Positions 1 to 64,000 of a stretch of DNA of 64,000 nucleotides are shown one piece after another. The notes under the pieces are model-generated. The model ran no database searches. It was not told the origin of the DNA and saw only the letters and a program-made list of their open reading frames with translations. The position numbers and the translations under genes were made by a program. The DNA is from Norana najaformis. Lineage: Eukaryota; Annelida; Clitellata; Crassiclitellata; Hormogastridae. The stretch spans positions 50,050,530 through 50,114,529 of the forward strand of contig OZ029914.1 of the NCBI GenBank assembly GCA_964023275.1, in the 5' to 3' direction. Position 1 is the stretch's first letter. Each line of letters begins with the position of its first letter.

Positions 1-139
1 ATTGTTAACACATATTAACATGGAAGAACATGCCTTTTGTTTGCTTATTGAAATGCGTTGCATTAATATTCAAAACATATCAAAATTATATAGAATGTCA
101 AAAGCATTTAATTTGTAGAGACTGTTAAGATTAATTTAC

Positions 140-475
140 CTAATACGACTAATTCTGCCGTTGCTGCTATGGTGTTTGATCGATACTGCGTTGCTCTGAT
201 AAATTCAACACATTTGTAGATTCCAGCATCTCTCAATACGACGTTCTTGGCTACCAGATCATGCTGACCAATCCCTGTAGATAAATCTACACTGAATCTA
301 GGTGCGAAGTCGGTTGACACAGCCTCACCGTTGTATACAAGCCATGACGTCTTTTGACCGAACGGGATAAAGCTCCATTGCGTCGTCTCATTTCGACTTG
401 TGCCACAATCCATCCTCATAGATTGCCCAGCTACTACAACCGTGTTTAATGGAGTCTTACTGAAGGCGGATTCAA
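140..475 (-). CDS. V2-type Ig exon of a gene extending left of the window
   Basis: 112 codons, phase 1-1, acceptor TTGTAG and donor GTAAAT. Core MDC, TTQW and DAGIYKC intact. By analogy with the D side (56780-57581) it lies upstream of another minus-strand receptor outside the window. Confidence 0.7.
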
Positions 476-647
476 CTACAAGCAAAACGAATTCGTTATT
501 ACATTGTAGTAATGAATAAAACAGTAATTAGATTTACTTAAAATGCAATATAGTCATTTAAATAGTCTTTGTTTTCGAGATCAGCTTCATTTCGTGTGCG
601 GCATTGCTACATAGAAGAACATTGTTTGAAATAGTAATTCATTTTAC

Positions 648-678
648 CTGTTAATATTTTCAGCATAACCTGACACAT
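648..678 (-). CDS. Possible leader exon for the V2 exon at 140-475
   Basis: 31 nt starting ATG and ending in a phase-1 G before GTAAAA, at the position expected from 5871-5904. The leader (MCQVMLKILT) is only weakly hydrophobic and lacks the Met-Trp start, so it may be decayed. Confidence 0.35.
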
Positions 679-699
679 AACGAAAACTAGTTTTCTTCT

Positions 700-2380
700 G
701 TGCCGATTAAACATGTTAAAAATCTACGTAATGTGTTGCAAAGAAATCTCTGATAATGCGTGAATAGAGACTGAAACAACAGTTAACATATTACAGTTTC
801 ATTTAGCAGCATCTGGCTTTAAACTGCGGTTAGCCAGACGGATCTGATATGTTTGCTTATGATAATGACAAAAGAAAAAACAGTAGCAAAAGAGAAATGC
901 ATGAAAGATTCATCAAACAGGTTTATTTATACATTTTTTGCGGGTCTTCCTTTTGAGGCATTTTTGATGTTTGTTTCAAAGTATTTTTAAACCACGAAAT
1001 ACTATACCCCGTTATCCTATTAGTCACTTTTAGTTACCAACAACCTTTTCAACACTCAATTTTACACTATTTTGTCAAAAGACGAAAACTAAGTCCACAT
1101 AGTCAATATTAGGTTCATAATTAAGAAATTTATGTGAACAAATTATGGCTGATAAATGTAGCTATTTAGATTTAAAAACAATGCTCCAACAAGATGTAAG
1201 TCAGATTATTGAAATTCATTTAAATTTGTGAGTCCAATGCAAGATATTTGGTTAAAAATCCTGTATATATTGTGACTATTCGTTGTTTAAATTTGATGTC
1301 CGCTAATATGGGGAGCTTCAAGAAGGCCACCTCAATTAAGTGTAGTTGTATCACCAATGCAATGCCATGTTTTCTGTTATAGTCCTTCTGTCAACCTCAG
1401 ATGGACAATTAGACATGGAGACATTGCATGAGGGTGCTTGAGATTGCTTCAAACTGACTGTTGGTTTGGAAAGATCTTCGCAGTAGAATAATGACTTTTG
1501 ATTCAAGAGCCTCAGGTTTCAAATAGTCTCATCAATTAGACCTTTCGCGTCTTAGCATGAGATGCAACACGCGCGGCAGAATTGGTTCTCCTTGGGTTGC
1601 AATCTTGCGAAATATCTTCGAGTTCGCAAGAAAATTAAATAACTAATTCAGTTATACATAGGCTCTTCATTTTGCGTCGACTATAGTGCCACTGGCGGTC
1701 GACGGAGATGAATAAAGAAGCTGCGTTGCCCGATGACCTGCACAGGAAGGTCTAAGTTCTAAGTAAGTGAAAGTATCACAAAATAAGCCCCTCATTTTAT
1801 CAAGCTCTTAAGCACCATTTCTGAATCTCTTATTACAACAAGCCCCTTTTATCTAATCCAAATGATATAATGTAGCCTGAAACATAAGTAATTCAAATGT
1901 AATAATGTTGAAGGCATCAGTCGATGGTCGCTTCTAACAAAAATCAATTTTCAAAAGTCGGGGTGAGTCCGATTGAAACCTAACATATCTATCTATCATC
2001 GAGACACAGAAACAGTGCAAAGAGGGAAAAGCGATTTGAAAAAGATGTCTCTAGTCATGATCTAAACGCCAACTCAACTCTTCGTGGGTCAGATTAATGT
2101 GAATTTGACAAAACATACAGTATATATCGATACAGACATCCGATACAACGAAAAATGAATTATCTTTGTTCTCTAGTCAGGATGAAAAATTTACAGGATG
2201 TGGTCGCGTATTGGTTTGTTGCCAAACTCATATGGTTATAGGTATCATTACTCACGTAAAGATGTTTTCTTTAAGTCATAAACAGAAGTAGAATTTTGTA
2301 AAGAATAATTGCTGCCTATTTAGATTACCTATTCCTGGATAAATTATTCATGCTTCTACCATGTGACATGCTTTTCAAAT
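700..2380. other. No gene recognised
   Basis: AT-rich spacer. 815-960 matches the segment beside the V2 leader in the other spacers (for example 29270-29400). 1700-1760 is a LINE end fragment. The rest shows nothing I can name. Confidence 0.5.
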
Positions 2381-4200
2381 CAATATTTATCAAGGCGCTC
2401 AAACCTGCTGAATATATAATCGCCTTCAAATAAATCTATTGTTTAAGACTTTCCATTAAAGTGCGGAAAATTTATTTATTTTTTTCGCATCCATCATTAC
2501 TAAATAAAATCTGCCAAGAGAAGCTTTCCTAACTCGTCGTAACTGCAGACTCAAAAATTTTCAAGGGGCTACTTAACAGTAAAGTGCAGATAGCTTGTTG
2601 AATTCAGGCCAGATAAGAGATGAGTTGTCCATAGATACCATGTGAAGACCAAGATCCAAGAACCCAGAGCGAGACGGGCATAGGGGAGCTGTTGTGAAGA
2701 TTATGGATTTTATGCTTAGACGCATGATGTCACTATAGTATGAAACAAAGGGATACGAACTTCTGATAGAAAAACGTTTTATGACCGAATCATAAACAGT
2801 TTGTCATCAGGGCACTCAAGATGGCTCTTTAATATTGTTCAACATTCAAAGCAACTCGTTATCGAGATTGTAAATGGTGAATGCATATAGAAAGTGAAAC
2901 AGTGCGTTTATAAATGCAATGTTTAAGGATGCAACCAGTCTAGGATCTTGCCCGAGTTAATGGTAGCCATTTACCGTTTTATTTGCACATGGACCCCTAT
3001 TGCACCAACTGCGAGTCCCCTATTGTTATTTTTTTCAATTAGGAAAGTAATTGCGATAATTACGAAGTTTTTGTTAAAGTAAACGTTGGCGGTCTAAGCT
3101 GTAGGCCATGCAGTTGCGCCGGTTTGTAAATTGCCATCTGTTGGGCGAACGACGGGCCTTCTCTGTCGTTGGGCTATTTAATTGCAAGGTGCACCCTCAT
3201 TTGCTGCGTCTTCTGACTAGGGGAACTCCATGCACATTTTTATTAATGCTTAAAAACTCTTCCTTTTCTTCAAGGCTGGGGAGAGGACACCTCTAAGTTG
3301 ATAGTTTAAAGAGGCGCTTTTACCTTAACTGAATGACTGACTCACTGACCGACTGATTGACTGAATGAATGAATGAATGAATGAGATTGTATCACTAACT
3401 AAATGCAACGAAAATATTACCATACTCTTAACATTTAGCTGTTTCAATAATTAAACAAAATAAAATAATGACGAAGGCTGACTTAATCATTAAAATTTTA
3501 AAATAAAATATAAAATTGGTTTATAGCACTGCAAACTACTATGACAACTAAACCTTCTTTTTCATAAATTAGAAAAATAAAGAGATTTTTATTTGAAATT
3601 TATACTCCTTACATGCCATACTTCTTTGAGCTATTAGAATTCAACCTAGCTTTAATAATGGATTATGATTTTGACTGCCATTTTCACTAAAGGCAACCAT
3701 CGAATGATATCTTGGGCACCACTAAAAGCGTACTTTAGAGGTCTTTAGATCAGATTAGATTAGATTACATAAAAAGCTGAATCGTCTAGTTGTGAGATAT
3801 GATGATTAATTGCTTCAACGCACAACTTACACAGCGAAGGACCAAAAAGACATTACAAAAATTGGAGTACAAATACTCTGAATGAATGAATGAAATATTT
3901 GTTCACACATTTGACATAAACTTCTACGTGTTAAGATTATGATAGACATATTAGGCAGACGCTCGTGCCAATCGGCTTTAATTTCGCAGAGACTGTTGCC
4001 CGCGCTTCTGAAAGAACAATAATGGTCAAGCAGACTTACCAATATTGGAATCTATATGTCAGATTAGATTGGACGATATTTTGTTATCTCAGAGTTCTGC
4101 TGGACACGTGAAGAGTAGTCGAATTTGATCATTATTACTCTTGACGAACTTTGCTCTCGCGAAAACGCTGATGTTGCTATTTCGTCATAATTTTTGAAAG
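2380..4200 (-). repeat. Repeat block R, inverted copy
   Basis: Reverse complement of the blocks at 30150-31960 and 57800-59600. Recognisable by the segment at 3100-3240 (TGAGGGTG and CCCAACGACG on the other strand). Contains a GACTGACT/GAATGAAT simple run at 3330-3385. No intact gene seen. Confidence 0.6.
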
Positions 4201-4479
4201 GTTTGCAAATAGCTAAGCAGAGGATGTACATCTTAAAATACAGAAAATTATGTAATGGCGAATGGTCTGCATTTTGTAAGAAGGTAGACTTTATTCGTAA
4301 ATTTTGATTTAGCCTAGTTGTCAAACACATACTTTTCTCTATTCTCTGTAAAAAAATAATACTTCAGGAACCTGACGCGAGTATATTAAGTTATTATATA
4401 AAAATTCGGTCATCCTTCACTGGTAATGCCGTTAAGCACATTGTTATATAAATCTGAGACCTTACCGATGACGATAACT

Positions 4480-4855
4480 AGCAAGAAAAGACTCAGAGCA
4501 GCGCATCGTAAATGGCTGAGAAGAATTCTACACATTTCGTGGCGTGAGAAAGAGATTGGATAGGACAAGGGGATACGGAGAATATCAACAATAAGAGAAA
4601 ACTGAAATTGAAGGGATAAGTAATTCGTATGGATAAAGATAGGAAAACCTTCTAAGGGATTACCTGGGTCCCTGGAGGATAAAGGAGGAAAGGAAGACCA
4701 AGCTAGATCTGCAGAGAGACCATCAGAGACGATCTGAGATGTTTGGAGATATTGTGGGACGAGGTAGAAAGACTGGCAATGGATAGAGATGATTTAAGAA
4801 ATTGCTTTGCCCGACTTGCAGACCTTCACAGGAAGGACTAAGTACAAAGTAATTG
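4480..4855 (+). mobile_element. LINE 3' end fragment
   Basis: In broken frames encodes RKWLRRILHISW and, at the end, LWDEVERLAMDRDDLRNCFA with LADLHRKD, a typical C-terminus of a mollusc/echinoderm-type LINE. A 60-base piece of the same end is at 1700-1760. Confidence 0.6.
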
Positions 4856-4859
4856 AAAA

Positions 4860-5860
4860 CTTCCCAAAACAGACCACCATATGGCGCATTAAGACAATGC
4901 GTGTGGAACATTGTGTCGGAGAACTGATGTTGTTCTAACCTAATTTAATCGTGTCTTAACTATCAAAATAGTCTATTGGCGGAGATTAGTTGTAACGGTG
5001 TCAAAGAATTTAATCAATACAAACACCAATTTTAGCACTGATCAGACTTATATAAACGATCTATGCAATGTAGAGGAACGTTATCTGCTTATTGGTGGGC
5101 TATGGATCAAGGAGCACACTATGCTGCACTTCGTCAGATGGGCTAGATTTAAATTTGTAGAAGCGGCCCAAAAACCAAGCTCTGTGGGACACAAATGGAA
5201 CTGGCAGACAGGACCAATCAGATCATAATCAAATGCCAATTAATCAAATATTCCTACGAGTTCATAACCAACGTCACCGCCGTCCCATCCAGATAATAGA
5301 CCATGTGAGAGGAGAACATTGGGAGACTGGAAACATTCATGATATGGCAAAAGTTTAGTACAGAAAAGTCCGATGAATCGAGAACAAAATTAACCAAGTG
5401 CTGTAAACGGAGAACAGAAATCGGTAATACCTAGGCAAAAATACAGTATGTAGACACACAGAGGAAATATCTTGTTGGGGCACTTGTAGTTCCAAATTAA
5501 ATTAAAATGCAAATGCTTTTCTGAAAGAGTCTCAAATTCAGTCTGAAACCTATAAACTTAAATCTACAGCATCCAGTACAAAATAAGAGCAATTTCACAT
5601 GTTGCTTAACTGAATTAAATCATGTTGAATAAGAGAGATTTTGTAGAGATAATTTCGAGAAAGAAACAAATATACAAACCATCTTACCACGAATTTCAAG
5701 CATTTCTCGTTTTTATCTATTCTGGCTTGCGTAAATATCTTATGCAAACACAAAAGATCCGCCTGGCTAACCATAATAACATAGCCAGATGCACAGACGC
5801 TAAACAGTAACAAAAGCTGCAACATACATGAGTGACATATAGTTATACTGTTTGATGGTA
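4860..5860. other. No gene recognised
   Basis: Short open frames only. 5595-5860 is the inverted counterpart of 29270-29530 and lies just upstream of the V2 leader, so it may be promoter-proximal sequence of the V2 module. 5000-5460 shows nothing identifiable. Confidence 0.5.
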
Positions 5861-5870
5861 TCATACCAGA

Positions 5871-6680
5871 ATGTGGCTACTTGGATTGCAACTTTTCGTG
5901 CTAGGTAAGATAGGTGTACATTTGCACCATGTACTTAAGACGAAAAAACTGCCTGATGGTCTTGTGATAAAGCGTTTAGCAATATCTATGTAGTTGAAAT
6001 TCGGTAATCATATGAAACTAGAATGATGTTTATAAAAGGTTGACTTGGTGCTAACAAATATCAGTGGATATGCAATGCAGTTGAAAATTGTTAAACGACT
6101 GCTGGACTCTACCCGACAAAAGCTCTTAACAAGAGCATAACTCCCTTACTATTTTATAGAATAGTGATTGGATGTGTTATCAAGGTAAACCTTACATCAT
6201 GTAATTGAGTTTGGACGAAAAAGAAGTTGGCCAGTGAAAAGGTTACATGCTATAGAAATTCTTGCATGCATTTGATACTGGAACATTGAAATTAATCAGT
6301 AATGTTCCATTTTTAAATGAAAACTTATAGTATGGTATTTGTAGTTGAATCTGTATTTCACAAGACTCCGTCAAACTCGGTCGCAGTTGTTGGACAGTCG
6401 ATGACGCTTGAGTGTTGGACAAGTCCAAATGAGACGACGCAATGGAATTTTAACCGACTTGGTCAAAAGACGACATCGCTTATATACAACGGTGACGCAG
6501 TCTCAACCAACTTTACATCCAGATTCCAGGTAGAAAGATCCACAGGGACTGGTCACCATGATCTCACAGCCAGTAGCGTCCTCATTGCAGATGCTGGAAT
6601 CTACGAATGTGTTGTACATTCTAGAGAAACCCCGGATCGAACAAATCCAATTGCAGCAACTGCAGAATTAGTCGTCCTAG
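5871..6680 (+). CDS. V2 module: signal exon plus V-type Ig exon upstream of gene A
   Basis: Exon 5871-5904 encodes a Met-Trp leader (MWLLGLQLFVL). Exon 6345-6680 is 112 codons, phase 1-1, with LEC, TTQW and DAGIYEC, so it is a complete V-like Ig domain. The domain is distinct from Ig1 but built the same way. No transmembrane or tail exon follows before gene A, whose Ig1 (10351) and Ig2 (11918) are both phase-compatible. It may be an alternative first exon set for gene A, or an orphan module. Copies exist at 140-475, 56780-57090 (broken) and 60381-60574 (broken). Confidence 0.7.
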
Positions 6681-6849
6681 GTAAATAAATCTCAACTGAT
6701 TTCGCAAATAAGTGTGTATATGGAATTTTTTGATTAAAACAGGCATTAAGTAACACTATGACATGTATAGTGCACCAGCTTATTAACCAGCGCTGCGTAA
6801 AGTCAGAGAGGTTTGACCAAACATACCATGTGAAAAACAACATACGGTT

Positions 6850-7550
6850 GCCAGAAGACCAGGAGAGAGGGGGTACTGAGGAGGTGGGTTGAGTTTAGGT
6901 TAAGAAAAATGGAAGGGGCCCATTGGATGGACCAGATAAGATTTCTTGAAAAGGTCAGATCAGTTTTGAAATGACTACCTAAGGAGTAACAGAAAGAGGG
7001 GATTGAGACAGGTGATGATGGGTGAACGACGGAAGGTATAAAACAGATAATTTGATAAATCCAGGATGGAGATCGTTCCAGATTCGAGGTGCAGTGTTGT
7101 ATATGGATCGTTTAGAGAACTTAAGATAAGTAGTTACTGAGGGACGGGAAAAGTGAGATGAGTGATTGTGCTTATTTCAATTTAAAGAAAACGTAAAATA
7201 AGATTTTAAGCAAATTGGATTGCATAACAATTTTGTGAGATACTTCATCTCTTCTGTAAAATACTGAAAGGCGCTTCATAATACATTGCAACATATCTGA
7301 AGGTGAATTTATTGCACGCCGGCTGTAGTGTTGGCGGGAAAGTCGACATTAAAAAAGTACTTTGTGTAACTTTTGTTCAGATTTGATCTGGATGCAGGTG
7401 GTGCGACATTTTGTTGTCAAACTCTTGATTAGTCTGTTAGTCTTCCCGTTTGGATGATAGTTTGGTTTTTTGAGCGCTTTTGCTTTCTTGTGAGCGTTTT
7501 ATAACCTTTTGTGTTGAATCTTCTTGTAATTTTTCGTGACAATACCTAAT
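6850..7550. other. Spacer, possible repeat debris
   Basis: G-rich stretch 6850-7170 looks like degraded transposon sequence without a readable motif. 7440-7510 carries the TTGTGAGCGTTTT-type repeat also seen at 28640-28700 (other strand) and 60930-61010. Confidence 0.4.
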
Positions 7551-7554
7551 GCAC

Positions 7555-8161
7555 TCTACCAAGGACAATCAACTGGGCGCTGTGTCGATCAGGTTTTTGC
7601 TGTCTTGCTCACAACGAATGATTAGATTTCGGCATCATCCAGTTGACTTGAATTGGAGCAAAGATCTACAGAACTATGTCATCAATAATGAAGCCAATAG
7701 GTGCATTATTAATCTCTTCAACGTCCGTCATATTTATCCAAATCGAAGTAATTTATATTTTAATGGTCTTAGAATCGTTCAACCGCGTTCATGGCATAAG
7801 TTGTCTATTTTAAATTTCATTTAAATATTTTGCTCGACTGTAAAAGCCATAATGCATCGGCCAGCAGGAAAGTTTCTATTTCCTTTAAGTCTTTGAAAGG
7901 CGACAACAAATGGCGATAAAGTGCAAAATAGATTGATTCTTAATTGATTGTTTGCACAACGCAAATATCAAAGATGATGCTCTACCCAAAAAGCTGAAAA
8001 TTACATCATGACACAATATTCTTATTTTATTTCTGAGAGAAAAAGTATTTAAAAATTCGATGAAAGTCTGATAAAATTGATAAGCTAATCATTCAAATAT
8101 TGTGGCTTACCTACTTACCAATAAGAAAAACTAGTTGAAAATAAACAGATGACTCCCACAT
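7555..8161 (-). pseudogene. Decayed antisense signal plus Ig1 relic between the V2 module and gene A
   Basis: Leader 8161-8119 is intact (MWESSVYFQLVFLI, GTAAGT donor). The Ig1-like exon lies at about 7835-7558; the region of GIYTC has become a stop (TAC to TAA) and the cysteine is lost. No further exons follow on the minus strand. Confidence 0.6.
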
Positions 8162-8699
8162 GTTGCTAAACATTTTGGTCTATTTGTTTTCGTTTTGGTG
8201 AAAGCTTGAACAGAGCTTAGTTAATTTTAAAGCAATACTTTTCATGTTGTCATACATTTTTATGGATATCATTTTCTTTTTGCGAGTAGGTGAACATCAG
8301 ATACGAGAAAGCGTAAACGGTCGTGCGAAAATTATCGTGGCCTTTGAAATGATATTATATATGACACATAATTATGCAGACGGGAGTAGAGAAAGAAAAG
8401 TCATTTTCGGCGCATTATCTGTTATGTGGCTTACAAATTGAGACAAATATGAGTCAGTTTGTTATAAGCTACAAAGCATCCGATAGGCATCTCACGTTGT
8501 GTGTCTGTTTACATACTGAATCTCTTCTGTCATTTCTGTCCGTCTGTCATTCTTTTACACCCAGATAAAATAGTTTGATATGATAGCCAGCCGGAATTTA
8601 GCCAAACCATAATTCTCTGCAGAAACTCTAATGTCTTTGAAGACCCACTTTTCCTGGGTTGCAACAGTTCTACAGCTAAACTATATAGGTTCTAAACTG

Positions 8700-9600
8700 A
8701 TTTACTTGAAATTTGGGATGATTGATGACACCGATAAGATACCTACATATACGTCAGCCTAAGTTAGTAGCACGACAAACAAGAATTGTGAATCATAGAC
8801 TACAAATGAGCAGTAGAATTTATATATCAGTGTTAATAATTCGCAACTTGCATGTAGTCCACGCAGCGATATATGAACGAATCAAAGCACTGACAACAGT
8901 CTCCATGTTGGAGATCATGGCAACATATGGTACAACATGCAATATCAGAGTACAAGGTTATCAACTAGAGCACAGTGGCACATTTCCATATCTTGGCTCA
9001 CTTATAACCGAAGACTGCTTTATGCAGTAAACAGATTCGGTCAAGACTGGCAAAAGTACAAGGTGTTGGGGCAGCATTAAACATTGTGTGGAAAAGTCAC
9101 GGTATATTGCTTGCAACAAAGATACGACTTCTGAAAGCTCTTGTATGGCCAATGGTACAGTATTGCTTTAAGAGATGGGCCACAAAGAAAGATGAAGGGG
9201 CAAGAATCAACCATTTGAAATAAAGTGTCTGCGGCAGAGTCCTAGAGTTCCATGCAGTGCTACGAAGACAAAAGAATGTGTGTGTTTTAGAGACTGCAGA
9301 AGTAGAGCGGAGTCAGGTCGGATTGGAAGCTATCATTTTTTGGGCATGTGCAAAGGAAGAGTGGCGACTGCTTAGAGAAAGAGATAAACCGATTCCTGGA
9401 ACCCGAGCTCGGGAATACCCAAGATGACATGGATCGATCACATCAAGTAGTGGACTGAATTATCGTTTGACCAGTTATTACAGGAGACACGGGACAGAAG
9501 CAGATGGTACAAAGTCCGTGATGCAGCCAATTCTCGGTTCGAGAACGGCAGAAGACAAAACAAGACAAGACATTAATCAGGAATAGGTCCACTTTCCGAA
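8700..9600 (+). mobile_element. LINE C-terminal fragment upstream of gene A
   Basis: Encodes with breaks GTTCNIRVQGYQLEHSG, FPYLGSLITED and later VLETAEVERS. This is the C-terminal part of a common endonuclease/RT-type LINE (clade not assigned). Ends in GACAA repeats. The same fragment precedes genes B, C, D (short) and E. Confidence 0.65.
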
Positions 9601-9727
9601 AACTTTTGGCAAAATATACAGGAAGGAAAGTCATTGGTCAATAAGAAATAGTCAAGTGTAGCAAGCTTTGAAATAAGACTGCAAAATAGCTGACAAAATA
9701 AATTTGATCACGTCTGCGTTGCAACTT

Positions 9728-10052
9728 CTAGAAAATTGACCCATATTTGTTTCTTAAGATAAGGCCCAAATTGATATTGCGTCTAAAATGACTTGTGTTT
9801 CTTTATTCTCAGTCTGCATATCATTGTCATTTTATCAGTTAACAATGATGATTGCAGTAGGCCATTGTGCGGTTTCGTTTGCACGTACTCGCATTCGTCC
9901 CTTTCGCTAAACTAACATATAGGCTACAAAACGCCTTTTTACGCCAGTGTTTTGCCAACACTTGTCGGAATGCGAGTCTTTACATTTTGAATACAAACTT
10001 AGGCTTTTTTGAATCCATTAGACAAAACCAAAGAGCCTGTTGCTTTAGCAAT
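9728..10052 (+). promoter_or_regulatory. Conserved 5' flank of gene A
   Basis: About 330 bases upstream of the ATG closely match the flanks of B, C, D and E, from the block GAAAATTGACCCATATTTG down to the leader. The TCTGCATA core is at 9813-9820, followed here by a diverged TCATT. No certain TATA box. Confidence 0.5.
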
Positions 10053-10095
10053 ATGTGGAAACCCCTTGTTCTTTTTCAGCTATTTGTTCTATATG
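10053..10095 (+). CDS. Gene A signal-peptide exon
   Basis: Short hydrophobic leader beginning Met-Trp-Lys-Pro-Leu, ending with a phase-1 G before GTAAGT. The Met-Trp start and length of 43 nt recur in genes B, C and D. Confidence 0.85.
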
Positions 10096-13000
10096 GTAAG
10101 TCATTTATAACATTTACCAGGATTAGCGTGATTCCACTAAATATCAAATTCACAATGATGTTTATATTATTATGGCTGTTTTAGTGTGTGGTTATATATA
10201 AACCAATGATGTAGATATGCCTGGTTTGCCATTAGCATTTTTAAGTAGAGCATTATTTTTGATAAGTTCGTATATCATAATAATTATAATAAGTCAGAAA
10301 AAGTTCAGTCGAATACACACCCCTCCACTCAAGTATTATCCTATTTCCAGGATCTTCAGAAAGTGTTAAGTTTCCTGATCGTCCATGGAATACGGCTGTT
10401 ACTGTCGGTCAAAGAATGCAAATGAAATGTAAGGCCGACAAAGTCAGGGAGTGGACAATTAAAAGACCATTCACTGACAAGAGAACAACGATTTGGATAA
10501 ATTGGATGTACGAGGCAAGGCTGAATAATACACATTTTGGCATCTATGTTGACGAAAGTGGTTCTGTAGAGCTCTACTCCAACTCAACTCAACTTTATGA
10601 CTCAGGAATCTACACCTGTGTTGTTAGCAAACATAACGACACGATTACACGACAGCAGCCTGGTCGTTTCAGCGCCCAGTTGATTGTCTTTGGTAAATTG
10701 TCATGTAATCTCATGCTTTTAAATCTTACATTGCCTTTCTTTAAAATAACATTCGCATAATTGTCATGAAATTTCTATAAAGGCTGTAACGATTACGTAG
10801 CCATCAAATGACAGATAAGGTATTATAGAGTTTCATTGTCTCACTGCTGGTGCAGATGGAACAAGTATTACTTTTGGAGGTTGAAGTAAAGGGTAGAGAG
10901 GTTAATGCCTTCATTCTGGATCTTAAATGGAAAAAGAGCAAGATCCGGACCACCACATGCTGGAGGTTAGGGGTGCCTTCACTTACCTGACTGATACCTC
11001 ACTGATCTGGTAACCAAACAGTACTCAGTTGATCCCGCGAACAGAATATGAAACGCCTAATCGCAATTACCAGACCTTGGAATAATATGACTAGATAAGA
11101 ACATCTGGCGATCCAAAATTGGGCTGAACACCAAGCTGCAGCTCTGTTGGCTGTAGTTTTGGAGGTAGTCCTGTACATTCGCGAGACTTTTTCAACCACA
11201 CAGGCTCTGAATCAGAAAATCAGAAGTCGACACCTTTGACATTTGGTGTCTCAGTCTCTATCATAGTGCAAAAAATGCGGATTGCGTTTCCCCGGGCATG
11301 TCGGATGTGCTCCAGAGGACGAGATACATCGAAGAGCATTGTAGATTGCAATGATCAAGCTCCCAAGAGATTGTAGAAGACTACATGGACAACCTAGGAA
11401 TACTTGCACTATACTCGTGGAATACGATCCGAAACCTTGAATCTCAACTTTCTTACAGCATGGAAGAAGGTCTAAGATAGAGTAGCTTGGCGCCACATCG
11501 TCGCCGCGGTTGCGTTCAAATGATTTCGCGCTCGCGAGAGTTTATAAAGCTATTTAATAGCATCTCAAAATCGCATTTCTTTGGCCTGTTTTCATTCCTC
11601 TAAATTAAAGCAGTATCATGTTGTGATTCCATGACTTGTCGGCAAAAATGTTCATTATCAATAAATTCCCGATCGTTGAGTGGAACTTCCGACTTGTTGA
11701 ACTGGCTCACACAATTACGAGGTAACAAAACTTAAGCTTCAATACATTTCTTAATTTTTCTGGAGCAGGTGTCCTGTTGCATAATTTGAATTTGTAAGAT
11801 TTGGATTTATACTGAATTTTATTGTCACTGTTTAAAAGTGTTTCATTATTCCACTGACTTAAGCCTCCTTGTCAAACCTCGAGACATGTGACAACATCAA
11901 CTTGTTGCTTTGTTTAGAATCAGAACCACAGTGCAGCATGAATATGTCTGCAGCAAACGGTAGCATCAAAGAATTCGATTACCTTTCATTCGGATGTGCA
12001 GTCGTTTACTCTGGAGAATGGACTCCATCCATGCAATGGTCCATAAGAAGGAAATCTTTCAACAGAACGCCTCTGGTTACAATTAGCAATATGTCTCATT
12101 TTGTGCAACGTGTGTCGTCAGTTATTATTTTGCAAGTCAGTGCAGAAGACAACGGTGCAACGATTATTTGCAAAACGGGGTTCAGTGATACACCGAAAAA
12201 GGTCCACTACACCAATGCCACCAATGTACCAAACTACTCGTTTTACTGGAATACTACATTAAACGTTCACTGTAGGTATATTTATCGTTCGTCTACGCAA
12301 TTGATTTCTGGCTAAATATTCCATAAAAAATAATCATCAATTGCGTCACTCCGATTTGCATAGTTGCGATGATGCTTTCGCTCAGCATCGTTCCAGCATT
12401 TTTGGCCACAAACACCAGGCTAATCATGCTAAGTGCTTGCGTGTGGAACAAAGACAAATCAACTTCATAATCATCATTAACATAATCATCATCACCATTA
12501 ATGGCATGCACCTCTCCGGAGCTCTGCCGTTCCCACAGCTTTTGCCAACCGTCCCCGCATAGGTGATTTTTTAAAGAAAGAGGTGCATAAATGAGGATTT
12601 GTCCCCTTCTTAAAAAACTTCACTACACCAGAACATACAGACTACATATAATTTGGAAACCGCAACATGCTATTATCATTATTTCGTTTTGGTGGCAGTT
12701 ATTTCAAAGGATACACCTTTTTTCTTAAACATTTTTATGGCTACGCAGTTGTCGGCCTACAATACGAAAGGTTCTGCTTTTGTTACCATTATGCAATGTA
12801 AGGTCAGGCGTTAACATTTCCTTTGAGTAATATAAAATATTCGGTAAATATTCAGTAATTATAAAAATTAAGTTCTTATTCTGTTTTCATATATTGTTTT
12901 ATTAATATAAATTTTGTTTTAGGTCTATATTTATATTAAAATAAATTCTTAAACTAAATCTTTTTTATCCTCGATTTCAGTCGGAGCGAGGAATGCTACA

Positions 13001-16000
13001 ATAACTCCTCGAAAGAATAAATATTCACAGGAAGACGTATTAACCTGTACCGGTTATGGCAATCCAAGTCCCTCATACATCTGGAGAAATGTGAAGACAC
13101 AAGAGAGAATTGCAGTTGGGCCTCAGTTAACCTTAAATAACACTAGAATAGACAACAGTCAACGTTACACCATTGAATGCATTGCTGAAAATCACGTGGC
13201 CAAACAAATCAAACATTCTACCGCAATGATCGATGTTGTAATCCAAGGTATTATGACATGAACAGCTTAGGATTTCTGTCTGTTTGTACGTATGCATGTA
13301 TTTATGCATGTATTTATGTATTTATGTATGTATCTATGTATTTACTATATGTACATGTATTGTATGTATTTATTTATTTATGTATGTAGTGTATGTAGTG
13401 TATGTATGTGTGTATGCATGCATGTATGTACGACCGATGAGAGCGGTCTCAGACCTCTGGAATGAATTACATGCATGACAACGCTAAACGCCGTCTTGCT
13501 TCTATGACCAAAGAGATTAAGCGTAGAATCTAGTGTGATTTTTTGCGGTCTTTGGATATATCGTTCACGCTAATGTAACGTAATCAGATTGTACAAATCT
13601 CTTCAGCTGAGCTCATTATTAGGCTATTCCTAGCTCAGCCGTTTTGACATACCGCTTGTGTATTTTCAGTGACTTATATCTAACCTCTTGTTAATTATTC
13701 AGGCATCGATCTTTCATACATTACTCTCTCGATGGGAATAATATGTGCCATTTTGTTGGTAATCGTAATTGTTATCGGCAGAGAACATGTAAAAGGTAGG
13801 CAAACTATTGTTTACTTCCACGCGTAAATATGTTGCTAAGTGAATGGTTTTGTAATGTAATGACTTTATAATTGTAATGTCATCTACTGAAGACAATTTA
13901 TAGAATATCATAAGTAGCGAGCTACTTCTAGACTGTTTTACAATGTCAGTTGCCTGCCCAAGCACTAAGAGTTACCTAGTAAACAGGATAAGAGTTACTT
14001 AGTAAAATAGAATTTCAACTGTTTTAAAACTTGAATCTGTGGAATTGTGTCACAAGTGCTATTCCTGATCAGTTAGTAACCAATTTTACTGCATTTCTCA
14101 ATTTAAAATTTGTTTGTACTCTTAAAAAACAGTAAGTTTATTTGTTAATATTAACATGAAAGTTTAATCAATCAACCAGTTGCACTAGTAGAATCATAAC
14201 TCGTAATATGTTTAACGGCAGGCCTGAGGAAAAGTCTGTAAGTAAAAATATTTGAATGTAATAGCCGCCAATAATAGCGCATGTGTGATAGATTGTTATT
14301 CAATATAATGGATCACTTTTTAATTACTTGTTGTAGGATGCATTGCTAATACTGTTTCTGTGTTCCGACGAAGACAGGGTACTGAGCCGGACATCCTACC
14401 GAATGCCGATGAAAATCAAAATGGTCTGAGCAAGAACTGCAATATCATATCATTAAACATAATAGAGTTACTTCACTTTAAGCTGTATAGTAGACTACTT
14501 CTTATTCGCTGTATGAATGATAAGCAACATTCATTCTTCAACCTTCGTGGCATTATTCCTATCTGACTCTGTGCTTTTGTCCTAATTTGCCTCCAAAAGC
14601 GGTTATCTGTGCGACTACATACTTATTGGGGATGGTGTATCCAATTGTTTTCAGGCAGAGCTTACAATTACGAGTTGGAGCCTTATGGACACTATGTGAT
14701 GCCAGCAGAAGCCGGGGCTGTTGGTGAGCAATATAATTTTGCGAGTGAAGTGTTTTAATTTATTTTATATGCATCACAAAGTAATATTAAACTCTTCAGC
14801 ATCGTCGTAATGAAGGTTATCCACTGATAGCCAAGTGAAACCTATCCTGAAAATGAGGTCAGATGTTATATATAGACCCATTATTCGGTGTTACTTTCGT
14901 ACTTGTCCTACCGCGCGCACATGCAAATAGACTATTTCAAATGCAGTGATCGAAACACATAATATATCGACCTTGGTAAAGTAGGCTTCTTTATAACTCC
15001 TTAAATTTAGACTAATAGCTATTTATGCTAACTTTTACGAACTCTGAGATGCTTACTTTACATAAACAATGCAAACAATAACATGGCCAAATAGTTATAA
15101 ATAATACGGCATTGTTTTAAAGGCAGCATTCAAATCAATTGGTCTAAATATTATTGATATGACCAGACCCCCAGGTTCAGCTATTTTTATATGTATAGCT
15201 ATTTGTTTAGTCAAAATGGAGACCAAAAGTTACCGACAGTATTTGATTGCTATATATAAAATACATAAACTATCTGCACTGTACAGTTGCAGACTACAAT
15301 TTTAGGAACTTGCAAGCCACAGTATGTAATCTGTTACAAAGAAATTACTTTTAAAAGTTTAAACATTTTTCCAGGAAACGCTCCGAGACAACGACTTGAA
15401 AACGAAATTGGATGCCACGCCGGTGAAAATGGTAGGTTCACAGCCAAACATTAAAACAAAACAAAAGTATTTTAACGCCTATTTGTATTTTATTACAATT
15501 TTTCTCTACCATTTAATTGAGCCAGTATGTTTGCATCGCTCAGTGCAAAAGTTTTTTAATTCTGTCTAAAACAGCAGCCACGGGAGAGACTATTGCTGTT
15601 TATTCGTTTTTGTCCCAAAGAGAAATTTCTCATAGTCCATAAATTGGTCACGCGTTTTTGGTTAGGTTGAAGCCGATCCCATGATCGTGCACATAATGGG
15701 ACAACTTTGGTAGATTATAAACATAATGAAGACCATCTTTAGATGTTTGTTTTTGAAAATTTTCATATTCCTGGTAATGAAGAACAACGTAATACGTAAC
15801 ATGCGCAACATTGACTCCGTAAACTACTTTAACGTACACATTGATGTATTTTAAGGGGCTGTCATGTTTGTTTTAGACCAGAGAGATGAACCAGAAGTTC
15901 CGGTGTATGCCGAGATCAACAAACCTTGCAAATGTCAGTATGTCATTTTAGAGTAGGCATGCATGCTGAATATTTATATTGACTACTAACAAAGAGTGTC

Positions 16001-18860
16001 AATAAACAGAGTTCGCTGCACGATTGTAATAGGTCATTTCTAAAGAGCCTTTAGGAACCTTTACTTCCGAGAACACAGCAATCGTTATAGTTAATACAGG
16101 CTGTTTGGTCGTTTTGAAGGTCTAACCTTGAATGTACTTCTGTATAGCGCCTCTTCAAGACATCTCCTCAGAAATGTTTCCGACCAGAAAGCTCAAGATG
16201 AACATCGAATAGAACTAGTAAATGCTTGACAAAAATTCTAAACATTGGCTATATATTCTTCTCATATTCACTTAAGTCCGCATTTACCTTTAGAAAACGA
16301 GTGACTTTGTCTTTTTAAGATTTCATTGTCCACTGGACAAGCACGACTAACTTCATTTAGTTAAGGCAATTAGGCAGTCTCGGCATTTCCTGTGAATTAT
16401 TCGGAAACAAGTTGAGAGGACGATCCAGAATTGTGGATTTCCTCTTGTTTTGCTTTTTAGCTACCACAGAATTATGCATTCAGTATGACAATATAAAATG
16501 TAGGCCTAGTTCTAACATTGCCTTCCTGAAAATAATGACATCAAGTAAGGTCGACGTCAAAGGCCCTTACAGCCATAAGATGTCGTAAAACAGATTCTAG
16601 TTTAAAATACTTCTATCATCGTTACTAATAGAAAAATTGAGTTATGTGACGGTATAAATTGTTTTCGTTCAATGTTAAATTGCAACCTCATTGCTGGCTA
16701 AAGATTGGAATACATACACTCACTTTTGAAGCAGTGGAAAACTTAATCTGTAATTGCTGAAATCAACTTTTTCAGGCAGAACAACTGAAGCAGCCGCTTT
16801 ATGTCAAGCGCAGACACTTCCCGTTGACTCGAGAGTCAAGAAAACGGCATACGGCTAGTTTTCCATTTTTAAATTGGCTTTCTCTATATTTTGAAAACGA
16901 ACAAAATTATTATATTCGGTGCTCAATAACTGACATGTTCCACCAATTGTGGAATTAAACTAGAAATAAAAACCATAATATGATCTTATTTAATAGCTAT
17001 TTCTAGTGTTTATTAGTGCGGTTTTAATAGAGTAAAGACATCTGTAAAATATAACTTTTTCCAAGCTGATACATCTGTACCAATTTCCTATGACATTTCC
17101 AAATCAAACATTTGGTGCTTTTGAAAATATTCTGGTGCAAATGATTACTTTCTGCCAATTCATGAAGCTGAACATTAGTCTGCTGCCTAGAATTTGAATG
17201 AACAAATTTCGTCAATCATTATATCAATTTAATTTATATTCTTTTAGTCAGTTGAACTATAGATGTTACATTATACATAAGGTATGAGTGTATTTTTTAT
17301 AAAAGCATAATTGTATTCTTGAACAATGAGCATTTATTATAGAGATTGGTCTTGTAGGCCTACTTGATTCCACGTTAAGAATACATTTATACTGTTGAAG
17401 TTTTCTTAATAAATTTAATGTAACATCTAATCTAATGACCTCTATAGCGCCTTTATCAAAATGCCAAAGGCATCAATCGATGGTCGCTTCAAGTGAATTC
17501 GTAATCAAAATAACAATCTTTTGGAGAAGAGAGTTCAAAATCCGATATGTCAGAGAAACCAGCAATTGGCTATAATGCGTATGCGAGTTGAAAGAGGTGA
17601 GTCTTAAGTCATAAGTGCATTTACATGTACCTGTGATTATACCAGACAGCATTAAGTTAAGTTTTGCAGCATCGCAACATTCTGCTTGTTATTACTGCAA
17701 AATTTTTTACAGACAACAAAATTGAATCGGCCACCTTGAGTCAATCGCAGACACTTCCTGTTGACTCCAAAATCAAGAAAAATGAATATGGCAAGTATTT
17801 AAGTTACTCAAACTTTATCCTGATATGTAATGGTAACCAATTTTTAGTCTACAAACTGCATACAGTTAGAACTTGTACTGAGATTCTTGAAATCAGCTGT
17901 GTATCTTTTAAATTTTAGGAATCATTGCATATAATAAAAGTTGTAGTTGAATGCTTTATCGGTATTCTTTTGTTGTCTTAAATAGTTGCAACCGAATGCA
18001 AAGCTGATAGCCCATCGGATACCGCAATGAAGCCGTCAACAACAAAAATGGCAAGATAAGATTAACACTGTCACAAATCTTTAAAACATTTCAATATCGT
18101 AGCATGTTATAAACTATTGCAGCGCTTTTCTGAGGTACTTGAACAGCGGTATATAAAGTGTCTCGATACATATATGCTTATATACATCGTATTTGTTTCA
18201 AGTTTTAAAATGAAAGTAAGCCTTCATTTTCCTAGAGGAACGTAGGGGAGGCGCTCTCTACTCGCTTTTCGGCACTTTAGCCGGTTATAGACGAATCCAA
18301 AGGTCCTTGACATGGACCTACGCATTACAGGCCTTGCCGTTTATTTTCCAGCTTACGCCAGTACCAAATTCGTTTGCTTTGTGTCAGCCACTTTTGCCCA
18401 AACAACTTGTCCAGCGTCGTCAAAGAGAGTCTGCTCAGCAGTGCGAACCCGCAACGTTTCGATCAAGGATCCAGTGCTCTATATGAATAGACAAAATTTG
18501 CAAAATGAGATTAGGAGATGAACGTTTCATTAGTTGAGACTTTCAGTTCATGTGATGGTTTAACCCGTCAGTGATGAAGCATTTTATTTTGCGGTTTATT
18601 CTTTGCAGTTCCAAATAGATAACTGTTGTTCGACAAAATACTTTACAACTACGTCAATCATCAGTTGTGTGAAGTGTTGTGGCTTTGATTTTAAGAGTGC
18701 AGGACTTGACGGCACAATCTATGCCGAACTGAAGACAGATGGAGGTCTTCATGTGTCGCAGGCTTCTGGATCACGGTTTCAAGAGCCATTGTTCAACAAA
18801 TCGTATTACGCTTGTATTGACCACACAACTGAACCTCCGCCACCTCCACAAAGAGACTGA
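10053..18860 (+). CDS. Gene A: three-Ig-domain transmembrane receptor, A/C-type tail
   Basis: Exons: 10053-10095 signal peptide, 10351-10692 Ig1, 11918-12271 Ig2, 12981-13247 Ig3, 13703-13795 transmembrane, then tail exons 14337-14423, 14655-14723, 15375-15431, 15877-15933, 16776-16853, 17713-17790, 17986-18050 and 18696-18860 (TGA). Every intron is phase 1 except the last (phase 0), and the exons sum to 585 codons including the stop. The start is the ATG of the Met-Trp signal exon, shared by all paralogues. Domain order is signal, V/I-like Ig1, Ig2, I-set-like Ig3, membrane helix, long cytoplasmic tail. Tail motifs are YVMP, VYAEI, TIYAEL and YACI, with a PPPPP run near the C-terminus. Donors after 17790 and 18050 are GC, and the donor after 14423 (GTCTGA) is weak, so tail splicing is the least certain part. 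Likely a type I membrane receptor; ligand unknown. It is convergent with gene B. Confidence 0.85.
10351..10692 (+). CDS. Gene A Ig1 exon
   Basis: 114 codons, phase 1-1. The core is visible: MKC (first Cys), REW (core Trp) and DSGIYTC (second Cys). N-glycosylation sequons include NNT and NST. Opens after TTTCCAG and closes before GTAAAT. Confidence 0.9.
10850..11520 (+). mobile_element. LINE relic in gene A Ig1-Ig2 intron
   Basis: C-terminal LINE fragment. The most telling piece is LNFLTAWKKV then DRVAWRHIVAAV. Present in the same intron and orientation in B, C and D. Confidence 0.6.
11918..12271 (+). CDS. Gene A Ig2 exon
   Basis: 118 codons, the same length in all four genes. Cysteines in QCSMN, FGCAV and IICK, core Trp in SMQWS, and an EDNGATIIC motif instead of the usual DxGxYxC. 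Several sequons (NMS, NAT, NYS, NTT). The donor is GTAGGT. Confidence 0.88.
12462..12500. repeat. (ATC)n microsatellite, gene A Ig2-Ig3 intron
   Basis: Short impure copy of the run shared by all four genes. Confidence 0.7.
12981..13247 (+). CDS. Gene A Ig3 exon
   Basis: 89 codons. I-set-like: LTCTGYGNPSPSYIW supplies the first Cys, the GNP turn and the core Trp; YTIECIAEN supplies the second Cys. It ends VVIQ with a phase-1 G. Confidence 0.88.
13280..13432. repeat. (TATG)n microsatellite, gene A Ig3-TM intron
   Basis: Starts 30 bases after the Ig3 donor. The same repeat follows Ig3 in B (23735-23945), C (38530-38620) and D (52735-52830, 51740-51850). Confidence 0.85.
13703..13795 (+). CDS. 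Gene A transmembrane exon
   Basis: 31 codons: short juxtamembrane GIDLSY, then a hydrophobic helix (ITLSMGIICAILLVIVIVIG) followed by basic and charged residues REHVK. This sets Ig domains outside and the tail inside. Confidence 0.9.
15877..15933 (+). CDS. Gene A tail exon with VYAEI motif
   Basis: 19 codons, phase 1-1, acceptor TTTTAG. Encodes PEVPVYAEINK. YAEI is a YxxI SH2-type motif resembling an ITIM, but the -2 residue is Pro, so it is not a strict ITIM. The homologous exon in gene C has lost its acceptor. Confidence 0.75.
16776..16858 (+). CDS. Gene A duplicated tail exon, copy 1 (possible terminal exon)
   Basis: 78 nt if spliced at GC (16853), or terminal with TAG at 16856-16858. 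It is a paralogue of the exon at 17713-17790: both share CAGACACTTCC and encode QTLPVDS followed by KK. Gene C keeps the same in-frame TAG, so this could be an alternative end giving a tail without the TIYAEL/polyproline exon. Confidence 0.6.
18230..18525 (-). mobile_element. tRNA-derived SINE in gene A last intron
   Basis: On the minus strand the head resembles a tRNA with A-box and B-box-like segments (GCGGGTTCGCA type). The same element sits in the same intron of gene C. Confidence 0.45.
18696..18860 (+). CDS. Gene A terminal tail exon (TIYAEL, polyproline)
   Basis: 54 residues plus TGA. Contains TIYAEL (TxYxxL, like an immunoreceptor switch motif), a second tyrosine in SYYACID, and TTEPPPPPQRD at the end, a possible SH3 or WW ligand. 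Enters in phase 0, matching the ATG end of 17986-18050. Confidence 0.75.
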   Translation, partial: SAGLDGTIYAELKTDGGLHVSQASGSRFQEPLFNKSYYACIDHTTEPPPPPQRD

Positions 18861-19145
18861 TATGCCCCTTCCGAATAATGCAATGACAGTGATAAAAAGT
18901 TCGACTTTCACACATGTTCTTGGGGTTAATATTCCAGTGCTTTATATTAAGTTAAGGCTTCTTGATTTAGCAGTGTTTCAATTTTTGTGCAGCATCTAAA
19001 CTATCTTCGAAACTACTAGTCTATTGACTTTTTTCAAAATAAAAGACAGCCTTATTCAACCTTTACATTGGTGAGATGTTGCGTCATTAGAGCTTCAGTG
19101 TACAATCTCAGGCTGTTACAGTATCTTGGTTTAGAAAAGGTCAAA

Positions 19146-19151
19146 AATAAA
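19146..19151 (+). terminator. Candidate polyadenylation signal, gene A
   Basis: AATAAA about 290 bases after the stop, in a context (GGTCAAAAATAAAAAC) that is kept in gene C at 48200-48205. Another AATAAA at 19038-19043 is not kept in C. Confidence 0.4.
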
Positions 19152-19159
19152 AACCAGGA

Positions 19160-21060
19160 ATTGAAATACGCTATCAAAACGATCATGTAGTGTTAATGGT
19201 GAACCTAATACAGATGACTAAAATTGCCACAGTAAACGTACATGGTGTTCTATAGCGTCCGTATGGCCTCTACTCTGCTCATTGCTTAATAAATTTATTG
19301 GTGAGATCCTTCACCACTTATGCCTGTTTGAGTCAGAGCCAAGCGATTTAAGGACCCTGTGCACGGACCGTACTAGCCAGAGATTCAAATCTCTGAAATA
19401 AGCCCCACCATCGGGTTGCGGACCGACATCCTAACGTTTAGAGAACCTTGACGTTCCCTTTTACCAATATAACAATTTTAAATGTTGTAATCTACTGTTC
19501 TTTCGAGTATTGTTTGCATTTAGCATATGAACACTATTGCCGAATATCGAATATTGTCTTACTTCTAATTCTCGTGTTATTCAGAAAGTTATTATTGTCG
19601 AATATTTGAATGGACTCTCTTATTGAAAGAGAAACAGAAAGTATGTGTTGTCTAGCACTCGCAAACATATTGCACAAAATTCTTGAGCCAGATAGGCTGA
19701 TCATTGGTTTCTCTTTTATAATCTCATGTTTCCTTTTAGAGCTTCTCTTTCTTCGAAACTGATATTAATCAATCGACTAGAAATGAAGGCACTTGCTACC
19801 TAAACGAACACAGTTTGAGGTAGTTGAAAATAGCCTGCTCCCAAATGATTTGATTTCTTTATGACTGTATACAATTTTAAAGGCTCATAATGGGACACTA
19901 CTTAATTCGGTCACGATATATTTTGGACTCCTTACATATTTACACTTTGTATCTTTGATAAAAATGAATGATTATCGTGTGTATCTAATGTTTTACTGGA
20001 CCAGAGCTCGTATTGCTATTAATAGTTAAGTCTGACAGTTGCTATCACGTAAACCAATCAGAATACTTTTAGGAACTACTTCACTCCAGGCCATGAAGAG
20101 CATTAAACTGGCGCAGTCAGTAGAACACATACACCCTCTGCAGAGGCACCAGCTACCCTGTGCGCTTTCCGCAGCGTCATTTTTAACCGATACAAGAATA
20201 GTAGAGTTCAAATTCTCATACGTTCCAAACAAACGAATCCTCAGAATCAGCTGACATAAACATATATACTCGCACACACATTTGAAAGTAAGGAATAAAT
20301 TGCCGACAGAAAAGGATATTCGGCATTTTAGAAATTTTTGCCCTAAGGACGAAGAGAGGAAGGCACTCGCCCTACTTCCAGTTGGGGCAAGAGGTTGACA
20401 ATCTCTGTTTTGTCAGTCACTTGAGATTGAGAGCAATCTCTGGCGTCCATCTCCGGGGATAGAACTTTTACAATACATGACAGTACACATTTCGTAGTTA
20501 TCCTGCCCCTGTGCCCAAGATAAAGTAAATCAACGACTTTTTATAATACATCACTGAGAATGGACCGCGGTTGTAAAATAAAGCAGCGAATTAAAACAGG
20601 GTCGCAAACGTGCGACAACCTTGCGAATACTAGTCCATATATTGCCCCTATTTAATAGCCCTTGGACTACAATCCAGCCCATCCTTTCAAGTCTCGCCGA
20701 CCTCAGTTGACTTATGCATTCCCATTCCCCATGAATGTTCATGTAGTTATGATTTCTCATTTCAAAGGTGATGTTATCGCCCTGCTTAGGAACACAAACC
20801 TTGCACGATCTGTTCTCGTATCGCCACAATTCTTTGCTATTGCTACCGTCGTTATGATTTGGAATCACACTATTTTGACTGACCACAGTAATAGAGATCC
20901 GATTTCTTTTTTGGGAGACATTGTCAGAGTTTTAAACATCAATGTTGTCTGATCATTCTGTGCTCATGCTCTTTTTCAGTTAGTGTTGTTTTTTGTTAAA
21001 ATAAAAACTTTAAATATTTTCTTCAGTCAATTTTTTATAAAAATTTAATATCAGTTATTA
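19160..21060. other. Convergent A/B spacer, no gene
   Basis: 19160-19860 matches the 3' flank of C (48210-48900), including the AGAGATTCAAATCTCT inverted repeat at 19380. 20030-20950 has several overlapping short frames on both strands, none with a recognisable domain, and no counterpart in the C/D spacer. Confidence 0.5.
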
Positions 21061-21190
21061 CTGTCTCAGGACATTTTGTCATCATGACATTTTGTCCGTG
21101 ACATTTTGTGTCGTGCCATTTTTGTCATCATGACGTTTTGTCCGTGGTATTTTGCCTGTGACATTTTGTCTAAAGACATTTTGTCAGATC
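21061..21190 (+). repeat. GACATTTTGTC array between convergent genes A and B
   Basis: Six or more copies of GACATTTTGTC or near variants, spaced 10-20 bases and alternating with CCGTG or ATCAT. A similar array in the other orientation lies between C and D. Confidence 0.75.
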
Positions 21191-21199
21191 ACCATTAAA

Positions 21200-22270
21200 T
21201 TAGACTCAACGTAACCAAGACGTAATACAAAATAATCCACTTTAGGAGTCTATTATGTCGCTATGAACTATTTCGCCTTAACATTTAAGCCTTATTGTTC
21301 TCCATTAAAGCTCTACAACAGCAAACTTTTAAATATTGCGCTGTATGAATATTATTATGTTGAAACAACATCTTGTAGGCCTACTTTTAGAAAGCGCTAA
21401 CCAGTTTCAAGATTATTTTATCGGAAATCTATCGATGACTTTTAAGTGTGTGCTCTTGAAGCTAAAAGAGTTCTGCATAGATATTCATTGGGTGAATGCT
21501 GTTCAAGAGAAGCATGCTTGGCGTCTGCATGATCATTGCTCAGCGAACCTTACATCATTGTTTGGCATGCTGTAATTTCTTTGAATATTAAGGTAAGCTC
21601 TTCAGTTCAGATAGGCCTATAGAATCGAGTTTGTAGAATGTGAAAAAGTGGAAACTTGAGAAAAGAAACCGAAAACAAAAATGTCAATCCGCAGGGGAAA
21701 TTAGACAGTTAAGCGAAAAACCGGTTTATGTTCAGAGTAAAACAACTTGATGCAAATCTATAACTTATCACGTTGTTTCAAAACGCAAACGTGGCCAAAG
21801 TTTTCATCAATCATAATGTATAAACTCTTCAGTTTCATAGTGATTAACTTTATCAATGTCATCATTTTATGTGATTAAGAACATGCACAGGACCTACAAG
21901 AAAAATCTAACAATTTTCTGGAATTCTTGATTATTTTAGTCAATACCACCGTTGCAAGGTCCATAACCGACAGCCTAGGCCATCACATTTGAAAAATGAC
22001 CCTAGTTCGATGAAAGCCATGATCTATAGGAGTAGGCTACAAATACAGGAGTAGGCTATAAATTACAGAAGTAGGCTATAAATTACATGCAGTATGGGCT
22101 TTGATGAGCCGAGCTACTGCAGTCAAGTATTAAGGGTTACATAACTCTAGTATAGTACTATCCTTGCGACCAAACGAACGTAAAAATTTCTTGTGTACAG
22201 GTGAGGCGAAATAGCTAACATACATAGCTGACCATGTTTAAGTGTCGCAACTCTAGAAACGAAGAATTGC
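21200..22270. other. 3' flank of gene B, no gene
   Basis: 21640-22260 matches the 3' flank of D (50190-50770), so it may include the shared 3' UTR. No clear minus-strand AATAAA close to the stop. Confidence 0.5.
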
Positions 22271-22276
22271 TTCTTT

Positions 22277-22575
22277 TCACTCAATCGCAATATTAACATA
22301 GGCTGAGTCCCCATTTCTAACCCTTTCTGGAGGGACTACAACATGGCTACTGTTGGCTTCCAGTGAAGAGTAAACAAGTGGTTGGTTGACAACAACGGGT
22401 CTTTCCATTAATGTGTTGTAACCCTCAGCAACAGCTTCAATTGGAGCATCTTCTGTGTCGGGTGTCGACGATGTTGATGCCGATGTGTTGGTGTCTGCCT
22501 CGTGAATTGACTCGTAATCTATCGATAGACTTTGAGGACTCTCCTTGGCTACATTTGCTTTGGTTCTGGGTTTCC
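22277..22575 (-). CDS. Gene B cytoplasmic tail exon (ITIM / ITAM-like / YVN)
   Basis: 98 residues plus TGA in one exon. In order: SIDYESI, a Ser/Thr-rich acidic linker, EGYNTL, LVYSSL, SSHVVV and SAYVNIAIE at the C-terminus. The YxxL pair is separated by twelve residues. Gene D has the same layout. Confidence 0.87.
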
Positions 22576-25500
22576 CTATAATACAAACCGTTCGATTCAC
22601 CTTCAATTTAGTAACAATTGAAACTGATATAAAAGTAGCGTTATTAATTTAAGGTGTATGTAATGTAGAATTTAAGACCAGGCGTTCAAACAGAAAAAGA
22701 TAATTTTGAAGTACAATTTTTTGGTTGTGCAATGCACATATGAGTGAGAACAGCAAGTACTGTACAAAAATTGCAGCAAACATAGGCATGTCTTGAACTG
22801 AGAGCACTCTAAGCATTGAGGTAATGTCTAGTACCTGAGCGGAGTTTCTTCTGGATGCATCTCATGATGAATGCTGCTAATAGCGTGCAGAAAATGCCAA
22901 CACCACCAGCTATGATGTACCCAAATTGTAATTGCCAAGTTCCTAAAATAAGAAGATATTAAATGCGAAGGAACTTTGTTAGCTAAGCCAATCTTTGATA
23001 ATATGTGTATAATTATGCTTGCCACAACAATGACCACCTTCATTGCCACTTCCACTACTACCTCTAAGACAACAACAACAAGAATGTCACAAGCATTCCT
23101 ATTAACTAAGCTTGCATCACCGCCAATATCGCCCATATGAACCACACCAGCACCACGGCGATCAGCATCTCGTCACCCTCTCGAATAGACAACTTAATTT
23201 CCAACATACAAGAAGCAAAAATCTAAACCATCACAGTGCTCAGAAGCTTTACCTGTCAATCACCTTGGATTATAACATCGATCATCGCGGAAGAAAGTTT
23301 GATTAGTTCGGCCACGTGATTTTCAGCAATGCACTCGATGATGTACCGTTGATCGATGTCTAATCTACTGTTATTTTAGTAAATGGGGCCCAACTGCAAC
23401 TGTCTCTGGTGTAATTACACTTCTTCAGATGTGTAACAGACTGCTCTCATGGGTCAGACGGAAGCTGTTCAAACCCATCGGGCTTCATTCTCTTCACTAG
23501 GTTACTGTGTACATCTTCTGGAGCCTGGCTTTCGTAAATAACATAAGAAATTCGAACATTATCGAGCGTTGGTCCATCTCTCTAAAGAATAGACTTTCTG
23601 CGAACATACGTAATGCTCCTTCTATATCGATTCAAGCTACATAGTCTTGTTGTCAAAAGACGCACCTTAGACAGCCGAGGTCATATCAATTTGAGAGATG
23701 ATTAAAGGCGATATACGCTCAAGAACATAATTGCATACAAACGAACAAGTATACATCCATGTATTCATGCATACATACATACTTACCTGCATGCATACAT
23801 AAATACACACATGCAAACATACAGTACATACATAAATAAATAAATACATACATACAGTACATGTACATACAGTAAATACATAAATACATACTTACATATA
23901 TACGTACGTCCATACATACATGCATACATACAGTACATACTTACATACAGACAGACATCTTAAGCTGTACATGCCATATTAGACTACCTTGGATAACAAT
24001 AATATCGATCTTTGCAGAAGAATGTGGGCTTTGTTGGCCCACGTGATTTTCAGCAATGCATTCAATGGTGTAACGCTGATTGGCGTCTATTCTAGCTTCA
24101 TTTAAGGCTAACTGAGGCCCAACTGCAACTGTCTCTTGTGTCTTTGCATTTCTCCAGATGTATGAGGGACTTGGATTTCCATCAGCGGTGCAGTTTAGAA
24201 CGTCTTCCTGTTGATATGTGTCCTTCTTAGGTGTTATTGCAACATTCCTCGGTCCAACTGAAATCGAGAATAAAACAAATCTATTTTAAGAATTTATTTT
24301 AATATAAATGAGTATAGACCTAATACGAAATCGATTTTAATAAAACAGTATTAGGAAAAACAGAATAAAACTAAATTTGTATAATTATGGAATATTCACC
24401 AAATATTTTAAATGACTCAAGGGAGATGTTCACGCCTGACATTTCAGTGCATAATGGTAACAAAAACAGAACCTTTCGTATTGTAGACCTACAACTGCGC
24501 AGCCGTAAAGAAAAATATTTAATAAAAACGGTGTATCCTTTGAAATAACTGCAACCAAAACGAATTAATGGTAATAGCATTTTGTGGTCTTCAAATCTAA
24601 TGTAGTGAAGAAGTTTTATTAAGAAGGGTGCAAATCCTCATTTATGCACATATTTCTTTTTTAAAAATTCACTTAAGCGGGGACGGTTGGCCAGAGTCGT
24701 GGAAACGGCAAAGCTCCGGAGAGGGCCACGACTCTGATGGTGATAATGATAATGATGATGATGATAATGATGATGATGATGATTATGACGATGATGATGT
24801 TTACGTTGATGATTACGATAACGATTACAATTACGATTTGTTCCACACACAAGCACTTTGCTCTGTTAGCCTGGTCTTCGTGCCCAAAATGCTGAAAAAT
24901 TGTTGCACGATTATGCAAGTTGTAGTGATTATAATTTTTATGGAATATTTAACCAGAAATCAATTGCGTAGACGATCGACGAATACACCTACAGTGAACG
25001 TTTAGTGTAGTATTCCAGTTAAACGAGTAGTTTGGTACATTGGTGGCATTGGTGTAGTGGACCTTTTTTGTTGAATCACTGAACCCCGTTTTGCAAATAA
25101 TCGTTGCTCCATTGTCTTCTGCACTGACTTGCAAAATAATAACTGACGACACATGTTGCACAAAATGAGACATGTTGCTAATTGTAACCAGAGGCATTCT
25201 GTTGAAAGCATTCCCTCCTGTGTACCATTGCATGGATGGAGTCCAGTCTCCAGAATAATTCACTGCACATCTGAGTGAAACGTAATCGAATTCTTTGATG
25301 CCACCATTTGACGCAGACATGCTAATAGTGCACTGTGGTTCTGATTCTGTGCAGAGCAACAAGTTGATATTACAGGCTTCATGAAAAATCGTGTTAATTA
25401 TTATTATTTTGCATTTATTACGCGCGCAATGTCAGTAAAGCTGAATCTGGGGCACGAAGCACGTTGCAAGTCCAGCGCTCGATCCAATCGGTTACCGTGC

Positions 25501-27254
25501 TCCGTCAAAGTTAGTGGAATAACAGGACAATATTTAAACGTAAAAATGTAAATCCATTAAAAATAAGAATCCAAACCTTTCACACTCTCATAAGAGGTCA
25601 CCTGCCCAGCGGTAAAGTTAGAAATGTATTGAAGGTGTGAATTGCCTCGCAATTGCATCAGTTATGTTAGTGAATAGGAAATTCCACTCAGAATCGGGAA
25701 TTTATCGATAATGAATATTTTGATTGCCGAGAATTCATAGGAACAGAAATTGATATTTCTTTACCCTAAATAATTGAAGTAGGCTAAGCAACAGTGATTT
25801 TGAGATGTTACTAAATAGCTCTATGAACTCTCTCTGGTAAGAAATAAGCTAAACGCCAACGCGTAGAAGATGCGGTGCCAATCTGCTCTGTCATAGATCT
25901 TCTTCCATACTGTAGGCGTTATGTCGAAGTTGGACAGTCAAGGCTTCAGATCCACTCCACTCTTGTCTGTGTGTCTTAGGTCAGCTGCGTGTCTTCTCCG
26001 ATCTTTTTGGTAATTGTTCAAAACGATTTACAAATCTCTGTGGTTGCTACTATGTAGGGAATCCGCAATATGCTCCTGAGGTACCAAACATCGAAGTTGT
26101 CGAGCTTTTTATTCAGGGCCTCTGTGGTCGTCAAAGTCTCACAACGCCAAACCTACCGTCTACAGAGCTGCAGCTTGGTGTTCAGCTCAAATACTGATCG
26201 CCAGGTTTCCTTACCAAGGGATAACTGCACGGTTTGGTCATTGCAGTCCTTTTCGCTGGATCAGCTGAGCACAGTTTGGTTACCTTGGTAGGTGAAGGTA
26301 TCCACAACATTCAGCCTGTCAATCTGTGGTTCTCTGAATCTTGTCCTTGTCTCGTTTGATCTCCAGACCGTAGGCATTGACCTCCATACCCAATACCACA
26401 ACCAAAAGTAATACTTGGTCCATCTCCACCAACAGTGAGACAACGAAACTATAATAGCTTACCGGTTATGTGATATATAAACTATAATAGCTTACCGGTT
26501 ATGTGATAACTACATAATCGTTTCAGTCTCTTATAGAAAATTCATTGCAAAAATGTGAATATTACGCTAAAGAAATGTAACATAAGATTTTAACACATGA
26601 GATTACATGATAAGTTACCAAGGACAATCAACTGAGCGCTGAAACGATCAGGCTGTTGTGTTGACGTGCTGTAGTGTTTGCTAACAGCACAGGTGTAGAT
26701 TCCGGCGTCATCAAGTTGAGTTGAGTTGGAGTAAAGCACTGCAGAACCACTTTCATCAACAAAGAAGCCAAAACGTGCATTCATTAGCCTTGCCTCGTCC
26801 CTCCAATTTGTCCAAATCGTTGTTGTATCGTCAGTGAATGGTCTTTTAATTGTCCACTCCCTGACTTTGTCGGCCTTACAATTCATTTGCATTCTTTGAC
26901 CGACAGTAACGGCCGTATTCCATGGACGATCAGGAAATTTAACGCTTCCTGAAGATCCTGGAAATAGGACAATACTTGATTGCTGTGGTGTGCATTTGCT
27001 CGAACATTTGCCTGATTTACTGTAATTATTGTAATATAAGAACACATTAATGATAATGTTCTACGTAGGATTGATAACAGCAAACCTGACACATCTACAT
27101 CATAGTTTTATATCGTTAAATACAAAAGCAGCCATAGTGATATAAAAGTCTTTGTGAATTTGATAGTATAAACATCCTAATCATCGCGAATGTTATAAAT
27201 GACATACTTACCATATGCAACAAATAGCTGAAGAAGAACAAGGGACTTCCACAT
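22277..27254 (-). CDS. Gene B: three-Ig-domain transmembrane receptor, B/D-type tail
   Basis: Exons in transcript order: 27254-27212 signal, 26957-26619 Ig1, 25346-24993 Ig2, 24257-23988 Ig3, 22942-22835 transmembrane, 22575-22277 tail with TGA. All introns are phase 1; the sum is 471 codons. The ectodomain matches gene A closely, but the membrane and cytoplasmic exons are a different type. The single tail exon carries SIDYESI (canonical ITIM), EGYNTL and LVYSSL twelve residues apart (ITAM-like spacing at its upper limit), and SAYVNI (ITIM-like, also a YxN Grb2-type site). Convergent with gene A; divergent from gene C across an 8-kb spacer. A decayed second Ig3 exon lies in its Ig3-TM intron. 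Confidence 0.87.
22835..22942 (-). CDS. Gene B transmembrane exon
   Basis: 36 codons: GTWQLQF, then helix GYIIAGGVGIFCTLLAAFIM, then basic stop-transfer RCIQKKLRS. Unrelated in sequence to the A/C membrane exon. The following intron starts GTACTA. Confidence 0.85.
23264..23450 (-). pseudogene. Degenerate second Ig3 exon in gene B
   Basis: In the Ig3-TM intron of B. Matches the 3' two thirds of Ig3 (VAVGP, CIAENHVA region, VIIQ with GTGATT donor), but the core Trp is TGA, frames are shifted and the 5' part is missing. Confidence 0.6.
23735..23945. repeat. (CATA)n microsatellite, gene B Ig3-TM intron
   Basis: Minus-strand equivalent of the TATG run in A, longest copy in the window. Confidence 0.85.
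23988..24257 (-). CDS. Gene B Ig3 exon
   Basis: 90 codons, opens after ATTTCAG. LNCTADGNPSPSYIW and YTIECIAEN give the I-set core; the G-strand region reads GQQSPHSSAKID before IIVIQ. Confidence 0.87.
24736..24830. repeat. (GAT)n microsatellite, gene B Ig2-Ig3 intron
   Basis: The same trinucleotide run occurs at the same intron place in A (12462-12500), C (37667-37735) and D (53613-53695), always ATC on the coding strand. Confidence 0.85.
24993..25346 (-). CDS. Gene B Ig2 exon
   Basis: 118 codons with QCTIS, LRCAV, SMQWY and EDNGATIIC. Differs from A by scattered substitutions; reading frame intact, donor GTAGGT. Confidence 0.88.
25420..25505 (-). mobile_element. Degraded tRNA-like SINE in gene B Ig1-Ig2 intron
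   Basis: Minus strand GTAACCGATTGGATCGAGCG then ACTTGCAACG looks like D-arm and anticodon-arm sequence; the B-box is degraded. Found only in B. Confidence 0.35.
25860..26440 (-). mobile_element. LINE relic in gene B Ig1-Ig2 intron
   Basis: Same family and orientation relative to the gene as 10850-11520; frames are heavily broken. Confidence 0.55.
26619..26957 (-). CDS. Gene B Ig1 exon
   Basis: 113 codons; MNC, REW and DDAGIYTC form the Ig core. No cysteines beyond the core pair, unlike genes C and D. Closes before GTAACT. Confidence 0.9.
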
Positions 27255-27605
27255 ATTGCTAAAGCAACTGGCTGTTTGATTTTGTCTAATGCATTCGAAC
27301 AAAACCCAAGTTTGTATTCAAACTGTAAGGGCTCGCATTTCAACAAGTGTTGTGATAGCAACTGGCGTAAAAAGGCTTTTGGAAGTGGATTGAATAATAG
27401 TTAGTTTAATGAGAAGGGTGAAAGCGAGTATGTGCAGTCGAAAACGTAAAATGCTTGAATCATCATGGCTTGTAAAATGATAAAATGTTAATGCACGTGA
27501 CATGTAATTATGCAGACGGAGAATAGAGAAACACATGTCATTTTAGACGCAATATCAATTTTGGGTCTTATATTAAGAAACAAATATGGGTCAATTTTCT
27601 TGAGT
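27255..27605 (-). promoter_or_regulatory. Conserved 5' flank of gene B
   Basis: Same block as upstream of A, C, D and E, in gene orientation. GTCTGCATAATTACATG lies at 27501-27517. Confidence 0.5.
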
Positions 27606-27764
27606 TGAAACACAGACGTGTTCAAATTTATTTTGCCACTCGGCTACTTTGCAGTCTTATTTTGAGCTGGTTAAGCTTGACTATTCCTTATTGACAAATA
27701 ACTTTCTTTGCTGTATATTTTGCTAAATGTTTTCAGAAAATTGACCTATTACTGATAATTATCT

Positions 27765-28395
27765 TGTCTTGTCTTGGGATTGTCTTGTCTTAAACTGTCA
27801 TAATGCTGAGGATTGTCTGCTCCACGGACAATTTTATGTCAACTGGTTCTGTCCTTTGTTTTCAGTTGTAGCTGGTCGGACTATTATTCAATCCACGATT
27901 TGATGTTATCGATCCATGTCGTTTTGGGTCTTCTCCGAGCTCGAGGTCCAGGAATTGAGCCTCGGATGACCTCTTTATTTAAGCAGTCTACACTCTTTCG
28001 TAGCACATGCCCGAAGTATGAAAGCTTCCGGTCTTTGATTAATCTGAACAGACTCCTCTCTACTCCTGCCGTCTCAAAAACCCACTCATTTGTCTTCTTA
28101 GCAGTCCACGGTACTCTAAGAATCTGCAGCAGATACTTCATTTCAAATGCATTGATTCTTGCCTTTTCACCTTTCTTTATGGTCCAGCTCTCACAGCCAT
28201 ACTGTGCCAGTGGTCATACTAGAGCTTTCAGAAGTCGTATTTTTGATGCAAGCATGCCGTGGCTTTTCCATAGATTGTTTAATGCTGCCAAGATAGGAAA
28301 ATGTGTTTCAGTCTGCACCAGTTGATTACCTTGTACGCTGCAGGCTGTACCATTTGTTGCCATGATTTACAACGTGGAGACTCGTCAGTGCTTTA
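27765..28395 (-). mobile_element. LINE C-terminal fragment upstream of gene B
   Basis: Best-kept copy: minus-strand frame 28141-27884 reads ILRVPWTAKKTNEWVFETAG, ERSLFRLIKDRKLSYFGHVL, then RRRPKTTWIDNIKSW. Followed by TTGTC repeats. Confidence 0.75.
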
Positions 28396-28399
28396 AAAA

Positions 28400-29150
28400 A
28401 GTCATTTCTACAACTTTGTGTAGACTATATAGTTAACATTGGCATCCCAAAGTTGCGATTTATAACTTCAATAAGTATGTAATAAACTCTGCTGCTCTTC
28501 TGTCGTATCTATTAACTCATTCTGGACAAGATGGCAAAAAAACTGATTGATACAGGGTTTAGTTATTTGTCTTTGTTAAATTGTAGGCCTAAGTATATTT
28601 TTACGCGAAGCATCCAGAACATTCACAACAAAAGGTGAGAAAAAACGATTTAAAAAGAACCAAAAACGGCTCACAAAGTACCAAACTGTCATCCACGCAC
28701 GGGGACTAACAGATTGAAACTGGCCACAAAATGTCATAAAACACTGCGAACCAAAATCCACAACTAAATAAAAGTTACACAAAGTACAGAAAGAGTGCAA
28801 CAACTACGTTTACGAATGCGTATTTTTTACAAACTTTCTACAAGTCAGTGTGGCTACAACTGCACCCGGCTACATTGGCTGTACTGCAGCCAGTGATTAC
28901 CGGTAAACTATTTCAGTTCTATGCAATGACACCCCATAAATCCCGCATCAAATCATAGTCAATCAAATAAAAAGGAATAAATTAACATTCATTTGAAGCT
29001 TAAGCACACTATCAAAACAGCATCCCAATTTACATCCTCCAAGTTGCATGTTTAGGTAATAAAATTCTAACTGCAGATGATACACCGGGATGGCAACCCA
29101 GGACGCAGCAGTATAAGCATATTCGACTGAGGTCATTACTTTTGATTCGA
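28400..29150. other. Spacer upstream of gene B
   Basis: Contains the CGGCTCACAAAG repeat (28640-28700), inverse of that at 60930-61010. Otherwise nothing recognised. Confidence 0.4.
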
Positions 29151-29157
29151 CTTAGCA

Positions 29158-29275
29158 CAAGACTTGTGAGTGAAGAACTAGCACAAGGTCCCTACACAGT
29201 AACCGTCTCAGGAAGACTGTTCGAACCCGTACTCTTCACGTTACAAGGCAAGCGTTTTATCAACTTGGCTATCTT
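29158..29275 (-). mobile_element. tRNA-Thr-like SINE head upstream of gene B
   Basis: Minus strand: GATAGCCAAGTTGATAAAACG, then a CTTGTAA anticodon-loop-like segment (TGT) and GGGTTCGAAC B-box. A second copy is at 56558-56668. Confidence 0.5.
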
Positions 29276-30149
29276 TTTGTTGCTGTCAATTATGTGGTTT
29301 AGCGTCTTTTCAGATGGCTATATTATGATGGTTAGCTAGGCGGATCTCTGGTGTTTGCATACGATATTTACCAAAGCCAAATTAGATAAAAATGAGAAAT
29401 GCGTAAAATTCATGGTAAACTGGTTTATATAATTTTGTTCTTTTCAGGCAATCACCTATGGCTTTCGCATTAGTAGTCCCTACGAAATCTATCTTATTCG
29501 ACACGACTTGATTCAGTTAGACATCATATAAAATTACTCTTATTTTATACTGAATGTTGTAGATTTAATTGTAGCTTTCAGAATGATTTTACGCTCTTAT
29601 AGAAAAACATTTTATTACAATTTAATTCAAAGCTATTAGTATATCCACAAGATATTTACTCCGTATGTGTACATGTTTTTGCCTATCTGTTAGCGATTTC
29701 TGTTTTACGTTACCAGGATTTGGTGGATTTTGCAGTCGATTCAAAGTCCACATCATGGTTATCTCTAATCTCCTTATATTCTCCTTTCATGTAGTCTATT
29801 ACTTGGATGGGCTGGCGATGACTGTGGCTATGAACCAGGACAAAATTTTGCTTCAATGAGATTTGATTGGGATTTGATTTATTGCTGCTCCCAGTTATAT
29901 TTGGTGTCTCACAGGGTTCCATCCTTGAGCCACTTATATACACCTAAATACTTCCGATCTTATGCAGAGCATCTTAGTATGTATGCCCTTTGACTCATAG
30001 ACCATCAGTATACAGATAGCGTTCAGCTACATTGCATGGGCCTATTGGTCCATGGTTAATTCGTTTTATTTTGATAAAATTCTTTTATACTTTTACAGCT
30101 GATCTCCGCCAAAGGGCTATTTTAATATTTTAGACTCAAATAAATTTGA

Positions 30150-31960
30150 TTATAGCAACACCATATGACCGTGCGCTCAACGTGTTTGCTAGCAAAGAGT
30201 ATCCAAACTTTTCAAATTTTGCAATTGTGACAATGATGGGATATATTCATGTTAGGTGGCTAAAATATTATATTTTGCAGATAAGTTGACCCCTGTTCAA
30301 TTGTTCTGTACATTTAGACAATGTACAACTTCTGCATAGATAGTTGCAATCCCTTCAACAAATACGACTTGATAACGGAATTCGTGGTTCTATGAAAGCA
30401 AATTTCCTTAGTGGGCGTAATGATGATCAAATTAGACTAATCTTCAAATTCCTTACAAAACTGTAATAGAATCTAATCTCGTCCATTCTTATACAATCTA
30501 ATATTGATAAGTCTGCCTAACACATTGTTCATGCAGAGGAGTGGGCATTAGTTGCTGCGAAATTAAGGCAGGCATGAGTGTCTGCTTGGTATCCTTACGT
30601 AAATATTAAGACGTAGACGTTTGTGTAAAATGTGTGAACAAATATTTGCACTAATTTGAAGTTTTGCTCCAACTTTGCAACGTTTTTGGCCTCTTTGCCG
30701 TGTAAAATGATTATCGTGTATTACAAATAAACAATTGTAAAACTAAAATATGAACGTTTTTATCATTCGAATTCATGAAAAAGGCCTAGCCGTAATAGTT
30801 TGCAGTGCTGTGAACCAATTTTATATTTTTTTAAATTTTATAGATTAATTTAGCCTATATCATTTTTAAAATTTTGTTTTATTAGTAAACCAGGCAAAAT
30901 ATAAAAACTATGGTAATATATCCGTGTTATTTCGTTAGTGATTCATTCAGTCAATCATTCAGTTACTATATATAGCAACTCTTCAAACTATCAACTTAGA
31001 GACGTTCCCAGCCCAGCCACGCAGAAAGAGGAGTTTTTAAGTATCAATAAAAGTTGTATGGTTTCCCTAGTCAGATGACGCAGCAAATGAGGGTGTATCT
31101 GTCAATTGAATGGCCCAACCCACGGAGAGGCCCAACGACGAATGCCCAAGAGATGGCGGTTTTCAAACCAGCGCCACTGCATAGCCTGCAGCTTACAGCC
31201 CATACGTTTACTTAAACGAAAATTTCGTAATTATTTACCACTCAAATTGCAAGATAAACAATAGCGTACTAGCATTTGCTGCAATAAGGGTCCATGTTCG
31301 AATAAACGGTAAATGGCGTCGATTAACTCGGACAGAATCCTAGACTGGTTGCATCGTTAAACATTGCATTTATGACCGCATTGTTTCACTTTCTGTATAT
31401 CCACAATTTACAATCTGGATAACGAGTTGCTTTCAACGTTGAACGATATTAAAGAGCCATCTTGAGTGGTCTGATGTCAAACTGTTCATAATTTGGTCAT
31501 AAATCTTTTTTCCCTCAGAAGTTCGAATCCCATTGTTCTGTTTCCTCCTGTCTCTCTGGTTAAGCAGATCTTGATCTTCACATGGAGTCTATGGGCAACT
31601 GATCTCTTATCTGTCTTAACCTATTCAGGCTAGTGCCCAGCACTTAACTATTAGGTAGAGTCTTGGAAATTTTTGATCTATAATAACGATTAGTAACGAA
31701 AACTTGTCTTTTTGTTAAAGATGCTAAGTCACTAGCAATGCGCAAACTAACAAAATATATAACTTTGCCGCCCTTTAATGGAAGTCTAATACAAGAAATT
31801 TAGAGGCGATTATACATTCAATCATGTATGTTTGGGCAACAATGTTTTGACGAGATTTGATTATATTAGTGTTTTGTAAGGATTGTGAAGAGTATTTTAA
31901 TTTGATCATCATTCCGCCCATTGAAGAAATTTGCTTTCATGGGAGCGCTGACGTCGTTAT
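30150..31960 (+). repeat. Repeat block R between genes B and C
   Basis: Near-identical to 57800-59600 over most of its length. Its ends are inverted repeats: GAAAGCAAATTTCCTTAGTG at 30391 is the reverse complement of sequence near 31900-31940. No recognised gene; a short open stretch at 31085-31215 (MRVYLSIEWPNPRRGPTTNA) is shared with the other copy. Confidence 0.65.
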
Positions 31961-32650
31961 TACGTTATCCGTATTTGTTGAAGGGATTGCAAATATCTAT
32001 GTAAAGGCTGATCTGGCCCCAATCAGGGGTAATATCTTATCCATATGCCGACGACATACAAGCGTATACTCATGGCCCGGCGTCAGAGGCTGTGTCTATG
32101 GACCATAGATTGCTCCAAGCATTATCGACACCCGAGGTCTGGTTGAATTCAAATCGCCTTCGCTTGAATCTTAACAAGACTCAAAATATATGACTTGGCA
32201 GCTCCATTCAAGTATCAAACACTGACATGTCAAATTTAACCCTTATATTTCCTCGTGTCTCCTTCTCTACCATAGTACGCTGGGGGGACCCTGGATCGGG
32301 AGCTCACTTTGCGGTAGCACATAAACAACGTTTATCGTGCCTGCTTTTATCATCTGCACCAAATAGGCACTATTCGGCGCTTCCTCTCGACCCAGGCTTC
32401 CATTACTCTAGTCCATGCATTTATGTGGTCTAGAATTGACTTTGGAAATACAGTTTTAGCATGTCTTTTGATCCTCCTATACTTCCCAGCTCAAATCTGT
32501 ATTAAATGCGACCGCTCGCTTGATTGATGGTATTCCCAAATTTGGTCATATCTCAACATCCATACTGAAAAAACTTCACTAGAGCGCATTCTCTTCAACG
32601 TCCCTCAAATTTGCCCAAATCGAAGAATTCTATAGTTTAATGATTTTCAA
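31850..32650 (+). mobile_element. LINE RT fragment with YADD motif
   Basis: Encodes PYADDIQAYTHGPASEAVSM then VWLNSNRLRLNLNKTQ, the catalytic core and following region of a CR1/L2-like RT, with stops. The 3' end runs into the antisense Ig1 relic. Confidence 0.7.
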
Positions 32651-33038
32651 TCGTCTATTCGCGTCTTTTGTATAAGTCATCTATTTTACATTTCATTTAC
32701 ATTTTCGCCCGAAAGTAGAGGCCATTTTGCATCAACCAGCAGGCAATTTCCACTTCCTGAAATTGTTTGAAATTCGATAACATATGGCGGAAGAGTGCAC
32801 AATAGGTTGATTCCAGATTAGTTGTTTGCAAAATTCATATATCACAGGTAAAGCTCTGCTCAAAAAGCTGAAAATGACATCGTGACACAATTTTCTTGCT
32901 ATTTCATTCATGAACAAGAATGTATTTCAGAATTCGATGAAAAGCCGAGGAAATTGATAAGCTAATCATTGCAAATATTGGGGCTTACCTACTTACCAAT
33001 TAGACAACCAGTTGAAAAAGAATATAAAACTCCCACAT
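32585..33038 (-). pseudogene. Antisense signal/Ig1 relic upstream of gene C
   Basis: Leader 33038-32997 begins Met-Trp-Glu but ends in TAA and is one base short. Only a short part of the Ig1 exon remains, about 32660-32585, fused to LINE sequence. Confidence 0.5.
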
Positions 33039-33059
33039 ATTGCTGAAGATGTTGGTCTA

Positions 33060-34110
33060 TTTGTTTTGGTTTTGGTGAACCTTAAACAAAGCTTAACTTA
33101 TTTCTAAAACAAGAGTTTTCTTGTTGTCACACATAGGGTTACGACATGAAAAATGACTTTTCATGGATATCAGTTTGTTTTACGAGAGGAAGATCGGTAG
33201 GAGAAAATGTAAAACGGTAGTGCGAAAATCATTATGGACCTTTGTATGATATTGCTTATGACACATAATTATGCAGACGGAGACTAGAGAAAGAAAAGTC
33301 ATTTTCGGCGCATTATCAGTTTTGGGGCCTACCAGTTGAGACTAATATGAGTCATTTTGTTATAGGCTAAAATACAGCAGCTACGCATTTCACATTGTGT
33401 GTCGATTTGCCTAGTGAATCTCATATCTGTCTGTCATATCTGTCTAACTGCATCTCTCTCACATTTCTCTCTCCCAAGTCGTCTTGACCAGGACTTACTA
33501 AATGCAGTATAATTAGTCGAAAGCACTGTTGTGAACGAAGTACAACTGAGCATCGTAATCAAATTCGCCTCTGGTTTAACGAAGCTTGATTAAGTCTGTA
33601 TTTCGCAGTCAAGATGAATTTATATAAATTCAGAAAACCTGGCATTAGGACAGGACACGCTTTTACATAATTTGATATTAAATGAACCATAATGTTCGGA
33701 AATTTGATAAGGAGACTTGCCCAATAAAGTAAAATCTAAACCATATTAGGTCTTTTGGGTTTCGATGACGGAGCCTAATACCACAGTGCTATTGTGAAAG
33801 TTGGAAAGACATTCTTTTACACTTAGGTAAAAACAGTTTGATGTGACAGCCAGACGGAATTTAGCCACGCCACAATTATTCCTTGCAGAAACTTCTGTGT
33901 CTTTGGAGAAAACTGCAAAGATTCTAACTGATTTACTTGAAAGTTGAAACGGTTAATGACAATGATAAGATTCCCACAAATACGTCAGACCAAGTTGATA
34001 CAACTAATGAGAGTTGAGTACGAAATACGAGAGACGAGTAGCAGAGTTTATTACATATAAATCGGAATTAATAAATCTCAACTTTGGGAGGCCAGTATAA
34101 TACGCAGTGC
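33060..34110. other. Spacer upstream of gene C
   Basis: 33060-33360 is the 5' flank of the antisense relic leader and keeps CATAATTATGCAGACGG at 33264. The rest matches 61980-62800 and holds no gene. Confidence 0.5.
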
Positions 34111-34119
34111 ATATAGTCC

Positions 34120-34840
34120 ACAAAAATGTATAAATCATTTTCTCAAAGCACTGGCCAGTCTCCACGTTGGAAGTCATAACAACAAATGGTACAGCCTGCA
34201 GAGTACAAGGTAATCGACTGCAGCAGATTGACACATTTTCATATTTTGGCTCACTTATAACCGTATATTAAGAATGCAGTTAAGAGATTCGGCAAAAGGA
34301 GAAGGTGTCGGGCAGCATTAAAGAATGTATGGAAAAGCCACGGCATGCTTGCAACAAAAATACGACTTCCGAAAGCTCTTGCACGGCCAGCGGCACAGTA
34401 TGACTGTGAGAGCTGGATCATAAACAAAGGTAAAGAGGCAAGAATCAGCGCATTTGAAATGAAGTTCCTGCGGCATATTCTTAGAGTACCGTGGACTGCT
34501 AAGAAGACAAGTGAGTGGGTCTTTGAGATGGCAGTAGTAGAGAGGAGTCTGTTCGGATTAAACAAAAAACTGGAAGCTTTCATACTTCACGTATATGCTA
34601 CGAAGGAGTGGAGAATGCTTAGATAAAGAGGTCATCCAAGGCTCCATTCCTGGATCCCAGACACGGAGAAGACCCATGATGACATGAATCGATAACATCA
34701 AGTCGTGGATTGCATTAAATTTCGACCAGTTATAAATGAAGACAAGGGGCAGAAGTAGATGACACTAAATTGTCCTTAGTGCACACAATCTTCAGCTGTA
34801 GGACGTTTGAAGACAAGACAGGACAAGATATTTATCAGGA
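34120..34840 (+). mobile_element. LINE C-terminal fragment upstream of gene C
   Basis: LRHILRVPWTAKKTSEWVFE region open at 34345-34626, the remainder broken. Same insertion as upstream of genes A, B and E. Confidence 0.7.
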
Positions 34841-34989
34841 ATAGGTCCACTTTCCGAAAAGTTTCGGCAAAATATACTGGAATGAAAGTCATTCCTGATT
34901 AAGGAATAGTCATGATTAACCAGATCAAAATAAGACTGCAAAATAGCAGCGTGGCAAAATCAAAATATATTTGAACACGTCTCCGTCGC

Positions 34990-35331
34990 AACTTCTAGAA
35001 AATTGACCCATATTTGTTTCTTAAGATAAGGCCCAATTTGATAATGCGTTTAAAATGACTTGTGTTTCTTTATTCTCAGTCTGCATAATTACATGTCATA
35101 TCCATTAACATTTTATCATTTTATAAGCCATGATGATTCTAACAGGCCATTTTACGTTTTCGACTGCACATACTCGCTTTCATCCTTCTCATTAAACTAT
35201 CACATAGGCTTTCAAAAGCGTTTTTACGCCATTTGCTACCGCAATACTTGTTGAAATGCGAGCCTTTACAGTTTGAATACAAACTTGGGTTTTGTTCGAA
35301 TGCATTAGATTAAAGACAGAGCTTTAGCAAT
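34990..35331 (+). promoter_or_regulatory. Conserved 5' flank of gene C
   Basis: Same block. GTCTGCATAATTACATG starts near 35089. The TGCATAATTA core resembles a class IV POU-domain site, but this is a string match only. Confidence 0.5.
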
Positions 35332-38300
35332 ATGTGGAAGTCCCTTGTTCTTTTTCAGCTATTTTTTCTAAATGGTAAGTTAGTACTTAATAACAACCAC
35401 CATGAATGGCATGTTTTCTTTATAGAAATGACATTTATATTATTATGGCTGTTTTTGTATCAGAATATATACACCAATGATGTAGATATCCCAGTTTTGT
35501 TTTTAGCATTCTTACGCAGAGATATGCTCTTATATTATCATAATTATAATAAATCAGGCAAACATTCAGGCAAATCAAGTATTCTCCTATTTCTAGGATC
35601 TTCAGGAAGTGTTAAGTTTCCTGATCGTCCATGGAATACGGCTGTCACTGTCGGTCAAAGAATGCAAATGAAATGTAAGGCCGACAAAGTGGTCGAGTGG
35701 ACGTTTAAACGACCATTCCGTGACAATCCAACTCCGATTTGTACAAATTGGAAGGATGATGCAAAGCTAATTAATGCACATTTTGGCTGCTATGTTGAGG
35801 AAAATGGTTCTGCACAGCTTTACTCCAACTCAACTCAACTCGATGACTCCGGAATCTACACCTGTGTTACTAGCAAGATGCAACGACAGCCTGATCACTT
35901 CAGCGCCCAGTTGATTATCTTTGGTAAATTGCCGTGTAATCTCATGTTTTTAAAATCTTATATTACATTTCTTTAGCATAAAATTCACATTTTTCCAAGG
36001 AAATTTCTGTAAGTGGCTATAACGATTATATAGCTGGTAAGCTATTACATAGTTTTATTGTATCACTGCTTGTGGAGATGAAAAACGTATTACTTATGGA
36101 GCTGCAAAAATGGGCAAGGAGGTTAATGTCGGTCTAGATATCAAACAAATGGAACAAGTTCCAGACCACCACGAATTGCCAAGCTTAAGGTTGTGGATGC
36201 CTTCACTTACCTAGATAACCAAAGAGAAGATCAAATGATTAATTGCAATAATCAGACCTAGCAATTATCTCTGGATGAGAACATCTGGCGCTCCACGGCT
36301 GAACTGGCCACCAAGCTGCAGCTCTGTAGACTACGTTTGGCGGTTTTTCTTTGCAACTGCAAGACTGAGGACCACAGAGGCTTCGAATAAGAAGTCCGAC
36401 ACCTTCGAAGTGAGGTTTGTCAGGATGATCCTGCGGATCCCCTACGTTGACCATGCAAGCAACTTAGCGATCAGAAATAGAACGGCGACAGTACCAGTCT
36501 CCGCCAAGTTCGAAAATGGGGTTTGCGTTTCTCCGGACATGTCGCACGTGCTACAGCAGATATTACCACCCGAAGAGCCTTGTGGTACCAGTGAACAAGC
36601 CTCCCCCCAACTGATTGGTGAAGCCTAAGATGTCCACCTAGGACCACATGGACTAGAGTTGTGGAACAGGATCTGAAACTTTGACTCTCGATCTTCTTAC
36701 AGTATTGGAGAAGTTCTAAAATACAGTAACTTGGATACAGTAGCTTGGATCCGCATCTTCTACGCAACCGAACTCGCACGATAGAGAGTCTGTAGAACTT
36801 TTTACTAGCATCTTAAACTTCTTGTTCTTTGCAATTGTCTACTTCTGAGATATTATCACGTTATGTTCCATAAACTGTTGGCAAACAAAATATATATTAG
36901 CACTAAATTTCCGATCGTTGGGTGGAATTCCAAACTTATTGATATAACTGAAGCAATTGCGATGCAACAAAATAACCTTCAATGCATTTCTAACTTTATC
37001 GCTGGGCAGGTGATATGTTGTAAGGTTTGGATTTTTATTTCATGGATTTTTTTATTTTAATGGTTCAAATAGTGACTTATTATTTCACTGACATCTTTGT
37101 CAGACCTTGAAACATGTAACAACATCAACTTGTTGCTTTCTTCAGAATCAGAACCACAGTGCAGCATCAACATGTCCGCAGCAAACGGGAGCATAAAAGA
37201 GTTCGATTACATTTTACTCAGATGTGCAGTGAATTACTCTGGAGACTGGACACCATCCATGCAATGGTCCATAAGAGGGAAAGCTTTCAACAAAACGCCT
37301 CTGGTTATAAACAGCATGATGTCTCATTATGTGCAAAATTTGTCCTCAGTTATTATTTTGCAAGTCAGTGCAGAAGACAACGGTGCAACGATAACTTGCA
37401 AAACATGGTTCACTGATACACCAAAAAAGGTTCACTACACCAATGCCTCCAATGTACCAAATTACTCGTTTTATTGGAATACTACATTAAACGTTCATTG
37501 TAAGTGAATTTATAATTTGTTTAAGCATATAGTTTTTAACTAAATATTCATAAAGAATAATCATGCTTAGAATCACGTCGACTTGCACAGCTGCGAAGAC
37601 ACACTTATCTTTTGGTTACGAAGACCAGGTTAATCAATCAAGGTGCTGGTGTGTGGCACCACGATACATCATCATCATCACGATAATCATCATCATCCTT
37701 ACCGTTATCATCATTATAATCATCATCAGGAGCATTATCAGTGGGGCGCCTTTTTATGGAGCGTTGCTGTTTCCGCCACTCTTGTTAACCATACCAGCAT
37801 ACGTGAATATTTAAAAAATGAATGAAGTGTATAAATGTGAATTCGAATTCTTCTAATAAAACTTCTTCACCACATAGGAAATTACAGACTACATGCGAGT
37901 TTGAGGACCGCAATATACTGTTAGCATAAATTCGTTTTAGCTACAGTGATTTCAAAGTATAAAACGTTTTAATTAAATAGTTTTGTTTATGTCTTCATAG
38001 TTGTACAACACCAAACAGTTCTGTTCTTGTTATCACTAAAACTGTATTGCCATGAGAAATGTCAGGCGTGAACATTTTATCTTGCGTCACTGAAAATACT
38101 TGACAAATTTTCAATAATTATTACAATTGAATAATTATACAACTTCAACTTCTGTTCTGAGTTTCCTCAGTCTGTTTTATTAACAGCAATTTTTATTAGG
38201 CTTAAGTAAATAAAGTCTCAGAATAAATGTTTTTCTCCATTTCAGTTGGACCGAGGAATGTTAAAATAACACCTAAGAAGGACACATATCAACAGGAAGA

Positions 38301-41300
38301 CGTTCTAAACTGTACCGCTGATGGAAATCCAAGTCCTTCGTACATGTGGAGAAATGCAAAGACGCAAGAGGCAGTTGCAGTTGGGCCTCATTTAGCCTTA
38401 AATGAAGCAAGAATAGAAGCCAATCAACGTTACCACTTTGAATGCATTGCTGAAAATCAAATCACAATTTCTTCTGCAACGATCAATATTATTATTATCC
38501 AAGGTAATATGACATGAACAGCTTAGGATGTATGTACTTGTGTGTGTGTGGTATGTTTGTATGTATGTGTGTGTATGTATGTATGTATCCATGTGTGGAT
38601 AGATGGTTGTATGTATGCATTCTTGCATTTTCGTGTGTATATTACGTCACTGATGGGAGGAAATTGACCGCGCATTGTGATGCTTACTATACTCAGATCT
38701 AACTCAGCGTTGCGGTCTTGAATGCTCCATCGGCTGCCCAGCGCTTTGTTTATTGCATTGAATGCATCGAGGATTGGATGGGTCGCAATCGCTTGAAGAT
38801 GAATGTCGATAAAACGCAGCTCATCTGGATAGAGACGAGACGTCTTTCCAGACAGGGTTTCGACTGACGCGATCCAGCTGCAGTCATCAGATGTGTGTCG
38901 ATGTTCACATGTCTCCCCAGTCGACAGTGGCACCCAGATCTGGGTGTCACTATCGACTTTGGGATGTCGATGGGGGAACATGTGGCAAATATCCGCATAA
39001 AGTGCTACTTCGAGTTGCGTGAGCTGAAACAGGTCCGATCGTCGCTATCACTCTACTCCAGAAACAGCCTCGTTCGGACCCTCGTAAGTAGTCGACTCGA
39101 CTATTGCAACAGTCTGCTGTACCGAGTTGGCTTTGGACTGATCAGGAGGCTGCAAAACGTGCAGGACGCCGCTACCAGGATCGTTATGGGTGCGCGGAAA
39201 TTCGACTACATTAGCCCTGTGCTGCGCTAGCTACACTGGCTCCAGATCCGCAGGAAGATTGTCTTCAAGGTTGCAACACGTGTTTATAAGCGTTGGTATG
39301 GGATGGCGCCGTACCTGGCTTGGAGCTGTGTACTGGCCTCTTAGATTGTGGGGTGGTGGCCGTTATGCTCTGGAATGACCCACGTCCTGGTGTGGTGTAG
39401 AATGGCCACTGCCATGCGTGTAAGAACCTTTGGTGCGTCTGGCCCAAGGGTATGGAATGCTACTTGAGCCAAGTTAGAAGGAACAGTACGTATATTCGCA
39501 GAAAGACTGTTCTCTATAGGGATGTACTAAAGCACGATAGTGTGCGGATTTCTCATGTTATTTACGAAAGCCAGTGTCCAAGAGATCTCCACAGTAACCC
39601 GAGCGAAGCGACTAAAGCCCAGTTGGATTGAACAGCATCTGCATGATCACACTGGATCACAAGAAAAATTTTTTCGCCTGCTACTAGGCATATGTTATGT
39701 GTACTACACTAAATCGAATCTGCTGATTCCAAATCTGAAGTCAGATTTTGTGTAGCACGTCAGCATCTTAAGATATGCAGCATACATGCTAATAATTATG
39801 CAAACTCAGAGTATTCATAACAAGAAACAAAATGTTTTTCTTTTATAACTTGAAATTAAAATATGTTTTAAAATGTTATATAAATATATGTATGTTACTC
39901 AGATGAAAGCATACATTTCGAAATTTTGTCTCTAGCTTAACTCTATACGAGGTCAAAAGTGCTTTAGACACTTGCTCTTGCGCTTGTGAGTGGCCGCTGT
40001 TGCCCGCTGCAGAAACCAGCAGTAATCGCCCATCATGTTGGAATTGCAGTGGCCCTGATATCTTGCTTCAAAGGTGGAGATGTCTTGATAGAATCTCTCT
40101 CCATGCTCATCGCTTACATCACCCAAGTTTGGTGGGAAAAAATCCAGATGGGAATGTAAGAAATGTATTTTTAGTGACATCCGGCAGCCGAGTTGCTTAT
40201 ATGCTGTTAGCAATGCATGTTGCTAACGAGTTCAGCATAGTTCTCAGCTCGGTGATTCCCAAGGAAGTTTTGCACCACCAACGTACATGCATCCCAAGCG
40301 GCAAATTCCAGTGGGTTGAGCTTGGTTCTAAATACAGTATCACGCATTAGTTCGCGGATTTCTAGCCCAATAAAAATTCCATCCTTCAGCTTAGCATCAG
40401 TTTTGACGGCTCCAAATTTATCTCTCAGATACTGGAAGCCTTGTCCAGTACGATCCATTGTCACTACGAAATTCCTCATGAGGCCCAGTTTAATGTGAAG
40501 TGGTGGTAAGTACACTTTCAATGGATCAACCAATGCTTCGTATTGCACGTTATGCCGACCAACAATGTGCTCAGATCTAGGAGGCCACAGTTTCACTTTG
40601 TAATGGTTGCTGTCATCACGACTGTTCCACAAGCACAAAAAGCACATATGTTTTGTGTACCCCAGCTGTAGGCCTAGAATAAGTGCTACCACTTTGAGGT
40701 CCGCACAGATGTTTCATTTGTGGTCTGAGTAGTTGATCACTTTCAAAATGAGTTTCATTGAATCATATGTCTCTTTGAGGCCTACAGCGTGGGCTATAGG
40801 AACAGACGGCTTTTCTTTACCATTTTGCACCAACACAGCTTTCAAGCTCGCTTGGCTGGAATCTATGAACAATCTCCACTGATCAGGAACGTATTCGCAA
40901 CCTAAATTCAGCATGAGACCGTTCACGTCAGTACAGAAACAGATATCATTTTCCAGTTTGTAATATGTAGCTAACTGTTTGTGACGATAACGGAAGTTTG
41001 ATGTTGTGGTACCTTTTTGAAGCAAGTTCCACTCCCCTAGTCTGGAGGCTAACAGTTCAGATTTCTCCTTTGGCAAAGATAGGTCCCTCATCAGATCATC
41101 TAACTCACCTTGCCTTATCAAATGCGGCCTACCCTCTTCCAAATCTTGATCACTGGATTCATGAACAGTAACGTCATCTTCTACTGTATATTACCATCAG
41201 AACTGTCCTTTTCATCAGCACCCGCAGCAGGCGGAAATCGTACTGGATTCTCTTCATCATGCGGCACTGGCTTTAGAGCGGACTCGCAATCAGGATAAAC

Positions 41301-44300
41301 GATTTTAGACTTATTTTTCTTTGAAAATCCAGCAACTTTAGTAATGCAGAAATAACAGTCTGCGTGATGATTTCTTGGCTCGGGCCACACCATAGGCACA
41401 GCAAACGGCATATAATTCCTTTTGCCATTCAGCCACTGTGTAAGCCCAGAGTAGCACACGGTGCAGCAGACATGAGGTGCCCAACTTTTATCCTGGTCTC
41501 CGATTTGACATCCAAAATAATACTTGTAAGCAATCATCACTCTCTTAGTTAACTTCTTGCTCTGGTCACAGAGTATATTTACCACAAACATAGCAAAAAT
41601 TGTCTGGATGGTTAACACAGCCTCGCCTAATCATTTCAAAATTAAATCTCACACACTAGCTACAGCTATATAAGAAAACTTCACCTTCGTTCTACGCAAT
41701 CTCGCCTTATATACTGGTATTGATGCTGACGTCAGCTCGCTGACATGCCCAATCATGTCTAGCGCCTGCTGCAGGCTTGCTGTTAGGAATATTTCAGGCG
41801 ACACTTGCAGGCATGCACGTATCACAGGCAGCAATCGTGGAGACACATACAACAGAATGTACAGACATAACCGAAAACGAGTCCTTACGTCATTACTTGA
41901 ATGCATGCATAACTTAAAATCTAGACGTGCTGGGCAGATTCTGACTTCATATTTGGAATCAGCACATTTGAATCAATATAAGGCACATGCATTACTTTCA
42001 GTAGCAAAATCGTTGTGATCCAGTGTCATGAGAGAAGTCCCAGTTCTGTGGAATGCTTCACTGTTCTGAACAATGCCTATTTTGTCTTTGGCCAAAACGT
42101 TTACGCTGTGCATAAGAAGATGATGTGATTTCATTGTGATCTATTAAGAAACTGTTCTCGGTAATGTAAAGTAATCAGATTGTAGAAAGATCTTCATAGG
42201 GCTCAATATGAGCTATTTCTATCCCAGTCATGATGACACACCTGCTATGTATTATCAATGACTCATGTCTTACCTCTTTTTATTTATTCAGGCAGGGATC
42301 TTTTTCTCATTACCCTATTGATGGGAATAATATGTGCCATTTTGTTGCTAATTGCAATTGTTATCGGCAGAGAACAGATAACAGGTAGGCAAACTAATGT
42401 TTACTTCTAAATGGGTTGCTAAGTAATTGGCTATGATCTTAACCTACTATAATTTTAATGTCATATAATGACGACAGTTTATAAACGTTCTAAGTAGCGA
42501 GCTATTTCTAGGGTGTTCTACAATGTCAATATCAGCACAAGTACTAAGGGTTACCTAGTAAACTGAACAAGAGTTACTTTGTAAAATAGAATTTCACTTG
42601 TTTTGAAACGCGAATCTATGGAATTGTATTACGAGTATTATTCCCGTTTAGTTAGTAAGTAATTTTACTGCATTTATCAATTCATAATTCGTTTATACTT
42701 TTAGAAAACAATAATATTATTATTAATACTAGTGTATGAACGGTTAATCAATCAAGCAACTGAATTAGTAGATAACTCGCAGCATGCAGCACGCCTCAGA
42801 CTGGGCTCATGGCCCGTCGCGTGCTTCACTGTAGAATTCCATTGATCTCTGTCCTGTGCTAACAGACTCAGCTTGTGCACGTCCGTCTGGGACATGAATT
42901 GGAATATAAGCCTAATAGCAGCCAAAAATAGCGAAGATGCGATAGATTGTTGTTGATCAATGGATCACTTTTGAAATACTTGTAGGATGTATTGCTAATA
43001 TTGTGGATGTGTTTCGACGAGACTCGGGCACTGAGCCGGACATACTACCGGACGCCGGTGAAAATCACAATGGTCTGAATGAGCACTTCATTATCATAGT
43101 ATTCAACCTAATAGAATTGCTCCATTTTAAGTTGTATTGTCGATTACTTGATATTTGCTGTGTATGTATGATAAGCAATATTCACTCTTCTGCATTTGTG
43201 TCCTTACTTATCTGTATTGGCTTTGATTGTGCTTGTGTCCATGTTTATCGTTTAAAAAGCGTTTTTCTTTGAGACTTCATACTCATTGGTGAAGGTGTAT
43301 CCGATTGTTTTCAGGCGGAGCTTATAACTTTCAGCTGGAGCCTTATGGACAATATGTGCTGCCAGCAGAGGCTGTTGGTGAGCTATATATTTTTTGCCAG
43401 TGCAGTGTTTTCGTTTATTTTATGTTACATCACAGTGTAATAGTAAATTCTAGAGCATCGTTATTATGAAGGTTAGCAACTAATAGCCCAGTGAAGTTTA
43501 TCCTGAACTTGAGGTCAGATGTTACATATAGACCCATTATTCGGTGAAATTTTCGTTCTTAATCTCCCGTGCACACATGCAAATAGACTCTCAAATGCAG
43601 TGATCGAAACACATATATCGACCCTCGTAAGGTATGCTTCTTTATCATTCCTTAAATTCAGACTAACTTTTAAGAACACTGAGATGTTGGCTTGGCATAA
43701 ACAATGCAAACTATAAAATGGCCAAATAGTTATAAATAATACTGCATAGATATAAAGGCAGCATGCAAATCAATTGGTCCAAATATTATTGATATGACCA
43801 GACCCCTCTGTCTAGCTATTTCTATATGTATAGTTATTTGCTTAGTCATAATGGAGACCAAAAGTTACCGACAGTATGAGATTGCAAGCCACAGTAATGT
43901 AATGCGTTACAACAAAATTACTTTAAAAAGTTTAACCATTTTTCCAGGAAACGCTCCGAGACAACGAGCTGAAAACGAAATAGGATGCCACGCCGTCGAA
44001 GATGGTAGGTTCACAGCCAAATGTTAAAACAAAAGTATTTTATCGCCTATTTGTATTTTACTCCAATTTTTCTACACCATTTAATTGAACCAGTGTGTTT
44101 GCATCGCTGAGCGCAAAAGTTTTAAATTTTGTCTAAAAATGTAGCCATGAGAGAGAATAATATTGCAGTTTATATGTTTTAGCCCCAACGAGAAATTTTT
44201 CCCAGTCCACAAAAATTGGTCACGTTTTTGGTTGGTTGAAGCCTATCCCGAGAACTGTGTGCACATATTGGGGCAACTTTGGTAATCGTAATCGTAATCG

Positions 44301-47300
44301 TAATCGTAATCTCGAGATTTCTACAGCGCTCAACGAAAGCTAAGTCGCGAGAACCAGCTTATTCACAAGCGCTCAGTCAAAACAAAATCGATAGGCAAAA
44401 GGGTCAAGATCCAGGAGTCAGGCACTCAGACAGTCGGACGGCTACGGTGGATGCTGTTTGAAATTGAAGCGAGAAGAGAGATAAGGGGAAGAGGAAGAAT
44501 CAGGATAAGATTTATAAGCATAACGAAGAGCATGTTTAGGTGTTTATTTTGAAAGTTTTCAGTTCCTGGTAATCAAGAACAACGTAATACGTAACATGCG
44601 CAACACTGACTCCATAAACTACTTTAACGTACATATTGATGTGTTTTAAGGGGCTGTCGCGTCTATGTTACACCAGAGAGATGAACCGGTGTATGCTGAG
44701 ATCAACAAACCATGCAAATGTTAGTATGTCATCTTAGAGTAGGTAGAATATTTCTATTGATTACTAACAGTGGAGTGTCAATAAACAGAATTCGCTGCAC
44801 GCGTGTATTGGGTTATTTCTTTAGGGCCTTTAGGAACCTTTACTCCTGAGAACACAGCATTCGTTATGGTTCATGCAGCAAAGAAGGCTGTTTGATCGTA
44901 TTTGTATACCTAACCTTAAATGTACTTTTGTATAGCGCCTGTTCAAGATAACTCCTCAGAAATGTTTCCCACCTGAATACACAAGACCACGATCAAATAG
45001 AACGGTATTCTGGCGAAATAGTTTTATGTGTCAGTTTTTTGTGAACAAGGATTCTCTTACTATTCTGACATCTAGTGAATGCTTTACAAAAATCTAAACA
45101 TTGGCTAAATGGTGTTCTAGGATTCATATAAGTCTGCATTGACCTTTAGATAACGAGTGACGTTGTCTTTCTGAGATTTCATTCTTCATTGGCTGACTAA
45201 CTTCATTTACTTAAAGCATTTAGACAGTCTCTGCATTTCCTGTAAATTCAACGGAAACAAGTTAAGAGGACGATCCCGAATTGTGGATTTTGTTTTGTTT
45301 TGGTTATCAGATACCACTGAATTATGCATTCAGTATGATAATATAAACTGCAGTTCAATATAATGCCTTTCTGAAAATAATGAGATCAAGTAAGGTCGAC
45401 GTCAACGGCCCCTACAAGCATATGATATCGTAAGCAGATTCTAGTTTAAATGCCTTTTATTATCGTAACTAATAGACAAATTGAGTAAGAAGTGACGCTA
45501 TAAATGTTTTCGTTCAAAATTCAATGTTTAAGTGCATCCTCGTTGATTGCTAAGATTGGAATATACTCACTTTTGAGACGGTGAAAACTTAATCTGTAAT
45601 TGCTGAAATCAACTTTTTCAGACAGAACAACTGAAGCAGCCGTTTTATGTCAAGCGCAGACACTTCCCGTTGACTCCAGAATCAAGAAAACAGCATATGG
45701 CTAGTATTCCATTTTAAATTGGATTTCTCTATATTTTGAAAACGAACAAAATCATTATATTCGGCTTGCTCAATAACTAGCATATTCCAGCAAATGTGGA
45801 ATTAAACTAGAAATAAAGACCATAATATGATAACATTTATTACTGATTTATAGTGTTTAGTCGTGCGAATTTAATAGAGTAAAGACATCTGTAAAATATA
45901 GCTGTTCATGAACTGATACATCAGTACCAATTTCCTGTGACATTTCTAATCAAACGTTTGGTGCTTTTGAAAGTATTCTGATGGAAATGAATACTTTCTG
46001 CTAATTTCAAACAGCTAAACACTATTCCACTGCCATTATATCAATTTAATTTATATTCTTTTAGTTAGTTGAATTATAGATGTTACGTTATACATATGTA
46101 TGTTTATTTTTTATTAAACCATAAAATTGTAATCTTGAACAATGAGGATTTATTATAGTGAAATGGTTTGCACCTGATTCCACGTTAAGAATAAAGTCAC
46201 ACTGTTCAAGTTTTCTCAAAAAATTTAATGTAACATCTAATCTAATGACTTCTATAGCGCTGTTACCATAATGCCCAAGTCATCAATCGATGGTGGCTTG
46301 AATTGAAATCGTAATCAAAATCAAAATCTTTTGGAGAAGCCAGTTCAACATCCAATAGGTCAGAGAAACCAGCAGTTAGGCTACAGGGCGCATGCAAGTT
46401 GAAACAGGTGAGTCTTAAATCGGAAGTGCATTTATCTTTGATTATTCCAGACAGTATTAAGTTCTGTATTGCAACATCGCAAAATTCTACTTGGTATTAC
46501 TGCATAAAATGTTTGCAGACAACAAAGTTGAATCAGCCACGTTGAGTCCATCGCAAACACTTCCTGTTGACTCCAAACTGAAGAAAAACGAATATGGCAA
46601 GTATTTAAGTTGCTTAAGTTAAACTTAGTCCTGTTGAATATGGATAATCACTTTTTAGCCTACAAAATGCTTAGAGTTAGATCTTGCATTGGGATTCATG
46701 AAATCTGTTGTATGTTCTTTTAGAGGTAGGCATTTTTGCAAATAATCAAATGTGTAGCTAAATGCATTATTGGCATTTATTTGCTGTATGTGTTGTTGTC
46801 TTAAATAGCTGCATCCGAATGCAAAGCTAATATTCCATTTAACACAACAGTGAAGCCGTCTTCAGCAAAAATGGTAAGATAAGATTAATATTACCACAAA
46901 TCTGAAATAAATTTTAAAATCGTAGCATGTTATAAATTATTTGTGAGGTTCTTTGAATAGCGCTAGTGTCCTGATTTATGCATGCATGAATACATCGTAT
47001 TCGTTCCAAGTTTATTAGTAGAAAAAGTAGGACCCATGTCAGCAGTTGAACGCAAGGGAGGTACTTATTTTCCGCTCTTCGACGCGTTAGCCAATAACAG
47101 AGGCTTCCCAAGATCCTGGACACAGGTCAGTGCATCCCATGACTTTCCGTTTATTTCTCAGCTTACGTCGGTACCAAGTTCTACTGTTTTGTGACAGAGG
47201 CACGTGTTAGTAGACAACTTTGCCATGGTCGTTACGGAGTCCGGTCAACAGGGCGAACCCGCAAGATTTTGGTTACATACCAGCGTGCTAACCGAGTAGA

Positions 47301-47920
47301 CCAACATTTGCTCAGTTAGCCAATGCATTGACGGTTTATGCCGTTGACGATGAGGCGTTTTATTTTACGGTGTATACTTTACAGTTCTAAATCAAGAAAG
47401 CAGTTCGACAAATGCACACAATTACACCCAGGCCCTATCATAGGGGCAGCAGGCCATTTGGCCCGGGTTTCACACGGTAACAGGCCTCGCCTTAACATGC
47501 AGTTTTTTTAATCAACTTTAAAATAAGAAAGAAATGTTCTTTTTCGAACCAAAGATTTTATTCTTCTCTTTCGTTAACTAACAATTAATCTTTCGAATTA
47601 ATTTAATTTGTTTTATTATTTATTGATATTTATCTATCTTTTTGTATTAAAATTCAGGACTGCGATTTAGTAGGCTTATATTGCTCATGCATCGAAAACG
47701 GGGCCTCGCATTTGCATTGACCCTTTTTACAACTATGTTGTATGAGCTCATTTGCCTTTGATTTTTAAAGAGCATTGGACTTGACGGTACAATCTATACG
47801 GATCTGAAGACAGATGGAGTTCATCATGAGGCGCAGGCTACTGGATCACTGTTCAACAAATCGAATTACGCCTTCATTGACCACACAACTGAACCTCCGC
47901 CACCTCCACAGAGAGAATGA
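35332..47920 (+). CDS. Gene C: three-Ig-domain transmembrane receptor, A/C-type tail
   Basis: Exons: 35332-35374 signal, 35597-35923 Ig1, 37146-37499 Ig2, 38246-38503 Ig3, 42292-42384 transmembrane, tail 42986-43072, 43315-43377, 43948-44004, 45622-45699, 46519-46596, 46809-46873, 47771-47920 (TGA). These sum to 551 codons with the stop. It is the direct paralogue of gene A, exon by exon. Differences: the VYAEI tail exon (44672-44719) has no usable acceptor and is omitted here; the Ig3-TM intron is 3.8 kb instead of 0.46 kb because of a LINE fragment and a DNA transposon; Ig1 has two extra cysteines; Ig3 is three codons shorter than in A. Tail motifs left are YVLP, TIYTDL and YAFI plus polyproline. 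Convergent with gene D. Confidence 0.85.
35597..35923 (+). CDS. Gene C Ig1 exon
   Basis: 109 codons, with MKC, VEW and DDSGIYTC. Extra cysteines in PICTNW (Trp in the paralogues) and FGCYV (Ile, Phe or Leu in the paralogues) could form a second disulphide. Shorter before the last strand (SKMQRQPDHF). Confidence 0.9.
36050..36770 (+). mobile_element. LINE relic in gene C Ig1-Ig2 intron
   Basis: Encodes with stops KWGLRFSGHVARATAD and later PPRTTWTRVVEQDLKL, the usual LINE C-terminal cysteine/basic tail region. Same relic as in A. Confidence 0.6.
37146..37499 (+). CDS. Gene C Ig2 exon
   Basis: 118 codons with QCSIN, LRCAV, SMQWS and EDNGATITC. The donor is a strong GTAAGT, where A and B have GTAGGT. 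Confidence 0.9.
37667..37735. repeat. (ATC)n microsatellite, gene C Ig2-Ig3 intron
   Basis: Shared with A, B and D; impure. Confidence 0.8.
38246..38503 (+). CDS. Gene C Ig3 exon
   Basis: 86 codons: LNCTADGNPSPSYMW and YHFECIAEN. The segment after AEN lacks three codons relative to A and four relative to B and D, shortening the F-G region (ENQITISSA). Confidence 0.88.
38530..38620. repeat. (TATG)n microsatellite, gene C Ig3-TM intron
   Basis: Same position relative to Ig3 as in A, B and D. Confidence 0.85.
38690..39530 (+). mobile_element. LINE reverse-transcriptase 3' part, gene C Ig3-TM intron
   Basis: Translates with breaks to the C-terminal half of a non-LTR RT: HPDLGVTIDFGMSMGEHV, then RLDYCNSLLYRVG, LRRLQNVQDAATRIVMGARKFDYI and LHWLQIRRKIVFKV. 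Jockey/CR1-like. It is followed by an element also present in gene B (23460-23700) and then the DNA transposon. Confidence 0.7.
39650..42025 (-). mobile_element. 2.4-kb DNA transposon with terminal inverted repeats, in the Ig3-TM intron of gene C
   Basis: Imperfect inverted repeats of about 100-130 bases, both opening CACTGGATCACAA (39650 inward and 42025 inward), flanked by TCA on each side. Genes A (about 13434) and B (about 23444-23459) show the site without the insert. Inside is one decayed minus-strand coding region (39953-41634). Confidence 0.75.
39953..41634 (-). pseudogene. Decayed ORF of a widespread repeat family, carried by the transposon
   Basis: Starts at ATG 41634 with a Cys-rich region (FCYVCGKYT, then HVCCTVC and CYFC, probably zinc-binding). 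Continues through YFGCQIGDQDKSWAPH, WRLFIDSS, LGYTKHMCFLCLWNSRDD, GEWNLLQKGT and FFPPNLGDVSDEHGERF. I recognise this combination from anonymous, highly repeated predicted proteins in many invertebrates; I know no established function, and a transposase role is inference. Lesions: a frameshift near 41580, another near 41181, an in-frame TGA at 40716-40714 where a Trp is expected, and a short insertion near 40215. Confidence 0.7.
42292..42384 (+). CDS. Gene C transmembrane exon
   Basis: 31 codons, same as gene A: GRDLFLITLL then MGIICAILLLIAIVIG and REQIT. The 16 codons at the helix core are almost unchanged from A. Confidence 0.9.
44283..44510 (-). mobile_element. Small retroposon with (TAATCG)n tail, gene C tail intron
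   Basis: About 225 bases present in C but absent from the matching intron of A (between GGCAACTTTGG and ATAAGA/TTATAAGC). It begins on the plus strand with five TAATCG units, so it reads as a minus-strand retroposon with a microsatellite 3' tail. Confidence 0.5.
44672..44719 (+). pseudogene. Gene C VYAEI tail exon without a splice acceptor
   Basis: The coding part is kept (EPVYAEINKPCK) with a good donor context, but the acceptor AG of gene A (TTTTAG) is AC here (TGTTAC). The nearest later AGs are out of frame. Because the exon is phase 1-1, skipping keeps the frame and removes the tyrosine motif. It is also nine nucleotides shorter than the copy in A. Confidence 0.7.
45622..45704 (+). CDS. 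Gene C duplicated tail exon, copy 1 (possible terminal exon)
   Basis: Homologue of 16776-16858. 78 nt to a GC donor (GCTAGT) or read-through to TAG at 45702-45704. Its sister exon is 46519-46596, which has the better GC donor GCAAGT. Confidence 0.6.
47020..47335 (-). mobile_element. tRNA-derived SINE in gene C last intron
   Basis: Minus strand: GTCTACTCGGTTAGCACGC (A-box-like) followed by GCGGGTTCGCCC (B-box). Homologous insertion to 18230-18525. Confidence 0.5.
47771..47920 (+). CDS. Gene C terminal tail exon (TIYTDL, polyproline)
   Basis: 49 residues plus TGA, phase-0 entry after ATG at 46873. TIYTDL replaces TIYAEL of gene A; NYAFIDH and TTEPPPPPQRE follow. Confidence 0.75.
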   Translation, partial: SIGLDGTIYTDLKTDGVHHEAQATGSLFNKSNYAFIDHTTEPPPPPQRE

Positions 47921-48199
47921 TATGCCCCTTTCGAAAATTGCAATGACACTGATAAAACGTTCGACTTTCACAAATATGCTTGGGGTTAATTTTCCAATGC
48001 TTCACATTAATTTAACGCCTCTTGATTTAACCGTGTGGCATCTAAACTATCCTAGAAACTCAAGATGACGAATCTGTAGACTTTTTAAATGAAAGACAGC
48101 CTTATCCAACCTTGACATTGGTCAAGTGTTGCGTTATTAGAGCTCCAGTGCATGTACAGTCTAAGGCTTTTACAGTATCTTGCTTTAGAAAAGGTCAAA

Positions 48200-48205
48200 A
48201 ATAAA
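48200..48205 (+). terminator. Candidate polyadenylation signal, gene C
   Basis: AATAAA 280 bases after the stop, at the homologous place to 19146-19151 in gene A. Confidence 0.4.
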
Positions 48206-49074
48206 AACGATGACTTGAAAAATGCGCTGTCAAAACGATCGCGTGGTCGTAAATATGAACCGTGCGCTAGATAACGAAAACTGCTACATTAATTGTATAC
48301 AATAGACACGGTTTTCTATAGCAACCGTATGGCCTCGACCATTCTAATTGTTTAATGAATTTATTGGATGAGATCCTTCACCACCGATGCCCATTTAGAA
48401 TGGACGCCACGCCATTTAAGGTCACCGTGTACAGACCGTGATAGCCCGAGATTCAAATCTCTGAAATAAGCCCCACGATGGGGTTGCGGACCGGCATTCT
48501 TACGTTTAGAAGCGCCTTGACGTACGCTTTTACCAATGTAACAAACACTGTTGTAATCTACTATTCGTTTGACTATGTTTGCATTTAGCATATGAACACT
48601 ATTGCCGAATATCGAATATTGTCTTATTTCCAATCTATCCTGTTATTCAGAAAATTATTATTGTCGACTATTTGGAAGAACCTGCTCACTAAATGAGAAA
48701 CAGAAAGTATATGTTGTCTAGTATTTGCAAATATATTGCAAAAAATTCGTGAGCCAGGTAGGCTTATCATTGATTTCTCTTTCATAACCTCGTGTTTCCT
48801 TTTCAGAGCTTCTCTTGCCTGATAAATATTATTAATCAATCGACTGGAAATCAGGGCATTTGCTAGTTAAACGAACACAGTTTGAGGTAGTTCAAAATAG
48901 CCTGCGACCAATGATATCAGAGCAACGGTTAAGAGCTAACAGGAAGGAGAATCAAACCTGGCGCCAAAACTGACCAAACAACCCTGGCTACTGCGGATAT
49001 GATTTGATATACCGCCGATGTTTGAGATCTAGAAAAAATCCGTTAAATATTCATAGAGTCCTGTGCAGAACACT

Positions 49075-49210
49075 AAGAGGGCGTGATGGGTCCAGGCACG
49101 ACTAGTCCAGGCACGGACGGCTGGTTTGGAAACTACGGGTGCAGAAACGGCAGTTCCAGGCACGGCGGGTCCAGGTTCGGCGGGTCCAGGAACGGTGGGT
49201 TCAGATGAAT
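49075..49210. repeat. GC-rich 15-bp imperfect tandem repeat
   Basis: Repeats of GGGTCCAGGxxCGGC. The minus strand would read Pro-Gly-Pro-Ala type residues (open 49397-49029), but no splice context or paralogue supports a gene. A second run of GGTAATACC variants follows to 49345. Confidence 0.6.
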
Positions 49211-49467
49211 AGTGATACGGTAATGGGGAATGCGGTAGTACCGCGTCTACCGCAGTTTTACCGAGGAAATGCGTCAGAAGCGACGGTAATACCGTGGGTA
49301 TGGAATTGAGGCTTACGGTAATACCATGGGGATGGAAATACGAGCACGATAATTCCCGCGGTAACGGTTGTAGCATTACCAAAATTTCCCACTGCATCAG
49401 ATAATTTTACTTTTTGCTCTAAATTGTTCTGCCTATTCAATGTCAATACTATAGAGCTATACTGCGC

Positions 49468-49840
49468 TCTTTATTGCATTAATATTTGAGGTAAGAAATA
49501 AGACCACTCGTTATTGCATTAATATTTTACATAAGAAATAAGACCACTCATTAATATTTGACGTAAGAAATAAGACCACTCTTTATTGCATTAATATTTG
49601 ACGTAAGAAATAAGACCACTGTTTATTGCATTAATATTTGACATAAGAAATAAGACCATTCTTTATTGCATTAATATTTGACGTAAGAAATAAGACCATT
49701 CTTTATTGCATTAATATTTGACGTAAGAAATGAGACCACTCTTTATTGCATTAATATTTGACGTAAGAAATAAGACCGCTCTTTATTGCATTAATATTTG
49801 ACGTAAGAAATAAGATCACTCTTTATTGCAGTGATATTTG
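49468..49840. repeat. 40-bp minisatellite, about nine copies
   Basis: Unit of exactly 40 bases (CTTTATTGCATTAATATTTG plus ACGTAAGAAATAAGACCACT) with few substitutions; one unit is shortened near 49545. It lies between C and D only. Confidence 0.9.
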
Positions 49841-49924
49841 ACTATAAACAAATGTATCCACCAAAAAAAGATGAACAGTTTTGAAGTATTATCTGTTATA
49901 TGACTCATTAAGATGATAAAATAT

Positions 49925-50025
49925 ATGGTTCCATGTCAAAATGGTATTAGACAAAATGTCATGGGCAAAATGGCAGGGACAAAATGTAATAATGACAAAA
50001 TGACATGAGGCAAAATGTCATGCTG
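49925..50025 (-). repeat. GACATTTTGTC array between convergent genes C and D
   Basis: On the plus strand: repeated GACAAAATGTC or GGCAAAATGTC units, five or six copies. Matches 21061-21190 in inverted orientation. Confidence 0.7.
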
Positions 50026-50778
50026 TACGTGTTTTATTGAAAACTTAAAGCAAAGAAACATAATCTTCGAATATGTTCATTTTAGGCAGCCACGGGATAT
50101 AAAAGAATATATAAGAATAGAATAAAGGGTAATGTTCAAAGAAACCAGGCTCAAAATGTAAAATGACATCGGCCTATGGGATTGATTTTGCACAATATGA
50201 GCGTGTGGAGACTTGAGGAAAGAAAACGAAAACTAAAATGTCAATACCTAGGCAAAATTACACATTTAAGCGAATTTAAGCGGTTTATGTTCACAGTAAA
50301 GCATCTTGATACAAACCTATTACTTATCAGATTGTTTCAAAACACAACGTCGCTGAATTTTTCGTCAAACATTCTATAAAAGTGTTTAATTTCATCAATG
50401 TGGTGATTATGGGTGAATAGGATCATGAACAGGACCCACATGAAAAATAAATCAATTGTCTAGAATTCTTGATTATTTTAGCCAAACCAATCGTAGATAG
50501 GACCTTAGCCGATAGTCTAGGCATGCACATTTGAAAAATGACCCTAGTTCGATGAAAGCTATGATCTGTCGTTGTGGGCGTTAAATTACATGAGTAAGCC
50601 AAAAGTTACACGCCGATGGGCCGTGATGAGCCGAGCTACTGCAGTCCAGTATTAAGGGTCACATAACTCTAGTATTGTGCTATCCTTGCAATCAAACGAA
50701 CGTAACAGCTTCTTGTGTACAGATGAGGCGAAATAGTTAACATGCATAACTGACCATGTTTGAGTGTCGCAGCTTTTT

Positions 50779-51077
50779 TCACTTAATCGCAAAATTAACG
50801 TAGACTGGGGCCCACTTTGTAACCCTTTCTGGGAGGACTGTAGCATAGCTACTGTTCGCTTCAAGTGAAGAGTAAACAACTGGTTGCTGGACAATAACGG
50901 GTCTTTCCGTTAATTTGCTGTAACCCTCGGCATCAGCTTCAGCTGGAGCATCTGTTCTGTCGGGTGTCGTCGATGTTGATGGCGATGTGTTGAATTCTGT
51001 CTCGTGAATTGACTCGTAATCTATCGACAGGCTTTCAGGATTCTCCTTGGCTACATTTGCTTTGGTTCTGGATTTCT
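50779..51077 (-). CDS. Gene D cytoplasmic tail exon
   Basis: 98 residues plus TGA: SIDYESI (ITIM), EGYSKL and VVYSSL twelve residues apart, SSYATV (a new SxYxxV site; gene B has His instead of Tyr), and PVYVNF (YxN type). Confidence 0.87.
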
Positions 51078-53632
51078 CTATAACACAAATCGTTTGATTC
51101 ACCTTCATTTTAATAACATTTGATACTAATAGAAAAACGAGAGCTATTAATTTTAGGGGTAGATAACAGAGAATTTAACACCAGGCGTTAAAACGGAATA
51201 AGAGAATTTTGAAGTACAATTTTTTGCTTGCGAAGTGCACATATGAATGAAAACAGCCATTATTGTAGAAATATTGCTGCAAACATAAGCATATCATAAA
51301 GTCAGAACACTCTAAGCATCGAGGTAAGCAGTAGAGGCATCTAATGGTCGGTACCTGAGCGGAGTTTCTTCGGGATGCATCTCAGGATGAATACTGCAGA
51401 CAGCGTGAAGAAAATGCCAACACCGGCAGCTATGATGTAACCATATGGTAATTGCCAAGATCCTAAAATAAGAAGGTATTAAATGTGTAGGAACTTTTAT
51501 TAGTTAGGCCAATATTTGTCAATATTTATATGAATTATGCTTGCCACAACATCGACCACTGCATTGCCACCCCTACCAGTACCACTAATACAACAACAAC
51601 ACGAATGTCACAAGCAGTCCTACTAACTGGACTTGTAAAACCACCACAAGTTACGTTCTCTTCTTATGTCAAGACGCACCTTCGACAGGCAATTTTAAAA
51701 CGGTTTAAGAGATCCTTAAAGGGTATATACATGTACGCTCAAAAACATAAATACATACACACATATTCTCATACATACATGTACATCCATGCACAGAAAT
51801 ACATACATTCATACATATATACATCTATGCACACATACATACATGTATATATAAGTAAGTCTTCAACCCTCTCTGAAAACCTCGATGAAAAGATCCGGAA
51901 CGCGGAATTCAGCGGGTAGTGCATTCCACATCCTTGGCCCAGGCGTGTTAAAAGAAGTTCTTATACGCATGGCAGTGGCCCTTCCATACCACACCAGGTC
52001 ATGGTTCACACCACAGCATAACCGGGACCCCCCGGAGTTGAAGAGGCCAGTACACGGTCCCTAGCCAGGTACGGTGGCACCATCCTAAAAACAAATGTCG
52101 CAACCTTGAAGAAAATCCTCCTGCGGACTGGCAGCCAATGCAGCTCCCACAGCACAGGGGTATTGTGGTCGAATTTTCACTCACCTACAACGAACCTGGT
52201 AGTGGCTTTCTGCACGCTTTGCAACCTCCCAATCCCTCCGTACAGCAGGTTGTTGCAGTAGTCGAGTCTACTAATTATGAGGGCCTGAACGAGGCTCTTT
52301 CTGCAGTCGAGTGATAGCTACGATCGGACCTGTCTCAGCTGACGCAGCTTGAAGTAACACTTCCTGCAGACATTTGCCACATGTTTTCCCATCGTCAGTC
52401 CACAGTCGACAATAACACCCAGATTTAAGTGTCACTGTCGATTGGGAAAACATGTGAACAGCTTGTGAACAGAGGCACAGCTGATGACTGCAGCTGAAGC
52501 GCGTCAGTCGAACCGTGTCTAATTTTGCTCCTATCGAGATGAACTGCGTTTTATCGACATTCATCTACAAGCGATTGCGACCCATCCAATCCTCGATGCT
52601 TGCAATGCAATCAGCAAAGCGGTGGGCGGCCGATGAAGCATACACGGCTGGAACGCTGAATTATATCTGAGTATCGTCGGCATCACAATGCGCCGTCAAT
52701 CCCCTCCCTTCAGTGACATAATATACATACGAATATTCAAGCATGCATACATACAACCAACCATCAACACATGCACACATACATACATACATACATACAT
52801 ATTACACACACAAGTACATACATCCTAAGATGTGCATGCCATATTACCTTGGATAATAACAATATCGATCGTTGCAGAAGAAAGTTTGATTTGTTCGCCC
52901 ACGTGATTTATAGCAATGCATTCAATGTTGCAACGCTGATTGACTGCTATTCTAGCTTCATTTAAGGCTAACTGAGGCCCAATTGCAACTATCTCTTGTG
53001 TCTTTGCATTTCTCCAGGTGTACGAAGGACTTGGATTTCCATCAGCGGTACAGTTTAGAACGTCTTCCTGTTGATATGTGTCTTTATTCGGTGTTATTTT
53101 AACATTTCTCGGCCCAACTGAAATGGAGAAAAACATATAATCTGAGACTTTATTTATTTAGGCCTAATAGAAATTGCTATTAATAATACAGACTGAGGAA
53201 ACACAGAACAAAATGTTAAAGTTGTACAATTATTCGATTGTAATAATTATTGAATATTTGTCAAGTATTTTCAATGACGCAAGATAAAAATGTTCACGCC
53301 TGAATTTCATAGTGCAATACAATTATAGTGGTAACAAAACAGAACTGTTTCGTGTTGTACAACTACGCAGCCATAAACAACACTATTTAATAAAAACGTT
53401 TTATACTTTGAAATCACTGTAGCAAAAACGAATTTATGCTAACATTATATTGCGGTCTTCAAACTCGCATGTAGCCTGTAAATTGCTATGTAGTGAAGAA
53501 GTTTTATTAAGAAGGATTCAAATTCACATTTATAAACTTCTTTTTTTTTCAAAATTCACCTATGCTGGGATGGTTGGCAAGAGTCGCTGAAACAGCAATG
53601 CTTGGTAAAGGGGCACGCCACTGATGATGATG

Positions 53633-53663
<31 letters not shown>

Positions 53664-55461
53664 CGGTGGGGTTGATGATGATAATAATGATGAAGATATA
53701 TTGTGGTGTCACACCTCAGCACCTTGCTTGATTAACCTGGTCTTCGTACCCAAAATGTTGGAATGATGTTAAACGAGTGCGTCGACGCAGCTGTGCAAGT
53801 CGTTGTGATTCAAAGGGTGATTATTCTATATGAATATTTAGTTAGAAACTACATGATTAAACAGATTATAAATACACTTACAATGAACGCCCAATGTGGT
53901 ATTCCAATAAAAAGAGTAGTTTGGCACATTGGTGGCATTGGTGTAGTGGACCTTTTTCGGTGTATCACTGAACCCCGTTTTGCAAATAATCGTTGCACCG
54001 TTGTCTTCTGCACTGACTTGCCAAATAATAACTGACGACAAATGTTCCACATCATGAGACATATTGCTCTTTATAACCAGAGGCATTTTGTTTAAAGCTT
54101 TCCCTCCTATGGACCATTGCATGGATGGTGTCCAGTCTCCAGAGTAATTCAGGGCACAATTGAGTGAAACGTAGTCGAACTCTTTGATGCTACCATTTGC
54201 TCCAGATATATTCATGCTGCACTGTGGTTCTGATCCTGGGCAAAGCAACAATTGATGTTGTACCATACTTCAAGGTTTGACTAAGATGGTTAATTAAGTG
54301 AAAAAATAATTCACTATTTAAACTATTACAAATAAAAATCCATAAAATTAAAATCCAAACCTTTCAAATAGGTCACTTGCCCCAACAGTAAAGTTAGAAA
54401 CGTATTTAAGCGTAATTTTTGTTGCCTCAGCCGTGGAGAGCCAGGTGTTCTAGTCCAGGGATAATTGCAAGGTCGGATTATTGCGATTAGACATTTGATC
54501 TTTTGTTTGCTGGATCGAGTGAGCACTGTTTGGTTACCTAGGTAGGTTAAGGCATCCACAACCTCCAGCTTTGCAATGCGTGGTGGTCTGGATATTGTTC
54601 TATTTGTTTGATATCTAGACCGACATTAACCTTCCTACCCAATTTTGTAGCTCCATAAGTAATAATTGTTTCATCTCCGCAAGCAGTGAGACAATAAAAC
54701 TCTATAATTGATTACCGGCTATATAATCGTTACGGCCACTTATAGAAATTTCCTTGCAAAATGTAATTATTATGCTAAAGAAATGTATCATAAGATTTTA
54801 AACCCATGGGATTACATGACAATTTACCAAGGACAATCAACTGAGCGCTGAAACGATCAGGCTGGTGTCGCATTGTCGCGCTGTAGTGTTTGCTAACAGC
54901 ACAGGTGTAGATTCCAGCGTTATCAAGCTGAGTTGAGTTGCAGTAAAGCTCAACAGAACCACTTTCGTCAACACATAACCCAAAATGTGCATTAATTAGC
55001 CTTGCTTCGTCTCTCCAATTTGTCCAAATCGTTGCTATGTCGTCACTGAATGGTCTTTTAATTGTCCACTCGGTGACTTTGTCGCCCTTACATTTCATTT
55101 GCATTCTTTGACCGAAAGTAACGGCCGTATTCCATGGACGATCAGGTAACTTAGCACTTCCTGAAGATCCTGGAAATAGGACAACACTTGAGTGCAGGGA
55201 TGTGAATTCGACTGAACTTTTTCTGATTTATTGTGATAATTATAATGTAAGAGCATATTAAAGATAACACTCTACTCAAGAATGCTAAGACCAGACCCGG
55301 GATATCTACATCAATGTTGTTTATATTCAAATACAAAAGCAGCCATAATATTATAAACGTCTTTGTGAATTTGATAGTGGAAACACCCTAATCATCGCGA
55401 ATGTTATAAATGACTTACCATATAGAAAAAATAGCTGAAAAAGAACAAGAGACTTCCACAT
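50779..55461 (-). CDS. Gene D: three-Ig-domain transmembrane receptor, B/D-type tail
   Basis: Exons in transcript order: 55461-55419 signal, 55169-54828 Ig1, 54235-53882 Ig2, 53117-52848 Ig3, 51462-51355 transmembrane, 51077-50779 tail with TGA. All introns are phase 1; the sum is 472 codons. Paralogue of gene B in every exon. Ig1 has two extra cysteines (FGLCVD and LYCNST) at positions different from those of gene C. The tail keeps SIDYESI, EGYSKL and VVYSSL, gains a tyrosine in SSYATV, and ends PVYVNFAIK. The Ig3-TM intron holds a LINE relic in gene orientation. Convergent with gene C; upstream lie a broken V2 module and block R. Confidence 0.87.
51355..51462 (-). CDS. Gene D transmembrane exon
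   Basis: 36 codons: GSWQLPY, helix GYIIAAGVGIFFTLSAVFIL, then RCIPKKLRS. Same frame and length as gene B. Confidence 0.85.
51740..51850. repeat. (CATA)n microsatellite, gene D Ig3-TM intron, distal part
   Basis: Separated from the proximal part (52735-52830) by the LINE relic, which apparently inserted within or next to the repeat. Confidence 0.8.
51860..52730 (-). mobile_element. LINE relic, gene D Ig3-TM intron
   Basis: Same LINE family as 38690-39530, in gene orientation. The end of its ORF survives (MWNALPAEFRVPDLF then IEVFREGLKTYLY) near 51940-51865. Inner parts match the C copy, including the region encoding its inverse of IHLQAIATHPILDA. Confidence 0.65.
52735..52830. repeat. (CATA)n microsatellite, gene D, proximal part
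   Basis: Directly after the Ig3 donor on the minus strand. Confidence 0.8.
52848..53117 (-). CDS. Gene D Ig3 exon
   Basis: 90 codons: LNCTADGNPSPSYTW and CNIECIAIN. An extra Cys replaces the usual Tyr two residues before the Ile of IEC. Confidence 0.88.
53613..53695. repeat. (GAT)n microsatellite, gene D Ig2-Ig3 intron
   Basis: Shared with A, B and C. Confidence 0.8.
53882..54235 (-). CDS. Gene D Ig2 exon
   Basis: 118 codons. The first codon is Gly rather than Glu because the exon opens GA after CCCAG. Core QCSMN, LNCAL, SMQWS, EDNGATIIC; donor GTAAGT. Confidence 0.88.
54400..54690 (-). mobile_element. LINE relic in gene D Ig1-Ig2 intron
   Basis: Shortest copy of the intron LINE relic, matching the 5' part of the copy in C (36100-36300). 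Confidence 0.5.
54828..55169 (-). CDS. Gene D Ig1 exon
   Basis: 114 codons with MKC, TEW and DNAGIYTC. Cys replaces Tyr or Phe in FGLCVD, and Cys replaces Ser in LYCNST; the two sit on neighbouring predicted strands. Confidence 0.9.
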
Positions 55462-55815
55462 TTTGCTATAGGAACAGGCTCTGTCTTTTGTCTAATGCGT
55501 TCGAACAAAACCCAAGTTTGTATTCACACTGTAAAGGCTCGCATTTAAACAAGTGTTGTGATAGCAACTGGCGTAAAAAGGCTTTTGAAAGCCTATATGT
55601 TAGTTTAATGAGAAGGATCAAAGCGAGTATGTGCAATAAAAAACGTAAAATGGACTGTTAGAATCATCATGGCTTGTAAAATGATAAAATGTTAATGCAT
55701 ATGACATGTAATTATGCAGACTGAGAATAGAGAAACACACGTCATTTTAGACGCAACATCAATTTTGGGCCTTATCTTAAGAGACAAATATGGGTCAATT
55801 TTCTAGAAGTTGCAA
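55462..55815 (-). promoter_or_regulatory. Conserved 5' flank of gene D
   Basis: Same block in gene orientation; the TCTGCATAATTACATG motif is at about 55704-55720. Confidence 0.5.
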
Positions 55816-55964
55816 CGCAGGCGTGATCATATTTATTTTGTCACTCGGCTATTTTGCAGTCTTATTTTGACCTGGTTAAGTAAGCTTTACTCCATATTGA
55901 CGAATGACATTCTTTCTTGTATGTTTTGCCAAAACTTTTCGGAAAGTTGACCTATTCCTGATAG

Positions 55965-56105
55965 TTATCTTGTCTTGTCTTGTCTTGTCTTAAACCGTCC
56001 TAAAGCTGAGGATTGTCTGCACCACGGACAATTTTGTGTCATCTGCTTCTGACCCTTGTCTTCATTTATAACTGGTCAAACAATCCTCGACTTTCATGCA
56101 ATTGA
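55965..56105 (-). mobile_element. LINE 3' stub upstream of gene D
   Basis: Only the last 140 bases of the LINE seen upstream of B, starting with four TTGTC repeats. The rest has been replaced or deleted. Confidence 0.55.
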
Positions 56106-56557
56106 CAGTTATTGGAGGATTGTCGCCGGTTTACAATAATGCGTCTGTCGAGACATTCCAGTAAATATGTCGCATTTAGTACGAGAGTAAACAAGCCTAC
56201 TGTCTGCGAATTAGTCTGTTGAAACAGTATTGTACTGAACGGTAGCAGACACTGTTCATCGCCGCTAAATTCGCTATGCTAAGCTACACATTGAACCTAC
56301 AAACGTAGTTTCAATTCTGCAAATTCTTCATCACACGCTTAGCCAAATGATATTGCTATATAAGCGTAACTTTTAACTTAAGAAAACCATAATAAATTTA
56401 TAAAAAGTGAATTAACGCATTGTCGCTGTTTAAAAAAATGCTTCTTCCAGCAGTAATTCAATTGATATAATATAAATTCATATTATTACTTCTGTTTTTA
56501 TTAAATACTACTATTTAATGAATTAGTATTATTCGACGGCGCTGAGCAATTGCGATT

Positions 56558-56668
56558 GAAGACCTAGCAGAGGTCCCTACACAGTAACCGTCTCAGGATG
56601 GATGCTCGAACCCGTACTCTCCACGTTACAAGCCAAGCGTTTTATCCAGTTGGCTATCTTTCCCCATA
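56558..56668 (-). mobile_element. tRNA-Thr-like SINE head upstream of gene D
   Basis: Near-identical to 29158-29275, at the matching place in the duplicated spacer: AGCCAACTGGATAAAACG, CTTGTAA, GGGTTCGAGC. Confidence 0.5.
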
Positions 56669-56779
56669 GAGTTTTATATTTTTTGCTGCCTAATACATTT
56701 CATAGTGTGACATATTCCTGTCTGAATTAAAAAATTCAATTTACAGATTGATTTGCGGAATCAGTTGAGATTCATTTAC

Positions 56780-57581
56780 ATAGGACGACTAATTCTGCAG
56801 TTGATGCAACTGTATTGGTTCGACACTGGGTTTCCCCGATAACTTCAACACATTCGTAGATTCCAGCATCTGTCATTACGATGCTCTTGGCTACCAGATC
56901 ATGGCGATCAATCGGGATGTGAATTTGGTTAACACAGTCTCACCGTTATATACAAATGATGACGTTTTTTGACCAAGTTGGATAAAGCTCCATTGTGTCT
57001 TCTTGTTTGGATTTGTCCAACATTCCATCCTCGTCGATTGTCCAAAAACTGAGACCGTGTATGATGAAGTCTTGTGAAATACTGATTCAACTACAAATAA
57101 CACACGTAAAAGGTTTAATTTATTAATAGAACACGATTTGGTGTTTCAAATATTCCAGTATCAAATGCATGCAAGAATTCCTACTGCATGTAACCTTTTC
57201 ACTGTCCGACATTTCCTGTTGTCCATTTCACATCCTAACGCAAATATATGAATATGAGTTTAACTTGATAACACATTAAATCGGTGTTTAATTAAATGGT
57301 AAGTTAACTCCATTTTTGGTAAGGGCCTTTGTCAGGTACAGTAGTAGTCATTTAATACTTTTAAGTGCATCGCAAATCAACTGATATTTGTCAACACCCA
57401 GTTAACCTCTTAGGAATATCCTGTTAGTTTCACGTGCTAACCGAGTTTTGAATACATACGCAGAGCTAGACGTTTTATCACAAGACCATTAGGCAGTTTC
57501 GTCTTAATGACATTGTGCAAATTAATGTTTCATTTTACCTACGACAAACTTCCAGAAAAGTTGCAAGCCAAGTAGTCACAT
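56780..57581 (-). pseudogene. Broken V2 module upstream of gene D
   Basis: Leader 57581-57539 reads ATG-TGA: the Trp codon of the Met-Trp start is a stop. Ig exon 57090-56780 is 311 nt rather than 336; a 25-nt deletion after FTSR shifts the frame. The second half, including DAGIYEC, is still recognisable in another frame. Confidence 0.75.
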
Positions 57582-57799
57582 CTTGATATGATACCAGCAA
57601 ACAGCCAAGACTTACAAATACAAAATAAAAATTCTGTTACTCATGTATTTTGGAGCTTTTGTTGCTGTTAATTATATGGTTTAGCGTCTGTTCAGGTGGC
57701 TATATTATGATGGCTAGTTAGGCGGATCCCTGGTGTTTGCATAAGATATTTATAAATGTTCAGAATTCTTCTCAGCCATCTATGATGTGCTGCCTCAAG

Positions 57800-59600
57800 T
57801 CTTTTCTTGCTTATTATTGTAATTAGCCAAGTTTCAGATTCATATGATAGTGCGCTTAACGTGTTTGCTAGCGCAGAGTAGCCATACTTTTCAAATTTTG
57901 CAATTGTGACAGTGATGGGATATATTCATGTTAGGTTGCTAAAATATTATATTTTGCAGATAATGAAGAAATATGTGTATAAGACAACTAAATCCAAATT
58001 TATGAGTCAAAATCTAAAATTTGACCCCTATTCAATTTTTCTGATAACGGAATCCGTGGTTTCATGAAAGCAAATTTCGTCAGTGGGCATAATGATGACC
58101 AAATTAGTCTACTTCACAATCTTTACAAAACTCTAATAGAATCTAATCTAGTCCACTCTTATCACATATACAATCTAATATTGATAAGTCTGCCTAATAC
58201 ACATTGTTTATGAAGAAGAGCGGTCAAAAAGTGCTGCGAAATTGAGGCCGCCATGAGAAGAAGAAGAAGTTTATGTGAAATGTGTGAACAAATAAACTTG
58301 AAGTTTTGCTCCAATTTTGCAATGTTTTTGGTCACTTTGCAGTGTAAAATGTGCATCGAAACAATTAATCATCATGTCTTACAAATAGACAATTATAAGA
58401 CTAAAATATGAACGTTTTTATGATTCGAATTTATGAAAAAGACCCAGCCGTAATAGTTTGCAGTGCTTTGAACCAATTTTATATTTTTAAAAATTTTATT
58501 GATCAATTTAGCCTATATCATTTTTAAAATTTTGTTTTATTAGTAAAACAGGCGAAATGTCAAAACTATGGTAATATATCCGTGTTATTTCGTTAGTGAT
58601 TCATTCAGTCAATCATTCAGTTACTATATATAGCAACTCTTCAAACTATGAGCTTAGAGACGTTCCCAGCCCAGCCACGGCGAAGGAGGAGATTCAAAGC
58701 ATCAATAAAAGTTGTGTGGAGTTTCCCTAGTCAGATGACGCAGCAAATGAGGGTGTATCTGTCAGTTGAATGGCCCAATCCACGGAGAGGCCCAACGACG
58801 AATGCCCTGCAGATACCGGTTTTCAAACCAGCGTCACCGCATAGCCTACAGCTTACAGCCCATACGTTTACTTAAACGAAAACTTCGTAATTATTTACCA
58901 TTCAAATTGCAAGATAAACAATAGCGTACTAGCATTTGCTACAATAAGGGTCCATGTTCGAATAAACGGTAAATGGCGTCGATTAACTCGGACAGAATCC
59001 TAGACTGGATGCATCGTTAAACATTGCATTTATGACCGCTTTGTTTCACTTTCTGTATATCCACAATTTACAATCTGGATAACGAGTTGCTTTCAACGTT
59101 GAACGATATTAAAGAGCCACCTTGACAAACTGTTCATAGTTTGGTCATAAATCGTTTTTCCCTCAGAAGTTCGAATCCCTTTGTTCTGTTTCCTTCTGTC
59201 TCTCTGGTTAATCAGATCTTGCTCCACATGATGTCTATGGACATCATGTTATCAGTCTTGATCTCAACAGGCTAGTGCCGAGCAATAGGTAGCACCTTTG
59301 GAAATTGTTGAATCTATAATAACAATTATTAACGAAAACTTGTCTTCTTGTTAAAGATGCTAAGTCACTAGCAATGCGCAAAATAACGAAATATATAACA
59401 TTTCCGCCCTTTAATGGCAAGTCTAATACAAGAATTTCAGAGGCGATTATACATACAATCATGTATGTTTGGGCGACAATGTGTTGACGAGATTTTGATT
59501 GTATTAGTGCTTTATAAGGATTGTGAAGAGTATTTTAATTTGATCATCATTACGCCCATTGAAGAACTTTGCTTTCATGGGAACGCTGACGTCGTTATTA
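57800..59600 (+). repeat. Repeat block R between genes D and E
   Basis: Paralogue of 30150-31960. The open frame 58648-58875 is extended here, but I recognise no family, and the copy at 3.1 kb is not open. Confidence 0.65.
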
Positions 59601-60375
59601 CTCTGTATTTGTTGAAGGGATTGCAAATATCTATGTAAAGGCTGATCTGGCCCCAATCCTATCTTCATCAGGGGTAGTATCTCATCAATATGTCTACGAC
59701 ACAGGCTTATACTCATGGCCCGGCGTCAGAGGCTGTGTCTATGGGCTATAGATTGCTCCAAGCATCATCGATGCCCGAGGTCTGGTTGAATGCAAATCGC
59801 CTTCGCTTGAATCTGAACAGGATTCAATTAATCTGGCCTGGCATTTCCACTCAAGTACCAAAGACTGACATGCCAAATTTATCCCTGATCTTTCCTCAAG
59901 TATCCTTCTCTACCACAGTACGCTGGGAGTGACCCTGGATCGGGAGCCTACTTTGCGGTAGCAAATAAACAACGCCGGTCGTACCCGCTTTTATCACCTG
60001 CACCAAATACTCATTATTAGGCGTTCCTTCTCGACCCAGGCTTCCATTACTCTAGTCCATGCATTTATGTGGTCTAGAAATGATTTCGGAAATACAGTTT
60101 TATCATGTCTTAGATCCTTCTACACTTCCCAGCTCCGGTTTGTTGTAAATGTGGCCGCTTGCTTGATTGGTTGTATTCCCAAATTTGGTCATATCTCAAC
60201 ATTCATGCTGAAAACACTTCACCGGCTTCCAATTCGAGAGCGCATTCTCTTTAAAATTTCGGTCCTTATGCAGAACTGCCTTCTTGGTTGCGCTCAGACT
60301 TACTTATAGAAACTTCATGTCTCAGTTTCCACCGACCTTGGCCGCAAATTAGGTCCAGGGAGACTGGGCATCACT
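59450..60375 (+). mobile_element. LINE RT fragment, second copy
   Basis: Paralogue of 31850-32650 but longer at the 3' side: CLIGCIPKFGHIS, LHRLPIRERILFKI and NCLLGCAQTYL. The YADD motif has a small deletion. Fused to the truncated V2 exon at 60381. Confidence 0.7.
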
Positions 60376-60380
60376 CGGTG

Positions 60381-60574
60381 TGTACAACGGTGACACGTTC
60401 TCAACCAACTTTACAGATTCCTTGTAGAAAGATCCACAGGTACTGATCACCATGATCTGAAAGCCAAGAATCCCGTAATGATAGATGCTGGAATCTATGA
60501 ATGTATTGCACATACCAGAGAAACCCAGGATAGGACAAATCCAGTTGCATCGACTGCAGAATTAGTAGTCTTAG
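60381..60574 (+). pseudogene. Truncated V2 exon upstream of gene E
   Basis: Only the 3' half of the V2 exon, joined at its 5' side to LINE sequence. A small deletion after NFT shifts the frame into TAG. It ends with the normal donor GTAAAT. Confidence 0.7.
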
Positions 60575-61054
60575 GTAAATGAATCTCAAGTGATTGCGTA
60601 AATAGGTATGTATATTATATTCTTTAATTGAAACAGGGATATGTACCGGGATATGTCACACTATGACATGCATAATGCATTCCCAAAACAATTTTGCATA
60701 GACCTAAAGCATAACACGACTCTGCGCCAAATTATCTATACTTATCTTTTATGAATTGAAATACTGCTGTAAAACGCATGGTTTTAAACAGCAAAATACC
60801 TTAATTCATTTTCGTAAAGATTTATTGTGATTTATAAACTTGAATGTTACGCTGCTGTGGTAATATCATTTAGCTAAGAGTATAACGAAGAATTTACAGG
60901 ACCACTTTTGGACATTTATTGGACATTTCTTTGTGAGCCGTTTGATTCATTTTGCCACCGTTCTAGTTCTTTTGCGAGCCGTTTTGGTTCTTTTGTGAGC
61001 CGTTTCTCGTCACCTTCTGTGGTGGGCGTTTTGGTTATTTTTCGTAACAAAACG

Positions 61055-61668
61055 CAATACAATCTACCAAAATCAATCAACTGGGAGCTGTATCGATCAG
61101 GTTTTTGCTGTCTTTTCCATAACGAATGGATTTCGTCATCTTCCATTTGAGTTGAATTGGACTAAAGATCTACAGAACCATTTCGTCAACAAAGAAACCA
61201 AAAGATGCATTATTAATCTCTTCAACGTCCCTAAAATTTGCCCAAATCGAAGTATTCAATAATTTAATGGTCTTTGAGTTGTCTATTCGCGATTTTTGTA
61301 ATGTCATCTATTTTACATTTTATTTACATCATTTGCCAGACAGTAAAAGCCATATTGCAGCAACCAGCAGGCAAATTCCACTTCCTGAAATTCCTTGAAA
61401 TTCGACAGCAAAGGGCGAGAGAGTACACAATAGGTTGATTCCAGAGTAGTTGCTTGCAAAATGCATATATCACAGGTAATGCTCTTTTCAAAAAGCTGAA
61501 AATGATATTGTGACAATTAATTTTCTTGTTCTTTAATTTATGAACAATAAGGTACTCAAAATTCGATGAATAGCTGAGGAAATTGATAAGCTAATTAATG
61601 CAAATATCGTGTCTTACCTAATTACCAAATAGAAAATATAGTTGAAAAAGAACATAGAACTCTCACAT
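61055..61668 (-). pseudogene. Antisense signal/Ig1 relic upstream of gene E
   Basis: Leader 61668-61626 is 43 nt but reads ATG-TGA. Ig1 relic at about 61285-61060 shows DDEIHSL where DxGIYTC is expected, so the second Cys is gone, and it ends SSQLIDFG. Confidence 0.6.
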
Positions 61669-61689
61669 ATTGCTGAAGGTGTAGGTCTA

Positions 61690-62810
61690 TTTGTTTTTAT
61701 TTTGGTGAACCCTTAAACAAAGCTTAATTTATATCTTAAACAAGAGTTTTCATGTTGTCACATGTAGAGTTACAACATGAAAAATGACTTTTCATGGATG
61801 TCAGTTGGTTTCACAAGTAGACGATCGGTCGAAGAAAATGTAAAACGGTAATGCGGAAATAATGGTGGCCCTCGATGTGATATTGCTTATGGCTTATAAT
61901 TATGCAGACGGAGACTAGAGAAAGAAAAGTCATTTTCGGCACATTATCAATTTTGAGGCCTACCAATTGAGACTAATATGAATCAGTTTGTTATAACCTA
62001 CAACACAGCGGCTACGCATTTCACATTGTGTCTATTTGCATAGTGAATCTCATATCTGTCTGTCATATCTGTCAGTCTGTCTAACTGCATCTCTCTCGCA
62101 TTTCTCTCTCCCAAGTCGTCTTTACCAGGACCTACTAAGTGCAGTAAATTAGTCGAAAAAAGCACAGTACTGAAGGACGAACAACTGAGCATCGTAATCA
62201 AATTCATCTCTGGTTTAACGAAGCTTAATTAGGCCCACTATTTCGCAGTCAAAACGATTTTATATAATTCAGAAAATTGGCATCAGGACAGGACACGCTT
62301 TTACCTAATTTGACATTAAATCAACTATACAGTTCGGAAAATGGAGAAGGAGCTTTGCCCAATAAAATAATAACCAAATTATATTAGGTATTTTGGGTTT
62401 CGATGAGGGAGCCTAATCAATGTTAAGCATTTTATGTCCACCCTTAACACCACAGATACCCCAGTGCTACCGTGGAAGCCGGAAATACATTCATTTACAC
62501 TAGAGTAAAAATAGTATGATGTGATAGCCAGGCAGAATTTCGCCACGCCACAAATCCTAGCGGAAACTTCTATGTCTTTGGAGAAAAGTGCAAAGGTTCT
62601 GACTGGTTTACTTGAGAGTTGAAACGATTGTGACACTGCAAAGATCAAAAAAATAAATCAGACTAAGTTGGTACAACAACTGAGAGTTGTTGACGAAATA
62701 CGAGAGGGAAATACGAACAGCAGAGTTTATTACATATTTATCGCAGTTAATAAACGCAACTTTTGGAGGCCAATGTAAACTATTATGTAGTGCGTGTAGT
62801 CCACATAACG
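61690..62810. other. Spacer upstream of gene E
   Basis: Paralogue of 33060-34110, with the same relic flank motif at 61896-61911. No gene seen. Confidence 0.5.
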
Positions 62811-62814
62811 TTGT

Positions 62815-63510
62815 ATGAATGAATTTCTCAAAGGACTCACCAGTCTCCAAGTTGGAAATCATGGCAACTGATGGTACAGCTGCAGAGTATAAGGTAATCA
62901 ACTGGAGCAGATTGACTTATTTTCATATCTTCGTTCACTTATAACCGAAGACTCTTTCTTCAGTTAACAGATTCGGTTCAAGACTGGTAAAGGACAAGGT
63001 GTTGTGCAGCATTATAGTATGTACGGAAAAGCCACGGCATGCTTGCAACAGAGATACGATTTTTGAAAGCTCTTGTATGGCCAGTGGCAACGTATGGTTG
63101 TGAAATCTGGACCATAAAGAAAGGTGGAGGCAAGAATCAACGCATTTGAAATGAAGTGCCTGCGGCAGATAAAAATACGGTGGACTGCTAAGAAAACAAA
63201 TGAGGGGGTTTTAGAGACGGCAGGAGTAGAGAGGAGTTTGCTGAGAATAATCAAAAACAGGAAGCTTTCATACTTCGGGCACGTTTGAAGAAAGAGTGTA
63301 GACTGCTTAGAGAAAGAGGTATCCAAGGCTCAATTCCTGGATCCCGAGCTCGGGGAAGACCCAAAACGACATGGATCGATAACATCAAATCGTGGATTGA
63401 ATTATAGTTCGACCAGTTATAACTGAAGACAAGGGACAGAACCAGATGACACAAAATTGTCCGTGGTGCAGACAATCATCAGCTTTAGGACTGTTTAAGA
63501 CAAGACATGA
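62815..63510 (+). mobile_element. LINE C-terminal fragment upstream of gene E
   Basis: Paralogue of 34120-34840 with more breaks; includes the codons for WTAKKTNE, GVERSL and the PKTTWIDNIKSWIE end. Confidence 0.65.
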
Positions 63511-63659
63511 TAACTATCAGGAATAGGTCAACTTTCCGAAAAATTTTGGCAAATATACAGGAAAGAAAGTCATTCGTCAATATGGAGTGAAGCTTACTTA
63601 ACCAGGTCAAAATAAGACTGCAAAATAACCTCTTGACAAAATAAATTTGATCACGCGTT

Positions 63660-64000
63660 GCAACTTCTAGAAAATTGACCCATATTTGTTTCTTAAGATA
63701 AGGCCCAAAATTGATATTGCGTTTAAAATGATTTGTGTTTCTCTATTCTCAGTCTGCATAATTACATGTCATATGCATTAACATTTTATCATTTTACAAG
63801 CCATGATGATTCTAACAGGGCATTTTACGTTTTTGATTGCACATACTCGCTTTGATCCTTCTCATTAAACTAACATATAGGCTTTCAAAAGCCTTTTTAC
63901 GCCAGTTGCTATCACAACACTTGTTGAAATGCGAGCCTTTACAGTGTGAATACAAACTTGGGTTTTGTTCGAACGCATTAGACAAAAGACAGAGCCTGTT
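63660..64000 (+). promoter_or_regulatory. Conserved 5' flank of a fifth gene (E) beyond the right edge
   Basis: Matches the C and D flanks to within about 20 bases of where the leader ATG should be. The window ends just before it. Implies another plus-strand receptor gene. Confidence 0.65.

Follow-up and report, generated by a model that had tools for sequence, protein, structure and literature searches.

The locus described here is probably an array of paired immunoglobulin (Ig)-type receptor genes arranged head to head, in which the two partners of a pair would bind the same or related ligands, send different signals through their tails, and set a recognition threshold between them. In the window, i.e., the whole 64,000-nucleotide stretch of Norana najaformis DNA that was analysed, together with its flanking sequence, we find 12 members in strict strand alternation, one of them a remnant, spread over ~160 kb. 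The leftmost member of this run is the minus-strand gene Q and the rightmost is the plus-strand gene E, which gives six head-to-head pairs. An earlier note on this DNA had proposed the order A(+), B(-), C(+), D(-), with the 5' flank of a fifth gene, E(+), at the right edge. Both proposals hold: the exon structure was read gene by gene, and the flank of E (63404..64000, +) leads to a first coding exon at window-relative 64012-64054, outside the window. At the left edge, gene Z contributes a V-set exon (140..475, -) where other members have Ig domain 1; the remaining exons of Z lie left of the window and reach -2.4 kb. Z carries another V exon and is just 74-79% like the remaining members. Left of Z, the flanking sequence holds six more members, Q, Y, X, W, V and U, with gene V reduced to an Ig exon only. 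The earlier note mentions neither these six nor Z, nor the extra V-set exon described below. Fragments of broken Ig are scattered between the genes. No Rfam match and no tRNA were found in the window, and its observed/expected CpG ratio is 0.81, a value suggestive of a non-vertebrate genome. All feature coordinates below are relative to the window.

Genes A, B, C, D and E have complete spliced frames of 470-539 amino acids with no internal stops (5/5), and each encodes, in this order, a signal peptide, a V-like Ig domain, two further Ig domains, a membrane helix and a tail. The earlier count of three Ig exons per gene stands in A, B, C and D. With splice sites conserved and frames complete, a chance origin of these gene models is untenable. 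Gene A starts with a signal-peptide exon (MWKPLVLFQLFVLY, phase 1; 10053..10095, +), which is followed on the same strand by Ig domain 1 (V-like, 10351..10692), Ig domain 2 (11918..12271, a weak Pfam Ig match), Ig domain 3 (12981..13247), a class A transmembrane exon (13703..13795) and six cytoplasmic exons within 14337..18860 (14337-14423, 14655-14723, 15375-15431, 15856-15933, 17986-18050 and 18696-18860). Gene C has the same plan on the plus strand, with a signal-peptide exon at 35332..35374, three Ig exons within 35597..38503 (35597-35923, 37146-37499 and 38246-38503) and, within 42292..47920, a transmembrane exon (42292-42384) and six cytoplasmic exons (42986-43072, 43315-43377, 43948-44004, 44651-44719, 46809-46873 and 47771-47920). 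In these plus-strand tails, the donor assumed after the first cytoplasmic exon is unusual (GTCTGA; in Y, GTCAGA). On the minus strand, gene B consists of a signal-peptide exon (27212..27254), three Ig exons within 23988..26957 (26619-26957, 24993-25346 and 23988-24257), a class B transmembrane exon (22835..22942) and a single tail exon (22277..22575), and gene D, in the same order, of exons at 55419..55461, 52848..55169 (54828-55169, 53882-54235 and 52848-53117), 51355..51462 (class B) and 50779..51077. The signal-peptide exon of the gene A type recurs in seven other copies (B, C, D, E, W, U and X) and is shifted in Y; none was found at the corresponding place in Q, V and Z.

An extra V-set exon lies upstream of A (6345..6680, +), open and with splice sites present. 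Its counterpart near D is frameshifted (56.8-57.1 kb) and that near E is truncated (60.4-60.6 kb); none was found near B and C. A model of a four-Ig receptor beginning at this exon was set aside, because the signal-peptide exon was found beside Ig domain 1.

Membership in the Ig superfamily is indicated by Pfam scans of the exons, which match Ig folds. The extra V exon gives the strongest match (V-set, 9.4e-11), and its first 60 matches in a PDB sequence search are antibody-type V domains. Best E-values for domain 1 are 3.5e-6 in C, 4.1e-5 in B, 3.5e-4 in A and 4.7e-3 in D, and those for domain 3 are 5.5e-6 in B and 1.2e-5 in A. Domain 2 is weak, its best value (2e-5) falling under the curated cut-off; its profile retrieves CD22 from PDB sequences at E 0.19, and no viral relatives of this domain were confirmed among 517 pattern matches. 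The predicted model of domain 1, of low confidence (pLDDT 57), resembles Ig folds with TMq of 0.47-0.59 among the 50 matches listed; that of domain 2 (pLDDT 38) is too poor for use. Pooled dN/dS over the Ig exons is 0.41-0.62, so that positive selection on the Ig domains is not seen on average.

The tails fall into two classes, one common to A and C and the other to B and D, as the earlier note had it, and this division is confirmed by the transmembrane and tail exons. In gene X the membrane exon is of class A and the tail of class B. Plus tails, 158-174 amino acids long with conserved tyrosines, carry YAEI/V, TIYAEL-like and SxYAxI motifs and a proline-rich end (VYAEI, TIYAEL, SYYACI and PPPPP in A). 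The TIYAEL-like and SxYAxI motifs are both present in all seven copies, each of which stays in frame to its stop with length differences in multiples of three, and the pooled dN/dS is 0.57. Minus tails carry IDYESI-type and VVYSSL-type motifs (IDYESI, GYNTL, LVYSSL and SAYVNI before the stop in B; IDYESI, GYSKL, VVYSSL and VYVNF before the stop in D), and 5/5 show the YxxL-x12-YxxL spacing as well as core YxxPhi motifs. For minus tails dN/dS is 1.07, and for class A membrane exons 1.29, both values coming from few short copies.

The same note had compared the cluster with vertebrate ones whose tails are opposed in signalling; the motifs do not show such an opposition here. Every minus tail (5/5) has two or three strict ITIMs, against 0.24-0.29 expected from shuffles (p 0.0004-0.026), and every plus tail (7/7) has just one, which is not unusual against shuffles (p 0.15-0.24); an ITAM of the standard 6-8 spacing is found in none of the 12 tails. 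One could therefore read both classes as inhibitory and the array as a set of redundant inhibitory receptors for diverse ligands, the more so as no charged residue lies inside the membrane helices of A-E. We consider this quite unlikely, given that the plus tail also has a YAEI/V motif and a proline-rich end and that YxxL-x12-YxxL in the minus tail could work as a wide ITAM. A plus tail ending in the fourth exon, which would give a perfect ITAM (YAEI/V-x7-YVxL) in A, W, Y and U, was also modelled, and in C, E and F this exon shows an apparent stop after the YAEI stretch. That end was dropped because an in-phase GT[CT]AGT donor lies just upstream and the next two exons extend the frame in 7/7 copies; the fourth-exon stop could be an alternative end of plus tails.

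Outside the exons, the copies correspond over kilobases, in agreement with the earlier observation; self-BLAST blocks are ~71-85% identical. Correspondence of microsatellites, claimed likewise, is complete for a (TGTA)n-type repeat 3' of the third Ig exon (A, B, C and D) and partial for a (TGA)n-type repeat between Ig exons 2 and 3, found in B, C and D and not listed in A. Two pairs stand apart. A tract of D (51647..56084, -) matches E (window-relative 67859-63404, i.e., extending past the window end) at 94.9% over 4,482 columns, compared with 77-83% for comparable stretches of other copies. It covers the upstream flank, signal peptide and three Ig exons and stops 185 bp before the membrane exon of D; beyond it the two genes, which are on opposite strands with their signal-peptide exons 8.6 kb apart, have tails of different classes. 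The second tract, between X and W, is 91.8% identical, other long inter-copy blocks being mostly 71-85%. In a tree test with nine copies, grouping the minus ectodomains of X, B and D as one clade is rejected (p-AU 4.7e-6). These comparisons support the view that ectodomain sequence was recently shared between tail classes in two pairs, X/W and D/E.

It is very improbable that the alternation is an artefact of assembling an inverted repeat region. Near-identical tracts in two head-to-head neighbour pairs are what such an error might leave, but all members except X/W and D/E are 11-26% divergent in their Ig exons, introns differ too, each of A-E keeps its own complete frame, and the 244 kb first assembled contains no N.

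The duplicated unit had been taken to be the convergent pair. Within the window the convergent and head-to-head readings are both colinear; with the flanks, the run goes from minus Q to plus E, and the convergent unit is less well supported. When partners are permuted, a head-to-head matching as similar as the observed one arises in 2/720 cases and a convergent one in 31/120. X/W and D/E account for the entire head-to-head signal; the remaining four pairs are on average 84.3% identical, against 84.4% for other copies. On the array ends and the recent ectodomain tracts we favour the head-to-head pair as the better supported unit, with excess similarity lacking in four of the six pairs.

That lack is in accord with a plainer account, the expansion of ordinary Ig adhesion receptors by inverted duplication, in which likeness reflects recent duplication and the tails have no division of labour. 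Inverted duplication alone can produce alternating strands and near-identical neighbours, and constraint is just moderate (dN/dS 0.4-0.6). This account is nevertheless unlikely in our judgement: the D/E tract ends between the last Ig and the membrane exon, with different tail classes beyond; C and E are 85-95% alike in their tails and mostly 81-83% in their outer parts; and the tail motifs are conserved in every tail copy examined.

Under the paired-receptor reading, each complete gene would give a single-pass surface receptor with a tyrosine-rich tail. Gene conversion across inverted neighbours would keep the outer parts of pair members alike, so that they may recognise the same or related ligands. 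The tails would send different phospho-tyrosine signals, those of the minus genes perhaps through SHP-type phosphatases and those of the plus genes through other SH2/SH3 partners. With a shared ligand and different signals, the balance within a pair would set the recognition threshold; the head-to-head interval may allow shared regulation of both genes.

Vertebrate paired receptors (CEACAM, CD300, KIR and LILR) likewise have similar ectodomains and differing tails. They are described, in the material available, with one activating partner, whereas both tail classes here bear ITIMs and lack a 6-8-spaced ITAM. In KIR and LILR, a same-strand gene layout is usual. A close match in layout is SIGLEC11/SIGLEC16 of primates, which in the accessible part of the source are Ig receptor genes lying head to head ~9 kb apart, with a highly similar tract of upstream region, V-set and C2-set exons attributed to gene conversion, differing signalling ends, and an ITAM adaptor mentioned for Siglec-16 (PMC5701461). 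D and E share with them the orientation, the distance and the end of the tract before the membrane exon, as far as that account goes, and differ in belonging to six consecutive pairs and in having tyrosine motifs in both tail classes. Searches with two exon types, the domain 2 profile and the extra V exon, revealed no sequence kinship with Siglecs.

Of the invertebrate systems seen, the FF/FcoR pairs of Botryllus schlosseri come nearest, with domains composed differently; the part available of the source on these pairs also names Hydractinia Alr genes among candidates for allorecognition, with motifs of the ITIM and ITAM kinds (PMC12065747). The Botryllus genes are there described as adjacent pairs with V-Ig domains, an ITIM, hemITAM or core YxxPhi tail in one of the partners, and clustered haplotypes that vary in gene content; FcoR has a sushi domain following V-Ig, and fester and uncle fester cross the membrane with three helices, have a short tail and lack any known signalling domain (PMC12065747). 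Here too Ig-type partners with V-like domains are adjacent, in six head-to-head neighbour pairs, and tail motifs of these kinds, including core YxxPhi and YxxL-x12-YxxL, occur in 5/5 minus tails, such motifs being found also in plus tails. The cluster might serve allorecognition, with polymorphic self/non-self receptors like fester/FcoR whose pair members heterodimerise. We regard this as rather unlikely: both partners here have three Ig domains, one helix and a tyrosine tail, the plus genes thus lacking the three helices of the fester type, and Pfam scans listed no sushi domain in any exon covered (all three Ig exons for A and B, domains 1-2 for C, and domain 1 for D).

The suggestion of a comparable recognition cluster thus survives in part: the genes have a single type of ectodomain, fall into two tail classes and in two pairs show recent sharing between them, which makes the locus paired-receptor-like, and the tails are not clearly opposed. 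A literature search, with most subscription papers and preprints beyond its reach, returned nothing recognisably the same. More tentatively, a multi-copy paired-receptor locus may have arisen independently in an invertebrate lineage, with head-to-head inverted neighbours as units of conversion and two outputs per specificity; the ligand-binding half would be copied across the pair, and the two unrelated multi-tyrosine tails would remain distinct.

The combination of a similar outer part with different tails in paired receptors is typical of innate immunity in vertebrates. If a non-vertebrate genome has preserved such an array, with its exchange tracts still visible, this would show that the paired-receptor solution arose elsewhere, and the array would supply a series of natural replicates for asking why partners are alike outside and different inside.

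The array is made up of twelve related Ig receptor genes, every one on the opposite strand from its neighbours (Q-, Y+, X-, W+, V-, U+, Z-, A+, B-, C+, D-, E+); V is represented by an Ig exon only, and all coding exons of E lie in the right flank, outside the window. For 12 genes of random orientation, strict alternation has a chance of 2 in 4,096 by simple arithmetic. The window (C2:50050530-50114529; G+C 38%, CpG observed/expected 0.81) comes from a genome of 608 Mb in 17 contigs and was extended by 80 kb on the left and 100 kb on the right, and then by 40 kb more, so that 284 kb including the window were analysed; positions beyond it are window-relative, with negative values on the left. 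No plus-class tail exon was found in the 13 kb examined left of Q, and the first class B (minus-gene) tail found right of E is far away, at 150.6 kb. The run therefore consists either of six head-to-head pairs, or of five convergent pairs flanked on either side by one unpaired gene.

Exon borders, taken from the alignment of copies with AG and GT at the edges, define a common gene structure, in which both ends are in phase 1 for all three Ig exons, for the membrane exons and for four of the plus tail's six exons. The domain 1 exon is open, with a length that is a multiple of three, in ten copies (Y, X, W, V, U, A, B, C, D, E); the same is true of the domain 2 and 3 exons in Y, X, W, U, Z, A, B, C, D and E, and the three Ig exons of Q, in the later-added flank, are likewise free of stops. 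Eight copies (A, B, C, D, E, W, U, X) have a short exon for the signal peptide, MWKSLVLFQLFFLY or a variant of it, about 0.25 kb 5' of domain 1; the one in Y is out of phase, and none was found at the expected place in Q, V and Z. The joined frames encode 539 (A), 470 (B), 521 (C), 471 (D) and 530 (E) amino acids, with no internal stops.

Domain 1 is recognised by general Ig models, with best E values from 3.5e-6 to 4.7e-3 across C, B, A and D, and its low-confidence structural model (pLDDT 57) resembles the Ig folds of SYG-2, TCR, antibody, palladin and telokin; domain 2 has a weak Pfam match, and domain 3 matches Ig_2 (E about 1e-5). The earlier note's count of three Ig domains per receptor holds for these own domains, 1 to 3; a further V-set exon lies more upstream and is counted apart. 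It matches V-set (E 9.4e-11), and all 60 PDB matches listed for it are antibody-type V domains (best E 3.8e-8). This exon is open upstream of A (6345-6680) and of Q, replaces Ig domain 1 in Z (140-475), and is truncated or broken near D, E, Y and W. Disrupted pieces of the family's Ig exons, some of which contain stops, are scattered between genes or in introns, for example at 7552-7749, 23262-23408 and 61045-61253 (all minus strand) and also at -69.8, -79.0 and 95.8 kb. Among the repeats, the long intron of C has broken transposon-like frames (40207-41630, minus strand), and two open frames that look similar by eye occur further out, one of 579 aa at -52.2 to -50.5 kb and one of 569 aa at 131.4-133.1 kb. 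Between C and D (49467-49842), a 40-bp unit is repeated 9.6 times in tandem, with no counterpart near A/B in the window's tandem-repeat listing.

The cytoplasmic tails fall into two classes, encoded by one exon in the minus genes and by six in the plus genes; X is mixed, with a class A (plus-type) membrane exon and a class B tail. The tails of five minus genes (Q, X, Z, B, D) and seven plus genes were scanned for the generally known ITIM, ITSM and ITAM patterns. All five minus tails have IDYESI or a variant of it (TDYESV in Q, IDYDSI in Z), together with a YxxL, a [LV]VY[ST]SL and a YVNI-type site, and all five contain YxxL-x12-YxxL. Each minus tail has two or three strict ITIMs, where shuffling predicts 0.24-0.29 (p 0.0004-0.026). 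The plus tail is in frame through to the stop in 7/7 copies (Y, W, U, A, C, E and the more distant gene F), its length differences are multiples of three, and its pooled dN/dS is 0.57; YAEI/V, T[IV]Y[AT][ED]L and SxYAxI are conserved in all seven. Each plus tail has one strict ITIM, which is unremarkable against shuffles (p 0.15-0.24), so that its weight lies in conservation across copies. YxxL/I-x6-8-YxxL/I is absent from all 5 + 7 tails. Purifying selection was not seen in the minus tail (dN/dS 1.07 from 4 copies) or in the membrane exon of class A (1.29 from 8 copies).

In two head-to-head pairs, the outer part has recently been shared across tail classes. A tree built from Ig domains 1 to 3 of nine copies (Y, X, W, U, A, B, C, D, E; without Q, V and Z) groups X with W (100/99) and D with E (100/100), and a grouping of X, B and D as one clade is rejected (p-AU 4.7e-6). 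D and E have a single common tract of 4,482 columns at 94.9% identity, which starts about 0.6 kb 5' of the signal peptide and ends 185 bp (D) or 427 bp (E) 5' of the membrane exon; long blocks of the outer part are 81-83% identical in C/E and 77-82% in B/D, and between the tails of C and E the likeness is 85-95%. The X/W tract spans 2,375 columns (91.8% identity), and the domain 2 exon is identical in the two. The observed mean ectodomain identity was reached in 2 of 720 permutations of head-to-head matching between minus and plus genes, and in 31 of 120 for convergent matching. The head-to-head result is due to X/W and D/E, as the other four such pairs average 84.3% versus 84.4% for other copies. 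As judged from one haplotype, which fits either process, the two tracts may represent gene conversion or partial inverted duplication.

Further right, F (101.7-111.3 kb) has a plus-class membrane exon and tail, yet its strongly diverged outer part has Ig exons only about 29-40% similar to those of the array; over 2.5 kb, this outer part shows 96% identity with a second Ig set, which lies at 88.6-91.0 kb. At 146.3-150.8 kb, a more distant Ig set on the plus strand has after it a weak match to a tail of minus-class type (E 0.008), with motifs DYESV, LLYNTL and PYSSL, and therefore tail class may be independent of strand outside the array. On the same chromosome, 39 Mb from the array, C2:11295000-11304999 has at 3545-5183 a V-type Ig exon and then a domain that by eye resembles receptor domain 2, one of 12 Ig matches listed across C2:10.3-12.8 Mb. 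Elsewhere, C15:22574000-22583999, one of 11 Ig matches listed across C15:22.4-23.7 Mb, has within 1094-9165 neurofascin/contactin-like Ig exons (best PDB E 7.4e-22), a hydrophobic stretch that could pass for a membrane helix, and a frame for a tail in which a YLDL-type motif occurs eight times, with an ITAM-like YLDL-x7-YLDL spacing for at least two of them.

The nearest mechanistic parallel is SIGLEC11/SIGLEC16, two head-to-head genes separated by about 9 kb whose outer part has undergone conversion (PMC5701461); the starts of D and E are similarly spaced, at 8.6 kb. Among invertebrates, the nearest parallel seen is the Botryllus FF/FcoR pairs (PMC12065747), although their sushi domain has no match in the scanned Ig exons (all three of A and of B, domains 1-2 of C, domain 1 of D) and their three-helix partner is missing from the array. 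The members of a pair would probably share ligands and might be under common regulation, while their two tail classes would bind different SH2 partners, and the pair could thus set a threshold.
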